From positions 1 to 64,000 of the forward strand of contig NZ_VILB01000020.1 of NCBI RefSeq assembly GCF_009712035.1: a stretch of 64,000 nucleotides of DNA, given 5' to 3'. The position numbers were made by a program, and so were the translations under genes. The notes beneath the pieces are model-generated. The model did no database searches. It was not told the origin of the DNA and saw nothing but the letters and a program-made list of their open reading frames with translations. This DNA is from Anabaena sp. UHCC 0187. GTDB taxonomy: Bacteria; Cyanobacteriota; Cyanobacteriia; Cyanobacteriales; Nostocaceae. Below, in pieces: positions 1-64,000 of the stretch (position 1 is its first letter; every line of letters starts with the position of its first letter).

Positions 1-103
1 CAAAAATACTAATAAGCTTTTTGGACAAATAAAATGCAATTTCATTATTTTAAGTAATACTAATTTAGTAAATCAATGATTGTTAGAAGACATTTGTTTC
101 ACT

Positions 104-162
104 ATTCTTAGAGAAGACTGAGTGGGGTATTCAGAATGAATTTGTACTAATTCTCTAAGAAT
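104..162. repeat. Inverted repeat downstream of the CARF-HEPN gene
   Basis: Two perfect 11-base arms, ATTCTTAGAGA at 104-114 and TCTCTAAGAAT at 152-162, face each other across 37 bases just after the stop of the last cmr-operon gene. They could form a long-looped terminator for the operon or be the ends of a tiny mobile relic. There is no T-run, so a terminator role is uncertain. Bases 1-103 show no feature. Confidence 0.45.
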
Positions 163-173
163 GTGGCAAGTGA

Positions 174-1709
174 TTAACCAGCGTCTTGAAGATAATTTAG
201 TCCCCATTGGTAAAGCGATCGCATCAATAAATTATTCAAATTAGGAGCAGTGCTAATTTCTTTGAGTAGATCTATCATCAGGTTTTTAATGATTGTTGGT
301 GTTGTTGGTATTTTAACTCCATCAAATCCATTATTAGCCCAAATATCACCAACTTGTTTAGAATTTACGGATTCACCTTCATGAATAATTTGGTTGCGTT
401 TTTTTCTCATATCAGTCATTAACTTTGACCATTTAGTATCTTCCTTGAATTTCTTGTAAATACACCAACCTTGCATTAATTGTTGTAGAGTAGCTTCATC
501 TTGATTATTAACTATCCAACCTTTGATATGCCATTTTTGATTGATAGATTGCAGGTATAATAATTGTTCCAGAATTTGTACAAACTGAATAAATGCTGTG
601 GTGTAATTTTCTCGTTTCAACGCTAATTCTAGTATTAAGGTAGACTCCCATAAATTAGTAATTTTGTCAGCTTGCATTTTTTGGAGTTGGGTTTTCCAAG
701 TTGCAACTTGTTCTGAAGTAACCAATTCAGATACATCATTAGAACCTATCCAATCTTTGAGTTTTTGGTAAAATTCTTTATTGGATTCCCAATTACTATA
801 CTGTGCTAAAAACCCAGCTAGTTTATATAATACTGGATGGCGATGTTGATGAACCGCTAACCAAATCTGTGCTTCTGAAAAATCGCCTCTTTCCCAAGCA
901 GACTGAATTTTTACTTTTTCCAGTGACCAGAAATATTCTGCCATAGAAATTAAACTGAAAGTTTGGGAATGATTAGCAGTAACTAAACCATTTTCTAAAG
1001 TAGTAAAAAATTCGTTTGGTTCATTAGGACTAGCATTAAATACTTGATATTGACGTACTAAAGCGGCTGCACAAATTTCCACGTTAGAAGCAATGACAGG
1101 GGTACATCCTTTAGTTTGAATCCATAGAATAAATTCTTGGTTTCTGATAGGAGTAAAAGCACTTATGGCTTCTTTTAAAACTAATTGTTCTAATTCTTGG
1201 CGAATTGCTTCACTATCATTAGCATTGATTTTTGGTGCATGAATATCAACTCGGATATCAGGAAACAGACTTTTAATTTTAGCCGCCATTAGTCCTGCTA
1301 TCCACAGGGTATCAAGACGACGATAAGCCCAAGAAACGGTTTCTGGTTGGTCAGTTCCCCAAAGTATAATATGTTTTAAACCTTGTTTAATTCCTGCTTC
1401 AATGACGGTTTTATCTAAAAGTAATTCAATCTTACTAAAATCGCCACCTAACCATTCTTTGCAGTATTCATAATAACGCTGACCTAAATCTCTACCACTC
1501 CAAGGATAGGTTTTACCATCTGCATCCTGATGTTTACCACGTTCTATGTCTAATTCTTGATATAACTCGTTGATATGTTTAGGATAACCAATATTCCCAT
1601 CTGCACCAAAGGAACGAATGATACCATCTTTACAACGCCATCCTATTTGTCGAGTTCCTACAGTGATGATTAGGGTGCTAACTTGATTTGTGTTATTTGT
1701 TGTTTTCAT
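174..1709 (-). CDS. CARF-HEPN ribonuclease (Csm6/Csx1-like type III effector)
   Basis: The 511-aa protein opens with a Rossmann-like strand and loop (LIITVGTRQ, near residue 13), as in CARF domains that bind cyclic oligoadenylate. Near the C-terminus it has an R-x4-H motif, R438-NQII-H443, the catalytic signature of HEPN ribonucleases. In this family the cyclic oligoadenylate made by Cas10 activates non-specific RNA cleavage. The gene is last in the cmr operon and its ATG overlaps the stop of the fused Cmr gene (ATGA), implying translational coupling. The middle third is helical and unassigned. The subfamily (Csm6, Csx1 or other) cannot be fixed by eye. Confidence 0.82.
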   Translation of the reverse strand: MKTTNNTNQVSTLIITVGTRQIGWRCKDGIIRSFGADGNIGYPKHINELYQELDIERGKHQDADGKTYPWSGRDLGQRYYEYCKEWLGGDFSKIELLLDKTVIEAGIKQGLKHIILWGTDQPETVSWAYRRLDTLWIAGLMAAKIKSLFPDIRVDIHAPKINANDSEAIRQELEQLVLKEAISAFTPIRNQEFILWIQTKGCTPVIASNVEICAAALVRQYQVFNASPNEPNEFFTTLENGLVTANHSQTFSLISMAEYFWSLEKVKIQSAWERGDFSEAQIWLAVHQHRHPVLYKLAGFLAQYSNWESNKEFYQKLKDWIGSNDVSELVTSEQVATWKTQLQKMQADKITNLWESTLILELALKRENYTTAFIQFVQILEQLLYLQSINQKWHIKGWIVNNQDEATLQQLMQGWCIYKKFKEDTKWSKLMTDMRKKRNQIIHEGESVNSKQVGDIWANNGFDGVKIPTTPTIIKNLMIDLLKEISTAPNLNNLLMRSLYQWGLNYLQDAG

Positions 1710-3622
1710 AGTGGAAAAATTGGCAGTTTATTCTGTAAATTTTCTAAATATTGTTGACGGGGATTAGCATTAGCACCAAATACGGTTACTACTTGGTAAT
1801 CACCTAAATTTGCAATCCATATAGGGGAAGGAATAACTTCACGTTTTATCCCGTTGGGGAAATCCTTTTTAACACCCCCACATAAATTTTTAGAATCGGT
1901 ATAATTTTGTGTTTCTAATTGATGAAAATATTGATGTAAGCTTTTTAAAGCATAGCCTTTAGTGCTATCATCTTGATTGCTGACAACTACAATTTTGGCA
2001 TTAATATCTAGTGCTTCAATCCATACAAAAGAGTTAACAGTTCCACAATTCCTTAGCTGCCGATAATTGAAATTAATACCTAACCCTTGTAATGCTTGAT
2101 AAAACGCTTCCATTCTTTGTCGGAATAATTTCTGAAATTGTTGTGCAGTTTCTGGTAATTCCCAAAATGAATCTTTACTATCAGGTATTAAAGTTGAACC
2201 ACGCCACCAGGGGGCATATTGGTTATTTTGGCGAGAATAACAAGGTCTTCTTGCACCTTGACCAATACCACCTAAATGAAACATTAACCAAGTGAGATTT
2301 TTGATTAATTTCTGCAAATTATCTTGTTTATCTTTGGTTATTTCTGGTGAGTAATTTAATGTTAAAATTCCTTCCTGTTCACCACAGTTATCATTGTTAC
2401 GCTGGGCTTCTTTTTGAGTAATTTTTCCTTCTAAAACTCTAACCATTAACCAACCATATTGTTTACTAGGATTAATCCCACCAAAGATTTTATTTTCCCA
2501 TTCTTGAACTTGTCCAGCCTCTAAAATTCCCAGTGCAAAAGTTCTAAACCAATAACGTAACATTGATTTAAAAGCAACCGGGCGGACTTCTGGATGATTA
2601 ATTGTTTCCGTTCTTATGTTTCCATTATTAGCTATTCTATAAGGTTGATTAATATTTCTAAACTTCTGCTGCCCGTGAATTAATTGACCTTCTATAATAA
2701 ATTCAACCCGGAAAAATTCACTGTTATTCTCAAGTTTTCCTGCGGGATTTAGTTGACCATAACCTGTGTTAACCTGAGAACCCACACCAGCTTGTAAACC
2801 CTTGATTAACCACTGTTTTACTTGTTCTAATATCTCTTTATCTTGACAGTTACTAGCTAACCGTAACCCAATCATAAACATGGGTTTTTCTAAACTGAGA
2901 AACGGGTTAGGATTGGGGCTATATTTGGGTGAATTATTATCCCACTGCCAGATATTATTAGCCATGTCTACAGCTAGTATATTTTGATCACCTAAAGGAT
3001 AAGCGTCTAGAAATACTACTTTACCTGCTTGATCTTTTTTATTATTAGTTTCTACTGAACCAAACCAAGGTGCAACCTGTTTCTCGGCATTTTTCCAATT
3101 AATATTTTGCTGTGCCATTATTTCCCTGATAGCTTGGGTTCTGGCCACTCCGCGCAGGGTGCTAGAGGGAATATAAGGAATACCCAAAGCATCAAAAGCG
3201 GGTAATAAAATACTTTCTGGTCCTCTATGTCCTCCTACTCTAATACGCCAAGGACATTGAACTTTGAAACTATTTTGGGCGATTAATTCGGTGCGTCTTG
3301 TAAGTTCTTGTAATCGCTTGGAATAGTTTGCACCTTGTTCTGCCATTTGCAAAATTTGGACTTTAGTGGGGTCTTTGTATTTATTATCGGTATCTGGCGA
3401 TCGCATCCAACGCAGATATTCTACAAAGCTTGCCTCTGGATGGGGTTTTGGTTCATTGTTTGCATTCAACCAGGGAGATGGCATAGGAGATTGATGACCA
3501 CCGCTATGTCCCCCATGACTACTGGAACTACCACCGCCACTACCACCATTACCAACAGTAATTACTTTTTTGGGTTTACTGATATCTTGTTTATTGGGCT
3601 TTTTGGGTTTTTCAAATACCAT
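1706..3622 (-). CDS. Cmr6-Cmr1 fusion RAMP protein
   Basis: This 638-aa protein carries two RAMP modules. The N-terminal one has the Cmr6-type pattern GIPYIPSSTLRGVAR with a downstream WFGS. The C-terminal one looks like Cmr1: RPVAFKSMLRYWFRT, then EWENKIFGG and a Gly/Arg-rich segment (GGIGQGARRP). No separate cmr1 or cmr6 exists in the operon, so this chain probably caps both positions of the Cmr complex. The first 50 residues are Lys/Pro-rich, then Gly/Ser/His-rich, probably a disordered linker. I chose the ATG at 3622 because AAGGAG lies 9 bases upstream; an in-frame TTG six codons earlier would run into cmr5. Confidence 0.82.
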   Translation of the reverse strand: MVFEKPKKPNKQDISKPKKVITVGNGGSGGGSSSSHGGHSGGHQSPMPSPWLNANNEPKPHPEASFVEYLRWMRSPDTDNKYKDPTKVQILQMAEQGANYSKRLQELTRRTELIAQNSFKVQCPWRIRVGGHRGPESILLPAFDALGIPYIPSSTLRGVARTQAIREIMAQQNINWKNAEKQVAPWFGSVETNNKKDQAGKVVFLDAYPLGDQNILAVDMANNIWQWDNNSPKYSPNPNPFLSLEKPMFMIGLRLASNCQDKEILEQVKQWLIKGLQAGVGSQVNTGYGQLNPAGKLENNSEFFRVEFIIEGQLIHGQQKFRNINQPYRIANNGNIRTETINHPEVRPVAFKSMLRYWFRTFALGILEAGQVQEWENKIFGGINPSKQYGWLMVRVLEGKITQKEAQRNNDNCGEQEGILTLNYSPEITKDKQDNLQKLIKNLTWLMFHLGGIGQGARRPCYSRQNNQYAPWWRGSTLIPDSKDSFWELPETAQQFQKLFRQRMEAFYQALQGLGINFNYRQLRNCGTVNSFVWIEALDINAKIVVVSNQDDSTKGYALKSLHQYFHQLETQNYTDSKNLCGGVKKDFPNGIKREVIPSPIWIANLGDYQVVTVFGANANPRQQYLENLQNKLPIFPL

Positions 3623-3626
3623 AATT

Positions 3627-4022
3627 TTATTCTCCTTCAATACCTGCGTAAATTGCAGTAGCCCAAAAACTAAACTCTTGTGCTAAAGCTAGTCCTAAAC
3701 CTGTGATACCTAAATATTCATCTGTACCAAGATTTTTTAGCGTTGTTAAACCTTGTTGACCTGATAAGTTTGGTATTCCTGATACTGCTTGTAAACATTC
3801 AAAGAATTTTTCCACCACTTGTTTTTTACCCAACATCCCATTAGGTAATGCCATTTCTTCAGCTTTTAATCGCATCATTCCCCACGTAGAAAGATAAGTA
3901 TATAGTTCTACTGCTTGACTTTTTTGTTGTTTTAAACGAGTGTCATCTTGATTGGGTAGTGAACGCAAATTATGTAAAGCTTCATAAATTGGTGTGGCAA
4001 TTGTTCTAGGGTCAAAGCTCAT
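3627..4022 (-). CDS. cmr5: Cmr5, small helical subunit of the type III-B complex
   Basis: A 131-aa helical protein with the usual Cmr5 length, a Lys/Glu-rich middle, the Gly-rich stretch MALPNGMLGKK and a C-terminal Ala-rich helix. Cmr5 (Cas11 class) forms the inner filament along the crRNA-target duplex. Assignment rests on size, position between cmr4 and the RAMP fusion, and the conserved pattern of a short helical bundle. It ends 4 bases before the chosen start of the fusion gene, whose ribosome-binding site lies inside the end of cmr5. Confidence 0.85.
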   Translation of the reverse strand: MSFDPRTIATPIYEALHNLRSLPNQDDTRLKQQKSQAVELYTYLSTWGMMRLKAEEMALPNGMLGKKQVVEKFFECLQAVSGIPNLSGQQGLTTLKNLGTDEYLGITGLGLALAQEFSFWATAIYAGIEGE

Positions 4023-4049
4023 ATTGATTCATTCCTGTACTATTAATAA

Positions 4050-4823
4050 TTACATCCATTGTTGGACAAATCCACGTCCTAAACTTTCTTGTCCACCAAT
4101 CTGCAAGATTTCATTAGTAGCTAATAAACTTTTGAAATCATCGTAAGACTTTTGTGATGTCCCATTAGCTTGTGATGTAATTCCCCAAGGTAAGTACATT
4201 AATGTATCCGGTGGAATTGCTTCTTCATAACGGAAACCACCATCTACTGATTTATGTTCATCGAGTTTAATTTTTACTTGTCTCCATAAACTCATCTGAA
4301 TTAATGTGGCACAATGTTTATCTGGTAAAACTAATAACCGATTTATAGAACTGGTAGTATTAGATTTGGGTACAAATTGTTCTACATTATTTCCTGATTG
4401 TAATTGTTCTGCTTTGATGATTGCATCTTTGAGATAAACCGCAGCACTATTATTAAAGTTACAACTGTACTCTGGAGGTATGGGTAATTTTCCACTTTGC
4501 AAACGTTGCCAACGTTGTAGTAAGAGAGGACAACTAACCCAAACTACACTATGACTTAATGAAGGTACTGGCAACCATAATATAGAAGCATCACCAATCC
4601 AAATATTACCTTGTTCTAATTTGCCATCTTTTAAGTCATTGCCAAATAGTTGATATTGTGTATCTTTGTCTGTGACAGTTGACCGAACTTTACCACGAAC
4701 TGTACTGGACGGAATGTAAGGTAAATTAGTATGTGATTCACGGGCAATTCCTAGCAAGTTACCTTCTTGAGTTGTACCACCTGTATGTAATGGTGAAAGC
4801 AGATATAAATAAATGTATTCCAT
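4050..4823 (-). CDS. cmr4: Cmr4 (Cas7-type backbone subunit), catalytic Asp apparently lost
   Basis: Cas7-like RAMP of 257 aa: LLSPLHTGG at the N-terminus, then RESHTNLPYIPSSTVRGKVR, matching the Cmr4 core around the first beta-thumb, then QLFGNDL and WIGDAS. Cmr4 subunits line the crRNA and cut target RNA with an Asp in a G-x-x-D-x-P-x-x-R motif. Aligning the conserved Arg (here in LLGIARES) puts Leu where that Asp should be and Gly for the Pro. The protein is somewhat shorter than typical Cmr4. It lies 11 bases after cmr3 and 27 before cmr5. Confidence 0.9.
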   Translation of the reverse strand: MEYIYLYLLSPLHTGGTTQEGNLLGIARESHTNLPYIPSSTVRGKVRSTVTDKDTQYQLFGNDLKDGKLEQGNIWIGDASILWLPVPSLSHSVVWVSCPLLLQRWQRLQSGKLPIPPEYSCNFNNSAAVYLKDAIIKAEQLQSGNNVEQFVPKSNTTSSINRLLVLPDKHCATLIQMSLWRQVKIKLDEHKSVDGGFRYEEAIPPDTLMYLPWGITSQANGTSQKSYDDFKSLLATNEILQIGGQESLGRGFVQQWM

Positions 4824-4834
4824 CGTTATTTTTC

Positions 4835-15781
<10,947 letters not shown>

Positions 15782-15965
15782 CCCTTCATTTTAACCCCTT
15801 ACTGGGTAAGGAGTCTAGACCCACTTTCCGAAGGTCAGCAAAAATCACTGCCAACCAGTCTACAAAACTACCATTAAAAACCGCGTAACCCTTATCCAAT
15901 AAGCAACCGAAGTTCACAACCATAAAATCAACACTTCAGCTATTTTCCCCAAACATCGGCAACAA
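15782..15965 (-). promoter_or_regulatory. CRISPR leader
   Basis: The 184 bases between cas2 and the first repeat carry no gene. They hold an imperfect dyad, GACCCACTTTCCGAAGGTC (15819-15837), and T-rich minus-strand tracts. Position beside cas2 and at the non-degenerate end, plus the expected reading direction, make this the array promoter and spacer-integration leader. Confidence 0.75.
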
Positions 15966-16247
15966 CTAAATGATAATTGAACTAGGTGGTTCAATCACAG
16001 GTATTCCCACACCCCAAGTTTCCACTTGAGATAGAGTATGTCGAGACAAAGGATAAAACCTAACATTATCTTCTTCTAACTTCAGTTTTTTCCTCAACTG
16101 ACGACGTAAATCCTGATATTTTTCTGTACTCAACTGACATTCAAACACAGAATACTGTACACGCTGTCCATAACCTTCCAATAAATCAGCTACTTTTTTG
16201 CGCCGTTTATTACAGGGAATATCATAAGCAATCACATACAAAAACAT
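15966..16247 (-). CDS. cas2: Cas2, spacer-acquisition endoribonuclease-fold protein
   Basis: A 93-aa ferredoxin-fold protein with the Cas2 opening MFLYVIAYDIP, the conserved Asp at residue 9, a basic KRRKK turn and the segment GQRVQYSVFECQL. Cas2 dimers bridge two Cas1 dimers in the integrase that inserts new spacers at the leader. It follows cas1 by 9 bases and directly precedes the leader. Confidence 0.95.
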   Translation of the reverse strand: MFLYVIAYDIPCNKRRKKVADLLEGYGQRVQYSVFECQLSTEKYQDLRRQLRKKLKLEEDNVRFYPLSRHTLSQVETWGVGIPVIEPPSSIII

Positions 16248-16256
16248 AACATAATT

Positions 16257-17249
16257 TTAGTCAATTCGATAGGGTTGATAATGATGACTAGGATTATAAA
16301 CAAACTGCTTAAAAGCCCTCACCTGTTTAGTTAATAAATCCCATTTTGGTTGTTTAATTCCCTCATCAGTTTGTATTTCTTCAGACATCCGTTGTAAAAA
16401 CGCCCGTAGAAATTTCTTCCTTCCCGCATCATTCAAATAACAACCACCATTTTTAAACTCAAAATCAGCTTCAGCATTAACAATTTTGCGATTAATTAAC
16501 CACATCACTAAAGAATCTATAAATGGGGCGCGAAACTCCTCAATTAAATCAGAAGCCAACGCTGCATGACCATCATGGGCTTGATGTAAACAGGCATAAT
16601 AAGGATCAAGTCCTTGAATTTCAATTAACGCTAATAAGTGATTCCAAAGAACTTGATAACCAAAACTTAGCATGGCATTCACTGGGTTTCCTGGAGGACG
16701 ACGACTCCGACCGGAAAACACAAAATCAGGGTTTGTTAAACATTCACTAAAAGCTGAAAAATATTGAGCTGCACCAGCACCTTCAAACCCCATTAACCGT
16801 TCTAAATTATCAGCCTGTGCTACTTGGTCAGCTAGGTAATCTAAACTCTGTAAAACCCGTTCTAAAAGCTCCGATTCCTTTTTTTTCTTTTGTCTTCGTA
16901 ACAACACCCTACTATTTTTCAACTTACCTTTGATCATAGCCCTAGCAGTAATCAACTTTTCTACAGGAGATAATTGTTGTTGATAACGTGATAACTGCCG
17001 ATATCCCCTAGAAATCGGTAAAATTCTGCCATAGCAATAACCCATGCGTGATAAGTAGGCAATGGGAATATCTCGCCATAAACAAGCACGAATAACTTGG
17101 GTAGTTAATTGCGATTTTCCAAAGATCAGAATTTGCTCTAACAGAGGTAACTGCACTTCAGCATATATAGTTTCCCCTTGCTTAACTAGCAAAGTTTCTT
17201 TTTGTAAACACACATAGCAATTTTGCTCAGAAACATAAAGAGTTTGCAT
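16257..17249 (-). CDS. cas1: Cas1, CRISPR integrase
   Basis: This 330-aa protein contains the three Cas1 metal-ligand regions: Glu in LMGFEGAGAAQYF, His in CLHQAHDGHAALA and Asp in SDLIEEFRAPF. It starts MQTLYVSEQ, the usual Cas1 opening strand. I took the ATG at 17249; a frame extended to 17276 would begin with TTG inside the upstream small gene. It is a stand-alone Cas1, not a reverse-transcriptase or Cas6 fusion. It sits between the Csx18-like gene and cas2. Confidence 0.95.
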   Translation of the reverse strand: MQTLYVSEQNCYVCLQKETLLVKQGETIYAEVQLPLLEQILIFGKSQLTTQVIRACLWRDIPIAYLSRMGYCYGRILPISRGYRQLSRYQQQLSPVEKLITARAMIKGKLKNSRVLLRRQKKKKESELLERVLQSLDYLADQVAQADNLERLMGFEGAGAAQYFSAFSECLTNPDFVFSGRSRRPPGNPVNAMLSFGYQVLWNHLLALIEIQGLDPYYACLHQAHDGHAALASDLIEEFRAPFIDSLVMWLINRKIVNAEADFEFKNGGCYLNDAGRKKFLRAFLQRMSEEIQTDEGIKQPKWDLLTKQVRAFKQFVYNPSHHYQPYRID

Positions 17250-17263
17250 GAAATTATGAATTA

Positions 17264-17539
17264 TTAACGCCACCAACGTTGTAAATTAGATTTCTTTGAA
17301 GAACGATGTTCACCATCTCCAGAAGAGGTTAATTCTGCATTCTGTTCCGGTTCTAACCACAAAACAACTCTATCGGCCGCACTGGCAACTATATAAGTAG
17401 CAACCGTGACTAACGTAGTATTAATAATTACTGCTGCTAAACCTAAAGGTGCGATCAACAAAATTACCAGAGTAATACCACCATTAACAGTAGATATAGA
17501 AACATTTCTGACAGTAGCAGAACGTCGAGAAATATACAT
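17264..17539 (-). CDS. Small membrane protein beside cas1 (Csx18-like)
   Basis: The 91-aa protein has a hydrophobic stretch of about 40 residues (near 22-62, enough for two short membrane spans) and a polar, Ser/Lys-rich C-terminus ending QRWWR. It ends 14 bases before cas1 and reads with it. Size, membrane nature and place beside cyanobacterial type III adaptation genes fit the family called Csx18, whose function is unknown. The family name is from memory of context and not proven by sequence comparison. Confidence 0.6.
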   Translation of the reverse strand: MYISRRSATVRNVSISTVNGGITLVILLIAPLGLAAVIINTTLVTVATYIVASAADRVVLWLEPEQNAELTSSGDGEHRSSKKSNLQRWWR

Positions 17540-17754
17540 AGTGCTAAAAAGGCTGACTTTAAAGTGATGATATTGACTACAATAACCGCAGAATTAGCCA
17601 AAAGCCAGAAAAAGGTTATAAACTAAATTATTATAGTTATCTTGCCTAAAGCAATATTGACAATGCTTACAGCCAATTTTTATTAGCATCCTGAATATTT
17701 TCTTTTTGCACTTAGATTAATTTACTATAAATTCCTGCCAGTGATTCCTTTACC
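17540..17754. promoter_or_regulatory. Divergent promoter region between cas and WYL genes
   Basis: These 215 bases separate the leftward cas1-cas2 unit from the rightward WYL gene. They should hold both promoters and probably the operator of the WYL protein. No palindrome long enough to name as the operator was obvious. Confidence 0.4.
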
Positions 17755-18942
17755 ATGCCTAAAAAATCTGCTCATCCCTATACAGAACGTTTAGCGTTTG
17801 AACGTTTGCTGCTGTTAATTGCTACACTGTTAAAATATCCAGGTATAGGTAGTCCTGATTTTCTGGACTCCAGTAACAATGAAAATCATGATGCAATTAG
17901 TTCTGTGAAAGTATATCTGCAAAAATTAGCAGCAGAATTGGATATAGAATTACCCGCAGAATATCCAGCAATTCCTACACTACGCAAAGATTTAGAAACC
18001 CTCAGACGTTACGCTATCCTTGATCGGCGGATGTATCGTTGGGGATATTATTTAGGTACTGGTGCGCTTTCTATCACAGAATTAAAAGTAGCATTCAACG
18101 CTTTAGCTTCTCAAGCTCAATATCAAGGTGATGCCCAAGCTAGACGCATTTATGAAACTCTTAGTAAAAGATTACGTGGGTTAGATATGGAACTCAATGG
18201 TGAATTTTTTTATCCTACTCGTCAACATCTTAACCGGGCTATTATTCATACTGACCCGGAGGAAATGGTAACTCAGGGAGAAACCCGCGATACATTATTT
18301 CATCAATTACCATTAGTAGAAAAGGCTATTAGTAAGGGGGAAGCCATTGAAATCTCTCGTAATAATGACTTTTATGGTTTTAATAGAACTGGACGTATAC
18401 AGATTTTTCCCCTACAATTAATTTATCATGATATCGCTTGGTATTTACTGTATGAATATTGCGAGAATGGACATCTAGCAATAGGGAGATTAAACCGTTT
18501 TAATAACTATTGTATTTTTATTAAAATGCTACCAAGGGGTTTAGAAAAACAGAGAGAAAATTTAGCTAAAGCATATAAGTTACTAGAAAATGGCTGGGGT
18601 TTAAATTTAGGTGAACCAGAACCTCAAAAATCCGAACTAGAAGGAAATCTCAAATTTATTCAAGTAAAAGTGCGGTTTTTTCCACCAATATCAGCATTTA
18701 TTTTAGAAGGGGAACGTCGTCATCTTCGCCAAAAAATTACCACTGGATTAATTGATAAAACTGGGCAACATACTTGTATAGAATATTCTGTAGATTTACC
18801 ACCTCGGTCTTTAAATGAGTTTAGTTTATGGGTTTATCGTTACATGGACAAAGCAGAAGTGTTATCCCCTCCTCAATTAGTGGAACAACACCGCCAATCT
18901 GCACAAGCTTTATTTGACCGCTATCTTTATAAAGATATGTAA
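17755..18942 (+). CDS. WYL-domain transcriptional regulator linked to CRISPR-Cas
   Basis: A 395-aa protein with an N-terminal helical DNA-binding-like region (LRKDLETLRRYAILDRR) and a WYL domain with the literal motif W229-Y230-L231 in DIAWYLLYEY. WYL proteins often sense nucleotides or nucleic acid and repress or activate nearby CRISPR or phage-defence genes; one cyanobacterial WYL protein (Sll7009 of Synechocystis) represses its CRISPR locus. Being divergent from csx18-cas1-cas2 argues that it controls them. The gene ends with a strong basic and aromatic tail. Confidence 0.82.
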   Translation: MPKKSAHPYTERLAFERLLLLIATLLKYPGIGSPDFLDSSNNENHDAISSVKVYLQKLAAELDIELPAEYPAIPTLRKDLETLRRYAILDRRMYRWGYYLGTGALSITELKVAFNALASQAQYQGDAQARRIYETLSKRLRGLDMELNGEFFYPTRQHLNRAIIHTDPEEMVTQGETRDTLFHQLPLVEKAISKGEAIEISRNNDFYGFNRTGRIQIFPLQLIYHDIAWYLLYEYCENGHLAIGRLNRFNNYCIFIKMLPRGLEKQRENLAKAYKLLENGWGLNLGEPEPQKSELEGNLKFIQVKVRFFPPISAFILEGERRHLRQKITTGLIDKTGQHTCIEYSVDLPPRSLNEFSLWVYRYMDKAEVLSPPQLVEQHRQSAQALFDRYLYKDM

Positions 18943-19024
18943 ATCTCTTATTTGAATTTCACGATAGCGATCGCCCCCCAACTCCCCAATCTGCTAAAAT
19001 ACCCATACAGACAGAGGTAATGTT

Positions 19025-19504
19025 ATGGGTCAAGGATTTGGCAACCCTGGTAAATCAAAACTTGATATATTAGCAGAGTCAGCTATTAAATATTGTGAAG
19101 AACGCAGTCCTGAGAAGCTAGATAGTATTTTTGATTATCAGTCCCCAGAAATCAATCATCAAATTTGTGCAAAGCTTATCGCTGTTTTAGATATTGATAC
19201 TATTGCTTGGTTCTGTGGTTATTTAGCTTCTGAAATCAACTGTACCCAAGACAACCAAAAATCCCACCCCATCGGCGAATTATCGGGGTTATTAATTAGT
19301 TGTGGTATGGAACTATTTGAAGATTTTAGCCCTTATCCTGGTCGTCGGTTGATCATTGGTAATGCTGAAAAATTTCAATCTTTACCCCAGGAAATTCAAG
19401 ATAACGTAAATCAGTTTTTTAAAGTTCAGGAAAAATCTAGCGAAGAAACCCAACAAATACATAACGCAATTCTTCAGGAACTACAAACACTCAATCTCAA
19501 TTAA
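19025..19504 (+). CDS. Hypothetical protein
   Basis: The 159-aa protein is soluble, acidic and mostly helical, with two Cys-containing segments (AIKYCEERS and WFCGYLASEINC). No family is recognised. The ATG at 19025 follows AGAGGTAATGTT, a good ribosome-binding site. It lies 82 bases after the WYL gene in the same direction, so co-transcription is possible, but a HIP1-like GCGATCGC sits in the gap. Confidence 0.7.
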   Translation: MGQGFGNPGKSKLDILAESAIKYCEERSPEKLDSIFDYQSPEINHQICAKLIAVLDIDTIAWFCGYLASEINCTQDNQKSHPIGELSGLLISCGMELFEDFSPYPGRRLIIGNAEKFQSLPQEIQDNVNQFFKVQEKSSEETQQIHNAILQELQTLNLN

Positions 19505-19703
19505 ATTCACATTACTTGTAGCAATAATTATACTTACGGCACTCTGCATGAACAGTCACGTCGCCAACAACAAGAACAACAGTGAGATTATATCTTGAGA
19601 CTGAGTTGAAAATGGATTTAAAGATGGATGTATAGGGATATTGGAATCATTAAAAAGTGAATTATCGGTTTCATAGCACAAGATAATTCCTAATTTATTG
19701 ATC

Positions 19704-20372
19704 ATGGATAGAACATTAGCACAAAACCCCCATGAACATCTGGTATCAGTGACGGCAGATGGCGTTAACTTAGAGGGTAATTTAGTGATTCCCAATGGTG
19801 CTACGGGCATAGTCTTATTTGCTCATGGTAGTGGTAGCAGCCGTCATAGTCCCCGCAATCGCTATGTTGCTGAAGTCTTACAACAGGCGGGACTAGCAAC
19901 TTTATTAATTGATTTACTCACTGCTGAAGAAGAAGAAATTGATCTGCGAACCAGACATTTACGCTTTGATATTGGTTTATTGGCATCCCGGTTAGTTGGG
20001 GCTACAGATTGGCTGGTACAAAACCCAGATACTCGACATCTGAAACTAGGTTATTTTGGAGCTAGTACCGGAGCAGGTGCAGCCCTGGTTGCCGCCGCAG
20101 AACGTCCAGAGGCAGTACAAGCTATTGTTTCCCGTGGTGGACGACCTGATTTAGCAGGTTCAGCATTGCCTCATGTCAAAGCACCAACATTGTTAATTGT
20201 AGGCGGTTACGATACACCAGTGATAAAAATGAATGAGGATGCACTAGCACAGTTGCACTCAGTAAAACGGCTGGACATTATCCCTAAAGCGACCCATTTA
20301 TTTGAAGAACCAGGTAAATTAACAGCAGTAGCACAACTGGCAAGTGAATGGTTTACGCAGTACCTCAAGTAA
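19704..20372 (+). CDS. Alpha/beta hydrolase (dienelactone-hydrolase-like)
   Basis: A 222-aa alpha/beta hydrolase: oxyanion-side motif FAHGSGSSR, nucleophile elbow GASTG (Ser), acid in VGGYDTP and the catalytic His in KATHLFEE. This layout matches small cytosolic hydrolases of the dienelactone-hydrolase group; the substrate cannot be inferred. I use the ATG at 19704; a TTG two codons earlier is less likely. Stand-alone gene. The preceding 200 bases show nothing definite. Confidence 0.82.
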   Translation: MDRTLAQNPHEHLVSVTADGVNLEGNLVIPNGATGIVLFAHGSGSSRHSPRNRYVAEVLQQAGLATLLIDLLTAEEEEIDLRTRHLRFDIGLLASRLVGATDWLVQNPDTRHLKLGYFGASTGAGAALVAAAERPEAVQAIVSRGGRPDLAGSALPHVKAPTLLIVGGYDTPVIKMNEDALAQLHSVKRLDIIPKATHLFEEPGKLTAVAQLASEWFTQYLK

Positions 20373-20407
20373 GTATAGAACTACTAATTTATCTTTGAGT
20401 AGATTGG

Positions 20408-20617
20408 TTATCCCTGATAAATCCATTCCCTTCCTGCTTTTTCCGCTGCTTCTGGGGTGTAGTAAAGTTTGCGTTCACCAAACACTTCACCACCAGCACT
20501 AATTAACCGGAACTGCCAACAGTCCGATTCTGTGTAAAATACCAATAAGGTAACATTATTAATAATGGTAACTGAATCAACTTTAGTGAACATAGTGGTT
20601 TTAGTACCCATCTTCAT
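20408..20617 (-). CDS. Small hypothetical protein
   Basis: A 69-aa protein whose second half (FRLISAGGEVFGERKLYYTPEAA) looks like a two-strand, one-helix module seen in many small cyanobacterial proteins. No function is assigned. The ATG at 20617 has AAAGGA 11 bases upstream. It converges with the hydrolase, with a 35-base gap. Confidence 0.55.
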   Translation of the reverse strand: MKMGTKTTMFTKVDSVTIINNVTLLVFYTESDCWQFRLISAGGEVFGERKLYYTPEAAEKAGREWIYQG

Positions 20618-20641
20618 CAAAACATATTTCCTTTGATTCTT

Positions 20642-20673
20642 GAGGAAAACTGATAAAATGCCTAAAATCTTAG
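20642..20673 (+). repeat. Partial duplicate of the zinc-ribbon gene start
   Basis: These 32 bases match 21388-21419 at all but two positions and include a ribosome-binding region, an ATG (20658) and codons for MPKIL. The copy is not followed by the rest of the gene. Together the two copies bracket the GNAT gene. Confidence 0.75.
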
Positions 20674-20767
20674 AATACTATACCTGTATAAGTCCTGAAT
20701 TAGCAGTTTTGTAATTATATTTATAGAGATATAATAGATACAGAAAGAGTTTGGAGAGGAAAGAAAA

Positions 20768-21388
20768 ATGAAATCTTTTGGCATATCTCCACAGACAGAA
20801 GAAGTCAATGTTGCTACCATCATCAGAAGAGCCACTATTAACGATATCTGGCAGATATACAATTTATACAAAACAGTAGCAATAGTTAATTTGGGTAGTT
20901 TAACACAACAAGAAGATGAAATTACCTTGGAATATGTAAGCGACACTGTGAGAAAAGGACTGGCAAGGGGACTAATTCTTGTCATTGAAAATGATGGTCA
21001 AATTGTGGGTTACTTAAAAGCCTTTACCTCAGAATTTAGGACTCTTGCCCATGTTTTGACCAATGCCACAATGATGATACATCCTGAGTGGCAAGGCAGA
21101 GATTATGGCAGTAAATTGATCAACGCTTATCTCCAAGAAATTAGCGTAAATATGTCTCATATTCTCAGATTTGAACTGTTACCCCACCAAAGTAATCAAA
21201 AAGCTATACAATTTTACAAAAGACATGGATTTATGCAAGAAAGTCTAGCTGAACAAAAAATTAGAACCCCTGAAAAAAACTTTGAACCCGAAGTAACTTT
21301 AGTCTGGTTCAATCCCAATTTTTCTGAAGATGACTTGCAAAAATATCATGCTTTCCTCAGTGAAAACTACACTTCCCACTATGATTGA
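20768..21388 (+). CDS. GNAT-family N-acetyltransferase
   Basis: The 206-aa protein starts its fold with TIRRATINDIWQIYNLY and has the acetyl-CoA loop as HPEWQGRDYGSKLINAYL, followed by the C-terminal AIQFYKRHGFMQES of GNAT enzymes. The acceptor is unknown. The start follows GGAGAGGAAAG. Its end overlaps the leading bases of the next gene's upstream repeat, and a 32-base duplicate of that repeat lies before it, suggesting the gene was inserted there. Confidence 0.82.
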   Translation: MKSFGISPQTEEVNVATIIRRATINDIWQIYNLYKTVAIVNLGSLTQQEDEITLEYVSDTVRKGLARGLILVIENDGQIVGYLKAFTSEFRTLAHVLTNATMMIHPEWQGRDYGSKLINAYLQEISVNMSHILRFELLPHQSNQKAIQFYKRHGFMQESLAEQKIRTPEKNFEPEVTLVWFNPNFSEDDLQKYHAFLSENYTSHYD

Positions 21389-21402
21389 GGGAAACTGATA
21401 AA

Positions 21403-21744
21403 ATGCCTAAAATTTTAGATTGCGATCGCTGTCTTCTCTATGCCCATAACCCCCACCTTGTTTGTGCTGTTCATCCTAGTGGTGTTGATGGTGATAATTG
21501 CATAGATTTCCGGGAAGACCCTAACGTAGAAGAACTATGGCAACCAGAAGGCGCGAGTTATTACAATGGCCAACTGATTTTACAACCACGACCGATAACA
21601 CCAGAACGGCAGTTAGAGTTGCTTGAATGGCATCCCATATTTACGGGTAAATGTCCCCAATGCAATTTTAAGTTTGACCGTGATTATGTCTCGCGGGTTC
21701 ACTGGGATTGTGCTGAATGCGGCTGGATGGATGACAGTATTTGA
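21403..21744 (+). CDS. Zinc-ribbon protein
   Basis: A 113-aa protein with two cysteine clusters: CDRC near the N-terminus and a C-terminal ribbon CPQC...CAEC, plus scattered His. The layout suggests structural zinc and nucleic-acid or protein binding; the enzyme class is unknown. ATG 21403 (MPKILDC) is preferred over a TTG six codons upstream, which lies inside the shared repeat. A HIP1 octamer lies in the fourth to sixth codons. Confidence 0.65.
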   Translation: MPKILDCDRCLLYAHNPHLVCAVHPSGVDGDNCIDFREDPNVEELWQPEGASYYNGQLILQPRPITPERQLELLEWHPIFTGKCPQCNFKFDRDYVSRVHWDCAECGWMDDSI

Positions 21745-21912
21745 TTGAATAAATAGCGAATGCCCATTGTTAATGAATTAGAAAATAAAACATAGTTTAA
21801 TACATACTAATTTTAGTACAAATTAACTATTTTAGGCTAAGATACTAGGTAGATACAACAAATCAAAGTAAAGAAACTGAGGGTGCAATAACTATTTTTA
21901 GCATAGCGTTTT

Positions 21913-22866
21913 ATGACCAAAAATGAAATTACTGCAAATTATGACGAATCCTGGAAAGAAGCATTAAACGAATATTTTGATAGTTTCTTATCCTTTTTCT
22001 TTCCTGTGGCTTACGAAGCAATTGATTGGACAAAACCACCGGAATCACTAGACAAAGAACTGCAACAAATTACAGCTTCATCATCAACTGAAAAACGGAT
22101 TGCAGATAAACTGTACAAAGTTTGGTTATTGGATAAAACACAAGTATGGATTTTAATTCATATTGAAGTCCAGAGTCAATATGATGTTGACTTCCAAGAA
22201 CGGATGTACACTTATAATTACCGAGCCTTTGACCTGTATCATAAATTTGTTGTAGGTCTAGCGATTTTAGGTGATACCAGTTCCACCTGGCGACCTAACA
22301 GTTATCATCAGGCAATGTTAGATTGTGAATTAAGTTTAAAATTCCCCATTGCTAAACTCCTAGATTATGAATCACGGTGGACTGAATTAGAATCTAATCC
22401 TAATCCCTTTGCTATCATAGTAATGGCGCATTTGAAAACCAAAGCCACCACAGGGAATTTAGCAGAACGGGAACAATGGAAATGGACATTAATTAGGGGA
22501 CTTTACGAACGAGGCTTAACAAAAGAACAAATTGTTAAACTTTTTAAAATCATTGATAAAATGATGACCCTACCGAAGCAGTTACAAGCAGGATTAGTGG
22601 CTAAAATTAAACATTTAGAGGAGGAAAATCAAATGCCTTTTATTAGTCCAACAGAAGAATTAGCAATGGAACGGGGTGAATTAAAAGGAGAACAACAACT
22701 AATTATTCGGCAACTAAATCGGCGAATTGGTGGAATTGAATCATCATTAATTGACACAATTCGGGCATTGACAATTGAACAGTTAGAATTACTCGGTGAA
22801 GCACTCTTAGATTTCTCCTCTATCACTGACTTAGAACAATGGTTACAAAATAAACCAGAGTCCTAG
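21913..22866 (+). CDS. Rpn/PD-(D/E)XK-type nuclease with DUF4351 tail
   Basis: The 317-aa protein has the core VWILIHIEVQSQ, the E-x-Q half of a PD-(D/E)XK active site as in Rpn recombination-promoting nucleases, and a C-terminal DUF4351-like segment (RQLNRRIGGIESSLIDTIR to LEQWLQ). Rpn proteins are mobile DNA endonucleases often mislabelled transposases; cyanobacteria carry many copies. Stand-alone gene with its own upstream AT-rich region. Confidence 0.82.
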   Translation: MTKNEITANYDESWKEALNEYFDSFLSFFFPVAYEAIDWTKPPESLDKELQQITASSSTEKRIADKLYKVWLLDKTQVWILIHIEVQSQYDVDFQERMYTYNYRAFDLYHKFVVGLAILGDTSSTWRPNSYHQAMLDCELSLKFPIAKLLDYESRWTELESNPNPFAIIVMAHLKTKATTGNLAEREQWKWTLIRGLYERGLTKEQIVKLFKIIDKMMTLPKQLQAGLVAKIKHLEEENQMPFISPTEELAMERGELKGEQQLIIRQLNRRIGGIESSLIDTIRALTIEQLELLGEALLDFSSITDLEQWLQNKPES

Positions 22867-22943
22867 AAATAACAACCCCACTTTTCATTAACTGTGGGGA
22901 ACACTGAAAACTTAGAAACTGAGATTAGAGAAAATTAAATTAT

Positions 22944-22977
22944 TAGCGATAGTTACACTTCACTTCGTGAACGCTAT
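22944..22977. repeat. Short palindromic element before the inhibitor gene
   Basis: TAGCG and CGCTA ends enclose an inner hairpin with TTCAC and GTGAA arms around TTC. It abuts the ATG at 22978 and replaces a normal leader. It resembles the small dispersed palindromes common in heterocystous cyanobacteria. Confidence 0.5.
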
Positions 22978-23364
22978 ATGACCAACATCACAAACATATT
23001 AAAACAAGCCACAGACGGGCTACTGATGATGAGTGAATCAGAATACCCATTTGCAGTTTTTACATGGGAATCCGCACCATTGAATGTAACTACAGTATTA
23101 GAAAAAACGGGTCATTCTCATAGTATACCCGTTAAAGTTGTGGAAATTGATGATTTCTTTAGAAACTCTGTAAGTGAGGAAGATTGGCACGAAGACGAGG
23201 AAAAAGCCACTGTGAAAAAGTTTCAGAATCTTGTGAATGTCTTGAAAACTAATTTAACTGATTTACAGGTTTATAAAATAGGTAGTAAAGAAATTGATGT
23301 TTACATTATCGGTACTACCACTGATGGTATTGCCGGGATTTCTACCAAAGTTATCGAAACCTAA
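22978..23364 (+). CDS. nuiA: NuiA-like nuclease inhibitor
   Basis: A 128-aa protein matching the inhibitor of nuclease A in pattern and length: ATDGLLMMSESEYPF, then IDDFFRNS, SEEDWHEDEE, a central LVNVLKTNLTDLQVYKIG and the ending IDVYIIG...GISTKVIET. In Anabaena NuiA binds NucA tightly and blocks its active site in the cytoplasm. Its stop overlaps the stop of the convergent nuclease gene by four bases, which supports a working pair. Confidence 0.85.
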   Translation: MTNITNILKQATDGLLMMSESEYPFAVFTWESAPLNVTTVLEKTGHSHSIPVKVVEIDDFFRNSVSEEDWHEDEEKATVKKFQNLVNVLKTNLTDLQVYKIGSKEIDVYIIGTTTDGIAGISTKVIET

Positions 23365-24176
23365 AGATTATCAACTTTGCTTTCAATCACCCGTTGAATA
23401 TTGGGAGAAACATTAGACATAAAATCATATCCTGTCATTTTTTCTAAGTTATCTACACTGGTTCGATAAACCTGCCAATTATTATCAAGTTGTTCATTAT
23501 TGGGGATATTTACAGCAATCACACGGGTATTTGCAGTAATACCTTTGAGTCCAGTACCGGAGTTATCCAAGACGACAACAATTTTCCAGGTGGATTGGGG
23601 AATTGTGACTAGGCTTTTCAATTTACCTTTATTGCCATAGGGTCCAGCAATAATATAAAGTTCCTTACCTTGTGCTACTAATTCTCTAGAATAATCCTCC
23701 AGATTCCCCCAAGTATTCCTATTATTATCGGGCGTTTGAGGCATCATATTCGTCATCAAGAAAGTGGCAGTATTATCTTCAATAGTGCGGGTTCTATCAG
23801 CCGATGGTGTAACATGACCCCGATCATATCCTGAACCATTATAAGCAGTCGGCTTTATGCGTTCCCAACCTTCAGGTAATGTGTTATCTGGTCTAAAGTT
23901 ATCTTGACGTGGGGCATCCCCAAACCATGATTTATTTAACTGCCAACTTACCCAATTAGCAGTACCCTTGCTACGATTATAAGATAAAACATACTGGGGT
24001 TTTATCATCAAGTAATTATCAGGGTTATTAATGTTGGTTGTGGCTTGACTGGGATTTCCTAATGATAAATGAATTGATGGTATAATTTTGACGGGTGGTT
24101 TTGTTTGTGCTGGGGAACAGCCAATTAACAACCCAATTAAACTAACTAAAAATATGATTCTGATGGATTTTATCAT
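23361..24176 (-). CDS. nucA: NucA-like secreted DNA/RNA non-specific endonuclease
   Basis: This 271-aa protein has an N-terminal signal with a lipobox-like LIGLLIGC and the beta-beta-alpha-metal catalytic motif DRGHVTPSADR, followed by the metal-ligand Asn region TNMMPQTPDNNRNTWGNLE. NucA of Anabaena is a sugar-non-specific nuclease exported to the periplasm or outside. I start at the ATG 24176 (AGAGGA upstream); a TTG one codon earlier is possible. The convergent inhibitor gene overlaps its last four bases. Confidence 0.9.
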   Translation of the reverse strand: MIKSIRIIFLVSLIGLLIGCSPAQTKPPVKIIPSIHLSLGNPSQATTNINNPDNYLMIKPQYVLSYNRSKGTANWVSWQLNKSWFGDAPRQDNFRPDNTLPEGWERIKPTAYNGSGYDRGHVTPSADRTRTIEDNTATFLMTNMMPQTPDNNRNTWGNLEDYSRELVAQGKELYIIAGPYGNKGKLKSLVTIPQSTWKIVVVLDNSGTGLKGITANTRVIAVNIPNNEQLDNNWQVYRTSVDNLEKMTGYDFMSNVSPNIQRVIESKVDNL

Positions 24177-24358
24177 CAATGTCCTCTGTTGCTATTGAAA
24201 CACTTAAACAAGATTCTATTATAATTTTACATAATAATATATATGCAAGTTAAATGTCATTTATGCAGTTGGGTAGTGCTTTTTGAGCAATAAACAACTA
24301 TCTAAAATTCTTGAGGGAAACTTTCAGGTTACAATATTCGATATCAACTACAGATATC

Positions 24359-24919
24359 ATGACTGCCAACAAGACCCCACCCAGTGAAATGATCCGCGTG
24401 CCTACTGTACTAATTACGGTAGTACGTCACCTAGCCAAAATCCACCGCGACGGACACACAACAGCGTTAATGCAAGGATTACAGGAATTGATAGCGCAGT
24501 TCGATAGCAGTGTAAAACTAGAAGCAACCAGCGAATTACAGCAGGTGGAGGAGAAACTGGGAGAACTGGAAACGCACCTTTGTCAGCAAGATCAACAGGT
24601 GGCCACTAAATTGGAAGTGCTTGGTAAACAGTTAGAGAAGATTGAAAAAGCAATAGTTTCTGGTAGATACGGTGGTGGTAATTCTAGACCCCGGCGGTCA
24701 GGGTATCCCTACCAGTATCAACAACAACCAGTAGAAATCACATCTTTTGCTCCTGAGAACTTAGCGCAACGATTGGGGGTGACACAGCAGAGTTTGATTA
24801 CGGAACGGGAAACCAAGAGTGAGAAAGAATTTATCAGTTGGTCCAGGAATCGAGATCCTAGTAGTTTAGGGTGGAAATTTCAGGTTAGTGATGGATTGTA
24901 TTATCCGGTTAAGCAGTAG
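24359..24919 (+). CDS. Hypothetical protein with coiled coil
   Basis: A 186-aa protein: N-terminal helical segment (IRVPTVLITVVRHLAKIHRDG), a coiled coil over about residues 60-100 (EEKLGELETHL and KLEVLGKQLEKIEKAI), a Gly/Arg/Tyr/Gln linker and a small C-terminal domain starting APENLAQRLGV that looks helix-turn-helix-like. The end reads WKFQVSDGLYYPV. It is convergent with the recombinase, 2 bases apart. Possibly a recombinase partner or plasmid protein; function unknown. ATG 24359 is chosen over a TTG at 24311. Confidence 0.6.
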   Translation: MTANKTPPSEMIRVPTVLITVVRHLAKIHRDGHTTALMQGLQELIAQFDSSVKLEATSELQQVEEKLGELETHLCQQDQQVATKLEVLGKQLEKIEKAIVSGRYGGGNSRPRRSGYPYQYQQQPVEITSFAPENLAQRLGVTQQSLITERETKSEKEFISWSRNRDPSSLGWKFQVSDGLYYPVKQ

Positions 24920-24921
24920 AA

Positions 24922-25884
24922 TTAACGACGCTTGGGAACACTAATTGCCTGTACAGCCCGTTGTTTAACTTCCTCACCCCGGCGGTCATATCTTGATGTT
25001 AACTCTGGTGAGGCATGACCAGCTAATTTTTGGACGGTAACGATATCAGTGGAATCTAACAACTCAGAAATAAAAGTTCTCCGAAAATCATGGGCAGAAA
25101 AGTTAGTAACCCCAGCTTCTGCACCCCGTTTTTCTAAAATAAATAATACGGCTTGGGGTGTGAGTTGTCGCAAAGTCACCGCCCCGGCTTTATTAATGTG
25201 ACAGATTAAAGCCCCAGCTTCCCGCCCTCTAATTTCTAACCAATCTTCGATAATTGGCAATGCCCCATCTGGTAAATAAACAGTGCGGTCTTTGCCACCC
25301 TTGCCACTGCGGACTTTCACACTGCCAGAATGCAAATCACTCAACATTAAATTCACAGCTTCCCCCCGGCGTAAACCTGCACCCCGCAAAATTGCTATCA
25401 ATGCTGCATCCCTATAACCAATGGGAGTGGGGTCTTGAAAACATACTTGCATCAGGGCGTTAATTTCAGTTTCAGATAAAAAACGCCCCTTGAGTTCCTG
25501 AGATACCTTAATATTAGCGATGTCTACCGCCCGTGCGAAATCCCTAGCGTCCATTAATTCCAGACGTAATGCTTCCTTGAGTACCCGACGTAAAGCACTG
25601 AGCATTCTGTTGGCTGTGGCTGGTGCATACCGTTCCATCAAAATTACCCTGACAGCAGCGGTGTGTTTATAACGCAGTTCAGCCCAATTGAGAGTAAACG
25701 CATCACAAATATTACCCGTGATGATTTTGGCGATCGCATCCAGTGATTGTCTCATAGTGGGCTGAGAACCAGGGGATAGGCCAGAGAGATAGACAGCAGC
25801 GGGGTGTTCAGTTAGGGGGGTGGGCGCAGTCAAAGCTAGGGAACTGACAGCAGTTATTTCACCGATTTCTGTAGATTCATTCAT
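24922..25884 (-). CDS. Tyrosine recombinase/integrase
   Basis: The 320-aa protein has an N-terminal SAM-like DNA-binding domain and a catalytic domain with the expected R-K-H-R-H-Y set: Arg in GAGLRRGEAVNL, Lys in SGKGGKDRTVYLP, HDFRRTF, KLAGHAS and the nucleophile Tyr in TSRYDRRGEE. It is XerC/D-like in size. It could resolve plasmid multimers or integrate an element; the target site is not evident. Confidence 0.9.
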   Translation of the reverse strand: MNESTEIGEITAVSSLALTAPTPLTEHPAAVYLSGLSPGSQPTMRQSLDAIAKIITGNICDAFTLNWAELRYKHTAAVRVILMERYAPATANRMLSALRRVLKEALRLELMDARDFARAVDIANIKVSQELKGRFLSETEINALMQVCFQDPTPIGYRDAALIAILRGAGLRRGEAVNLMLSDLHSGSVKVRSGKGGKDRTVYLPDGALPIIEDWLEIRGREAGALICHINKAGAVTLRQLTPQAVLFILEKRGAEAGVTNFSAHDFRRTFISELLDSTDIVTVQKLAGHASPELTSRYDRRGEEVKQRAVQAISVPKRR

Positions 25885-26203
25885 TTACTTATCGGAAGAG
25901 GCATTCTAGTCACTTATATTTTCATAAGTAATTCCTTATCTATTCTCTCAGGTTTTCTCTAGCTTGTGGGTTTTCCTCTAAGAATTTTTCAGTGTTTCCC
26001 CCGTCTCATCGCTCCACTGCTTTTATATAATTGCTTGATCTTTTCCGCTCAGAAAATTTGGTGTTGAAGGGTGCGGTGTTTGTCGCAGTGCAAAGCAATG
26101 ATAGTAGTTCTCGGATAAATGCTAATATTTTTATCATTTTGATACGAATATGATTACATAATCCTTTATGCTAATTAAGGTTGTTTTTAGCACGTAACCT
26201 TCT
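25885..26203. other. Intergenic region after the recombinase start
   Basis: The 319 bases contain no convincing gene. They hold one copy of TTTCCTCTAAGAATTTTT (25972-25989), a motif seen again at 38.2-38.3 kb, and promoter-like AT-rich stretches for the flanking divergent genes. A recombination site for the adjacent recombinase could lie here but is not recognisable. Confidence 0.35.
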
Positions 26204-26866
26204 ATGACTGGCGATAAAACTACGGAATTACCTCTTTGGGTGCAAGATAGAGAAAAAGTCCTTACTCATGATCAAGGGGTAGCATGGAGAGAAGGGAATA
26301 AGCCAGATTATTCCTACACCAATGAATTTCTGCATAAAGAAAGAAAATTCAATCATCCAGAAGGTTCATTAGAAGCTATTGCTCAAAACCTAGTGCGGAC
26401 ATTTGAGATGGAAGCTTCTTATAAACTGAATCCTCAACAGTGGCTTTCTATTGTTGTTGATAAGTTTAGAATGAGTAGTAATGGGGGACAACAATATACT
26501 GCTGAAGAAGTTGTTAAACAAGGAACTTACAACTTGTTTATAGTTGAAAATGAGCATTATTGTCCAGCCGCAGAAACTTTTGAATCTTCCTATGAACTAT
26601 TTCATAATGCTTTTCCCAACGGTTTTTTATGGGAATTAACAGAAGTGCTTTCTGGTCCCCCTAATGTTAGCTTCAAATGGCGACATTGGGGAACATTTAC
26701 AGGTACTTACAAAGAATATGTACCCACAGGAGAAACAATAGAAATCACGGGTATGAGTATTGCTCGTGTAACTGAAGACTTAAAGATTGAATCTTTAGAG
26801 CATTATTTTGATAATAATGCCTTTTTGCAAAAGTTAACCGCAGGTGGTTGTCCCTTTCATTCTTAG
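26204..26866 (+). CDS. SnoaL/NTF2-fold protein (pathogen-related-protein-like)
   Basis: A 220-aa protein with the overall pattern of plant-type pathogen-related proteins and SnoaL-like polyketide cyclases: the central PQQWLSIVVDKF, RHWGTFTGTYKEYVPTGETIEITGM and EHYFDNNAFLQKL, ending GGCPFH. The fold usually binds small hydrophobic ligands; no reaction can be named. Stand-alone gene. Confidence 0.65.
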   Translation: MTGDKTTELPLWVQDREKVLTHDQGVAWREGNKPDYSYTNEFLHKERKFNHPEGSLEAIAQNLVRTFEMEASYKLNPQQWLSIVVDKFRMSSNGGQQYTAEEVVKQGTYNLFIVENEHYCPAAETFESSYELFHNAFPNGFLWELTEVLSGPPNVSFKWRHWGTFTGTYKEYVPTGETIEITGMSIARVTEDLKIESLEHYFDNNAFLQKLTAGGCPFHS

Positions 26867-26972
26867 ATAGAGTCCAGTTTTATAGGGTGTATTAGTAAGT
26901 TAATACACCCGCGCTTGCTTTTCTGGAGGGGTACACCATAGGCATTGCTACGGAAAAGTCGCTTATTTGAGA

Positions 26973-27051
26973 TTTCCCCCAAGAAAATTTAGCAGTGGTT
27001 TTCAATCCTGGTTTTCCCCAGTCTGATTATTTTCCCCCAAGAAAATTTAGC
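26973..27051. repeat. Pair of 21-base direct repeats
   Basis: TTTCCCCCAAGAAAATTTAG followed by C occurs at 26973-26993 and again at 27031-27051, 58 bases apart. The second copy supplies the stop codon of the HNH gene. They look related to the TTTCCTCTAAGAA motif found elsewhere in the window. Confidence 0.6.
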
Positions 27052-27328
27052 GATTCTCAAACCCTGACAAATCAAACAACGACAACTGCCCCACAGAAAT
27101 ATTACCCTTACCACCGCGATGATAACTAAGATGACATTTTGGGCATAAAGCTACTAGATTTTCGGGTCTGTTGTCTGACGGATCACGATTCCAGTGGTGA
27201 ACTTGTAAATATGCACGGGATTCCTTTGGTTGATCTGGAGGTAAAAGGCGATTACATTTCTGACAACACCAATTAGCTTTTTCCTTGATGGCTTTGGCTA
27301 GTTCTTTCCAGTGTTTTGGATATCCCAT
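27047..27328 (-). CDS. Small HNH endonuclease
   Basis: A 93-aa stand-alone HNH domain: zinc CQKC, then LQVHHWNRDPSDNRPENLVALCPKCHLSYHRGG split as HH, N and CPKCH. Such small HNH proteins nick or cut DNA in phages, plasmids and restriction systems. The C-terminal 20 residues are a variable tail ending in the flanking direct repeat. Confidence 0.82.
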   Translation of the reverse strand: MGYPKHWKELAKAIKEKANWCCQKCNRLLPPDQPKESRAYLQVHHWNRDPSDNRPENLVALCPKCHLSYHRGGKGNISVGQLSLFDLSGFENR

Positions 27329-27427
27329 GATAACTATTGAAACTTGATATTAATATTATACTAAATAGATATGAATATAAATGATTTACTTTGTGAATGT
27401 GTCAGTAATTTACTATGGGGCTATTTA

Positions 27428-27667
27428 ATGAAACCTGAAGAATTTGCCAAAGTTGTTGGTATTGCTGGACAAATAGCAACTAAAAGATGCCAAGCTATCG
27501 CAGTTTTTAGATATAATAATACCTATTATTTTGTTAATGCTTATGAATGGGAAAATGGTCGTCCCTGTGGTCAATACATTATTACTGTAGAACCCAACCA
27601 AAATCCCAATATGTCGCTTAATCTTGCCGGAACTTTGTCCTATCAATCCTTAGAGTCAGCATACTAA
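27428..27667 (+). CDS. Small hypothetical protein
   Basis: A 79-aa protein (starting MKPEEFAKVVG) with a mixed alpha/beta pattern, FRYNNTYYFVNAYEW and QYIITVEP. No family known. GGGG seven bases before ATG 27428 favours this start; an ATG at 27371 would add 19 residues. Its 3' end overlaps the end of the convergent gene by 50 bases. Confidence 0.45.
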   Translation: MKPEEFAKVVGIAGQIATKRCQAIAVFRYNNTYYFVNAYEWENGRPCGQYIITVEPNQNPNMSLNLAGTLSYQSLESAY

Positions 27668-27992
27668 ACAGTTCTGGTATCAGAATATCTAACTCTATTG
27701 GTTCACCAGTATAGATAACATCTGGAAAATCTTGAGGTTGAAAAACTCCATGAGGTAGATTTTCTCCAATTAGCCACATTTTAGCTCGGTAGTCAATGCG
27801 TTCACCATTAGGTAAATCAATCCAAAAATGTGGTTGAATTTCTTGGTTATGTAGAATCAAAACACCAATCATCGGCTGATGCTCAATGTTATGTTGAGTT
27901 AACACCGTATGACAAATGCGGGTCATGCCGTCGCATTCAGTCTGTGAACTATCATAGGGATCTAGAAGTTGTTTAATTTTTTGTGTCAACAT
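27618..27992 (-). CDS. Possible papain/transglutaminase-fold protein
   Basis: A 124-aa protein with Cys in ECDGMTRICHTVL, His in QPHFWIDLPNGERIDY and Asp just after, the Cys-His-Asp order of small transglutaminase-like or papain-like proteins that often process or bind peptides. No proof of activity. ATG 27992 is used; a TTG further up overlaps the upstream gene. It reads leftward directly after the next gene. Confidence 0.55.
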   Translation of the reverse strand: MLTQKIKQLLDPYDSSQTECDGMTRICHTVLTQHNIEHQPMIGVLILHNQEIQPHFWIDLPNGERIDYRAKMWLIGENLPHGVFQPQDFPDVIYTGEPIELDILIPELFSMLTLRIDRTKFRQD

Positions 27993-27996
27993 TAAA

Positions 27997-28293
27997 TTAT
28001 TCTGCAATTAACTCCAATCCAGTTTCTCTAGCCACCCGTTGAGCTAACGATTCTCTAAAAGGACGGGGATTTGCTTTTAACCATTGAGAAAAATCTGCTA
28101 ATATTTCAACGTATCTATCAATGTTTTGCTCTAACCAATCCGCCTGTAAGCCATACCCAATGTCTTGAAAAGTGAGGATAACACAGGCATAATTGAACAT
28201 ATTACATAATGAGGTAGCCCTAACCTCAGCTAATGCTTCCATCAATAGTGGTGGGTAATCAAAGGGAACTCTAATTTCTAATTTTTCCTTCAT
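27997..28293 (-). CDS. Hypothetical protein
   Basis: A 98-aa protein opening MKEKLEIRVPFDYPPLLMEAL with a helical middle (FNYACVILTFQDIGYGLQADWL). No family recognised. ATG 28293 is chosen because the longer frame begins with a non-ATG codon overlapping the divergent gene. It precedes the transglutaminase-like gene by four bases, so the two probably form one operon. Confidence 0.55.
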   Translation of the reverse strand: MKEKLEIRVPFDYPPLLMEALAEVRATSLCNMFNYACVILTFQDIGYGLQADWLEQNIDRYVEILADFSQWLKANPRPFRESLAQRVARETGLELIAE

Positions 28294-28317
28294 CAGTATT
28301 TTTTGACTAACAAACTT

Positions 28318-28755
28318 ATGGAAACACAACAGAACTATTTTATTATCTTTGACACCATCAAGGGGGCTTTTCTTGCCTATGATGCCGAGAAAAACAGTTT
28401 AGTCACCTATAAAACCGAACAAGAAGCCCATGATGCCTTTGAGATTGGTTACAAAGAAAATCATGAAAAAGAGTCCGCAACTTGGTCTGGTAGTGCCGCA
28501 ATCCATTGGATGAACCTACAACCTTTTGTTATCAGTTTACCAAATAATATAACCCCAGTGGAAGTAATCACCACCCTGGCGAATTGTGATCTCCCAGATA
28601 TCAAGAGTTATTTTTTACATAGTAATGCTGTCCGTCATACTCAAGGTATTAAAGTAGATTTGGAAACCTGTCGGGGTTATCAAGTATCAGAAATAAAATT
28701 GATTGACCCTGAATGGTATAAAAAAGTTTCTTCAGTAAATGTTATGCCAAATTAA
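28318..28755 (+). CDS. Hypothetical protein, first of a tandem pair
   Basis: The 145-aa product opens METQQNYFIIFDTIKGAF and has LQPFVISLP and VDLETCRGYQVSEIKLIDPEW. It is clearly homologous along its length to the next gene (28886). Function unknown. The ATG at 28318 matches the start of the paralogue, so it is preferred over an upstream TTG. Confidence 0.7.
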   Translation: METQQNYFIIFDTIKGAFLAYDAEKNSLVTYKTEQEAHDAFEIGYKENHEKESATWSGSAAIHWMNLQPFVISLPNNITPVEVITTLANCDLPDIKSYFLHSNAVRHTQGIKVDLETCRGYQVSEIKLIDPEWYKKVSSVNVMPN

Positions 28756-28885
28756 AAGGGTTCTTTAGTAACTATCAAATCAAAAGTATTAGTTAAATTC
28801 CAAAACTACGGTTTAAAATCTAGCTAGGTGACGATATCACAGTTGGTTAGTGATAGTATAAAGATGATTACTGACTGGAAAACTT

Positions 28886-29323
28886 ATGGAAACACAGCAA
28901 TATTTTTTCATTATCTTCGATACTTCAGAAGGTGCTTTTATTCTTTATGATATAAAAGATGGCTTGAAAGCATTTACAACAGAACAAGAAGCCCGTGATC
29001 TCTTTGAGTTAAACTATAAAGAAAAATATGAACGCAAAAAAGGAGATTGGAACGCGAGTGTCGTTATGCACTGGGTGAACTTAAAACCCTTTGTTGTGGC
29101 TTTACCAGCTAATTTAGAACCATTAGAGGCATTAACTATACTATCAAATTCTAATCAACCAGACCTTGGTATTTATTGTATATCAAGTAGTGTTGTACGG
29201 AAAATTCACGGACTTAAAGTAGATTTACAAACTTGTCGGGGTTATCAGGTATCAGAAATAAGAGTGATTAGCCCTGAATGGTGGCCACAAGAAGATCATG
29301 AAACGGCTTCAAAATCTAGCTAA
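28886..29323 (+). CDS. Hypothetical protein, second of a tandem pair
   Basis: A 145-aa paralogue of the preceding gene sharing the start METQQ, FIIFDT, TEQEA and the highly conserved TCRGYQVSEI. The copies have diverged by substitutions and small changes at the C-terminus, so the duplication is not recent. Its end overlaps the convergent HNH gene by 15 bases. Confidence 0.7.
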   Translation: METQQYFFIIFDTSEGAFILYDIKDGLKAFTTEQEARDLFELNYKEKYERKKGDWNASVVMHWVNLKPFVVALPANLEPLEALTILSNSNQPDLGIYCISSSVVRKIHGLKVDLQTCRGYQVSEIRVISPEWWPQEDHETASKSS

Positions 29324-30457
29324 ATTACGATATTCCCCAAAGCTATCAATCAAATTAATAACCGCAGTTGATAATATCATCGGTAAATTATCACCAAACA
29401 CTGTGGAAAATCTCACGGCTACATCTTCTTGCAATGCTTTGGACAATGATGTTGATATACCATAGTTTCTGTAGGCTAATTCAAAATGTGGTCGGGCTTT
29501 CTGTAATCGGGTTTGGGAAGGTAATTTATCGCGTTTTTTGTGGGAATTAAAATCTGGATCAGCAGGTACTAAATTCCACAGTTCATTAATGGGATAAAGT
29601 GACACTGGTAACAGATGGTCTAAATCGTAGTTAATCCCCTGATATATGGGTTTTTCAGTCCAGGGACATATAAATTCTGTGCCTTCCATTAACAGGATAT
29701 CAATATTATTACGTTCCCAGGTCAATGGTCTACGGTTATCCGGTCTATAGGTCAATAACTGATAAATTAATCCTCTGTCTACTGGGGTTTCCTGTTTTAC
29801 TTGTTCACTAAATAAACACCATTCATGAATAGATAATGCCTCAATCCATAGGGACATTTCCTGAAAAGTTTGCCATAAATCAGCGTTAATTATTAAACAT
29901 TTATCCTGGGATTTAGTGCCAGGAATTGCTATAACTGTATCATCAATTTCTGTATATTTTAGGGGTTTATTAAATACTGTCCAATGACCTATACCAGCAT
30001 ATTTAATTGGCATTTCTAGAGCGTTGCTAATTGCAGTCACAGCAGCACTATAACATTGATGTAAAGATTTAGGGTAACTTTGATGTTTGCGGGGGATTCT
30101 GAGTTCATTAATCAAATAGAACCCATCGCTAGGATTGTAACTACTAACTATTGTTTCCCATTCATGCCTTAATTTAGTGAGTTCAGGACGGAACGACATA
30201 TCATTTCTAAGTTGACCATTTAAAGTAGCCCGTTGTCCTTGATAGATGGGGGAATCTGGTTTGACAAAAGGCCAATAATAAGCCACCCAAAACTGTGCTA
30301 GTAATTTTAATGGTATGGCTACATCTGTTTGAAAATTACGTAAATCAGGAAAACTCAGGACAATATCATTAATAGCACGAAGTAAGGCGATTTTATAACT
30401 GGTTACTTTGGTATCATGTTTGAGGATTGTACTAAGAATTATATTGCCTGATAACAT
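29309..30457 (-). CDS. HNH endonuclease, large type
   Basis: The 382-aa protein has an HNH core in its last third: YDLDHLLPVSLYP, then ELWNLVPADPDFNSHKKRDKLP, with D-H, N and H/K in place; a CPW motif lies just before. The N-terminal 250 residues are helical and probably recognise DNA. Proteins of this layout are often restriction or mobile nucleases. It is followed, upstream in reading order, by a phage-like small gene two bases away. Confidence 0.72.
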   Translation of the reverse strand: MLSGNIILSTILKHDTKVTSYKIALLRAINDIVLSFPDLRNFQTDVAIPLKLLAQFWVAYYWPFVKPDSPIYQGQRATLNGQLRNDMSFRPELTKLRHEWETIVSSYNPSDGFYLINELRIPRKHQSYPKSLHQCYSAAVTAISNALEMPIKYAGIGHWTVFNKPLKYTEIDDTVIAIPGTKSQDKCLIINADLWQTFQEMSLWIEALSIHEWCLFSEQVKQETPVDRGLIYQLLTYRPDNRRPLTWERNNIDILLMEGTEFICPWTEKPIYQGINYDLDHLLPVSLYPINELWNLVPADPDFNSHKKRDKLPSQTRLQKARPHFELAYRNYGISTSLSKALQEDVAVRFSTVFGDNLPMILSTAVINLIDSFGEYRNLARF

Positions 30458-30459
30458 AA

Positions 30460-30918
30460 TTATTGTAATTGTAATTGATTTAATTGCCGGGCTAAAAATT
30501 CCACTTGGGTTTTCATATATTCGATGTTTTTATAGGATGCTTCACTAGAGAAATTATAAAAATTGATAATCGCGGGAAAAACATCATCACTATGACTACA
30601 ATCAAACCCTATCCACCAATAATCATCAGTTTTCGGTAACAATTGATGATTAACGGCTCTGGGGTCATCACTGTGATGGGATACTTCAGAAAATGTAATA
30701 CTTTTATCAGTATAAATTTTCCTTAATTCATTATCAAACACATCCTTACCATAATAAGGATGTGTTGGGGGAATCCCCACATACCCACAGAACCAACCTG
30801 CATCTTGTCTAACAATTAAACAAGGGAAACCCAGAAAAACCCATTCAATGCGGTCAGGTTCTTGTTGCCATTCACCGTCTGCCCATGCAGATTTATCAAT
30901 CCAATTCAGGGTTTCCAT
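30460..30918 (-). CDS. Phage-type hypothetical protein
   Basis: A 152-aa protein with a pattern common in phage genomes: WVFLGFPCLIVRQDAGWFCGYVGIPPTHPYYG followed by a Trp/Asp/His-rich part (WWIGFDCSHSDDVFP). Role unknown. It overlaps the preceding small gene by 23 bases and precedes the HNH gene by two, forming a three-gene leftward unit. Confidence 0.65.
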   Translation of the reverse strand: METLNWIDKSAWADGEWQQEPDRIEWVFLGFPCLIVRQDAGWFCGYVGIPPTHPYYGKDVFDNELRKIYTDKSITFSEVSHHSDDPRAVNHQLLPKTDDYWWIGFDCSHSDDVFPAIINFYNFSSEASYKNIEYMKTQVEFLARQLNQLQLQ

Positions 30919-31153
30919 CTATAATATTCCCATTTTCATCACGTTTAACTTCTACTATTTTGACATCAAAACGTTCCCATTCCTGCACTGTAAACCCTAC
31001 TGTGGTTTCTTTTGGATACCGTTGTGCCATTTGTTGCCAAGCTGCCTCTTCGTTGATTGCCGATATATAATGTCCTTGTCGTACTGTTAAATCATATTTA
31101 CCAAGACAATCATGTGTATAAGGTTCATTACGAGTACATCTGTATTCTTTCAT
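30896..31153 (-). CDS. Small hypothetical protein
   Basis: An 85-aa protein starting MKEYRCTRNEPYTHDC with a helical GHYISAINEEAAWQQMAQRYP segment, like small phage proteins. Function unknown. Its ATG and that of the divergent HNH gene share the bases CATG, so both starts lie back to back; one of the two may really begin elsewhere. Confidence 0.55.
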   Translation of the reverse strand: MKEYRCTRNEPYTHDCLGKYDLTVRQGHYISAINEEAAWQQMAQRYPKETTVGFTVQEWERFDVKIVEVKRDENGNIIDGNPELD

Positions 31154-32099
31154 GAGTAATATTAACTTCTACATCAATAAGTTTATTAATCTTAGGGTAT
31201 CGCGTTCTCATGGCATAGCCCCCAATAAACCGATATTATTGTTGTCTGTGATTGAGATGATGGGGCTGGGATTACTGCGAAATAATGAAATTCCCTTGTC
31301 GGGTGAGTTAATCGCCACGTTTCTCAATCTTTGGAGTCATTTAGAACCCATCCGTAACCCGGATATTGGGCTACCATTCTATCACCTCATCAGTGATGGG
31401 CTCTGGCACTATAGAATGAAATCAGGCTTTGAATCGTTACTGACTACCAAAGTCAAAATTAGGACTCCCCACACCATTCGGCAAACGGTGGATTATGCTT
31501 ACCTGGACCCGGAACTGTGGTCATTACTGCAAAATGCTGAAACCCGTAATGTTTTGACTCACGTATTAATTGATAAGTGGTTTCCTAATAAATCTCAGCA
31601 GATACAAGAATTATTACAAGTCAATGTCTTTGGTGAATTGGAGGAAGAATTGCGATCGCAGGGTGGCAAAGTTTATGACCCCGCAGAATTAGAGGATGAG
31701 CAAATATCTATCGTCAGGGATACGGCTTTTCGGAAGATTGTTGTCACCACCTATAATCAAACCTGTGCTTTGTGTGGGATGAAAGTATTGGATACAGTGG
31801 GTCAAAATATTGTAGATGGATCACACATTAAACCATTTTCCCAGTTTTACGATGACCGCATCAATAACGGGATTTCCCTATGTAAAAACCATCATTGGGC
31901 ATTTGATAGATTTTGGTTCACCCTTGACGATGATTACAGGGTAATTGTTGATGATAAACTCAAGGAACAATCACCCAACGCTAAACCGATTCGGGAATTT
32001 AGGGGAGAAAGTATAATCTTACCGAGTCAACAACAGTATTATCCTAGACTGGATGCTCTTGAGTGGCATCGTCAGGAGTTTTTAAGGCGCACGGCATGA
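31152..32099 (+). CDS. HNH restriction-like endonuclease with N-terminal reader domain
   Basis: A 315-aa protein. The N-terminus SRSHGIAPNKPILLLSVIEM resembles the start of DNA-reader domains found on HNH restriction enzymes of the McrA type. The C-terminal HNH has CALCG, DGSHIKPF and NNGISLCKNHHWAFD. A type IV-like restriction role against modified DNA is plausible but unproven. The stop overlaps the next start as ATGA. Confidence 0.72.
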   Translation: MSNINFYINKFINLRVSRSHGIAPNKPILLLSVIEMMGLGLLRNNEIPLSGELIATFLNLWSHLEPIRNPDIGLPFYHLISDGLWHYRMKSGFESLLTTKVKIRTPHTIRQTVDYAYLDPELWSLLQNAETRNVLTHVLIDKWFPNKSQQIQELLQVNVFGELEEELRSQGGKVYDPAELEDEQISIVRDTAFRKIVVTTYNQTCALCGMKVLDTVGQNIVDGSHIKPFSQFYDDRINNGISLCKNHHWAFDRFWFTLDDDYRVIVDDKLKEQSPNAKPIREFRGESIILPSQQQYYPRLDALEWHRQEFLRRTA

Positions 32100-32953
32100 A
32101 CAAAATTAACAAAAAACCAAAGGGTTGGTATCAACAAATTGTGATTCGTCCTACTCTGTCTGTAGACGGTTACGAAAACTATGAGAAAATGTGTGGTTAT
32201 ATCGCTGATGTTTATTTCTCAGTAGATGAACCAACACTAAAAGAATTAATAAGAAAGAATTATAAAAATTCGTCAGGTATTAGTTTCTATACTCTCTTTA
32301 AAGTAGGACAAGTTAAGTGTCCGGCTTATTGGGTAGGTAAAGATTTACTAGCAGCCCTGATGCAGTCTGACTTAAGTATTGAACCTGAGAATCTCAATTG
32401 GGCAATGAAAACAGGGTTTTTTATGCTGCCCCAGAATGTAATTATATCACCCGAAAACCACAGTATTGATGCTATTTTCTGGCATTATGATACTGATGAA
32501 GATATGCTTTATTGGACGGCAATGGATAAAGCTAATTACTTCTGTCGGAAATTAAAGATATTCGATAATTTAAAACAGTTTAGATATACTGATACTCAAG
32601 ATTTTGACCCCCAGGCAGTTGTAGATTTTAATGAATATTTACAATCAATATTTCTCAGATTGCTGTTGATCATGGAATGTCGTCCTGAACTGGTAGATAC
32701 GACCAGCGAGATGATCACGGTCAACAAGGGATTTAGTAAGGCACAGGCACAGGACTTTTATCAACCATTGTGGATTGGCAGAAACTACTCTTTTAAAAGG
32801 GAAAGTGTCAAAGAAGGTAGCGGTACTGGCAGTGCTAAAAGTGTGCATTGGCGCAGGGGGTTCTTGCGGAATCAAGCCTATGGACAAGGCAGACAACAGC
32901 ATAAACTGGTTTGGATTGAGCCGGTGTTAGTTATGGGTGGTCAAGAATCATAG
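32096..32953 (+). CDS. Hypothetical protein with RG-rich HWRRG...WIEPVLV tail
   Basis: A 285-aa protein (ATG 32096, coupled to the HNH gene). The N-terminal 230 residues are unassigned. The C-terminus has HWRRGFLRNQAYGQG then LVWIEPVLV, a tail seen in many plasmid and phage proteins and again in the 45.9-kb gene of this window. Being coupled to an HNH nuclease suggests a shared restriction or toxin function; this is inference. Confidence 0.6.
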   Translation: MNKINKKPKGWYQQIVIRPTLSVDGYENYEKMCGYIADVYFSVDEPTLKELIRKNYKNSSGISFYTLFKVGQVKCPAYWVGKDLLAALMQSDLSIEPENLNWAMKTGFFMLPQNVIISPENHSIDAIFWHYDTDEDMLYWTAMDKANYFCRKLKIFDNLKQFRYTDTQDFDPQAVVDFNEYLQSIFLRLLLIMECRPELVDTTSEMITVNKGFSKAQAQDFYQPLWIGRNYSFKRESVKEGSGTGSAKSVHWRRGFLRNQAYGQGRQQHKLVWIEPVLVMGGQES

Positions 32954-33002
32954 ACAAAATGTTTTTGCATCAAAATGCCGCTACATAGTTTACGATGTAA
33001 AT

Positions 33003-33236
33003 ATGGCAGTTAAATTAAGACAATTTATGTTTGAAACCAACGCTGAGGGAAAAGTCAGACTATATTTCACTGAAGATAAAGTTTGTATTGGTTCTTATGA
33101 TGAAGTCACCAAATACGAACGAGAAACCCAGCAAAGTTATTGGGCATCGGAGTTTTTTAGTTTACCCCCAGACTATAATCCCATTGGGAAAACCGTTACT
33201 GAAATTAGTTTAATTACTGAAAATTATGATAAGTGA
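33003..33236 (+). CDS. Small hypothetical protein
   Basis: A 77-aa protein starting MAVKLRQFMFE, with short beta-like segments (KVRLYFTEDKVCIGSY). ATG 33003 is chosen; a longer frame overlaps the previous gene without a start signal. Its stop overlaps the DUF262 gene start by 11 bases. Confidence 0.5.
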   Translation: MAVKLRQFMFETNAEGKVRLYFTEDKVCIGSYDEVTKYERETQQSYWASEFFSLPPDYNPIGKTVTEISLITENYDK

Positions 33237-33711
33237 TCAGGAAATTATCGCTAAATATAATGCTCAACGTGGCAAAGTTATTCAAGAATATAACCGCATT
33301 CAATTACCAGAATTGGTTGAAAAGATGGGGTCTAATCCTAATTACATGATGATGGATGATACTCATAATGATTGGAGTAATATCCAAAAATCCAGGTTGA
33401 TTGAATCTTTTATTATTAATTTTCCGGTGCTACCCATTATTGTTTATGAGACATCAATTTATAATTATAAAATTATTGATGGTAAACAAAGAATAAAAGC
33501 AATTGTAGATTATTATAATAACAAGTTCCCCTTGACTGGATTAAAAGTTACTACTGAATTAAACGGTTGCACTTATGCTCATCTCCCAGTCAAGATTAGG
33601 GAAGTATTAAATCGTTATCCTCTAAAGTTTATAAATATTTTATTTCAAAATGATGTGAGTCCTGAACAAATTGCAAAATTATTAGAGATTGTTGCCGAAA
33701 GTTACCCATAG
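33226..33711 (+). CDS. Minimal DUF262 (ParB-like fold) protein, copy 1
   Basis: The 161-aa protein carries the ParB/Srx-like core of DUF262: RLIESFIINFPVLPIIVYE then IIDGKQRIKAIVDYYNNKFPLTGL, the D-G-x-Q-R nucleotide-binding motif. In GmrSD and related restriction enzymes this domain binds or hydrolyses NTP; here it stands alone with no nuclease domain. A paralogue lies 0.4 kb downstream. Confidence 0.72.
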   Translation: MISDQEIIAKYNAQRGKVIQEYNRIQLPELVEKMGSNPNYMMMDDTHNDWSNIQKSRLIESFIINFPVLPIIVYETSIYNYKIIDGKQRIKAIVDYYNNKFPLTGLKVTTELNGCTYAHLPVKIREVLNRYPLKFINILFQNDVSPEQIAKLLEIVAESYP

Positions 33712-33722
33712 AGGATATATCA

Positions 33723-34028
33723 ATGGATTTAAAAGAATACAACAGGAAACTTAAAGACCTTGAACAGCAGATACAAAAATTAGAAGAGGAATATATTTCA
33801 TTATCACCGTTTAAAATTGGTGATATCGTCAAATACTGTCCCACCTGTGAACATTTTTTGAGAAGAGATGTTCAACCCAAATATTATATAGCCAAAATAG
33901 TTCCAGGAAATTCAGAAGATAGTGATTACAGATACTGCCTTGTTCCTCCAAAACGAGATGGAAGTATGCCACAGAAATTAACAAATTATCAAAAGGCATA
34001 CATTCATGAAATTGAAATAATCGAATAA
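33723..34028 (+). CDS. Small protein with N-terminal coiled coil
   Basis: A 101-aa protein: MDLKEYNRKLKDLEQQIQKL coiled coil, then FKIGDIVKY and a CPTC motif, an SH3-like barrel look. It follows DUF262 copy 1 by 11 bases with AGAGGA before the ATG. The first five codons reappear as a dead copy after DUF262 copy 2. Confidence 0.55.
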   Translation: MDLKEYNRKLKDLEQQIQKLEEEYISLSPFKIGDIVKYCPTCEHFLRRDVQPKYYIAKIVPGNSEDSDYRYCLVPPKRDGSMPQKLTNYQKAYIHEIEIIE

Positions 34029-34042
34029 AAACGACTACTTGT

Positions 34043-34150
34043 ATGGATAATAAATTAATATGGTACTTAGATTTAAACACTGGTGGTATTGTTCATTGTG
34101 ATGATGAAATAAAACGAGTTCAAGATTTACTTAAAAAAGAGCAATCATAA
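34043..34150 (+). CDS. Very small ORF between the DUF262 copies
   Basis: The frame encodes 35 aa, opening MDNKLIWYLDLNTGG and ending DLLKKEQS. It fits exactly between its neighbours (14 bases after the previous stop, 2 before the next start), which supports a real, coupled gene although there is no strong ribosome-binding site. Confidence 0.4.
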   Translation: MDNKLIWYLDLNTGGIVHCDDEIKRVQDLLKKEQS

Positions 34151-34152
34151 TT

Positions 34153-34635
34153 ATGTCAGACTTAGAAATTACCGCTAAATATGCCTCTGGTGAAGAGAGA
34201 TTACTTCAAGAACATGACCGTCTTAAATTACCAGAATTTGTGGAAAAGATGAAGAATAACCCTAATTATATTAGGATGGATGATACTCATAACGATTGGG
34301 ATAATATCAAAAAATCCAAGTTAATTGAATCCTGGATTATTAATTTTCCTGTGCCACCACTTATCCTCTATGAAACAACATATCATAAATACAAAGTTGT
34401 TGATGGAAGACAAAGAATAAAAACCATAGTGGATTATTTTAATAATAAATTTGCGTTGACTGGGTTAGAAGTCGCCACACAATTCAATGGTTGTACTTAT
34501 AAGAATTTACCAATAAAAATTCAGCGAGTATTAGATCGTTGTAATCTAAATATCATCAATGTTATGTCTGATGGTAATGTTAACCCTGAAGAAATGATTA
34601 AATTTATAGAAGTTATTGCAGAACGTTACAGATAA
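34153..34635 (+). CDS. Minimal DUF262 (ParB-like fold) protein, copy 2
   Basis: A 160-aa paralogue of the 33226 gene: the same IITAKY/EITAKY-like opening, MDDTHNDW, KLIESWIINFPVPPLILYE and VVDGRQRIKTIVDYFNNKF. The DGRQR motif is kept. The copy arose by tandem duplication that also carried the following gene's start (now a fragment at 34651). Confidence 0.72.
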   Translation: MSDLEITAKYASGEERLLQEHDRLKLPEFVEKMKNNPNYIRMDDTHNDWDNIKKSKLIESWIINFPVPPLILYETTYHKYKVVDGRQRIKTIVDYFNNKFALTGLEVATQFNGCTYKNLPIKIQRVLDRCNLNIINVMSDGNVNPEEMIKFIEVIAERYR

Positions 34636-34639
34636 ATAG

Positions 34640-34668
34640 AGGATATATCAATGGATTTGAAAGAATAG
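34640..34668 (+). pseudogene. Fragment of a duplicated coiled-coil gene
   Basis: After DUF262 copy 2 the leader AGAGGATATATCA and ATG GAT TTG AAA GAA of the 33723 gene recur, then a TAG stop. The rest of the gene is missing, so this is the scar of a deletion in the second duplication unit. Confidence 0.75.
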
Positions 34669-34708
34669 AATAAAGTCAACTAACTACGTATAGAGAGAGT
34701 AAATTAAT

Positions 34709-35071
34709 ATGTCCACAACATTAGATATCTATGCTTTAACATTACCTAAATGGGCAAAGCCGCACACTTGGAGTTTTCCCACATTAGCGAAAAGAGCAGG
34801 AATAGATGAATGGCGAGTTGAAGGTTCTTTATTTATTTGGTCTAAAGATTCTGTGGATTATGTTTGCAGAAATATGAATGATATCCATACAGTTGTCACC
34901 ATCCTTGAAAATACCTGGAATGAATATAAGAATCCAGGGTGGACTTTAGAGCAATCAGTAAATGAGGAATTACTGACTTTGAGGGGTGATAAGGAAGAGG
35001 CTGAAGAAAAATTAGATAGAATCAACGCCAGAATTGAAACCCTTGAAACCTGGAAAGCAAGTCAATGTTAA
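34709..35071 (+). CDS. Hypothetical protein with C-terminal coiled coil
   Basis: A 120-aa protein: an alpha/beta N-terminus (WAKPHTWSFPTLAKRAGID) and a charged coiled coil from about residue 88 (LLTLRGDKEEAEEKLDRINA). No family known. Its stop overlaps the start of the HD gene (TAATG), so the two are translated together. Confidence 0.6.
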   Translation: MSTTLDIYALTLPKWAKPHTWSFPTLAKRAGIDEWRVEGSLFIWSKDSVDYVCRNMNDIHTVVTILENTWNEYKNPGWTLEQSVNEELLTLRGDKEEAEEKLDRINARIETLETWKASQC

Positions 35072-35550
35072 TGTCTAAACAAGCCCAACAATTTGCCATC
35101 TCCAAGCACGGTAATCAAAAATATGGTGAACATCCTTACTCATATCATCTGAATTATGTAGTTAATATTTTAACAGAATATGGTTATGCAGAAGACGACG
35201 CAATTGTATCCGCAGGTTGGTTACATGACACCATAGAAGATACTGATACTACTCATACAGTGTTGGTATTGGAATTTGGTAAAGAAATAGCTGATATTGT
35301 TTGGGCGGTTTCCAGTGAACCAGGCGAAAATAGACCAGCAAAATTTAGGAATACAGCACCGAAAATCATATCTAACAAAAAAGCTTTAGTTGTTAAATTA
35401 GCTGATAGGATAGCCAACACCGAAGCTAGTTTAGCAAATAATCCCAAGCTTTATCAAATGTATGTTAAAGAGTTTACCCTATTTCATGAACTTCTTTATC
35501 AGGATAATTTACCAATGTGGGAAAGACTTATAAAATTGTGTCAAGGATAA
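35071..35550 (+). CDS. HD hydrolase, Mesh1-like small alarmone hydrolase
   Basis: A 159-aa HD-domain protein with the RelA/SpoT hydrolase pattern: ISKHGNQKYGEHPYSYHLNYVV, GWLHDTIEDTDTT and VVKLADRIANTEAS. Single-domain members (Mesh1, small alarmone hydrolases) remove pyrophosphate from ppGpp or related nucleotides. It is coupled on both sides (TAATG at each end). Whether it degrades a host alarmone or another signal is open. Confidence 0.78.
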   Translation: MSKQAQQFAISKHGNQKYGEHPYSYHLNYVVNILTEYGYAEDDAIVSAGWLHDTIEDTDTTHTVLVLEFGKEIADIVWAVSSEPGENRPAKFRNTAPKIISNKKALVVKLADRIANTEASLANNPKLYQMYVKEFTLFHELLYQDNLPMWERLIKLCQG

Positions 35551-36017
35551 TGTACTACGGTTATCGCTGTTATAGTAAAAACCATGAACCTTTAGGTTGG
35601 TTATATACATTTGATTGTGGTCGTGAATATGCCCACATTAATCGAGATTTTGAGTTATGTAAACGTTGGAAAACTCAAAGGGGTGCAGCAAAACATTTTG
35701 ATGATTATAACAGTCGGTGGCAGTTTAAGAGTCAGGGTGGTTACTTAAAAGTAGAAGTAATGCCAGAGTTTACTGAACCAAAGTCTGCCGCTAAATCTAA
35801 TCAACAACGGTGGAATGAGGCCAATCGTGATAAAGTTTCCCAGTCACAGGAGAAATATAATCAAAAACGTCCTGTTTTGTCATTCCGTCCCCAATCGGAA
35901 ATATTAGAATGGTTAGAAGAAGAACGCTATATAGATAACGGTAAACTAGAAACTGATGTCGCACTGCTGAATCGGAAGTTAGCAAAATTGATGAAATTGG
36001 AACAACAGGGATATTAA
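35550..36017 (+). CDS. Hypothetical basic protein
   Basis: A 155-aa protein rich in Arg, Lys and Gln (starts MYYGYRCYSKNHEPLGWLY; later SNQQRWNEANRDKVSQSQEKY). The C-terminal half looks like a small ribbon-helix or helical DNA-binding region. ATG 35550 overlaps the HD stop (TAATG). Function unknown. Confidence 0.55.
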   Translation: MYYGYRCYSKNHEPLGWLYTFDCGREYAHINRDFELCKRWKTQRGAAKHFDDYNSRWQFKSQGGYLKVEVMPEFTEPKSAAKSNQQRWNEANRDKVSQSQEKYNQKRPVLSFRPQSEILEWLEEERYIDNGKLETDVALLNRKLAKLMKLEQQGY

Positions 36018-36087
36018 TTTTGGAAGTAAATTTATGTATAATTAAATAATATTTAGATGGAATTTAATTGAAATTTAGGAGTAACAA

Positions 36088-36348
36088 ATGGCTACACTAA
36101 TTAAAACCACCGGAACAGAAGAACAAATTGTCCTAGAAAGTCTCCAACAAATTCAAACACTGATTGATGGTTATATTGAACAAATTAATGTTGATGGGGG
36201 ACTGCTGATGATAAATGAAGATGCGATGCCTTCGGCGAGCGGAGCTATCGCCAAAAATCTACCACTGAATGACAAAGCCTCTGCATTAGCTCAACAACCA
36301 ATTAGAGGCAATGTGATTTTTGCAACTCATGATGAAGTAAGTGGTTAA
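36088..36348 (+). CDS. DUF3846-like protein with an inserted repeat
   Basis: An 86-aa protein resembling phage DUF3846 proteins: LIDGYIEQINVDGGLLMINED, then LPLNDKASALAQ and IRGNVIFATHDE. In most relatives the N-E-x segment runs straight into the P-x-N motif; here a 10-residue Ala/Ser-rich insert (AMPSASGAIA) is encoded by a dispersed palindrome. The reading frame is kept. Good ribosome-binding site (TAGGAG). Confidence 0.6.
   Translation: MATLIKTTGTEEQIVLESLQQIQTLIDGYIEQINVDGGLLMINEDAMPSASGAIAKNLPLNDKASALAQQPIRGNVIFATHDEVSG
36223..36251. repeat. Dispersed palindrome inserted in frame
   Basis: GCGATGCCTTCGGCGAGCGG then AGCTATCGC forms arms GCGAT and ATCGC around CTTCGGCGAG. It matches the style of short interspersed repeats of Nostocales and adds about 10 codons to the host gene. 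Confidence 0.5.
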
Positions 36349-36349
36349 T

Positions 36350-36565
36350 GTGTCTAAGAAAACATTAAAATTTGAATTAATTGAAGGACTCCCAGAAGAC
36401 CACGGAACTTATTTATTTTTGTTCAAAGATGATTCTATAAAACAAGGATATTTCGGTTCTTTTCCTGTTCCTTATCATGAAGAAGGGACTGTAAGAATTG
36501 CTGACTGTGAAGATGAGGAATTTCATTATGAAAAATGTCTTGGGTGGTTTAAACCTATAGAATAA
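36350..36565 (+). CDS. Small hypothetical protein
   Basis: A 71-aa protein, phage-like, with GTYLFLFKDDSIKQGYFG and a C-terminal KCLGWFKPIE. Start uncertain: GTG at 36350 lies one base after the previous stop; a GTG at 36341 overlaps it. Function unknown. Confidence 0.5.
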   Translation: MSKKTLKFELIEGLPEDHGTYLFLFKDDSIKQGYFGSFPVPYHEEGTVRIADCEDEEFHYEKCLGWFKPIE

Positions 36566-36589
36566 ATTATATATTTAAGGAAAACCAAA

Positions 36590-36910
36590 ATGTTAAATGT
36601 AGAAACCGTATTTAAAAGTCGGGATTACATGACTCCAGAGCAATTAACTATCGTCAATGAATTTGAGCAGATGATAGAAACTGAGTATGCCCTGTGTTGT
36701 GGAGAAATGAAAAGAGCGAATACAGCAGCAGTATCTGGAAATAAAACAGCTAACATAGATGAAGAAAGAGCAATAGATTATTCTTGCTCAGAAATTGATG
36801 CAATTCGTGGTTATTGGTATGACCGATTATTTAATATTATCAAAATTATCGAACACCGGAATCCCCAGTTAAACAAAGAACTAGCACAAAAGTATTTGCA
36901 TCATGAATAG
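36590..36910 (+). CDS. Small helical hypothetical protein
   Basis: A 106-aa protein starting MLNVETVFKSRDYMTPEQL, helical, ending with KELAQKYLHHE. RBS AAGGA before the ATG. It overlaps the next gene by eight bases. Its last 56 bases are duplicated at 37411. Confidence 0.55.
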   Translation: MLNVETVFKSRDYMTPEQLTIVNEFEQMIETEYALCCGEMKRANTAAVSGNKTANIDEERAIDYSCSEIDAIRGYWYDRLFNIIKIIEHRNPQLNKELAQKYLHHE

Positions 36911-37397
36911 TAATTCGGAGCGTCTATTCACAAACATTCAACAAAGAGCAAACGGTATTGACATCATTAACAAACATTCTGATTTTCTTCATAAAAGTAT
37001 AGAAAGTTTGGTATTGGCTTATGGTCAACCCTTTAAGAAGCAGATAAAATCACCATTCAAGGGTCAACCTAAATCTTGCTTTGAAAACTGTGTCAAGGGA
37101 TTAGTAAGATTTCCCGATCTAAGTTACTGTGAAGGATTTGCAATTGATGATGACCTGGATTTTGCAATATCCCATGCTTGGTTAGTTAATGATAATCTAG
37201 AAGTAATTGATCCAACGTGGATTGGTGAGAGATTTCAGAATAGTGCTTACTTTGGTGTGGTGTTCCATAAAGATTTTGTTAAAGAAATTTCGTTCAAAAC
37301 TCGTTCCTACGGAATATTAGACAGCGATTACATGATTGAACACCAACTCAAACAAGGGGGTTTCCCGCCCCATGCCCTCAAAACATTAAAGGGGTAG
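36903..37397 (+). CDS. Cys-His-Asp protein (papain/transglutaminase-like), copy 1
   Basis: A 164-aa protein with Cys in SCFENCVKGL, His in AISHAWLVND and Asp in LEVIDPTWIGERFQ, the order of a thiol hydrolase triad of NlpC/transglutaminase type. HAW and DPTW are typical of the fold. Activity is not proven. A paralogue follows directly, and the conserved C-terminus is FPPHALKTLKG. Confidence 0.62.
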   Translation: MNSNSERLFTNIQQRANGIDIINKHSDFLHKSIESLVLAYGQPFKKQIKSPFKGQPKSCFENCVKGLVRFPDLSYCEGFAIDDDLDFAISHAWLVNDNLEVIDPTWIGERFQNSAYFGVVFHKDFVKEISFKTRSYGILDSDYMIEHQLKQGGFPPHALKTLKG

Positions 37398-37410
37398 TTT
37401 TCACTTTGTT

Positions 37411-37466
37411 GAACACCGGAATCCCCAATTAAACAAAGAATTAGCACAAAAGTATTTGCATCATGA
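37411..37466 (+). pseudogene. Duplicated tail of the 36590 gene
   Basis: These 56 bases repeat 36851-36906 with two substitutions. They encode only the last residues of the helical protein and serve as leader for paralogue copy 2. They show that the duplicated unit was about 560 bases, starting inside the upstream gene. Confidence 0.8.
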
Positions 37467-37948
37467 ACAATAATATAGGGTATCTAATTACAACCCTTCA
37501 ACAAAAAGCAGAACTGTTTACTAAAGTTAACAAAAATCCTGATTTGCTTTATAAAAGTGTAGATAGTTTAGTTCTAGCTTACGGTCAACCCTTTATCAAG
37601 CAGATAAAATCACCATTCAAGGGTCAACCCAAATTTTGTTTTAAAAACTGTTATGAAGCATTATATGATTTCCCAAAATTAAGTTACTGTGAAGGGTTTG
37701 CAATAAGTAATCTTGGTATTCCTATAATCCATGCTTGGTTAGTTAATGATAACCTGGAAGTAATTGACCCCACATGGATTGGTGAGAGATTTCAAAATAG
37801 TTCTTACTTTGGTACAGTCTTCACTGAAGATTTTGTCTTAGAAATCGCAGATAAAACTCGTTCTTATGGAATACTAGACAGCGATTACATGATTGAATAC
37901 CAACGTCAGGGTTTCCCGCCCCATGCTCTCAAAACATTCAAGGGGTGA
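37463..37948 (+). CDS. Cys-His-Asp protein (papain/transglutaminase-like), copy 2
   Basis: A 161-aa paralogue: FCFKNCYEAL, IIHAWLVND and LEVIDPTWIGERFQ keep the candidate triad. Divergence is highest in the first 30 residues and in the middle; the duplicate region includes part of the preceding gene. Ends abutting the stop of the opposite-strand gene. Confidence 0.62.
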   Translation: MNNNIGYLITTLQQKAELFTKVNKNPDLLYKSVDSLVLAYGQPFIKQIKSPFKGQPKFCFKNCYEALYDFPKLSYCEGFAISNLGIPIIHAWLVNDNLEVIDPTWIGERFQNSSYFGTVFTEDFVLEIADKTRSYGILDSDYMIEYQRQGFPPHALKTFKG

Positions 37949-38209
37949 TTACTCATCTTCTAATTCTAATTCTAAATCTTCAGGGATATACCCGACAAAC
38001 TCCTCATAAGCGATTTCTGCCATTCTGTAACACATTAATGCCCTGGTATCCTTGGAAGCAGAAAAATCATAACCTTCCCTGACTTCGTAGCCCATAACTT
38101 TATAAAACTTTCGGGCTAATTTATTTAATCTGTTAACTTTTGCATTTTCGTCTAATAGTTTATTGAACTTGGTTTTGAACTCCATAAAATCCATATTATC
38201 CTTTTTCAT
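37949..38209 (-). CDS. Small acidic hypothetical protein
   Basis: An 86-aa helical protein starting MKKDNMDFMEFKTKF with an acidic end (DLELELEDE). A strong site TTAGAGGATAAA precedes the ATG. Function unknown. It converges with the duplicated gene array, which ends one base away. Confidence 0.55.
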   Translation of the reverse strand: MKKDNMDFMEFKTKFNKLLDENAKVNRLNKLARKFYKVMGYEVREGYDFSASKDTRALMCYRMAEIAYEEFVGYIPEDLELELEDE

Positions 38210-38373
38210 TTTATCCTCTAAGAATTTTTACTAAACAGTAAGCTACGCTAACGCCTGTGGCACTAGTATAACCAATCGCCCATTGACCTTTCCTCTAAGA
38301 ATTTTCTACAAAGAAGCTGCACCGCCAAGTTTCCTCTAAGAAAATTGTGTGCTGTGGGTGCTACAGTCATAAT
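38210..38373. repeat. Three copies of a TTTCCTCTAAGAA motif
   Basis: The motif occurs at 38213-38229, 38289-38305 and 38330-38346 (consensus TTTCCTCTAAGAAwTTT), and once at 25972. The first copy doubles as the ribosome-binding site of the gene at 37949. A cluster could be iteron-like or a protein-binding site; no gene is visible here. Confidence 0.4.
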
Positions 38374-38511
38374 TCATCGAGGATGTTCCAACAAAGTTGA
38401 AGCCACAGAAATATCGTATCTTTGTCCAGATTGTTTCACATCAAAGTCCATGATTAACCGTTTAATGTGCGAGAAATACTGATGTTTTCTAGCAATTAGT
38501 TCAGCAATCAT
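38374..38511 (-). CDS. Possible small ORF or gene remnant
   Basis: The frame encodes 45 aa, MIAELIARKHQYFSHIKRL followed by IMDFDVKQSGQRYD and ending LLEHPR. The sequence looks protein-like and stays open 9 codons upstream of the ATG (to a TGA), so it may be the tail of a broken gene. No family recognised. Confidence 0.35.
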   Translation of the reverse strand: MIAELIARKHQYFSHIKRLIMDFDVKQSGQRYDISVASTLLEHPR

Positions 38512-38548
38512 TTGTGTAACTGTAGTTTTTGTAAAGTCTTTTCAGTTT

Positions 38549-39310
38549 CTAACAGTTTGGTGGGAGTTCAGATATATTGGCTTGCTTTGTACCAATAATA
38601 GCTACATATTCTAGAGACCTTCCATCCATATAAAATCGGTGCTGGTAGTCATGGGTCTGAGTAATCTGAAAAATGTCCATTGACCGTACCCAAGGATGCC
38701 ATGCCAAAAAAGAAGTTTCACTTTTGTCTTCCCAGCGTTCTTTCTGAACATTGAAGACAACCCAGCTATTAGGTGTAATAGTATTAAATGCTGTAGACCA
38801 AGCACCGACAGGAATATGATTAAACCCAAGAGCAGAACCACAAACAATACAATTAAAACCTCGACTTCTGAGGGCTTTATCTACTGTGTCGCTTAAATTT
38901 GTTAGGTCTTCAACATAGTAATTTTCGTAAATTCCTGGATGTTCCCGTTGTGCAGCTTCGGCGGCTTCTGGCAGAATATCAATTCCAGTGATTGATTTGA
39001 CTCCGATATCCTTTAAAGCTTTTCCTGCCATTCCACTTCCTGCACCAACTTCTAGCACTACCAGGTCTTCAATAGTACCACCAGTTTTGTTGACTTGATC
39101 TCTTAGTAAAGAAGACAGCACTGTATGAGATTTAGCTTGTAACTTTTCCATTAAATTTTCATACAGATGTGGAACTCGGTACACTTGGGCATAATCGTGT
39201 AATTTCAGCTTAACTTCTTTACCATCTCTCTTTAGCCAAAAAAACTCTTCCTGGATGACTAATTTGCTAGTTTCTTCTGGGATTCGGATTTCAAAATCAA
39301 GGTCTTGCAT
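38549..39310 (-). CDS. Class I SAM-dependent methyltransferase
   Basis: A 253-aa protein with the Rossmann methyltransferase motifs: VVLEVGAGSGMAGKAL (motif I), SITGIDILPEAAEAAQ (acidic loop) and NCIVCGSALGFNHIP (motif IV). The N-terminus FWLKRDGKEVKLKLHDYAQVYR is typical of a group of small-molecule methylases related to tellurite-resistance-like proteins. The substrate is unknown. Nothing notable lies in the 227 bases upstream. Confidence 0.78.
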   Translation of the reverse strand: MQDLDFEIRIPEETSKLVIQEEFFWLKRDGKEVKLKLHDYAQVYRVPHLYENLMEKLQAKSHTVLSSLLRDQVNKTGGTIEDLVVLEVGAGSGMAGKALKDIGVKSITGIDILPEAAEAAQREHPGIYENYYVEDLTNLSDTVDKALRSRGFNCIVCGSALGFNHIPVGAWSTAFNTITPNSWVVFNVQKERWEDKSETSFLAWHPWVRSMDIFQITQTHDYQHRFYMDGRSLEYVAIIGTKQANISELPPNC

Positions 39311-39537
39311 TGTTTTTTACTTTTTATTAGGGTTGGACAACTATTTTTTAGAATTTTAAAAAGTTATACCATATACTAAATTTCAAAGAATTGGCAGATA
39401 TAGGAGTCAAATCATAATTTTTAGCCTTCGTCCCAAGGTGCGATGGGGTAAAGAATCCCTAAAATCTTTGGATTTCCTGGCCATAGTGCATCTCCTGTTT
39501 TAAATTGGTACTCATTCAATCTTATTTAATTACTGCA

Positions 39538-40248
39538 TTACTTAAACGGTTGCTGGGAAATATCCTGCAAATCAACAGACTTGAGTAGGGAACGCCAATA
39601 TGCCATGAGCCTCAAGTTTTGGGGGGATTCCCGACGTAACTGAACCAAGGTGGAAATTGCCTCTACCCAGATTCCATTTTTGGCATAGATAACAGCTTTT
39701 TGGAGAGGATTTGCCTGTTTGAGTTCCGATATCAGTTTTGCCGATGGTTCAACCCGTCGCACCAGTCCCCTAACATTAATCCCTGTAGAGGGGTCATCAG
39801 CATCACAATATATGTCAAATCTCCATAGATAATCTTTACCTACTTCTAAAGCCATATTTTCTGGCAAATTAATCTCTATGATTCCCTCATCTGATATTGG
39901 TATTTTTGTTTGGTAAATTTCCTCATCATTTGCCGGGACTATCAAACGAAACTCACCCTCAAGTTTTCCATCTGGTGACTCAATAAACTTTGATTCTATC
40001 TTTGGCACATTAACAAAAAACCCAGGACGAGCAGACATAGTTAAGGACGGACTATTATTCGGTACAATCCCCAGCATTTTTGACTTACGACATCCACAGT
40101 GACAGCCATGATATCCTGGTTCTTGTCGTCGCCATCGGTAGTTTTCATCTACAGTTACTTGCTCTGGTTTCTGAAACTGTATCTGTGCCTGGACTGGTGT
40201 GGCCATTAACGGCATTGCCAACAAAATCAAACCAATATATTTTTGCAT
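39538..40248 (-). CDS. DUF928 exported protein
   Basis: A 236-aa protein with a signal peptide (MQKYIGLILLAMPLMATPVQA) and the DUF928 core: PSLTMSARPGFFVNVP, EGEFRLIVPANDEEIYQT and ENMALEVGKDYLWRFDIYCD. DUF928 proteins are cyanobacterial, periplasmic and of unknown function. A CHCGCRKS cluster near residue 49 is unusual. Encoded next to parAB but with its own promoter space. Confidence 0.78.
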   Translation of the reverse strand: MQKYIGLILLAMPLMATPVQAQIQFQKPEQVTVDENYRWRRQEPGYHGCHCGCRKSKMLGIVPNNSPSLTMSARPGFFVNVPKIESKFIESPDGKLEGEFRLIVPANDEEIYQTKIPISDEGIIEINLPENMALEVGKDYLWRFDIYCDADDPSTGINVRGLVRRVEPSAKLISELKQANPLQKAVIYAKNGIWVEAISTLVQLRRESPQNLRLMAYWRSLLKSVDLQDISQQPFK

Positions 40249-40283
40249 ACTGTATTATGGGATTACTGAAAGTTTCCTGGTTT

Positions 40284-41186
40284 CTATTCCAACAATTGTT
40301 CTAAATCCCCCAACAGTTTCTCTAGCTTCTTGGTTTTCTTGGCATCTTCCCACACCTGGGCATTCTTCAATCTTTTACCAATCTCAGAATATTTAGCATT
40401 CAATGTTTCTTTGACTGTGGGTTTCCCTGGGGTTAATTCCTTGACTAACTGCTTAATCTCACTTAATGACAGATTTTCATTGATAACTTTATCCAGTAAT
40501 CCCCTACGTTCACCCTCATCTTTAACTTTAGCAACAGCCCTAGCTTTGGTGTATTCTAGTTGACCCTGACGCAAGCTTTCCAGGACATCATCGGGTAAAT
40601 TCAACAATGGTAAACGACTAGTCCGAAAACTTTCAGCGGTGAATCTCCCCACACCCTGTAACACCGATTCCACAATTTCCAGTTGACGGGAAACGTTTTC
40701 CGTAAGTTCTAAGTTACGTCTTTTAGCGTTGGCGACTTGATTGAGAATTGATATAACCTCACCAGAATTTACATCAAGTTCAATACAGAGTAATTCTAGA
40801 ATCCCCTCGGTTTCTTCAATGGGGTTGAGGTCTTCCCGTTGCAGGTTTTCCAATAAAGCGATTTGCAGGGTTTGATGATCTGATAATTCTTTACTGATAA
40901 TCGGTACTTCCGTCAACCCCGCTGCTTTGGCCGCCCGGAGTCGGCGTTCACCAGCGACTAACTCAAATTCACCATTAACAGCACGCACCAACAAAGGTTG
41001 TAAAATCCCGTGTTCTTTAACTGACTGCACCAATTGACTGAGTTTTTCCGGGTCAAAATACCGTCGGGGTTGTTGAGCAGGTAAACGAATTTTATCAATA
41101 TTAACGGTGGCAGTTGGTGATTCTACATCCATACTCAGTAAATCTTCCACACCACGCATTTTCGGGAGTTCTAATTTCTTGACCAT
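40284..41186 (-). CDS. parB: ParB partition protein
   Basis: A 300-aa ParB: RLPAQQPRRYFDPEKLSQLV, GILQPLLVR, VAGERRLRAAKAAGL and IALLENLQREDLNPIEE are the CTPase/ParB-N motifs; a helix-turn-helix follows. ParB loads at parS and works with ParA to segregate DNA. The parA stop and this ATG overlap as TGATG. No parS-like 16-base palindrome was found nearby. Confidence 0.9.
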   Translation of the reverse strand: MVKKLELPKMRGVEDLLSMDVESPTATVNIDKIRLPAQQPRRYFDPEKLSQLVQSVKEHGILQPLLVRAVNGEFELVAGERRLRAAKAAGLTEVPIISKELSDHQTLQIALLENLQREDLNPIEETEGILELLCIELDVNSGEVISILNQVANAKRRNLELTENVSRQLEIVESVLQGVGRFTAESFRTSRLPLLNLPDDVLESLRQGQLEYTKARAVAKVKDEGERRGLLDKVINENLSLSEIKQLVKELTPGKPTVKETLNAKYSEIGKRLKNAQVWEDAKKTKKLEKLLGDLEQLLE

Positions 41187-41935
41187 CACAGTTTCTCCAT
41201 CCCCAATGCTATCTTTTTCAACACTGCGATCGCTGGATGTTTGGGGTCATACACAGCCAACGGTTGACTATTCATCACTGCATCCGCAAAGGCTGTGGCA
41301 CGGGGTATCTTGGGATAAACTTTAGCTAGTGGGGATAACTGCTGTTCCAAAGCCTCCAAAATCACTTTGTCTTGGTTGGCGTTCACATACAAGGTTGGCA
41401 CAAATCCGGCGATCGCTAATTTAGAATTGATATGTTTCTTCACCTGTTTGATGCTATCCAATAATAACTCCGTTCCCTTGAATGCTTTGTAATGAGTCTG
41501 GACTGGGACTAAAACATGAGTAGCAGCACAGAGTCCGAGAATACTGAGAATACCCAGAGAAGGAGGACAGTCAATCAAAATGAAATCGTAGTTATTTAAA
41601 ATGGGTTCTAAAGCTTGTTTGAGACGTAGTTCCCTGGCCATAACCGCAGAGAGTTGTAATTCTACAGCACTGAGGGTAATATTAGCCGGGGCTAAATCCA
41701 TACCGTGTAAATTGTGGTGAATTGGTAATTTAGTCTCTGGTGTGAGCAGGGAGTCAGCCACGATTTCTTCGAGTTCATGGGGTTCAAGTCCCATAAAAGT
41801 TGTTAGGGATGCCTGGGGGTCAGTATCCACCAATAAAACTTTATGTTTGAGGGAAAGATGATAACCCAAATTCATCGTTAGACTGGTTTTCATCACCCCA
41901 CCGGCTTGATTGAAAATAGCAATAATTTTAGTCAC
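41186..41935 (-). CDS. parA: ParA partition ATPase with unusual Walker A
   Basis: The 249-aa ParA has Walker A NQAGGVMKTSL, Walker A' VLLVDTDPQASLT and Walker B FILIDCPPSLG. The signature Lys of deviant Walker A loops (KGGxGKT) is Ala here and the Gly before the catalytic Lys is Met. The downstream ParB makes this a partition operon; the divergent ade gene begins 150 bases away. Confidence 0.9.
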   Translation of the reverse strand: MTKIIAIFNQAGGVMKTSLTMNLGYHLSLKHKVLLVDTDPQASLTTFMGLEPHELEEIVADSLLTPETKLPIHHNLHGMDLAPANITLSAVELQLSAVMARELRLKQALEPILNNYDFILIDCPPSLGILSILGLCAATHVLVPVQTHYKAFKGTELLLDSIKQVKKHINSKLAIAGFVPTLYVNANQDKVILEALEQQLSPLAKVYPKIPRATAFADAVMNSQPLAVYDPKHPAIAVLKKIALGMEKL

Positions 41936-42085
41936 AATTTTCTTTAAATTCTTGGTTCTACGGTTTATGCTAATACTTGAGAGTCAGGAAAAATCAGGGG
42001 TTATTCATCAGTAAAATCCTTACTTTATTATTGCATTTTTTTGTCATAAAAACTCTACCTTTAGTTATTATTTAACGATAAAATT

Positions 42086-43717
42086 ATGAATAACTTTACA
42101 CTCTCTGGCAACATTGTTGATGTTCTCCACCGTCGCATTTTCCCCGGTACTATCTACATTCAGGATGGACGCATTCAAACCATAGTCCAAGACCAGGGGC
42201 AATATTCACAGTACATTCTTCCCGGTTTTGTTGATGCTCATGTTCATATCGAAAGCTCGATGCTTGTGCCTAGTGAATTTGCCCGATTAGCGACGGTGCA
42301 TGGTACGGTGTCCTCTGTCTCTGACCCCCACGAAATCGCCAATGTGTTGGGTTTGGCAGGTGTGGAATTTATGATAGACAATGCCGCCCAGACTCCTTTT
42401 ACAATAGCCTTTGGTTTTCCTGCTTGTGTCCCTGCCACCGAGTTTGAAACTGCTGGGGCAAAACTGACGGTAAACGATTTCCGTCAACTGGTTTCCCAGG
42501 GGATTTCTTATCTGAGTGAGGTGATGAATGTTCCTGGTGTTTTGGCAGATGATGTAGAAATGATGGACAAAATTCACCTAGCGCAAAGTCTGGGACTACC
42601 CATTGATGGTCACGCACCGGGGTTATCTGGTACAGGATTACGTAAATATACTGCTCAAATTACCACTGATCATGAATGTTCCACACTAAATGAAGCTGTA
42701 GAGAAATTAGCATTGGGAATGAAGATACAGATCCGGGAGGGTTCAGCAACTAAAAACTTTGATGCCCTGCACAGTTTGATTGACTCTTACCCTGAACATT
42801 GTATGTTTTGTAGCGATGATAAACACCCTGATGATTTAGTTACTGGACACATTAATCTACTGGTGAAACGGGCTGTGGCATTAGGTCACGATGTGATGAA
42901 TGTGCTGCAAATTGCCTGTGTGAACCCCGTCAAACATTACAATCTTGATGTGGGACTATTGCAGATTGGTGATATTGCAGATTTGATTGTTGTCAATAAT
43001 TTACAAGATTTTCAGGTGTTGGCTACCTATTGTCAGGGAATATTAACAGCAAAAACAGGGTCAACTTTGTTACCATCAGTTCCTATTATACCCATCAATA
43101 AATTTATCACTACTCCAAAAACACCGGGGGACTTTGCAATTACCGCCAGGGGTGCAACAGCCAGAGTCATCACCGTTACCGATGGACAATTAATCACAGG
43201 GGAAAAGTGTGTACCAGCACATATTGAAAACGGTGAGGTTATAGCTGACTTAGAGCAAGATATCCTAAAAATTACGGTTGTTAATCGGTATCAAGACAAA
43301 CCCCCAGCATTGGCATTAGTGCAGAACTTTGGATTGAAACGGGGGGCGATAGCTTCGAGTGTGGCGCATGATTCCCATAATATTGTGGCAGTGGGGACAA
43401 CCGACACGGAAATCTGTGCAGCGATAAATGCCATCATTCAACATCAAGGTGGTATTGCAGTAGTAGAAGACAATGTAGTTCATGTATTACCTTTACCTGT
43501 GGCTGGGTTGATGAGTGATACTGATGGTTATGAGGTAGCAAAACAGTATGCAGAACTTGATGCTGGGGCAAAACGATTAGGGTCAAAACTGACTGCACCA
43601 TTCATGACACTTTCATTTATGGCATTGTTGGTGATACCAAACTTAAAACTCAGTGACCGGGGGTTATTTAGTGGTCAAGAGTTCCGGTTTGTGTCGTTGT
43701 GGAGTGATACAAAATAA
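42086..43717 (+). CDS. ade: Adenine deaminase
   Basis: A 543-aa amidohydrolase: metal site DAHVHIESSML, HGTVSSVSDPHEIANVLG, IDGHAPGLSGTGLRKY, DHECSTLNEA and FCSDDKHPDDL are adenine deaminase motifs. The enzyme converts adenine to hypoxanthine plus ammonia in purine salvage, in the cytoplasm. Full length. Metabolic gene in an otherwise accessory region; divergent from parA. Confidence 0.92.
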   Translation: MNNFTLSGNIVDVLHRRIFPGTIYIQDGRIQTIVQDQGQYSQYILPGFVDAHVHIESSMLVPSEFARLATVHGTVSSVSDPHEIANVLGLAGVEFMIDNAAQTPFTIAFGFPACVPATEFETAGAKLTVNDFRQLVSQGISYLSEVMNVPGVLADDVEMMDKIHLAQSLGLPIDGHAPGLSGTGLRKYTAQITTDHECSTLNEAVEKLALGMKIQIREGSATKNFDALHSLIDSYPEHCMFCSDDKHPDDLVTGHINLLVKRAVALGHDVMNVLQIACVNPVKHYNLDVGLLQIGDIADLIVVNNLQDFQVLATYCQGILTAKTGSTLLPSVPIIPINKFITTPKTPGDFAITARGATARVITVTDGQLITGEKCVPAHIENGEVIADLEQDILKITVVNRYQDKPPALALVQNFGLKRGAIASSVAHDSHNIVAVGTTDTEICAAINAIIQHQGGIAVVEDNVVHVLPLPVAGLMSDTDGYEVAKQYAELDAGAKRLGSKLTAPFMTLSFMALLVIPNLKLSDRGLFSGQEFRFVSLWSDTK

Positions 43718-43817
43718 ACGATGTTTGTGGTGTTTTTGTGGGGATTGTCAATGTTTAATATTGATTTATTTTAGCTAAAATAATGTTAGAATCGGACTAA
43801 TTTATGGAACTCAACAA

Positions 43818-44054
43818 ATGCCAACTATTGCGGAAAGAAAAGCGGCTCTAAAAGTTTCCCAAAATATAGCATTGACAGCCCTAAAAAAGAAACTCAAGAA
43901 TGATTTAGATTATCTGAAAATCGCAAGACAAAAGCAGATAATGGATATCAAAACCACTCTTGCCAATGACGTGGTGAAGATGAAAGCTGCTCATAAAGCT
44001 CAAATAGATGCAGTGAAAGCAAAAAACAAAAATGATTTGGCTGCTATCAAATAA
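43818..44054 (+). CDS. Small Lys-rich coiled-coil protein
   Basis: A 78-aa protein, nearly all helix, with Lys/Ala/Asp heptads (KKKLKNDLDYLKIARQKQ). It may bind nucleic acid or form a filament; nothing is known. It overlaps the longer frame of the next gene but not its chosen start. Confidence 0.5.
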   Translation: MPTIAERKAALKVSQNIALTALKKKLKNDLDYLKIARQKQIMDIKTTLANDVVKMKAAHKAQIDAVKAKNKNDLAAIK

Positions 44055-44073
44055 ATTGACCCTCTGCAAAAAG

Positions 44074-44886
44074 ATGATTGAACTTAACTTTATAGATGCC
44101 ATGCCGGGGTTTATTTCAATTATTGACTTAAACCTGAGATATCTTATGGTTAATAAAAAACTAGCTGAGTTAATGAACTTAGATAGAGAATCGTTTAAGG
44201 GAATGTCTGTAGGTAGTAGATGTCATGAACAAAGACAAGGAATCCAGAAGTTGATAGATGCTCCCATCGGCACAGAGATAAACTGGGAGTATTATTATCA
44301 TGATATTTGTTTATTGGTGTCTTCTAAAAGAGAAGAATACTTTATTATCAATCAAGCACTTGACATTAGTGATAGAAAAAACCTAGAGGAAAAACTCAAA
44401 GGCTTAAATAAAAGAAATGGGATATTACTAAAAGCTATTCCTGAAGCTATCAAATCAGTAGCAGGAAGACGCTCGACCGATGAGTTAGAGTTTCTTGTGA
44501 AATCTTTAACTGAAAATCCCATTGTTGACCAAAGACAATCGTTAGAAACTTTAGTAGAATTAGAAGTACAAGTCAGGGGAAATTCTGCCAGAATGCAGCA
44601 AATTGAAAAAGTGCTATTTTTGGATGGGTCTTCATTAATGAATAGAGTCAAAGAACTGGAAATACATCAACGCAGCGATAATGAAAACTGGCAGGAATTT
44701 GCAGAAAACAAAGATAAAATAGAGAACTTATCCAGAATTTCCACTATTGTTACCAACATCCCCGGTGGGTTAAAATCCTGGTTTATCATCTTTATTATCT
44801 TCCAAATGGTTGGTATTTTCTTTATTGATGTGGGCATCCGGGTATTTAATTTGGAGTCTGTTGTCCCCCTGGAAAGAAAAAAATAA
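44074..44886 (+). CDS. PAS-domain protein with C-terminal membrane segment
   Basis: A 270-aa protein: a PAS domain near the start (PGFISIIDLNLRYLMVNKKL, with later DISDRKNLEEKLKGL), a helical middle and one membrane span (WFIIFIIFQMVGIFFIDVGI) close to the end. No kinase, cyclase or receiver domain is present, so the output is unknown. ATG 44074 is preferred over an ATG overlapping the previous gene. Confidence 0.65.
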   Translation: MIELNFIDAMPGFISIIDLNLRYLMVNKKLAELMNLDRESFKGMSVGSRCHEQRQGIQKLIDAPIGTEINWEYYYHDICLLVSSKREEYFIINQALDISDRKNLEEKLKGLNKRNGILLKAIPEAIKSVAGRRSTDELEFLVKSLTENPIVDQRQSLETLVELEVQVRGNSARMQQIEKVLFLDGSSLMNRVKELEIHQRSDNENWQEFAENKDKIENLSRISTIVTNIPGGLKSWFIIFIIFQMVGIFFIDVGIRVFNLESVVPLERKK

Positions 44887-44887
44887 C

Positions 44888-45391
44888 TCACACCAATTTC
44901 TTGACCTCATGAGGCAATAGAATATTATCCCCCCAAAACCCAGACTTTAGTTTATAGGCTTTTGCACAATTCTTGATGATTCCTGTATATAAACTTAGTT
45001 CCCTGGTGGTAAAATCATAATGTTGGAACGGTAAATAATAAGCACACATTCCCGCTAAACACATTTGTAGTTGAATATTATTAGTTGCGGAAACCGTGCC
45101 AACATACCAATCACATAACCACCGATTATATTGGTCTAATTCATAAGGAATAATAATCAAGGGTTTTCTAGTGATTAAACTTCCCAGAAACTCTTGAGAC
45201 TTTATTGCCCATTGCCAATGTTTTAATATTTGAGGGTTATCACTATATTGTCCGGGTTTCTGCATTTCTGGGGCATCAATCCACCTGGCACGACTATGAA
45301 AATCTTGTCCATCATAATTGAGTTTTAGCGTATCCCCATCAGCAATAAATTTCAAGGTGGGTTTGATTCTTTTATTTGGTATTATCATCAT
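44888..45391 (-). CDS. SNase-like nuclease
   Basis: A 167-aa staphylococcal-nuclease fold: FIADGDTLKLNYDG, RARWIDAPEMQKP and YELDQYNRWLCDWYVG correspond to the D-T, R-x-x-x-IDAPE and Y-x-R-x-L motifs with catalytic Arg and acidic residues. No signal peptide. It is divergent from another SNase-fold gene 21 bases away and converges with the PAS gene. Confidence 0.8.
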   Translation of the reverse strand: MMIIPNKRIKPTLKFIADGDTLKLNYDGQDFHSRARWIDAPEMQKPGQYSDNPQILKHWQWAIKSQEFLGSLITRKPLIIIPYELDQYNRWLCDWYVGTVSATNNIQLQMCLAGMCAYYLPFQHYDFTTRELSLYTGIIKNCAKAYKLKSGFWGDNILLPHEVKKLV

Positions 45392-45411
45392 CTTTTTCTA
45401 AACATTATAAC

Positions 45412-45852
45412 ATGAATCACAAAATTATTTGGGGACTCGGTTTATTTGGGGTATTGGGTATCATTTTCATATTAACATCTGGTAAAAATCCCCCCAACGG
45501 TGAAACTTACACGGTGTTAAATATTGAGGATAATTTAAGTTTGAATATTAGCAATGCCAAAGAGCAACATCAAATTAAACTTTGTGGGGTGGATATCCCC
45601 AAAAGTCAACAATCAACAGCGAAAACTTTGATATCCAAAGAACTACAAACTGTTGATAATATAGTATTGGTTACATTCATTGGTGATAAAGCCGAGGTGT
45701 TTTTAACTGATAGTTCTCCAGAAAAAATGTTATCTGAGGAATTATTAGTGCAAGGATTAGCCAAACTACAACAGGATAATTGCCCCAATCAATCTAGTTT
45801 AGAAACTGCGGAAAATATCGCTAAACAAAATAAAATTGGGGTCTGGAAATAA
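45412..45852 (+). CDS. Membrane-anchored SNase-fold protein, probably inactive
   Basis: A 146-aa protein with an N-terminal anchor (IIWGLGLFGVLGIIFILTSG) and a degenerate SNase domain: IKLCGVDIPKSQQSTAK, then KMLSEELLVQGLAKLQ and ENIAKQNKIGVWK. The active-site Arg and acidic residues of the neighbour are largely missing. It may bind nucleic acid or the neighbouring nuclease. Confidence 0.65.
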   Translation: MNHKIIWGLGLFGVLGIIFILTSGKNPPNGETYTVLNIEDNLSLNISNAKEQHQIKLCGVDIPKSQQSTAKTLISKELQTVDNIVLVTFIGDKAEVFLTDSSPEKMLSEELLVQGLAKLQQDNCPNQSSLETAENIAKQNKIGVWK

Positions 45853-45863
45853 CCCCATAACTA

Positions 45864-46826
45864 TTACGAATTAACCAAAACAGGTTCAATCCAAATCCGT
45901 TTTGATTGTTTCCATTTATTATCACTAGATGGTTCAAGAACCCGCCAATGTCCCCGTCTCCAATGAGTATGGGGTGATGAATGAGTACCAGATTTAGTAA
46001 TATCAGATTTAGTTTGGTATCCTTTACCTAACCATCTAGCCCGACGGATATTGGGGTTCTTAATCACACCGAAACCCTGGGATTTAGTAATAATTTCACC
46101 ATCGGAAACCTCGGTATTGAGAGTTGGGGAATATTCCAAAGACAACAGGATATTAACAACAAAGTTTCTTACCCTGTCTAAAAACTCTCTGTCAGCTTCG
46201 TCAATGGTATTCCTACCAAGATTATTGTCATCGTTGTAACTCAAATCACCGTTATCTGTAACCTGACAACTAGACATCCACACAGTTTCTTTACTGCTGG
46301 TTGTAGACCAATCAAAGTGCAAATCTTGAGTCTGAATCTCTGGAATTTCAATATCTCTCCACTTCCCTGTTCCCCATTCTGGATGTTGGTTATTATTACA
46401 ATGAACCACCAAATAATCTATATCCCCACTGGGTGATTTTAATACTTTGGGCAACGCTATCAAAAATGTCGGCAATGATGGTTGCCAGCCTGTTAATACC
46501 CCTGGTTTATTTAGTACATCGGTATTATCAAAAGCCTGAAATAACTCGTCTGTGATGCAATAAAGGGGGGCATCCTGAATGAACCATAATGACATTCGAT
46601 GACTATGGACAAACGCCGAAAAGTCAGCATTAGCAAATTCGACATCACAGGTTGATAACCCCACCCCGACAATACCGCTTAATTCTTCCCAGGAAATATA
46701 ACCTTGGGGAGTCTGATAATTCCTATCAGCACGGATTTGTTTCAACAGTTTTTTATTGATTTTATTAAAGATTTTAAGGCTGTTGGTTCTGTTCATTTTG
46801 TTGGGGTCTAATACAATGGTTTTCAT
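45864..46826 (-). CDS. Hypothetical protein with HWRRG...WIEPVLV tail
   Basis: A 320-aa protein beginning MKTIVLDPNKMNR; the C-terminus has THWRRGHWRVLEP then KRIWIEPVLV, the same tail as the gene at 32096. In relatives this tail is found on plasmid and phage proteins of unknown role. ATG 46826 sits 40 bases left of a GCGATAGC box. Confidence 0.62.
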   Translation of the reverse strand: MKTIVLDPNKMNRTNSLKIFNKINKKLLKQIRADRNYQTPQGYISWEELSGIVGVGLSTCDVEFANADFSAFVHSHRMSLWFIQDAPLYCITDELFQAFDNTDVLNKPGVLTGWQPSLPTFLIALPKVLKSPSGDIDYLVVHCNNNQHPEWGTGKWRDIEIPEIQTQDLHFDWSTTSSKETVWMSSCQVTDNGDLSYNDDNNLGRNTIDEADREFLDRVRNFVVNILLSLEYSPTLNTEVSDGEIITKSQGFGVIKNPNIRRARWLGKGYQTKSDITKSGTHSSPHTHWRRGHWRVLEPSSDNKWKQSKRIWIEPVLVNS

Positions 46827-46865
46827 GATTAAATATTTCAATTGATAATTCACCGCTACCAGTCA

Positions 46866-46903
46866 GCGATAGCATTAAAAAAACCCAGGAATAACCCTGA
46901 GTC
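46866..46903 (-). promoter_or_regulatory. Box-terminator module 1 (class A)
   Basis: Minus strand order: hairpin ending the DUF5131 gene, T7, AATGCTATCGC box (46866-46873). The start of the next gene lies 40 bases further. First box of the array. Confidence 0.6.
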
Positions 46904-46911
46904 TTATGATA

Positions 46912-47955
46912 TTAAGGAAATTGACGTATCTGTAAATCCTGCGGGAACTCCATTAAAATCCCACCCTTTTTATCACTGATTTTGTAGGGTGCGTTATTTA
47001 ACATGGGTTTTGCTCCGAGTTGTTTGATGAATACTGGGATTTGGGATTTTTGGCATTGGTGAACTAGCGATCGCAGATTCTCAATATGACAAACACGGGC
47101 ATTGTGTCCAGACTCCCCACCAATAATTACCCAACTTAATTGAGGTTTACACTGAGTACAAATTGCTAATCCAGCTACGGGTGCAGCGTCAACAGCATAG
47201 AGAATATCCCGTTGTTCACCGCAACCGTCACAGATACCCGCACCAATAAACTCGCTTAAATACTCTGATAAATCAAGTTCTTCAAGCAATGGTTCACAAC
47301 TGAGAAACCGAATCTTGGCAGGTGTTTTTAGCAAATAATAAACATCTTCAGCGTCTTTCTGTGTGCATACCGAATACCCCAACCACAGATGATCCAATGG
47401 TAACTTGAGTGCCGTTTCCTCTAAGAATCTGCAACTTTCCTCTACTAATTTGCGTACCCGTTTTGTTAACTTGGTTTCCAGGATGTCAGATTTAGCTTTC
47501 ACCAATGCAGACTTAATCTTTTGAAGACGGTCAGGACTGGTGAAATACCGATACATGATTTCCGGGCGTTTGGTGAGAATTTGGTAAATGTTCCACCGGG
47601 CGATGATCATGTATGCCACAGCTTCATCTATGAAATCGAAGGGTACATCATGATGAAATAAATCCCCCAAATTAGCGACAAATACGAGTTCTGGTTTTTC
47701 CCAGTTTCCCCATTCCAAAATCCATTTTAAGCGTTGAGGTTGTAGATTAATTTGTCCTGTCCATTGCAGTTTACCATTGGTTGATTTTCGGACTGTTCCT
47801 GCAAAAACATCAGAGATTTTGGGGTTGGGGTGATGTGAATGAATCCAACTTTCTAAAATTGCATAGCAATTCGCGCACCCCTCAGAATCAGGGTCACAGC
47901 CCGTTACTATTGGCCATGTATTCCCAGTCCATTCAATATTAGAATCTTTGCTCAT
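46912..47955 (-). CDS. DUF5131 protein (phage Gp37/Gp68 family)
   Basis: The 347-aa protein opens SNIEWTGNTWPIVTGC and has the cysteine cluster GCDPDSEGCANCY, FVANLGDLFHHDVP, ILTKRPEIMYRY, HLWLGYSVC and SWVIIGGESGHNAR, all hallmarks of DUF5131. The family is radical-SAM-like and widespread in phages and plasmids; the reaction is not established. Two bases after the previous small gene, so these two share a transcript. Confidence 0.82.
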   Translation of the reverse strand: MSKDSNIEWTGNTWPIVTGCDPDSEGCANCYAILESWIHSHHPNPKISDVFAGTVRKSTNGKLQWTGQINLQPQRLKWILEWGNWEKPELVFVANLGDLFHHDVPFDFIDEAVAYMIIARWNIYQILTKRPEIMYRYFTSPDRLQKIKSALVKAKSDILETKLTKRVRKLVEESCRFLEETALKLPLDHLWLGYSVCTQKDAEDVYYLLKTPAKIRFLSCEPLLEELDLSEYLSEFIGAGICDGCGEQRDILYAVDAAPVAGLAICTQCKPQLSWVIIGGESGHNARVCHIENLRSLVHQCQKSQIPVFIKQLGAKPMLNNAPYKISDKKGGILMEFPQDLQIRQFP

Positions 47956-47957
47956 TT

Positions 47958-48167
47958 TTAACCTTCCAAGTTGAGATTTTTAGCTTGTTCAAGTAACTCC
48001 AGCATTTTCCTCAATGTTTGTTCACTCAGGTAAAGGTAACGCGCACTGTAGGTATCCGGGGCAGCATAGAAAAATCCAATTGTCATTTCGCATTTCTCAC
48101 CAGTAATGTAATCAACATTTTCCTCATCATCACTGGATGTCTTGATATCAAAATCATCTATTTGCAT
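47958..48167 (-). CDS. Small acidic hypothetical protein
   Basis: A 69-aa protein starting MQIDDFDIKTSSDDEENVD, with a C-terminal helix (QTLRKMLELLEQAKN). First gene of a two-gene unit with DUF5131, driven from module 2 whose box lies 40 bases before the ATG. Function unknown. Confidence 0.6.
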   Translation of the reverse strand: MQIDDFDIKTSSDDEENVDYITGEKCEMTIGFFYAAPDTYSARYLYLSEQTLRKMLELLEQAKNLNLEG

Positions 48168-48206
48168 ACTTACTCCAAACTATTTAAAAGTAACCACAAT
48201 CATTAA

Positions 48207-48241
48207 GCGATAGCATTAAAAAAAGCCGGGATAAACCCAGC
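48207..48241 (-). promoter_or_regulatory. Box-terminator module 2 (class A)
   Basis: Hairpin GCTGGG/CCCGGC with T7, then the box at 48207-48214. The next ATG is 40 bases beyond. Confidence 0.65.
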
Positions 48242-48252
48242 TTATTTGTTAT

Positions 48253-48528
48253 TTAATTGCCATAGATATCACCTTCTGGGATGAACTCATCATCAACAGG
48301 GGAATTACCATTAACAGTGAAAGTCTCTACTGATTGAGCTTTATTAATAAGTTTTCTGTATTCTTCCCTGACAGCTTCCCGACATTTATCTTGGAGAAGT
48401 TGAGTACACATATCCTCGTTTTCTCCTTCTGATATTGATGCCCAAATTGAACAGCCTAATGTGGCACTATTAAAGTCGCCTAAATTAAACTTTCTTTCGT
48501 AGCTAACTGCGATGGTTTTGATGAACAT
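48253..48528 (-). CDS. Hypothetical protein
   Basis: A 91-aa protein with AVSYERKFNLGDFNSATLGCSIW then SEGENEDMCTQLLQDKCREAV, a beta-then-helix pattern known from many phage and plasmid proteins of unknown function. The box of module 3 lies 43 bases upstream of its ATG. Confidence 0.65.
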   Translation of the reverse strand: MFIKTIAVSYERKFNLGDFNSATLGCSIWASISEGENEDMCTQLLQDKCREAVREEYRKLINKAQSVETFTVNGNSPVDDEFIPEGDIYGN

Positions 48529-48570
48529 TTTGACCTCTATTTTTTATTCAAAAGTAACCACAATCATGAA

Positions 48571-48606
48571 GCGATAGCATTAAAAAAAAGCCGGGATTTC
48601 TCCCAG
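48571..48606 (-). promoter_or_regulatory. Box-terminator module 3 (class A)
   Basis: Hairpin GCTGGG/CCCGGC around AGAAAT, T8, box at 48571-48578. Confidence 0.65.
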
Positions 48607-48623
48607 CCCATAATTACAATTAA

Positions 48624-48836
48624 TTAGCTATTGTCAGGTTCATTTACTTTCCTTTGGGCAATCTCAGCATTAATTTCTTGGTACATATCGTATGCACTAA
48701 TGCAATCATCAGGTAGATTACTTGAATATTTATAACCATATCTGAGTAAGTTATAAAGTAAATTTATTTCATCATCATCGAAGTTAGCAAACCGAGATTC
48801 ATTAGTTTCGGGATTATTACAAGTAGATTCAGACAT
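48624..48836 (-). CDS. Small acidic hypothetical protein
   Basis: A 70-aa protein starting MSESTCNNPETNE with FDDDEINLLYNLLRYGYKY. ATG 48836 is chosen because GGAG lies five bases upstream, inside the bases of an earlier ATG. Function unknown. Confidence 0.55.
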   Translation of the reverse strand: MSESTCNNPETNESRFANFDDDEINLLYNLLRYGYKYSSNLPDDCISAYDMYQEINAEIAQRKVNEPDNS

Positions 48837-48880
48837 ATTTTTCTCCATTATGTAGCATTAATGATTACCAACATCACCAA

Positions 48881-48888
48881 GCGATAGC
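48881..48888 (-). promoter_or_regulatory. GCTATCGC box without terminator
   Basis: Exact box 45 bases upstream of ATG 48836. The upstream gene ends only five bases away, leaving no room for a hairpin. Confidence 0.55.
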
Positions 48889-48893
48889 ATCAA

Positions 48894-49199
48894 TCACTTT
48901 CTCCAGTTGTCGGGGTTTTCAGGGGATGCCAGGGTTTCCTCATATTCTGAGTTAATGAATGCTAAATCAAACTGTTCTTTAGCTATTAATAACCCCAAGG
49001 TTTCAAACTTTGCATAGGCTTCTTCATCCCATATTGGTGCAGTTGCAATTGCTTCCAACAACCTTGAATTATAATCTGTCAATACCCCATGATTATCCAA
49101 TGATTCAATCACCTCTAATAACCGTTGCTTTGGTGGTTTTGGATGATAACATTTAGCAGGTAACAATGCTTTCGGGGTGAATCCTGTTAATAGTTTCAT
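48894..49199 (-). CDS. Hypothetical protein
   Basis: A 101-aa protein starting MKLLTGFTPKALLPAKCYHP with a helical, acidic second half. No family recognised. A degenerate box (GAGATAAC) is 33 bases before the ATG. Confidence 0.55.
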   Translation of the reverse strand: MKLLTGFTPKALLPAKCYHPKPPKQRLLEVIESLDNHGVLTDYNSRLLEAIATAPIWDEEAYAKFETLGLLIAKEQFDLAFINSEYEETLASPENPDNWRK

Positions 49200-49231
49200 T
49201 TGATAGACTCCTAATCAATTATACTCTAAAA

Positions 49232-49265
49232 GAGATAACATTAATAGGCTGGGAAACCCCAACCC
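49232..49265 (-). promoter_or_regulatory. Degenerate box module
   Basis: GAGATAAC at 49232-49239 in box position, next to a hairpin GGTTGGG/CCCAGCC. Confidence 0.45.
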
Positions 49266-49271
49266 GATTAA

Positions 49272-49721
49272 TTACTGATGAACTTCTAAAAAGTAGTGTT
49301 GAAGTTTCTGGAACAATTCAGTTAATAGCTCCCGGTTCTTCAAAGTTTCCAAACACCAATTCTCATTAGCGTAGTTTTTGGCATACAGATTAATTGCAGA
49401 TTTGGTAATCAGATAAAACGCTATTTTTAACGAGCTTTCTGTATGAGATTCTAACAAATATTCTTTCTTGATTAGATTACCTAATCTACGGATTTCCTGT
49501 TCATTTATTGAAGCCAAGTAAATTTGTTCAACTGTTATGTTATACTGAAAATAATCACATTTTTCGGCGATATTAACAAGTTCCAAATCATGTTTTATTT
49601 CGAATTCTGCAACTAATTCATGATTGCAATAAAAGTCTAATTCTGGTTCTGTTTCTCCCATACCAACAGATTGATAATAATGTGTATGATGTTTGCAGTC
49701 TAAACAGCTAAATTCAGTCAT
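49272..49721 (-). CDS. Hypothetical zinc-binding protein
   Basis: A 149-aa protein with an N-terminal Cys/His cluster (CLDCKHHTHYY, FYCNHEL, then AEKCDYF) that probably binds zinc, followed by a helical part. ATG 49721 is 31 bases from the box at 49752. Function unknown. Confidence 0.6.
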   Translation of the reverse strand: MTEFSCLDCKHHTHYYQSVGMGETEPELDFYCNHELVAEFEIKHDLELVNIAEKCDYFQYNITVEQIYLASINEQEIRRLGNLIKKEYLLESHTESSLKIAFYLITKSAINLYAKNYANENWCLETLKNRELLTELFQKLQHYFLEVHQ

Positions 49722-49751
49722 TGGGGATTCCAAAATCAACACAATCATCAA

Positions 49752-49790
49752 GCGATAGCATTAAAAAAGACCCAGAAATAAACCTGAGTC
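49752..49790 (-). promoter_or_regulatory. Box-terminator module (class A)
   Basis: Imperfect hairpin GACTCAG/CTGGGTC, T6, exact box at 49752-49759. Confidence 0.6.
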
Positions 49791-49796
49791 AAATAA

Positions 49797-50147
49797 CTAG
49801 ATAAAAGATGTTTTCTTATTAGCAAGTTCAATTAATTCATCTACAAATTTACATAAAGTTTCCATATCATCATTTGGAGCTTTACGAACTTGTATAAACG
49901 TTTCATCTAAATCTGGTTTATCACCATCTCCCATCAGTCCGGGGTCAAACAAGATATGAACCAATGCTACCTTAGTGTTCTTAGCCCATCTGGTAACTTG
50001 AATTTCATAATGTCCATATAATCCATCATCATAGCGAGAGTCTTTACATATAAACATGGAACTTTCTAAAAAGTCTATAAACTTTTTATCCTGTGAAATC
50101 CAGGTTCTTTTTTCCATTTGATTAATATCAAACAGTTCTGCGTACAT
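49797..50147 (-). CDS. Hypothetical protein
   Basis: A 116-aa protein starting MYAELFDINQMEKRTW, then GLYGHYEIQVTRW and an acidic DPGLMGDGDKPDLDE loop. I prefer ATG 50147 (GGAG eight bases upstream, box 36 away); ATG 50162 would leave only 21 bases to the box. Function unknown. Confidence 0.58.
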   Translation of the reverse strand: MYAELFDINQMEKRTWISQDKKFIDFLESSMFICKDSRYDDGLYGHYEIQVTRWAKNTKVALVHILFDPGLMGDGDKPDLDETFIQVRKAPNDDMETLCKFVDELIELANKKTSFI

Positions 50148-50182
50148 TTCTAATTTCTCCATATAGTCAACAGCCCCAATAA

Positions 50183-50224
50183 GCGATAGCTTTAAAAAAG
50201 TCAGCAATACCCTTATGTATTGCC
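50183..50224 (-). promoter_or_regulatory. Box-terminator module (class A)
   Basis: Strong hairpin GGCAATAC/GTATTGCT, T6, exact box at 50183-50190. Confidence 0.65.
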
Positions 50225-50233
50225 AACTAATTG

Positions 50234-50512
50234 TTATAAATTATCTGGGTCATTCCAACCAGGAGGATTCAATACCAAAGTTGGTTCAAAAATAACATTT
50301 GCTCCATAATCTCTAACAAGGTCATCACAGTTTCTGAGAGATTGAATCAAACAACTGCTAAAATCTGGAGTACAAGCGTTACCATCAAATATATAGAAAT
50401 CAGGATGCGAGGAAAGACTAACTTCGGAAGCATATCGTTGGTCAATCCATGTAGGATGATTTTCATAAATTTTGATTTGGAATCCTTCGTAATGAACTAT
50501 CATGTTATTCAT
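50234..50512 (-). CDS. Hypothetical protein
   Basis: A 92-aa protein starting MNNMIVHYEGFQIKIYENHP, all-beta then helical. The ATG at 50512 is 36 bases from the box; the longer frame would read through the box. Function unknown. Confidence 0.58.
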   Translation of the reverse strand: MNNMIVHYEGFQIKIYENHPTWIDQRYASEVSLSSHPDFYIFDGNACTPDFSSCLIQSLRNCDDLVRDYGANVIFEPTLVLNPPGWNDPDNL

Positions 50513-50547
50513 GGGTGTCCTAATTAATAAATAACCACAACCTCTAT

Positions 50548-50576
50548 GCGATAGCAACCCCACTGATAACCGGGGT
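50548..50576 (-). promoter_or_regulatory. Box with GATAAC half-site
   Basis: Exact box at 50548-50555, followed on the + strand by ACCCCACTGATAACCGGGGT, a GC hairpin. Confidence 0.55.
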
Positions 50577-50591
50577 GTAACTCTATAAAAA

Positions 50592-50632
50592 ATCACCCCG
50601 ATAGCTAAACATGACGTAAGCTATAGGGTGAT
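50592..50632 (-). terminator. Terminator of the 50639 gene
   Basis: Minus strand ATCACCC and AGCT arms pair with AGCTAT and GGGTGAT, then T6. A long stem with a 12-base loop. Confidence 0.75.
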
Positions 50633-50638
50633 AAAAGA

Positions 50639-51013
50639 TTAGATAAACAAGTGAGCAACATCAGAATTAACGATGAATACCCCGGTGGTAATGTCATCTT
50701 TAAAACTGGAAGAATATACTTTACCCTGCCAAGGTTGACAAGGTATACGGGGATGTCTGAAAGCTTCACCAACAATACCAAAATGTGAATCATCAACTTT
50801 GAGTCCTAAATATCTTTTAGAATCATGTTGATAGAGATAAAATTGGAAAGTTAGTTCTTCACCATTCCAGGGTTCAGCACGATTGAATGAACCAAACTGA
50901 ACAGCGTAAACTTCGACAGCTAATAACATATCGTGTTCAATGTTAATAGCATGACAAGTTTGTCTTCTGTTGAGTCTAGAAAGATAAGTCTGATATTCGG
51001 ATGCAGTAAACAT
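50639..51013 (-). CDS. Hypothetical protein
   Basis: A 124-aa protein starting MFTASEYQTYLSRLNRRQT with a beta-rich body (LTFQFYLYQHDSKRYLGLKV). No family recognised. ATG 51013 is 40 bases from the box that is split from its upstream half by a MITE. Confidence 0.6.
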   Translation of the reverse strand: MFTASEYQTYLSRLNRRQTCHAINIEHDMLLAVEVYAVQFGSFNRAEPWNGEELTFQFYLYQHDSKRYLGLKVDDSHFGIVGEAFRHPRIPCQPWQGKVYSSSFKDDITTGVFIVNSDVAHLFI

Positions 51014-51052
51014 GATTGTCTCCAATAAATTCCAAAAAACCAACACCTCTTA

Positions 51053-51060
51053 GCGATAGC
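51053..51060 (-). promoter_or_regulatory. GCTATCGC box, upstream side displaced by a MITE
   Basis: Exact box. The element at 51065-51261 begins just beyond it and its target duplication includes most of the box, so the original upstream context is now about 200 bases away. Confidence 0.55.
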
Positions 51061-51064
51061 GCCC

Positions 51065-51261
51065 CAGGGGAAACGCATCTAAATCTTATTGACAAAATAC
51101 CGTTTTAATGTATGAACCAAAAAATCCCTATTGATCGTTTGATTGATTTTTTTAGGATCATAGTGATGGACTAAAGTATTGTCAATAAGTGGTCGTTAAT
51201 GCGAATATTTTGGTCATTATTGAGATTGAATCGCCCTTATTGATAAGATGCGTTTCCCCTG
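51065..51261. mobile_element. 197-bp MITE, ISAs1-like ends
   Basis: Perfect 16-base terminal inverted repeats CAGGGGAAACGCATCT bound a 197-base segment with no gene. It is flanked by the exact 10-base duplication GATAGCGCCC (51055-51064 and 51262-51271), created from a GCGATAGC box. CAGGG ends and 8-10-base duplications are the style of the ISAs1 family; no transposase is present, so it would move in trans. Confidence 0.85.
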
Positions 51262-51340
51262 GATAGCGCCCCCACCGATAACCTTTCAGTAACGTTATCT
51301 TTGTTAACTTGGTTTCCAACATTGTCAGAGTATTAAAAAA

Positions 51341-51358
51341 GCCGGGATTTCTCCCAGC
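51341..51358 (-). terminator. Terminator of the 51368 gene
   Basis: GCTGGG/CCCGGC hairpin followed by T6 on the minus strand, same as at 48583. Confidence 0.7.
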
Positions 51359-51367
51359 TATTAAAAA

Positions 51368-51592
51368 TCAATATTCAACATCAATTTCACGATTAAGCCA
51401 ATCATGAAAATCCTCACTACTCCATTGAGGTCGTAATATTTCCATCAAATCATCAGCTTGTCTTACTAATTCTTCTTCTCCTTTATGATCCTCGCAAAAC
51501 TTAATTAGTTTAAGACAGATATCTTCTAATTCAATAAGTGTACTGATACCATTGTTGATTCTAGCTTCTAATTCCATGAGTTCGTTATTCAT
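51368..51592 (-). CDS. Small helical protein, paralogue of the 53292 gene
   Basis: A 74-aa protein starting MNNELMELEARINNGIST; shares ELE-x-x-IN-x-GI, LRPQWSS and the closing helix with the gene at 53292. Acidic, probably a helical bundle. Function unknown. The box (GCGACAGC) is 33 bases upstream of ATG 51592. Confidence 0.6.
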   Translation of the reverse strand: MNNELMELEARINNGISTLIELEDICLKLIKFCEDHKGEEELVRQADDLMEILRPQWSSEDFHDWLNREIDVEY

Positions 51593-51624
51593 GATGTTTG
51601 TGATATTAACAGCACCACCTTTCA

Positions 51625-51656
51625 GCGACAGCGCACCCACAGATAACATTGGGGTA
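51625..51656 (-). promoter_or_regulatory. Degenerate class B box
   Basis: GCGACAGC followed by GCACCCACAGATAACATTGG, the class B pattern with one change in the box. Confidence 0.5.
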
Positions 51657-51787
51657 ACGTCATCTAATTCTTTTTTGGAGATATCTATTGCATTACAATC
51701 CTGGTAAAACACTAAAGTATAGAAGCGATGGCACAAAAAACTCATTTTCGTTTATAATAAAAACATAGTCTAAAGTTAAACGAAATT

Positions 51788-51949
51788 ATGGAAGTTATCT
51801 TATCTCCAACAGAACCAAGAAGAATTAAACCACCTGAACCCAACCTTACATTAGTTAATGAATTATTCCCTGATTTTGCCAATGTAAAAATAAATTATCA
51901 AGAACTCGGCAAAGAATTGGAGAAAAAATTAACAACTAAGAAAAAGTAA
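51788..51949 (+). CDS. Small + strand protein
   Basis: The frame encodes 53 aa, MEVILSPTEPRRIKPPEPN up to ELGKELEKKLTTKKK, preceded by TATAAT at 51753 (+ strand). It is the only rightward gene in the 46-64 kb block. The composition looks protein-like; no strong ribosome-binding site. Antitoxin-like in size, but no evidence. Confidence 0.45.
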   Translation: MEVILSPTEPRRIKPPEPNLTLVNELFPDFANVKINYQELGKELEKKLTTKKK

Positions 51950-52015
51950 AAACTAAAAAAATGTAGCGATCACCTCAAAAAGAAGCGATCGCTATAATAA
52001 ACCCCGACTAATTAA

Positions 52016-52360
52016 TTACTGTTTATTAACCAATTGTTGAAGCAGAGACTTCATTTCCTCCATAGATTTCTCTAACCTATCTATGCGTTGGTCAACAAAG
52101 TATTCCTCCTGATTCAAAGATTCCACATCATCCCATTCAATGTATGCTTTGCCACCCATTGCTTCAATAATGTCCAGAATCGTAGACAACTTACTTTTCA
52201 AGGGTTCTTCAATTGCTTTAGATGTTGTAGTATGGTAATTCATCGGTTTCCCAGAACCTTTGATTTCGGCAATTATTTTGGATATTTGATATAAGGTTGT
52301 ACCAATGTCTGCCAATCTTTGAGATAATGCTTCCGTGTTTAATTCAACTTGATATGTCAT
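52016..52360 (-). CDS. Helical hypothetical protein
   Basis: A 114-aa protein starting MTYQVELNTEALSQRLADIG with a C-terminal coiled coil (DRLEKSMEEMKSLLQQL). No box precedes it, only a terminator hairpin directly upstream, so transcription may depend on readthrough. Function unknown. Confidence 0.58.
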   Translation of the reverse strand: MTYQVELNTEALSQRLADIGTTLYQISKIIAEIKGSGKPMNYHTTTSKAIEEPLKSKLSTILDIIEAMGGKAYIEWDDVESLNQEEYFVDQRIDRLEKSMEEMKSLLQQLVNKQ

Positions 52361-52384
52361 GGTGTCCTCCGGTTCATAAAAAAA

Positions 52385-52411
52385 GCCGAGTCGGGGTTTC
52401 CCAAACTCAGC
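52385..52411 (-). terminator. Terminator between 52420 and 52016 genes
   Basis: Minus strand GCTGAGT...ACTCGGC stem, then T8. No GCTATCGC box follows. Confidence 0.65.
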
Positions 52412-52419
52412 ATTGTTTG

Positions 52420-52791
52420 TTAGTTCACTAATTTTCCGTATCTAATCATCAACTCATTAAGAACCCTGATAAAATCATCATTAGTAGCAGAAGTTGATAC
52501 TTGATTATCTTCTCGGTATTTATTGGCAATGAGATTCATTAACTCATCATATTCAGATTGATTGATTTCCCCAAAATTATGTTTCAAAATCTGTATTACA
52601 TAAGCCTCCTTAGCAACCTCCCAGCTAATACCAAGAGCTTGTGCCTCAGCTTCTAGGACTAACATAAACTTCTGGTGTATAGCTGCATAACCTTGATACT
52701 CAATAGGGAATTGGTCAATAGATTTATGTTTAATTGAATCAAGAGACTCATGAAACATAAAATACATTTCAGTCAAAGATTTATTGGTCAT
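52420..52791 (-). CDS. Helical hypothetical protein
   Basis: A 123-aa protein starting MTNKSLTEMYFMFHESL with EAEAQALGISWEVAKEAYV. No recognised family. Like its neighbour it has only a terminator upstream, no box. Confidence 0.58.
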   Translation of the reverse strand: MTNKSLTEMYFMFHESLDSIKHKSIDQFPIEYQGYAAIHQKFMLVLEAEAQALGISWEVAKEAYVIQILKHNFGEINQSEYDELMNLIANKYREDNQVSTSATNDDFIRVLNELMIRYGKLVN

Positions 52792-52811
52792 GTTAGTTCT
52801 CCAAAAAAAAA

Positions 52812-52833
52812 GAGCCAGAATTACTCCTGACTC
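52812..52833 (-). terminator. Terminator between 52843 and 52420 genes
   Basis: GAGTCAG/CTGGCTC stem around GAGTAATT, then T9 on the minus strand. Confidence 0.65.
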
Positions 52834-52842
52834 GTGGTAAAC

Positions 52843-53292
52843 TTAATAAGCGTTAAGCATTTGACTAACTAAACTAGGATTAAATTCAGCAAGTCTTTCT
52901 GCAAAAGATGCCGACTGTTTAATCTTTTCTTCCTTGGGTAGTTTCATTAACTCCTGAATTATCAAACTGATTGCACGACGTTCAGCTTTATAATCCTCGA
53001 ATTGAGAAAGCCATACCCAATGAATCCCTGAACTTGAAAAATGCTGAACAATAATATCTGTGTCGGTAACTTCTCGAAGCACCTCCCTAGTTTTGTTCTC
53101 ACCTTTCTCATCTTGAAATTCCTCAATAACTAATGTCTTAGTTTTGTAAAGAAGTTCATAAACTTTTCCAAGCTCATTATCATCTTCGGAAATAATTTTG
53201 ATAAGTTCATATCCATGATTTTCCAAAATCCCACTCAAATATTGAAAGAATTGCTCATCTCTCTCTTTCACTGTTTTCTTAGATTTCAACAT
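52843..53292 (-). CDS. Hypothetical protein
   Basis: A 149-aa protein starting MLKSKKTVKERDEQFFQYL, with DTDIIVQHFSSSGIHWVWLSQFED. Its ATG overlaps the stop of the 53292-53501 gene (TAATG), so this is a rare true two-gene operon in the array. Function unknown. Confidence 0.62.
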   Translation of the reverse strand: MLKSKKTVKERDEQFFQYLSGILENHGYELIKIISEDDNELGKVYELLYKTKTLVIEEFQDEKGENKTREVLREVTDTDIIVQHFSSSGIHWVWLSQFEDYKAERRAISLIIQELMKLPKEEKIKQSASFAERLAEFNPSLVSQMLNAY

Positions 53293-53501
53293 TACAAAAT
53301 CTCCCCAATCATCCAAGCCTGAAAAGCAACACTTGACCAATCGGGTCTTAACTTTTCAAACAATTCATTAGCTTTAACTGCCAACTCATTTTGTTGATGA
53401 ATGATATTAATTAACTCAGAACAAACATTATCTAATTCGTCAAAAGAAGCAATACCAGCATTGATTTTGGTTTCCAATTCGTTCAGGATATCCGGGTTCA
53501 T
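53292..53501 (-). CDS. Small helical protein, paralogue of the 51368 gene
   Basis: A 69-aa protein starting MNPDILNELETKINAGIAS, sharing NELE-x-x-IN-x-GI, ELDNVCSELI and LRPDWSS with the 51368 gene. It is coupled to the next gene. Box 31 bases before the ATG. Confidence 0.62.
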   Translation of the reverse strand: MNPDILNELETKINAGIASFDELDNVCSELINIIHQQNELAVKANELFEKLRPDWSSVAFQAWMIGEIL

Positions 53502-53531
53502 AATTACCTTTAAAAACACCAAAACCCTGAA

Positions 53532-53588
53532 GCGATAGCAATAAAAAAATACTGGCATCAGCAAACTGTTATTTGCCTGGCCAAGTAT
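53532..53588 (-). promoter_or_regulatory. Box-terminator module (class A)
   Basis: Long imperfect hairpin with TACTGGCA against TGCCTGGCCAAGTA arms, T7, box at 53532-53539. The 25 bases ending in this box recur at 54121-54145. Confidence 0.6.
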
Positions 53589-53598
53589 TCTCTGTTAC

Positions 53599-54105
53599 TT
53601 AAATTTCTTGTTTTTTCACAAAACTCAACACTCTTTTGATGCTTTCATCGCATCCATGAACTGTATGACTAGTACCTTGAAAATAGGGGTTTGGGCAACT
53701 CCAATGATAATAAAGCGTTGCTATTTTCTCCTTCAGACAATAAAAATCCTCTTCTCTTGCTTCTTGAGTGAAATACAAAACTTTTACATCTCCATCTATT
53801 AATTGCACACGGTAATAACCTGTGTCTCTGCTCAAATCAGTTTCTTTCTTCCTTTGAAATCTTTCCTGATTCATAAACATAATTTTCTGCAAGTTCCTCA
53901 CTCTTTGACAAGTAGATAAAATTTCCCCTATTTTCTCTGCCACTTCTTTGCTGTAATTACCTTGCAGATTATCTATAATTTCCAGCAATCTTTTAAGTCG
54001 TAAATTATCTTGTGCGCTGGTCACAAAGTATTCATTGGATGCTGCTTGTTCCTCAGAAATCATATCAATAGAAGAAGAATCAAAGTTTAAAATTCTGCCA
54101 GTCAT
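53599..54105 (-). CDS. Hypothetical protein
   Basis: A 168-aa protein starting MTGRILNFDSSSIDMIS, helical with a basic middle (RFQRKKETDLSRD) and a C-terminal WSCPNPYFQG. No family. ATG 54105 is taken over an upstream TTG. Box 33 bases away. Confidence 0.58.
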   Translation of the reverse strand: MTGRILNFDSSSIDMISEEQAASNEYFVTSAQDNLRLKRLLEIIDNLQGNYSKEVAEKIGEILSTCQRVRNLQKIMFMNQERFQRKKETDLSRDTGYYRVQLIDGDVKVLYFTQEAREEDFYCLKEKIATLYYHWSCPNPYFQGTSHTVHGCDESIKRVLSFVKKQEI

Positions 54106-54137
54106 TATCAATTCTCAAAAAACACCAAAACCCTGAA

Positions 54138-54172
54138 GCGATAGCATTAAAAAAAGCCAGGAAACCCCTGAC
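54138..54172 (-). promoter_or_regulatory. Box-terminator module (class A)
   Basis: Hairpin GTCAGG/CCTGGC around GGTTT, T6, box at 54138-54145. Confidence 0.65.
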
Positions 54173-54185
54173 CTTTATGTTAGAA

Positions 54186-54878
54186 TTAAACTATCTCAGT
54201 CTCAAAAGACAATGTTTTCATGAAATCTGCAACTCGACATTCCCGGACTTTCTTTGTCCATGCTTTGCGATCGCCATCCCACCAAAACCCTGCATTACTA
54301 GCCAAACTACGAGTTTCATATTCAACCAATGCCTTCAACTCAATCATCGGTGAATTGGAGACAAATATCGCTTGTTCAACTATTTCTGGTAATTGTTGTT
54401 TACGCCGATTAAAGCACTCCACCAATAACCGGACATCATCACCAGCCCTGTGTACTGTGCTAATGCCAATACCCATCCATAAAGCTAAATCAGTGAGTTT
54501 GTAACTGTCATTTTTAGCAGGATAATCCCAGTCAAAATCACGCATGGCACATAACCAATTGAGGTTTGTATCCAATAATTCATCTACCAATGGTGCATCA
54601 AATTCAGCATTAAAAGCAACTGTATAATTAGCACAAGCAGCCATTCTTTTTAATAAGCTCATAGACTCGTCAACAAATGGATTCTTGCTTGTTAACTCCC
54701 AGGTAATACCATTAACGAACTCTGCGGGGTTTTCTGTCACTGGTAATAATGCTGAAACACTACAAATCGCCCCGGTTTCCCTGACATTATCACCAACTTG
54801 ATACAAAGTCCCCGCAATCTCACATATCTTTGCATCATTAATATCTGTGGTTTCGGTGTCAATAATTAATAGTTTCAT
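54186..54878 (-). CDS. 3'-5' exonuclease of the DEDDh (DnaQ-like) type
   Basis: A 230-aa protein with the DEDDh set: D-x-E in LIIDTETTDI, Asp in AFNAEFDAPLV and H-x4-D in VHRAGDDVRLL. The fold removes nucleotides from DNA or RNA 3' ends; phages and plasmids carry such enzymes for replication or recombination. The C-terminal 70 residues (LKALVEYETRSLASNAGFWWD) are a separate small domain. Box degenerate (ACGATAGT), 37 bases upstream. Confidence 0.8.
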   Translation of the reverse strand: MKLLIIDTETTDINDAKICEIAGTLYQVGDNVRETGAICSVSALLPVTENPAEFVNGITWELTSKNPFVDESMSLLKRMAACANYTVAFNAEFDAPLVDELLDTNLNWLCAMRDFDWDYPAKNDSYKLTDLALWMGIGISTVHRAGDDVRLLVECFNRRKQQLPEIVEQAIFVSNSPMIELKALVEYETRSLASNAGFWWDGDRKAWTKKVRECRVADFMKTLSFETEIV

Positions 54879-54914
54879 TTGGTTCTCTATTTAATTTAAT
54901 ACCAACGCATTTAA

Positions 54915-54955
54915 ACGATAGTAATAAAAAAAAGACCCAAGGTTTCCCCTGAGTC
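54915..54955 (-). promoter_or_regulatory. Degenerate box module (class A)
   Basis: ACGATAGT at 54915-54922, T8 and a hairpin GACTCAG/TTGGGTC. Confidence 0.5.
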
Positions 54956-54979
54956 CTTAATTTTCCGTGAATCCTTTGA

Positions 54980-55960
54980 CTACTGTTGACTTTCTGGTAA
55001 TGCTAACTTAGTAGGTGCTGGTAACAAAGCCTTGACGGTTTCATCAAAGCCTAAACTAGTATCATACTTTTCCAACACCGCAGACATTTTAGTTCTTGTT
55101 CCCATAAACAAAGCTGGGAAGTTTTCTTCATCGGGGTGAATGTAACTCCCTACTTTGCAGCAATAAGATTTCTGTCTAGCGTCACCTTCCTTAACACCTT
55201 TGAACTCCACATCAACAACACACAATGACCGCCATCTATCATCTTTACCACTGGGTTTCTTGTTCAGCATTCTCGCAAATGTCAACTCAGCTTGAGAGTA
55301 ATACTGTTCCAAAGCTTCTCGTAAACTCCACAGCGATACATTCTTGAATCTGATTCTGATTGGGGTTTCATGGAGAAAATTGTTGGCATTATCCAGAAAC
55401 ATGACTAAATGCTCTGAAACTACACTCATCATTTTCTTGTCAATTTCTTCAGGATATTCGTCATACCAACCAATCATGACTCCTTCTAATTCTCGGTTAT
55501 TCTCCAGGTCGTTTTTATATCGTAGGTATGGACGCACATTACCCAACACTATCATTCTGGCATTGGTCATAAACAACCCTTGTTCAACACCACCGGATAA
55601 GTCTTTCTCAACTATCTGAGGAGTGCCAAACCACCCAGCCTTAACTAAACTCTTTTCGGGAATGAATAACCCGGCTGTTTCGGCATTGATGACAATACCA
55701 TAAGGAAATCGCTTGGGTCTTACATAATTAAACTCTTCTCCCATTACCGCAGGGTCAATCTCAAATTCTGCACTAACATCTACTTCTTGATTATCAAGAT
55801 TCTCAGTAACTTCATCAACTGTGTTTTCAACATTATCAGTCATTTCATCAACTGTGTTTTCAAGATTCTCAGTCATTTCATCAACTCCATTTTCAACATT
55901 ATTCTCAGTCATTTCATTAACTCCAGTGTCAACATTATTGGCGGTTTTTTTTCTAGTCAT
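54980..55960 (-). CDS. Hypothetical protein with N-terminal tandem repeats (DUF5895-like)
   Basis: A 326-aa protein. Residues about 7-55 are four to five 11-residue units of V-x-E/D-M-T-E/D-N-x-E-N, encoded by 33-base repeats. The conserved body starts RPKRFPYGIVINAETAGLF and continues LVKAGWFGTPQ, VRPYLRYKNDLE; it resembles cyanobacterial DUF5895 proteins of unknown role. ATG 55960 chosen. Box 57 bases upstream, longer than usual. Confidence 0.6.
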   Translation of the reverse strand: MTRKKTANNVDTGVNEMTENNVENGVDEMTENLENTVDEMTDNVENTVDEVTENLDNQEVDVSAEFEIDPAVMGEEFNYVRPKRFPYGIVINAETAGLFIPEKSLVKAGWFGTPQIVEKDLSGGVEQGLFMTNARMIVLGNVRPYLRYKNDLENNRELEGVMIGWYDEYPEEIDKKMMSVVSEHLVMFLDNANNFLHETPIRIRFKNVSLWSLREALEQYYSQAELTFARMLNKKPSGKDDRWRSLCVVDVEFKGVKEGDARQKSYCCKVGSYIHPDEENFPALFMGTRTKMSAVLEKYDTSLGFDETVKALLPAPTKLALPESQQ

Positions 55961-56016
55961 AATCAAAATCGAAAGACATTAACATCATTTAGTTTCATAG
56001 AAACCAACATCAAAAA

Positions 56017-56050
56017 GCGATAGCATTAGAGATAAGGTTTCCCCTATCTC
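56017..56050 (-). promoter_or_regulatory. Box-terminator module (class A)
   Basis: Hairpin GAGATAGGG/CCTTATCTC, no T-run, box at 56017-56024. Confidence 0.6.
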
Positions 56051-56057
56051 CTAACTA

Positions 56058-56513
56058 TTACGTCAATAAATTCACCGATGTATCCACCAAAGCATGACCA
56101 CTATTATCAATCAGTGTTTTCATCCGTTCTTCGAGTCCTGGTTTTCCCCGAACACCCGAAAATGAATAATCAAAGAATTCACTTTGTTCCTCAAATTTCA
56201 CTAAACTAATGGTGGTGACTACTCCACATAATTCAATCTCATTTTCAACTTGTTTTCTGTATTGTAACCAAGGATTCAAAGCATCAGTAATCCCGCTATT
56301 TAACAGTGCATAACACCAATTTCCTTGCATATCAAGAAACGTTATTTGCACCCAATTCTGTGCAGGTAAATGAGCAAATGGTTTACCAAATACTGGTGCA
56401 GATGCCCATAATATAATCATCTTCAAAGTTGCACCAATTTCACTCAATTGATTGCCAACTTCCAGATAAACTTTACCTACTTTGCGATTAAACCGATATC
56501 TTCTTAATTCCAT
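56058..56513 (-). CDS. Hypothetical protein
   Basis: A 151-aa protein starting MELRRYRFNRKVGKVYLE, with WVQITFLDMQGNWCYALLN and a C-terminal HALVDTSVNLL. The second half looks alpha/beta. No family recognised. Degenerate box ACGATAGT 32 bases before the ATG. Confidence 0.6.
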   Translation of the reverse strand: MELRRYRFNRKVGKVYLEVGNQLSEIGATLKMIILWASAPVFGKPFAHLPAQNWVQITFLDMQGNWCYALLNSGITDALNPWLQYRKQVENEIELCGVVTTISLVKFEEQSEFFDYSFSGVRGKPGLEERMKTLIDNSGHALVDTSVNLLT

Positions 56514-56544
56514 TGTTTAGCATTGAACTCAACAACACTGGAAA

Positions 56545-56552
56545 ACGATAGT
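56545..56552 (-). promoter_or_regulatory. Degenerate box ACGATAGT
   Basis: Two changes from the consensus, in the usual position; no hairpin between it and the end of the upstream gene. Confidence 0.45.
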
Positions 56553-56553
56553 A

Positions 56554-57000
56554 TTAATTCAAAAACACCGATAAATTGGGGTCTAAAGACATCGTTGATT
56601 CCCGGTGTTCATGGTACTGTTTCTTGAGTGTGCTAATCCGGCGATCGCTCAATAATCTAGCCTGTTGTTTCTCCAATTCTTCAATAGCATCCCGGTGATT
56701 AGCAATCTGAGATTCAATATCTGCAATTTCCCCAGAGTGTTTATTAGCCAATTCCCCAGTAATCCGTTGAATATCCTCGTCTAATCTGGCAAGTTTGGTA
56801 TCCTCTTTAGTAGTAGCAAACTTTTTCTTCAACACTAAAACAATTCTGCCATCCTTATTATGATAGACAACCCTGTTCTTAGCAGTTTCCACAAGTTTCA
56901 AAGCCTCAGCAATAGCGTCGGGCATAATAGCCTCAATTTCGTGCTGGGTTTTAATTACGGTGTTTCGCAGACTTAATAACAAATCCAGATTCTTGGTCAT
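56554..57000 (-). CDS. Coiled-coil hypothetical protein
   Basis: A 148-aa protein with a coiled coil over about residues 70-125 (ARLDEDIQRITGELANKH, then DIESQIANHRDAIEELEK). No box upstream; an imperfect hairpin with T8 precedes the start. Function unknown. Confidence 0.6.
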   Translation of the reverse strand: MTKNLDLLLSLRNTVIKTQHEIEAIMPDAIAEALKLVETAKNRVVYHNKDGRIVLVLKKKFATTKEDTKLARLDEDIQRITGELANKHSGEIADIESQIANHRDAIEELEKQQARLLSDRRISTLKKQYHEHRESTMSLDPNLSVFLN

Positions 57001-57017
57001 ATTACTCCTAAAAAAAA

Positions 57018-57039
57018 GACCAGTGTGGGTACACCAGTC
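57018..57039 (-). terminator. Hairpin before the 56554 gene
   Basis: GAC..GTGT/ACAC..GTC stem with two mismatches, then T8. No box follows. Confidence 0.55.
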
Positions 57040-57048
57040 TGTTAATTT

Positions 57049-57246
57049 CTATTTATTTACTGTTTCCTGTGCTAGAATTGATGTGAGGGTTTCCCGGTCA
57101 AAATCTAACAAACCCTTGACACTTTGTTGAAACAGTTTAAACTTTTGCAGGGCATAATCTGACTCAACAAACCCAGTTCTTTGCAGAAACTGTGGGTAAT
57201 CCATTTTCCAGTATGTACTAGCTAAAGATTCTAGAAATTCATTCAT
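57049..57246 (-). CDS. Small hypothetical protein
   Basis: A 65-aa protein starting MNEFLESLASTYWKMDYPQF, helical. Box 33 bases upstream of ATG 57246. Function unknown. Confidence 0.55.
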   Translation of the reverse strand: MNEFLESLASTYWKMDYPQFLQRTGFVESDYALQKFKLFQQSVKGLLDFDRETLTSILAQETVNK

Positions 57247-57278
57247 TTCCTGAATACCGAAAACAACAACATCAAAAA

Positions 57279-57286
57279 GCGATAGC
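57279..57286 (-). promoter_or_regulatory. GCTATCGC box
   Basis: Exact box between the 57293 and 57049 genes; only six bases separate it from the upstream stop, so there is no terminator. Confidence 0.55.
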
Positions 57287-57292
57287 ATTAGT

Positions 57293-57541
57293 TCATTTGA
57301 TTTTCACTGGTACACCCCGACATAGTTTGTTATAGACAATCACCGCAGCCCGTTCTTTCTCAAACTTCTGTTCCCCAAATAAATGCCAACCCCCATCCGT
57401 TGATTCTTGTTTGGGAATATTCGCTAAAGTTCCTACAGAATAAATACCATCATTATTCCGTAACATCACAAAATGGACATTTTCCCTAATTTGTTGATAA
57501 CGTAATATCAGAAAGTTTACATTAGTAGGTAATTTTGACAT
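57293..57541 (-). CDS. Small hypothetical protein
   Basis: An 82-aa protein starting MSKLPTNVNFLILRYQQIRE, with a GWHLFGEQKFEKERAAVIVY segment. GGGGG five bases before ATG 57541 supports this start. It overlaps the end of the upstream gene by 20 bases, so the pair is co-transcribed. Confidence 0.58.
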   Translation of the reverse strand: MSKLPTNVNFLILRYQQIRENVHFVMLRNNDGIYSVGTLANIPKQESTDGGWHLFGEQKFEKERAAVIVYNKLCRGVPVKIK

Positions 57542-57860
57542 TGATTCCCCCATTGTATTGCATTGAATGTTGTTGAGATAATTCATTAAAAACCCGGCGA
57601 ATATCCGTGATTCTCAGACTTTGATAGTTAGTAGCCCCAATTGCGTATTTTCTCCACACACCAATTTGCTGGAAATAAACGCAGAGATAATATCCATAAT
57701 CAGGTAATATCAACACCGGACATTTAAGACCTGTATAATATGGTTGGAATTGTTTGACAGGGTTTCCCAAATCGTTTAAACTACCCTTATTAACCAGCCA
57801 GAAATCGGCATTAGCAAAGTTGTTTTTGACAATCCAACGAAAACAAGACTTATTTTCCAA
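57522..57860 (-). CDS. Hypothetical protein, probable TTG start
   Basis: A 112-aa protein with VLILPDYGYYLCVYFQQIGVW, a beta-rich core. There is no ATG near the front; TTG at 57860 is 32 bases from the box, the usual distance, while TTG 57872 is 20. Shares a transcript with the next gene. Confidence 0.52.
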   Translation of the reverse strand: MENKSCFRWIVKNNFANADFWLVNKGSLNDLGNPVKQFQPYYTGLKCPVLILPDYGYYLCVYFQQIGVWRKYAIGATNYQSLRITDIRRVFNELSQQHSMQYNGGINVKITY

Positions 57861-57891
57861 AATGCTTCCCAAAACACAACGGCATCGGGAA

Positions 57892-57899
57892 GCGATAGC
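57892..57899 (-). promoter_or_regulatory. GCTATCGC box
   Basis: Exact box next to the stop of the SLOG gene; no hairpin. Confidence 0.55.
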
Positions 57900-57900
57900 A

Positions 57901-58383
57901 TTAAAATAAACTTAGTTGTCTGGGTTCAATTACTGCGGTTTCCAAGGTTCTGGGATTAAATTGGATTACTGGGAGATTGTGAGCGATCGCCAAATTTACA
58001 GTCAGCGCAGCACCCCCAGTCAACCGACCATCATAAACAGCCAAGCAAATATCAGAATGCTTGACCATCCAAATATCACGGGCTTGCATAACACCAGGTG
58101 TATATTCTGGATACAATACAATCTTGTTAGATGCAGACTTCAGAAGTTCTTGGTATTTAAGTTTTTGTTGGGGACTCCATAATCTGTCTTGGTTTTGACA
58201 GGGGATTACAGCAGTCCAATTTAATTCTCTTTCAATTAATATTTCAGCAGCTTCCTGATCAACACCCAAAGCCATACCATTCATAAATTCAGTAACACCA
58301 CGTTCCCAAGCAATATCAATCAATTGATTGATTCCATCTTTGATATTGACGATATCCCGGTGTCCAGTGAAAAATGCTTTCAT
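57901..58383 (-). CDS. SLOG-fold protein (YspA/DUF1273-like)
   Basis: A 160-aa protein starting MKAFFTGHRDI, with the Rossmann-like GVTEFMNGMALGVDQEAAEI, a hydrophobic strand IVLYPEYTPGVMQARDIWMV and LAVYDGRLTGGAALTVNLA. SLOG proteins bind nucleotides or sugar-nucleotides and act in several stress and defence systems. Box 30 bases from the ATG. Confidence 0.75.
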   Translation of the reverse strand: MKAFFTGHRDIVNIKDGINQLIDIAWERGVTEFMNGMALGVDQEAAEILIERELNWTAVIPCQNQDRLWSPQQKLKYQELLKSASNKIVLYPEYTPGVMQARDIWMVKHSDICLAVYDGRLTGGAALTVNLAIAHNLPVIQFNPRTLETAVIEPRQLSLF

Positions 58384-58412
58384 AATGCTGATGTAAATAA
58401 CATCACTAACAA

Positions 58413-58456
58413 GCGATAGCATTAGCAATAAAAAAGTCCCTAGTTAGACTAGAGAC
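58413..58456 (-). promoter_or_regulatory. Box-terminator module (class A)
   Basis: Hairpin GTCTCTAGT/ACTAGGGAC, T5, box at 58413-58420. Confidence 0.65.
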
Positions 58457-58464
58457 TCATGGGT

Positions 58465-58752
58465 TTATTCAATGTCAGTTAACTTTTGAACTTCCTGAAT
58501 AGATTTAATGGTGTTGTTAATCAATCTACTAATCAATTCAATCCTTACTTCATACGATATAGTAGGATCATTCAGATTTTCAATTTGGAACTTTGCCGAT
58601 AACATATTATTGAGAGCCACTGCTAAATTTATTTTCATTTCATCATCTCGTTGTTCGTATTCCTGAACCTCTAACTCCCAATCTTCTGGTTCATGTTTTG
58701 TTACAGAAACGGGCATTCCATGAGCTTCATGATATTCAGTATATTGTGACAT
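58465..58752 (-). CDS. Small helical hypothetical protein
   Basis: A 95-aa protein starting MSQYTEYHEAHGMPVSVTKH, acidic then helical (VRIELISRLINNTIKSIQEV). Box 32 bases upstream. Function unknown. Confidence 0.58.
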   Translation of the reverse strand: MSQYTEYHEAHGMPVSVTKHEPEDWELEVQEYEQRDDEMKINLAVALNNMLSAKFQIENLNDPTISYEVRIELISRLINNTIKSIQEVQKLTDIE

Positions 58753-58783
58753 AATGATATTACAAAAACACCATCGTCAACAA

Positions 58784-58821
58784 GCGATAGCATTAAATAG
58801 CCCCAATCTAATGACTGGGGT
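58784..58821 (-). promoter_or_regulatory. Box-terminator module (class A)
   Basis: Hairpin CCCCAGT/ATTGGGG, box at 58784-58791. Last class A module with an exact box towards the right. Confidence 0.6.
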
Positions 58822-58833
58822 TATTGTTAATTA

Positions 58834-59277
58834 CTAGTATTTCTTATTGTGAATAAACTCTGCTACTTCAGCACGATTTCTAGCTTCTATTTCATCCAAT
58901 TTAGCCAATGCTTCATCCAAACTTTGAGTTGAATAAATACAATAAGCTTTGCGTTTGACAAAGATGCCATAATAGCCGGTGATACCTTGAGCTTTACCTG
59001 CTCTGGTGATATCTGTACACCACTTCACGTAAATGTGATCGCCAACAGTAGCTAATTCTCGTTTAACTAACTCCTTTTGTTTGAGTTGTTCGCCGATTTC
59101 TTTAACTGCTGTGATAACTTCTTCACGGGTGTTAGACCACCAATGACAATCTTCACTCTTCACTAAAACGTCATCAATATATATTTCATAACTCCATACG
59201 TTCTGACGCATAGATTCACGATAATATTGACGAAGATTGCGAATACTGCCTTGGATTTCAGGGGCTTGATAAAACAT
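58834..59277 (-). CDS. Hypothetical protein
   Basis: A 147-aa protein starting MFYQAPEIQGSIRNLRQYYR, with a WSYEIYIDDVLVKSEDCHWW beta part and a coiled C-terminus (LDEALAKLDEIEARNRAEV). Box 32 bases before ATG 59277. Function unknown. Confidence 0.6.
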   Translation of the reverse strand: MFYQAPEIQGSIRNLRQYYRESMRQNVWSYEIYIDDVLVKSEDCHWWSNTREEVITAVKEIGEQLKQKELVKRELATVGDHIYVKWCTDITRAGKAQGITGYYGIFVKRKAYCIYSTQSLDEALAKLDEIEARNRAEVAEFIHNKKY

Positions 59278-59308
59278 GATGAATACCAAAAAATAACGCC
59301 CCCTGTCA

Positions 59309-59365
59309 GCGATAGCGCCCCCACAGATAAATAAACAATAACTCCAATCTTGTTAGACTGGAGTT
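59309..59365 (-). promoter_or_regulatory. Class B box with oxygenase terminator
   Basis: Box GCGATAGC followed by GCCCCCACAGATAAATAAAC, then an AACTCCA/TGGAGTT hairpin. Nearly identical to the module at 59999. Confidence 0.62.
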
Positions 59366-59372
59366 AAGTAAA

Positions 59373-59966
59373 TTAATAAACTTGTCGAATTGTCAGGTTG
59401 AGTCTGCCACCATTCTTGAGCAAACTGGAAGTACCTGGTATTATCTTCTTAATGCCATGAAAAGCAAGTCTGGAATCACCATGCAAAATCAAGATGTCGC
59501 CGCTTTTGAGCAAAATCTCTTGAGTTGGAGCGTTTCTTTTGTTGCCACCGATTAAGAAGATTGCATCATCACCAAGACTAATAGAGATAATCGCTGGTTT
59601 CAGATTCTTCTCAGAATTATCTTGATGAAGTCCGAGTTTACCTGCTGACTTATAGAAATTAATCAAGCAAGTTTGAGGATGATAATCGGGTTCACCAATC
59701 TGATTAGCCAAATCTTTAGCGAGATTATTAATTATCTCTGGTATTGGTGTCCAAACTCTTCCAGTAGTTGGATGCTTTTTGGTGTATCTATAACCTTTAG
59801 TATCAGAAATCCAGCCAAGTTCACCGCAGTTAGTCATTTGGTAATTAAAAGGTTTACCAGATGGCATTACAGGAGTGAATAAAGGAGATTGTCTGGCTAC
59901 TTCTCTGCAAACTTTGAGGATTTCAGTCTGCTGTTCTAATGTTAAATGTTGTTGTAAGTGAAGCAT
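59373..59966 (-). CDS. AlkB-like 2OG-Fe(II) dioxygenase
   Basis: A 197-aa protein with the AlkB jelly-roll set: H-x-D in GLHQDNSEKNL, distal His in ILHGDSRLAFHGI and the 2-oxoglutarate Arg in GGRLNLTIRQ. Substrate loop FNYQMTNCGELGW. AlkB enzymes repair alkylated DNA or RNA by oxidative demethylation; phage versions may act on modified bases. ATG 59966 chosen; box 33 bases upstream. A second oxygenase is the next gene upstream. Confidence 0.85.
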   Translation of the reverse strand: MLHLQQHLTLEQQTEILKVCREVARQSPLFTPVMPSGKPFNYQMTNCGELGWISDTKGYRYTKKHPTTGRVWTPIPEIINNLAKDLANQIGEPDYHPQTCLINFYKSAGKLGLHQDNSEKNLKPAIISISLGDDAIFLIGGNKRNAPTQEILLKSGDILILHGDSRLAFHGIKKIIPGTSSLLKNGGRLNLTIRQVY

Positions 59967-59998
59967 GGTTAAATTCCCAATAAAATCATCACTTTTCC

Positions 59999-60057
59999 GC
60001 GATAGCGCCCCCACAGATAAATAAACAATAACTCCAATCTATTGCTAAACTGGAGTT
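59999..60057 (-). promoter_or_regulatory. Class B box with oxygenase terminator
   Basis: Box at 59999-60006, GCCCCCACAGATAAATAAAC, then an AACTCCA/TGGAGTT hairpin; near-copy of the 59309 module. Confidence 0.62.
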
Positions 60058-60071
60058 ATTTATGTTTACAA

Positions 60072-60599
60072 CTAAACTATTGGGAAATAACCTTTCTGTT
60101 GATTCAACTGCCAGAGATTAATACTAAATCTTTCTTCACTCAAGATTTCAGTTACTCCATGAAGTTTCTTACAATTAAACTCAATGATATCACCATCATT
60201 AAGTTGATAATCTTTACCATCATAATTAAATATACAACTACCAAGATTCACAGTTCTAGCAATTGGTCTAGAATAAGTATGATCCCGATGTGATATAATC
60301 AATCCGGTACTTTGAATATTACCAATCTTGCCACCAAAAGTTAACAAGCCGATATTAGTTCCGGGATAAACTCGCTGACAGAAATTCCAAAGTCTATCAT
60401 TATGATAAGCTTTAGTGATTGTTCCAGGAGTTCTCAAATCACACTCATGAAATAACCAAAGACGATATCTACCTCTAGCGTAACTAGAAACATCGCTAGT
60501 CATTAAATTGACGCTTTCTCGACAAAAGCTTCTTAAATCAGCTAAAGTTTCGGATTTAACTTTGCTAATTAATTTCAAATCACTGGGGTTAGGATTCAT
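60072..60599 (-). CDS. 2OG-Fe(II) oxygenase-like protein
   Basis: A 175-aa protein with HRDHTYSRPIARTVNLGS (H-x-D), a later His in FNCKKLHGVTEI and Arg in ERFSINLWQ, the spacing of a 2-oxoglutarate/iron(II) oxygenase of the AlkB or PKHD type. GGAG six bases before ATG 60599. Substrate unknown. Box 31 bases upstream. Confidence 0.75.
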   Translation of the reverse strand: MNPNPSDLKLISKVKSETLADLRSFCRESVNLMTSDVSSYARGRYRLWLFHECDLRTPGTITKAYHNDRLWNFCQRVYPGTNIGLLTFGGKIGNIQSTGLIISHRDHTYSRPIARTVNLGSCIFNYDGKDYQLNDGDIIEFNCKKLHGVTEILSEERFSINLWQLNQQKGYFPIV

Positions 60600-60629
60600 G
60601 AAATTCTCCAAATTACTCAACTCCCCTCA

Positions 60630-60652
60630 GCGATAGCGCCCCCACAGATAAC
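60630..60652 (-). promoter_or_regulatory. Class B box
   Basis: Box at 60630-60637 followed on the + strand by GCCCCCACAGATAAC. The 155 bases from here to the next gene hold no recognisable gene. Confidence 0.55.
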
Positions 60653-60807
60653 CTATCAACAACATTGAGCGCCAGCGATTCTAAATCAAGTTTGCAAAGA
60701 ATAGCCCTGGACTGCTTGCAGGACACGGCGGTATTGGCTCAACGAGTCGGTTGATGTGATTGTTAGTGATTAAGCCAGTATCCCCAATGAGAATACCAGC
60801 TTATCAA

Positions 60808-61200
60808 TTAAACTTGAGTTAATAACCATTCAACACAACGTTGGATTAACTCTGCATGAGAGCGATCGCTAATATAAATCAATTTCACATTCTCATGTTG
60901 TTTTGCAAATTCAACAATGTGGATGAGATGTTTGAAATACATTCCACGATACCAATTGGGTTCTGCTCCCCAAACTTTCAATTTACCTTCCTGATAACGG
61001 GGAAGATAGGCTTTGATTTCCTGCCAGAGTATGATTCTTTGTTGTTCAATGGTACGGTCATATCTCCAAAGATGAGAACTGCCAAGAACATCATAATCTT
61101 GAGTCCAACCCTCACTAACATTGAAAACCTTGTCACTAAGTCTAAATTTGGTCTTTTCAACTTGACAGATTTGGGGATTGAATTGTTCGAGAGTAATCAT
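60808..61200 (-). CDS. Hypothetical protein
   Basis: A 130-aa protein starting MITLEQFNPQICQVEKTKFR, with HLWRYDRTIEQQRIILWQEI and LIYISDRSHAELIQRCVEWL. No family recognised; the end suggests an alpha/beta fold. Box 32 bases upstream of the ATG. Confidence 0.6.
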   Translation of the reverse strand: MITLEQFNPQICQVEKTKFRLSDKVFNVSEGWTQDYDVLGSSHLWRYDRTIEQQRIILWQEIKAYLPRYQEGKLKVWGAEPNWYRGMYFKHLIHIVEFAKQHENVKLIYISDRSHAELIQRCVEWLLTQV

Positions 61201-61231
61201 GGTAAATACCAAACAACATCACTCTCATTCC

Positions 61232-61255
61232 GCGATAGCGCCCCCACCGATAACC
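61232..61255 (-). promoter_or_regulatory. Class B box, extended
   Basis: GCGATAGC then GCCCCCACCGATAACC; the following 40 bases also match the region after the 62078 box. Confidence 0.6.
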
Positions 61256-61317
61256 TCCCGGTAACTCAAGACTGCAACGCCAACAGAAAACCCAGAGGTA
61301 TTTGAACAATAAAAAAA

Positions 61318-61344
61318 GCCCGGATTCCCATAGAGAACCAGGAC
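61318..61344 (-). terminator. Terminator of the 61352 gene
   Basis: Imperfect stem AGTCCTGG...CCGGGCT, then T7 on the minus strand. Confidence 0.55.
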
Positions 61345-61351
61345 TAAAGGA

Positions 61352-61645
61352 CTACAAATTAACTAAAATCTGACCAACTTCATCATATTCAGCATCACGA
61401 TGGGGCGGGTATTCTTCACTTTCATTGCTAGTAAAATTAAGAAAATGATTTTTACCATGATAGTAATTACCAACAAATAAATCACAACGATGATGATATA
61501 ATACAAGTTGATGATTGGTTAAATAGGGTTGAATATGCTCACGTTCAAAGCGGGTTTTTCGAGTAAGTTCACCAAAGTCAATACCCTTTCTAGGTTGTTC
61601 AGGAGGTAAACCACTACCAAATTTACTGGGGATGTTAATAGCCAT
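61352..61645 (-). CDS. Hypothetical protein sharing its start with the 61735 gene
   Basis: A 97-aa protein beginning MAINIPSKFGSG; a His/Tyr-rich middle (LVLYHHRCDLFVGNYYHGKNH) may bind metal. The first eight residues match the next gene (MAINILSK). Degenerate box GTGATAAC 34 bases upstream. Confidence 0.58.
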   Translation of the reverse strand: MAINIPSKFGSGLPPEQPRKGIDFGELTRKTRFEREHIQPYLTNHQLVLYHHRCDLFVGNYYHGKNHFLNFTSNESEEYPPHRDAEYDEVGQILVNL

Positions 61646-61678
61646 AAATTCCTGATGTTAGATAATCAAAAACGCCAA

Positions 61679-61724
61679 GTGATAACATTAAAAAAAAGCC
61701 CTAATCCCCAAAGGAGACTAGGAC
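61679..61724 (-). promoter_or_regulatory. Degenerate box-terminator module
   Basis: GTGATAAC at 61679-61686, T8 and an AGTCCTA/TAGGGCT hairpin. Confidence 0.5.
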
Positions 61725-61734
61725 TTTAAACTAC

Positions 61735-62046
61735 TTAGTATGGAATATCATCAGGATTGGCAGGTTCATTACCAATACCTTGAGATTTATTACGCTTCTG
61801 GTAATATCTGGTTCTTTCACCAAGCAAATCATCTACGGTATAACCCAAATCTGCAATGAACTTATCAAACTTGGCTTGATCCATCTTATGAATGTCATGA
61901 GTTAACCATTCCTGTTCAAAGATTTTATAACCTTCCTCACCTTTAACACGATTATCAATCTTGTACTGTTCCCAAGCTAAAACTCGAATTCCATCCTTGA
62001 GTTGAGAAAGTTTCTTGTTAGCTTTGGAAAGAATGTTGATAGCCAT
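61735..62046 (-). CDS. Hypothetical protein
   Basis: A 103-aa protein starting MAINILSKANKKLSQLKDGI; helical and charged. Shares its N-terminal eight residues with the 61352 gene, pointing to a copied promoter-start segment. Box 32 bases upstream. Confidence 0.58.
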   Translation of the reverse strand: MAINILSKANKKLSQLKDGIRVLAWEQYKIDNRVKGEEGYKIFEQEWLTHDIHKMDQAKFDKFIADLGYTVDDLLGERTRYYQKRNKSQGIGNEPANPDDIPY

Positions 62047-62077
62047 AACGATACCGGGTAAACAACGCCCCCCCTGC

Positions 62078-62101
62078 GCGATAGCGCCCCTACCGATAAC
62101 T
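62078..62101 (-). promoter_or_regulatory. Class B box, extended
   Basis: GCGATAGC then GCCCCTACCGATAACT and further similarity to the 61232 module. Confidence 0.6.
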
Positions 62102-62225
62102 TCCAGGTAACTCAGGACTCCAACGCCAACGAGTAGACCATGTTTACAGTGTTTGTCGGGGGGTTTTAGAATGAGCGATCGCTATGGTCAAGGTAAGCAT
62201 CGCTACATTTCCGCAATAAAAAAAA

Positions 62226-62247
62226 CCCAGCATTAAGGAACACTGGA
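62226..62247 (-). terminator. Terminator of the 62255 gene
   Basis: CCAGTG/GCTGG imperfect stem followed by T8. Confidence 0.6.
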
Positions 62248-62254
62248 TTTAATG

Positions 62255-62629
62255 TTATGCAAGTATTACTTTAGTACGTTGAACTCGTTGGATATTAGCA
62301 GCAGTACCCCGACTTTTACCATCCCAAATTGCTAAACCATAATCAGCGATACTGCACATTTGTTTATCCCTATCAACATAATTACCAAGCACCCCAACTA
62401 CATTAAAACCACTGGTATTGCGGGGTTTACCATTACCATTAAACATCGCATAATAAACGGTAACATTTTGATAACCTTGGGATTTTAGATACTGTTGAAT
62501 TAAATTATCAACACCGGGGGCATCACCAATGATTACTTTAAATTCCAGTTCAATGATTTTGTTTAAACTGATAATTGTTGGTGTTGGTAATTCATGAATA
62601 CACCGACTACCAGAGATTATTACTATCAT
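62255..62629 (-). CDS. SLOG-fold protein (DUF2493/YspA-like)
   Basis: A 124-aa protein: VIISGSRCIHE at the start, then FKVIIGDAPGVDNLIQQYL and VTVYYAMFNGNGKPRN, as in SLOG-type DUF2493 proteins; C-terminus YGLAIWDGKSRGTAANIQ fits the nucleotide pocket. A second SLOG protein lies at 57901. Role unknown; possible nucleotide sensor. Box 32 bases upstream. Confidence 0.72.
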   Translation of the reverse strand: MIVIISGSRCIHELPTPTIISLNKIIELEFKVIIGDAPGVDNLIQQYLKSQGYQNVTVYYAMFNGNGKPRNTSGFNVVGVLGNYVDRDKQMCSIADYGLAIWDGKSRGTAANIQRVQRTKVILA

Positions 62630-62660
62630 GGGTTTATTTTAAATCAACTAAATTCATATT

Positions 62661-62683
62661 GCGATAGCACCTACAGATAAATA
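62661..62683 (-). promoter_or_regulatory. Class B-like box
   Basis: GCGATAGC followed by ACCTACAGATAAATAG, a shortened class B pattern. Confidence 0.55.
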
Positions 62684-62699
62684 GATGCTACCGAAACTC

Positions 62700-63086
62700 C
62701 TAAAAATATTCGCTGTATGCAGATTTAAACCAATCTTGTTTGATTATCCATTCAGCAGCCCTGATAATATTGTCACCATGACACTGATAGGGTTTACACC
62801 AACAAGTTAGAATTATTTCTTCTCCAGCCACTAACTTTAAACAGATATCCCTCAAAGCACTTGTAGTTTCATCAAGTTCACCTGTTTGAGACCATTTAAG
62901 AATCTTATGGTAAAGATATTTATGAAAGAAACTACAAACTTTCTCTCTTTCACTTTCTCCATTACCAGACATTTTAAATGGATTATGTAAGGGTGATTCT
63001 GGTAAATCATAATAACTATTAGCTCTACCAATATAGATTCTATTTTCACCAATAAACCCGGTGGTTTTGCCATTTGCAACTTTCAT
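62700..63086 (-). CDS. DUF4326 protein
   Basis: A 128-aa protein with the DUF4326 pattern: RIYIGRANSYYDLPESPLHNPF, a helical middle, then IILTCWCKPYQCHGDNIIRAAE with the conserved Cys-Trp-Cys-Lys-Pro and Cys-His. The family is frequent in phages and actinobacterial or cyanobacterial plasmids; function unknown. ATG 63086; box 31 bases upstream. Confidence 0.78.
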   Translation of the reverse strand: MKVANGKTTGFIGENRIYIGRANSYYDLPESPLHNPFKMSGNGESEREKVCSFFHKYLYHKILKWSQTGELDETTSALRDICLKLVAGEEIILTCWCKPYQCHGDNIIRAAEWIIKQDWFKSAYSEYF

Positions 63087-63116
63087 ATCTATACCAAAAA
63101 ACAACATCCCCTCTCA

Positions 63117-63140
63117 GCGATAGCGCCCCCACCGATAACT
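63117..63140 (-). promoter_or_regulatory. Class B box
   Basis: GCGATAGC followed by GCCCCCACCGATAACTTTGG, identical to the trailing part of the 63671 box. Confidence 0.6.
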
Positions 63141-63191
63141 TTGGTTCAAACACAATGATGTTAATATCTAAGTAATTGAATGCAGACACTA

Positions 63192-63368
63192 TTAATGGTT
63201 TTTAGTAGGAAAGTTGATAATGTATTTGGGTGTCCCTGGGTTCTCTGTAATCAATATTTTACCAATCATTAATTCCTGGTTTTCACAAGCTGATTTATAA
63301 ACCCGGAAATTCCCAGGATAACGCTGTTTAAATTGTAGTGCTAATCCTTTACCCTTAAATTCTATCAT
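63192..63368 (-). CDS. Truncated DarG-like macrodomain
   Basis: A 58-aa frame: MIEFKGKGLALQFKQRYPG, then YKSACENQELMIGKILI and PKYIINFPTKNH. These blocks match the centre of DarG-type macrodomains (GKGIALQFK, IINFPTK) that strip ADP-ribose from DNA. The normal N-terminal GDLL and DAIVNTVN strands are missing and the end is cut just after the FPTK-x-HW motif, so catalysis is unlikely. It looks like an internally deleted remnant. No box upstream, only a hairpin and T7. Confidence 0.65.
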   Translation of the reverse strand: MIEFKGKGLALQFKQRYPGNFRVYKSACENQELMIGKILITENPGTPKYIINFPTKNH

Positions 63369-63386
63369 GTTACGTCTTTAAAAAAA

Positions 63387-63411
63387 GCCTAACTCCTTTT
63401 AGGAATTAGAC
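63387..63411 (-). terminator. Terminator of the 63427 gene
   Basis: CTAATTCCT/AGGAGTTAG stem then T7, ending 19 bases before the macrodomain start. Confidence 0.7.
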
Positions 63412-63426
63412 TTTAAATTACATTAA

Positions 63427-63636
63427 CTAAAATGGAACTGATGGATCTACTTTTGCAGATTCTATCAAACCATTATCTATAAGACACTTCCCAGCTTCGA
63501 TTGCTGATTGTGTATCTTCTTCGGGTTTCCAAGAATCACCGTTTACAGAATAAACAACTGATTCCTCACAGGCAATAACAAAGATATCGTTATCCTTGTA
63601 ATCAACTCTAGTTGAGTAAATTGCTGTGTTAACCAT
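63427..63636 (-). CDS. Small hypothetical protein
   Basis: A 69-aa protein starting MVNTAIYSTRVDYKDNDIFV with an acidic middle (WKPEEDTQSAIEAGKCL). Box 35 bases before the ATG, with GGAGG nine bases upstream. Function unknown. Confidence 0.6.
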   Translation of the reverse strand: MVNTAIYSTRVDYKDNDIFVIACEESVVYSVNGDSWKPEEDTQSAIEAGKCLIDNGLIESAKVDPSVPF

Positions 63637-63670
63637 GACGAAACCTCCAAATAAAAACTAACTTCTCTTT

Positions 63671-63694
63671 GCGATAGCACCCCCACCGATAACT
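63671..63694 (-). promoter_or_regulatory. Class B box
   Basis: GCGATAGC then ACCCCCACCGATAACT; last box before the window's right edge. Confidence 0.58.
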
Positions 63695-63703
63695 TTGGTT
63701 TTA

Positions 63704-64000
63704 TTACTCAGGTAAACAAGAAATCACTTCCAAATCGAGTTCCTTAGCTACAGATTCAATTTGTTTCCAGACTTCAGCATTATCAACAAACAATCGTTTT
63801 ACATAGAGTCTGAGTTTAGTATCAGGTAATGTCAACATTCTAATTCCCAAATTCTCGGCATCCTGTTTAACGGTTCTCACGGACTCAAATAAATCATCAC
63901 CATATTTAGTCGTTAAAGTTCCCTGAACTCCCCGTAATTGGGCATGACTTTCATCTTCAAAATCAACTTGGGCAATCCATTTATTTTCAGTGCCAGGATA
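63704..64000 (-). CDS. Partial hypothetical protein, start beyond the right edge
   Basis: An open frame of 98 codons reaches the edge without a start. It reads NKWIAQVDFEDESHAQLRG, later KYGDDLFESVRTVKQDA, LPDTKLRLYVKRL and a closing ELDLEVISCLPE. No family recognised. It sits directly upstream of the last box, so it belongs to the same array. Confidence 0.6.
   Translation of the reverse strand, partial: YPGTENKWIAQVDFEDESHAQLRGVQGTLTTKYGDDLFESVRTVKQDAENLGIRMLTLPDTKLRLYVKRLFVDNAEVWKQIESVAKELDLEVISCLPE

Follow-up and report, generated by a model that had tools for sequence, protein, structure and literature searches.

Most of the small genes in a minus-strand array on a plasmid-like element from Anabaena sp. 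UHCC 0187 are headed by copies of a short DNA box, and these boxes are probably promoters of a single-chain, two-barrel RNA polymerase that the element appears to encode next to the array. The stretch analysed, hereafter the window, comprises positions 1-64,000 of contig NZ_VILB01000020.1 (102.7 kb; assembly GCF_009712035.1), and the carrier is a member of a cyanobacterial plasmid family, with a 76.6-kb circular relative in Anabaena sp. WA102. A preliminary description of this DNA had proposed a single dedicated promoter switched by one factor, which remains the reading that fits best; the factor, however, is probably a two-barrel RNA polymerase rather than the sigma factor or activator it had in mind. 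More broadly, we find it plausible on balance that such plasmids have a form of private transcription: a sigma-independent two-barrel polymerase would serve about 26 promoters, the cores would have drifted by lineage while a TG at +18 was kept, polymerases and promoters might form orthogonal pairs, and a viral branch (GCTAACGC...TGA) would exist.

A one-strand array of boxes and small genes

Between 46866 and 63678 there are 23 exact copies of GCGATAGC (plus-strand notation; GCTATCGC on the minus strand), all in a single orientation, confirming the count first given, and three further exact boxes (64507, 64911, 72836) follow past the end of the window on the same contig. Counting both strands, the 64-kb window holds 26 exact copies against 0.29 expected from shuffles. 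A weight matrix derived from the same 26 array boxes (23 in the window and three beyond) gave, above 9 bits across the 102.7-kb contig, 31 matches on the minus strand and one on the plus strand, with 0.5 per strand in shuffles. Five degenerate copies had been claimed; of the five matrix matches beyond the 26, one is a shifted overlap and the other four (61686, 56552, 51732, 51632) are degenerate boxes. A box had been placed before most of about 35 small genes, and 24 of the 36 junctions in our gene list carry one. Repeats with CTTCGCTATCGC at their end contain the 8-mer without the full element, and were distinguished through their flanking sequence. The features are as follows (window coordinates unless the contig is named):

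46866-46873, minus: box GCTATCGC, heads ORF to 45864, ATG about 46826
48207-48214, minus: box, heads ORF 47958-48167; DUF5131 gene 46912-47955 directly after that ORF
48571-48578, minus: box, heads ORF 48253-48528
48881-48888, minus: box, heads ORF 48624-48848
49752-49759, minus: box, heads ORF, start about 49721
50183-50190, minus: box, heads ORF, start about 50162
50548-50555, minus: box with upstream TTATCAGTGGGG extension, heads ORF, start about 50512
51053-51060, minus: box, heads ORF, start about 51013
51625-51632, minus: degenerate box GCTGTCGC, matrix score 20.7
51725-51732, minus: degenerate box GCCATCGC, matrix score 12.1
53532-53539, minus: box, heads ORF, start about 53501
54138-54145, minus: box, heads ORF, start about 54105
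56017-56024, minus: box, heads DUF5895 gene 54980-55966
56545-56552, minus: degenerate box ACTATCGT, matrix score 16.0, heads ORF 56058-56513
57279-57286, minus: box, heads ORF, start about 57246
57892-57899, minus: box, heads ORF 57522-57872, TTG start
58413-58420, minus: box, heads YpsA/SLOG-family gene, ORF to 57901
58784-58791, minus: box, heads ORF 58465-58752
59309-59316, minus: box with TTATCTGTGGGG extension, heads ORF, start about 59277
59999-60006, minus: box with extension, heads 2OG-Fe(II) oxygenase gene, ORF to 59373
60630-60637, minus: box with extension, heads ORF to 60072; weak cupin match below Pfam cut-off
61232-61239, minus: box with extension, heads ORF to 60808
61679-61686, minus: weak box-like site GTTATCAC, matrix score 9.8
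62078-62085, minus: box with extension, heads ORF 61735-62046
62661-62668, minus: box, heads ORF 62255-62629
63117-63124, minus: box with extension, heads DUF4326 gene, ORF to 62700
63671-63678, minus: box with extension, heads ORF 63427-63636
45864-64000, minus (nearly all genes): small-gene array, continuing on the contig to the box at 64911
contig 64960-66573, plus: partner gene (537-aa protein), outside the window, directly upstream of the polymerase gene
contig 66576-69230, plus: candidate polymerase gene (884-aa protein), 2.6 kb past the window end
contig 69320-69838, plus: HU gene, after the candidate polymerase gene
contig 72836, minus: box, beyond the HU gene

The box forms half of an element with fixed spacing: after GCTATCGC come G at +13 and TG at +18, and the sequence is T-rich from there on. 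The second conserved half, at +13 to +27, was absent from the preliminary description, as were the candidate polymerase gene past the window and a subclass of 8 of the 26 boxes with an upstream TTATCnGTGGGG-like extension; in this array no further position from +28 to +49 reaches 0.4 bits. Start codons were taken as the first ATG (else GTG or TTG) 22-74 nt downstream of a box that opens an ORF of 45 codons or more. By this rule the median distance over all 26 boxes is 39 nt, with 23 of them at 30-50 nt; nearly all had been said to lie 30-45 bases from the start, an interval that holds 16 of the 23 window boxes, 20 falling within 30-50 nt.

In the mechanism that we favour, the polymerase would recognise this bipartite element (8-bp core, TG at +18, T-rich stretch) and start transcription roughly 10 nt ahead of the ATG, at about +28 to +31, so that the small genes would form independent transcription units, shielded from transcription further upstream by intrinsic terminators where these precede a box. 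The contig holds no own-strand box for the polymerase operon, which would for that reason presumably be read by the host polymerase, making the whole a two-step switch.

Family assignment of the 884-aa protein

By profile comparison, the 884-aa protein is probably a single-chain two-barrel RNA polymerase of the YonO/RNA-dependent-RNA-polymerase type. Residues D473, D475, G476 and D477 (DxDGD) are invariant in eight plasmid sequences and in 24 diverse aligned members, and DxDGD is given as the metal-binding motif of two-barrel RNA polymerases in PMC5467207. Searched against PDB sequences, the 24-row profile placed plant RNA-dependent RNA polymerase 2 at the top (E 0.0011 and 0.0015), with other such polymerases at E 0.22 and 0.34, amid unrelated proteins from 0.26. 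Comparison by hhalign with four YonO-family phage proteins gave P 2.6e-6 and a probability of 88.7%; the alignment spans 349 columns and brings the DxDGD regions into register. A control with the partner-protein alignment gave P 0.81. K226, G227, T228, S247 and K250 are also invariant in the 24-sequence alignment, a set (KG...S..K) that may correspond to the catalytic first-barrel lysines of RNA-dependent RNA polymerases.

A single YonO piece against alignment A1 was not significant (P 0.12), whereas deeper alignments were; the narrow profile A2 found nothing; and the 884-aa protein as a single sequence has no polymerase match in Pfam or PDB, such matches coming from profiles and distant members. 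Among seven proteins scanned with the Pfam model PF05183, one distant member exceeded the cut-off (24.9 vs 23.8 bits) and two fell just below it, while the 884-aa protein itself, two viral relatives and a YonO relative gave no match. Polymerases of this type have two double-psi beta-barrels in their fold; the AlphaFold model of a relative, with 10 similar rows in its alignment, is poor, with a mean pLDDT of 56.8 and values below 50 in the catalytic region.

Two other polymerase classes invite comparison. Firstly, T7-like phage polymerases are single chains of about 880 residues with a short dedicated promoter, and the candidate would work alike; the T7-type idea, which was based on size, was nevertheless dropped once DxDGD was seen, a motif that indicates a different superfamily, and no T7-type Pfam match was found. 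Secondly, the profile match to the eukaryotic RNA-dependent RNA polymerases (plant RDR2, PF05183) lies around the catalytic DxDGD, but those enzymes copy RNA, whereas the link to a DNA element points to DNA as the template here.

Distribution of element and gene, and competing readings

Element and gene are linked within the genus and across a sample of the phylum. Relatives of the polymerase gene in other genera often adjoin similar arrays, the core varying by lineage. De novo motif searching recovered a related element in 14 of 17 arrays. The shuffled controls for the motif searches numbered only 2-3 and were given fewer seed words than the actual sequences. No related element was recovered at several gene-bearing loci: Phormidium yuhuli, Nostoc L049 and L050, Oscillatoriales L055 and L059, and the G012 stretch beside its polymerase. 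Microcoleus L053 and L061 gave none in the first motif run, their sites being found later by pattern or a second run, and a phylum-wide pattern located three sites in the L055 contig, one in Phormidium and five in G012, four of the latter at a distance of 43-52 kb from the polymerase gene. The annotation splits this gene into pieces in Synechocystis B12 and C. aponinum, yet box-like sites are present; 8-mer counts found no element on the UHCC 0315A plasmid. Outside the genus, 13 arrays with 92 sites retain TG at +18 in 74 of them; the mean for offsets except 18 and 21 is 4.5. Among 386 Cyanobacteria, the protein (E 1e-40) is present in all seven genomes that have three elements or more, and the 372 genomes lacking it never attain that number (Fisher 1.4e-11), although all seven were first met via the polymerase and the search pattern was designed knowing most of their arrays.

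Relatives of the 884-aa protein are located in plasmids and in nine IMG/VR contigs. GCTAACGC recurs in six of eight such contigs with distant relatives (24-30% identity) and is missing from the other two; of its 50 occurrences 22 are intergenic, every one of these followed by TGA at +18 or +19. A relaxed pattern found no element in L136, the viral contig whose relative is the closest (51%). A phage origin for the array itself was rejected: positions 46000-64000 have no near DNA match in the phage collection, and tblastn of the 884-aa, 245-aa and DUF5895 proteins against it gave none. The comparison with phage morons made in the preliminary description likewise finds no support, the complete circular WA102 plasmid having no annotated phage structural gene, though many of its genes are hypothetical.

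Co-occurrence alone leaves it ambiguous which plasmid gene recognises the box, as the partner gene, directly upstream of the polymerase gene and with similar proteins aligned from 11 loci, travels with the polymerase. The boxes could bind a plasmid activator, perhaps the 537-aa partner, that recruits host RNA polymerase, leaving the two-barrel protein to do something else. A sigma-70 promoter has a TATAAT-like -10 that carries A in second place and stands 16-18 bp from its -35; here no -10-like hexamer is conserved downstream (only 8 of 92 sites have A as the second base of the hexamer that follows TGN), and with CTATCG in the role of -35 the spacer would be 14 bp. The partner is moreover less conserved (21-41% identity to the first row of its alignment, against 49-77% for the candidate polymerase) while the geometry of the element is kept, and we judge this reading unlikely.

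There is a slim chance that the element acts in RNA, as a common leader controlling translation or stability of the array mRNAs, which would suit the near-constant distance to the start codon. A strict hairpin with T-run, however, ends at most 45 nt before 9 of the 26 boxes, compared with 35 of 508 control positions (P 8e-5; by a looser test, 12 of 26 against 25 of 100), and in those nine the promoter should therefore lie in or below the box. The terminator-then-box order reported earlier is thus a real enrichment that concerns a minority of boxes, the same minority to which the argument that a -35 has no room must be confined.

That the boxes are recombination or insertion sites making the genes exchangeable cassettes is very improbable. 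Of 66 alignment ends against sister elements, 31 lie within 25 bp of a box, in 7.6% of the array, but boxless junctions attract ends too (11 in 1603 bp, against 43 in 3842 bp at box junctions), so the excess is hardly box-specific, and the element sits mostly at a fixed distance from the ATG. Support for the recombination at boxes suggested earlier is weak and does not go beyond a clustering of ends at gene junctions. Finally, derivation of the boxes as by-products of the abundant HIP1 octamer GCGATCGC, which differs by one mismatch and occurs at many places in the window, is contradicted by the fixed flanks, single orientation and start-codon distance, by a core confined to one strand in 15 of 16 arrays, and by a core that changes with lineage while TG at +18 stays, and can practically be dismissed.

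Relation to known polymerase systems

YonO of Bacillus phage SPbeta is a proven single-chain RNA polymerase that transcribes the late genes of the phage from a single start, as one operon; in the 2017 paper its promoter sequence is stated as still to be determined, and YonO-like proteins are noted in cyanobacteria and speculated to transcribe specific gene sets (PMC5467207). The candidate resembles YonO in profile homology to YonO-family phage proteins, DxDGD-type motif, similar size (about 100 kDa) and one polymerase per gene set, and differs in that, instead of one operon with one start, about 26 separate candidate promoters on the plasmid yield a consensus. A further likeness is the neighbouring HU gene, which follows the candidate polymerase gene in our contig, in WA102 and in Phormidium, and follows YonO in the two related phages phi3T and Perkons; of the five YonO phage stretches examined, three, with short flanks, have no annotated HU gene.

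No title or abstract opening found in the literature describes the array. We know of no earlier promoter consensus for the YonO class, and the array, if our reading is true, would supply the first, offering a candidate for a bipartite promoter together with natural variants and a possible regulon. In filamentous and other cyanobacteria, plasmids would then transcribe some genes without the host polymerase, in partial independence, with a bearing on plasmid autonomy, on orthogonal expression tools and, YonO being a relative of cellular RNA polymerases, on the ancestry of the latter.

A comparable arrangement is found in the pGKL cytoplasmic linear plasmids (virus-like elements) of yeast, which have their own RNA polymerase, monocistronic transcripts and a conserved promoter element ahead of every gene, in most cases at 20-40 nt from the start codon (PMC6211774). 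Both are plasmids with their own RNA polymerase (here a predicted one) and a repeated element near start codons, pGKL differing in its eukaryotic host, its poxvirus-like polymerase and its element, ATNTGA.

A bipartite element before the array genes

Copies of the box GCGATAGC number 26 in the window when both strands are counted, against 0.29 expected; the array of identical boxes proposed in the preliminary description is therefore real, with 23 of these copies at 46866-63678, all in the form GCTATCGC when the minus strand is read. The contig measures 102,669 bp, of which the window covers the first 64 kb, and the array extends past the window.

Further array boxes on the same contig, beyond the window
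64507: array box
64911: array box
72836: array box

Alignment of the 26 array boxes (23 in the window, 3 beyond) reveals a longer signal, of which the 8-mer forms the left half. With the first G of the box numbered 0, +13 is G in 23 of 26, +18 is T in 22, +19 is G in 24 and +21 is T in 25; from there the sequence is T-rich up to +27. A matrix for the whole 31-bp element, trained on the same 26 sites, matched the minus strand of the contig 31 times and the plus strand once, compared with 0.5 matches per strand in shuffled sequence. Start codons, defined as the first ATG (else GTG or TTG) opening an ORF of 45 codons or more, follow the box at a median of 39 nt, and at 30-50 nt in 23/26 cases; an upstream extension resembling TTATCnGTGGGG is found at 8/26. 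It had also been suggested that, where space allows, the box directly follows the terminator of the preceding gene. A terminator by strict criteria stands before 9 of 26 boxes, compared with 35 of 508 control positions, and thus the suggestion holds for a minority of boxes and falls as a general rule. Elsewhere on the contig, repeats ending CTTCGCTATCGC (88454, 93369 and 99054, outside the window) contain the 8-mer but lack the element, and can mislead counts based on the 8-mer alone.

A candidate two-barrel polymerase beside the array

On the opposite strand, just past the window, lie genes for a 537-aa protein (the partner), an 884-aa protein (the candidate polymerase) and HU. The 884-aa protein was detected by tblastn in 33 plasmid records, and the 20 among the matches listed are all cyanobacterial. 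As a single query it had no useful match in Pfam or PDB. Within its family the motif DxDGD is invariant, and distant members read ADFDGDQ, the reading of the catalytic motif in cellular RNA polymerase. Searched against PDB sequences, a 24-row profile placed the plant RNA-dependent RNA polymerase RDR2 first (E 0.0011 and 0.0015, across the DxDGD region), with further RdRPs at E 0.22 and 0.34 mixed with unrelated proteins; an 8-row profile returned only the same two RDR2 sequences (E 0.8) and a narrow 10-row profile had no PDB match. Alignment by hhalign to four phage proteins of the YonO family gave P 2.6e-6 over 349 columns, against P 0.81 for a control using the partner-protein alignment. The Pfam RdRP model scored above cut-off for one distant member and just short of it for two more, with no match in our own 884-aa protein, two viral relatives or one YonO relative, and a viral member matched a PHROG named RNA-dependent RNA polymerase (E 7e-4). 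An AlphaFold prediction for one relative (locus L048), built on ten similar rows, was a poor model (pLDDT 56.8). Gene order offers a further likeness: an HU gene follows YonO in phages phi3T and Perkons, as it follows the polymerase gene here, in Phormidium yuhuli and in Anabaena sp. WA102. Three further YonO phage stretches, viewed with short flanks, have no annotated HU gene.

YonO of the Bacillus phage SPbeta is a proven DNA-dependent RNA polymerase, and the same paper notes YonO-like proteins in cyanobacteria and leaves the YonO promoter sequence open (Forrest et al. 2017, PMC5467207). Its reference list includes Iyer and Aravind 2012 and Ruprich-Robert and Thuriaux 2010, where members of the present cyanobacterial family may already be listed. 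Literature searches that covered little of the subscription literature listed no paper on this array. The polymerase class is therefore already known, whilst its setting on a plasmid, the regulon of many promoters and the consensus for the promoter appear to be new. The closest working parallel found is that of the yeast pGKL plasmids, as described in PMC6211774.

Some relatives have large neighbours. At Pseudanabaena-type loci (L070, L071, L073-L078, L081, L086) the polymerase relative is roughly 790 aa, and a second protein of ~1.2-1.6 thousand residues with DFDGD, which could be a second polymerase subunit, is encoded at the same locus. In viral contigs L137, L138 and L140-L143 an ORF of 1.4-1.95 thousand residues comes after the relative. 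Contig L142 further contains an ORF resembling a sigma factor at 4291-4953, and a match to a tail tape measure at 133-1305.

Element variants and co-occurrence with the polymerase

Polymerase relatives in other genera often adjoin one-strand arrays of small genes. De novo motif searching recovered a related element in 14/17 arrays (3 from our own genus, 5 from Planktothrix), judged against only 2-3 shuffles per array, for which the number of seed words was smaller than in the real runs. The first run found no element in Microcoleus vaginatus or loci L061 and L055; the second found none in Phormidium, at loci L049, L050, L055 and L059, or beside the polymerase gene of genome G012.

Examples of element cores recovered by de novo motif search
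Planktothrix and Cylindrospermum: GCTACCGC
Anabaena azotica: GCTGTCGC
Spirulina: GCTATCGC
Lyngbya: CTACCGC
Synechocystis B12: CTATCG
Cyanobacterium aponinum: GTTTTCAC, more distant
Geminocystis: the C. aponinum form (second run)

Anchored only on the core, TG falls exactly at +18 in 74 of 92 sites from 13 arrays outside the genus, against a mean of 4.5 at the other tested offsets (+21 excluded); the sites are not independent, since cores were picked once the motif results were known and 4/13 arrays are from Planktothrix. IMG/VR contigs with distant relatives carry GCTAACGC 50 times, in 6/8 loci examined, five of these six appearing closely related. Twenty-two of the 50 lie outside ORFs of 100 aa, all in the same orientation as the polymerase gene and all then followed by TGA, at +18 (4) or +19 (18). 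No element was found by a relaxed pattern in L136, the ninth viral contig, whose relative is the closest (51%).

Across 386 genomes of the phylum Cyanobacteria, GCTAYCGCN10TGNTNTTT matched at least once in 21 and at least three times in 7, and a polymerase profile at E 1e-40 matched 14. All seven element-rich genomes are among these 14 carriers, and none of the 372 genomes without a polymerase match at that threshold reaches three elements (Fisher 1.4e-11). As all seven were first met via the polymerase, and most of their arrays were already known when the pattern was designed, the weight rests on the 372 negatives. Elements lie on the polymerase-gene contig in 6/7 genomes; in G012, 4/5 matches are chromosomal, 43-52 kb from the polymerase gene. 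Among the other seven carriers, G085 (by coordinates a Cylindrospermum contig) has array cores missed by the pattern's stricter tail, and G036 and G162 (by coordinates C. aponinum) have a different core. The polymerase gene match is partial or interrupted in G162, G247 and G314.

Proposed transcription and the carrier plasmid

We infer a two-polymerase scheme: 1) the host polymerase would transcribe partner, polymerase and perhaps HU as an operon, whose strand carries no box; 2) the two-barrel polymerase would bind the bipartite element and initiate just before the ATG; 3) units would be insulated wherever a terminator stands before the box. Array transcription may depend on the partner or an activator, although conservation is lower in the partner family than in the polymerase. 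A sigma-70 promoter reading fails, since CTATCG as -35 leaves a 14-bp spacing and A occupies the second position of the putative -10 hexamer in only 8/92 sites.

Among 60 genomes (our own and 59 relatives), GCTATCGCN5GRN3TGNT matched 16 times in our own, 13 in WA102 and 10 in G014; in each of the remaining 57 there were 0-3 matches, not above a reversed control pattern. The WA102 contig concerned agrees, in length and in the position of its polymerase gene, with a complete circular plasmid of 76,597 bp (NZ_CP011457.1), which carries ParAB, recombinases and NRPS/PKS genes; its annotation lists no phage structural genes. Another copy of the region, broken in part, lies in the WA102 chromosome, and at 3773935-3774895 a polymerase gene remnant, broken by stops, adjoins a partial box array. 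Of 30 array-region proteins scanned against Pfam, 9 had a family match at E 0.01 and 5 exceeded the family cut-off (DUF5131, 2OG-Fe(II) oxygenase, DUF4326, YpsA and DUF5895); 6/10 matched in a PHROGs scan. NRPS/PKS genes also adjoin array and polymerase gene at two Planktothrix loci (L043, L044). An adenine deaminase gene (42086-43717 in the window) adjoins the ParAB genes, likewise in the WA102 plasmid, and several copies of a CRISPR-like direct repeat, ATTCCCACTCGCTGGGGATATTAATTGAATGGAAAC, lie at ~14500-14900 in the window.
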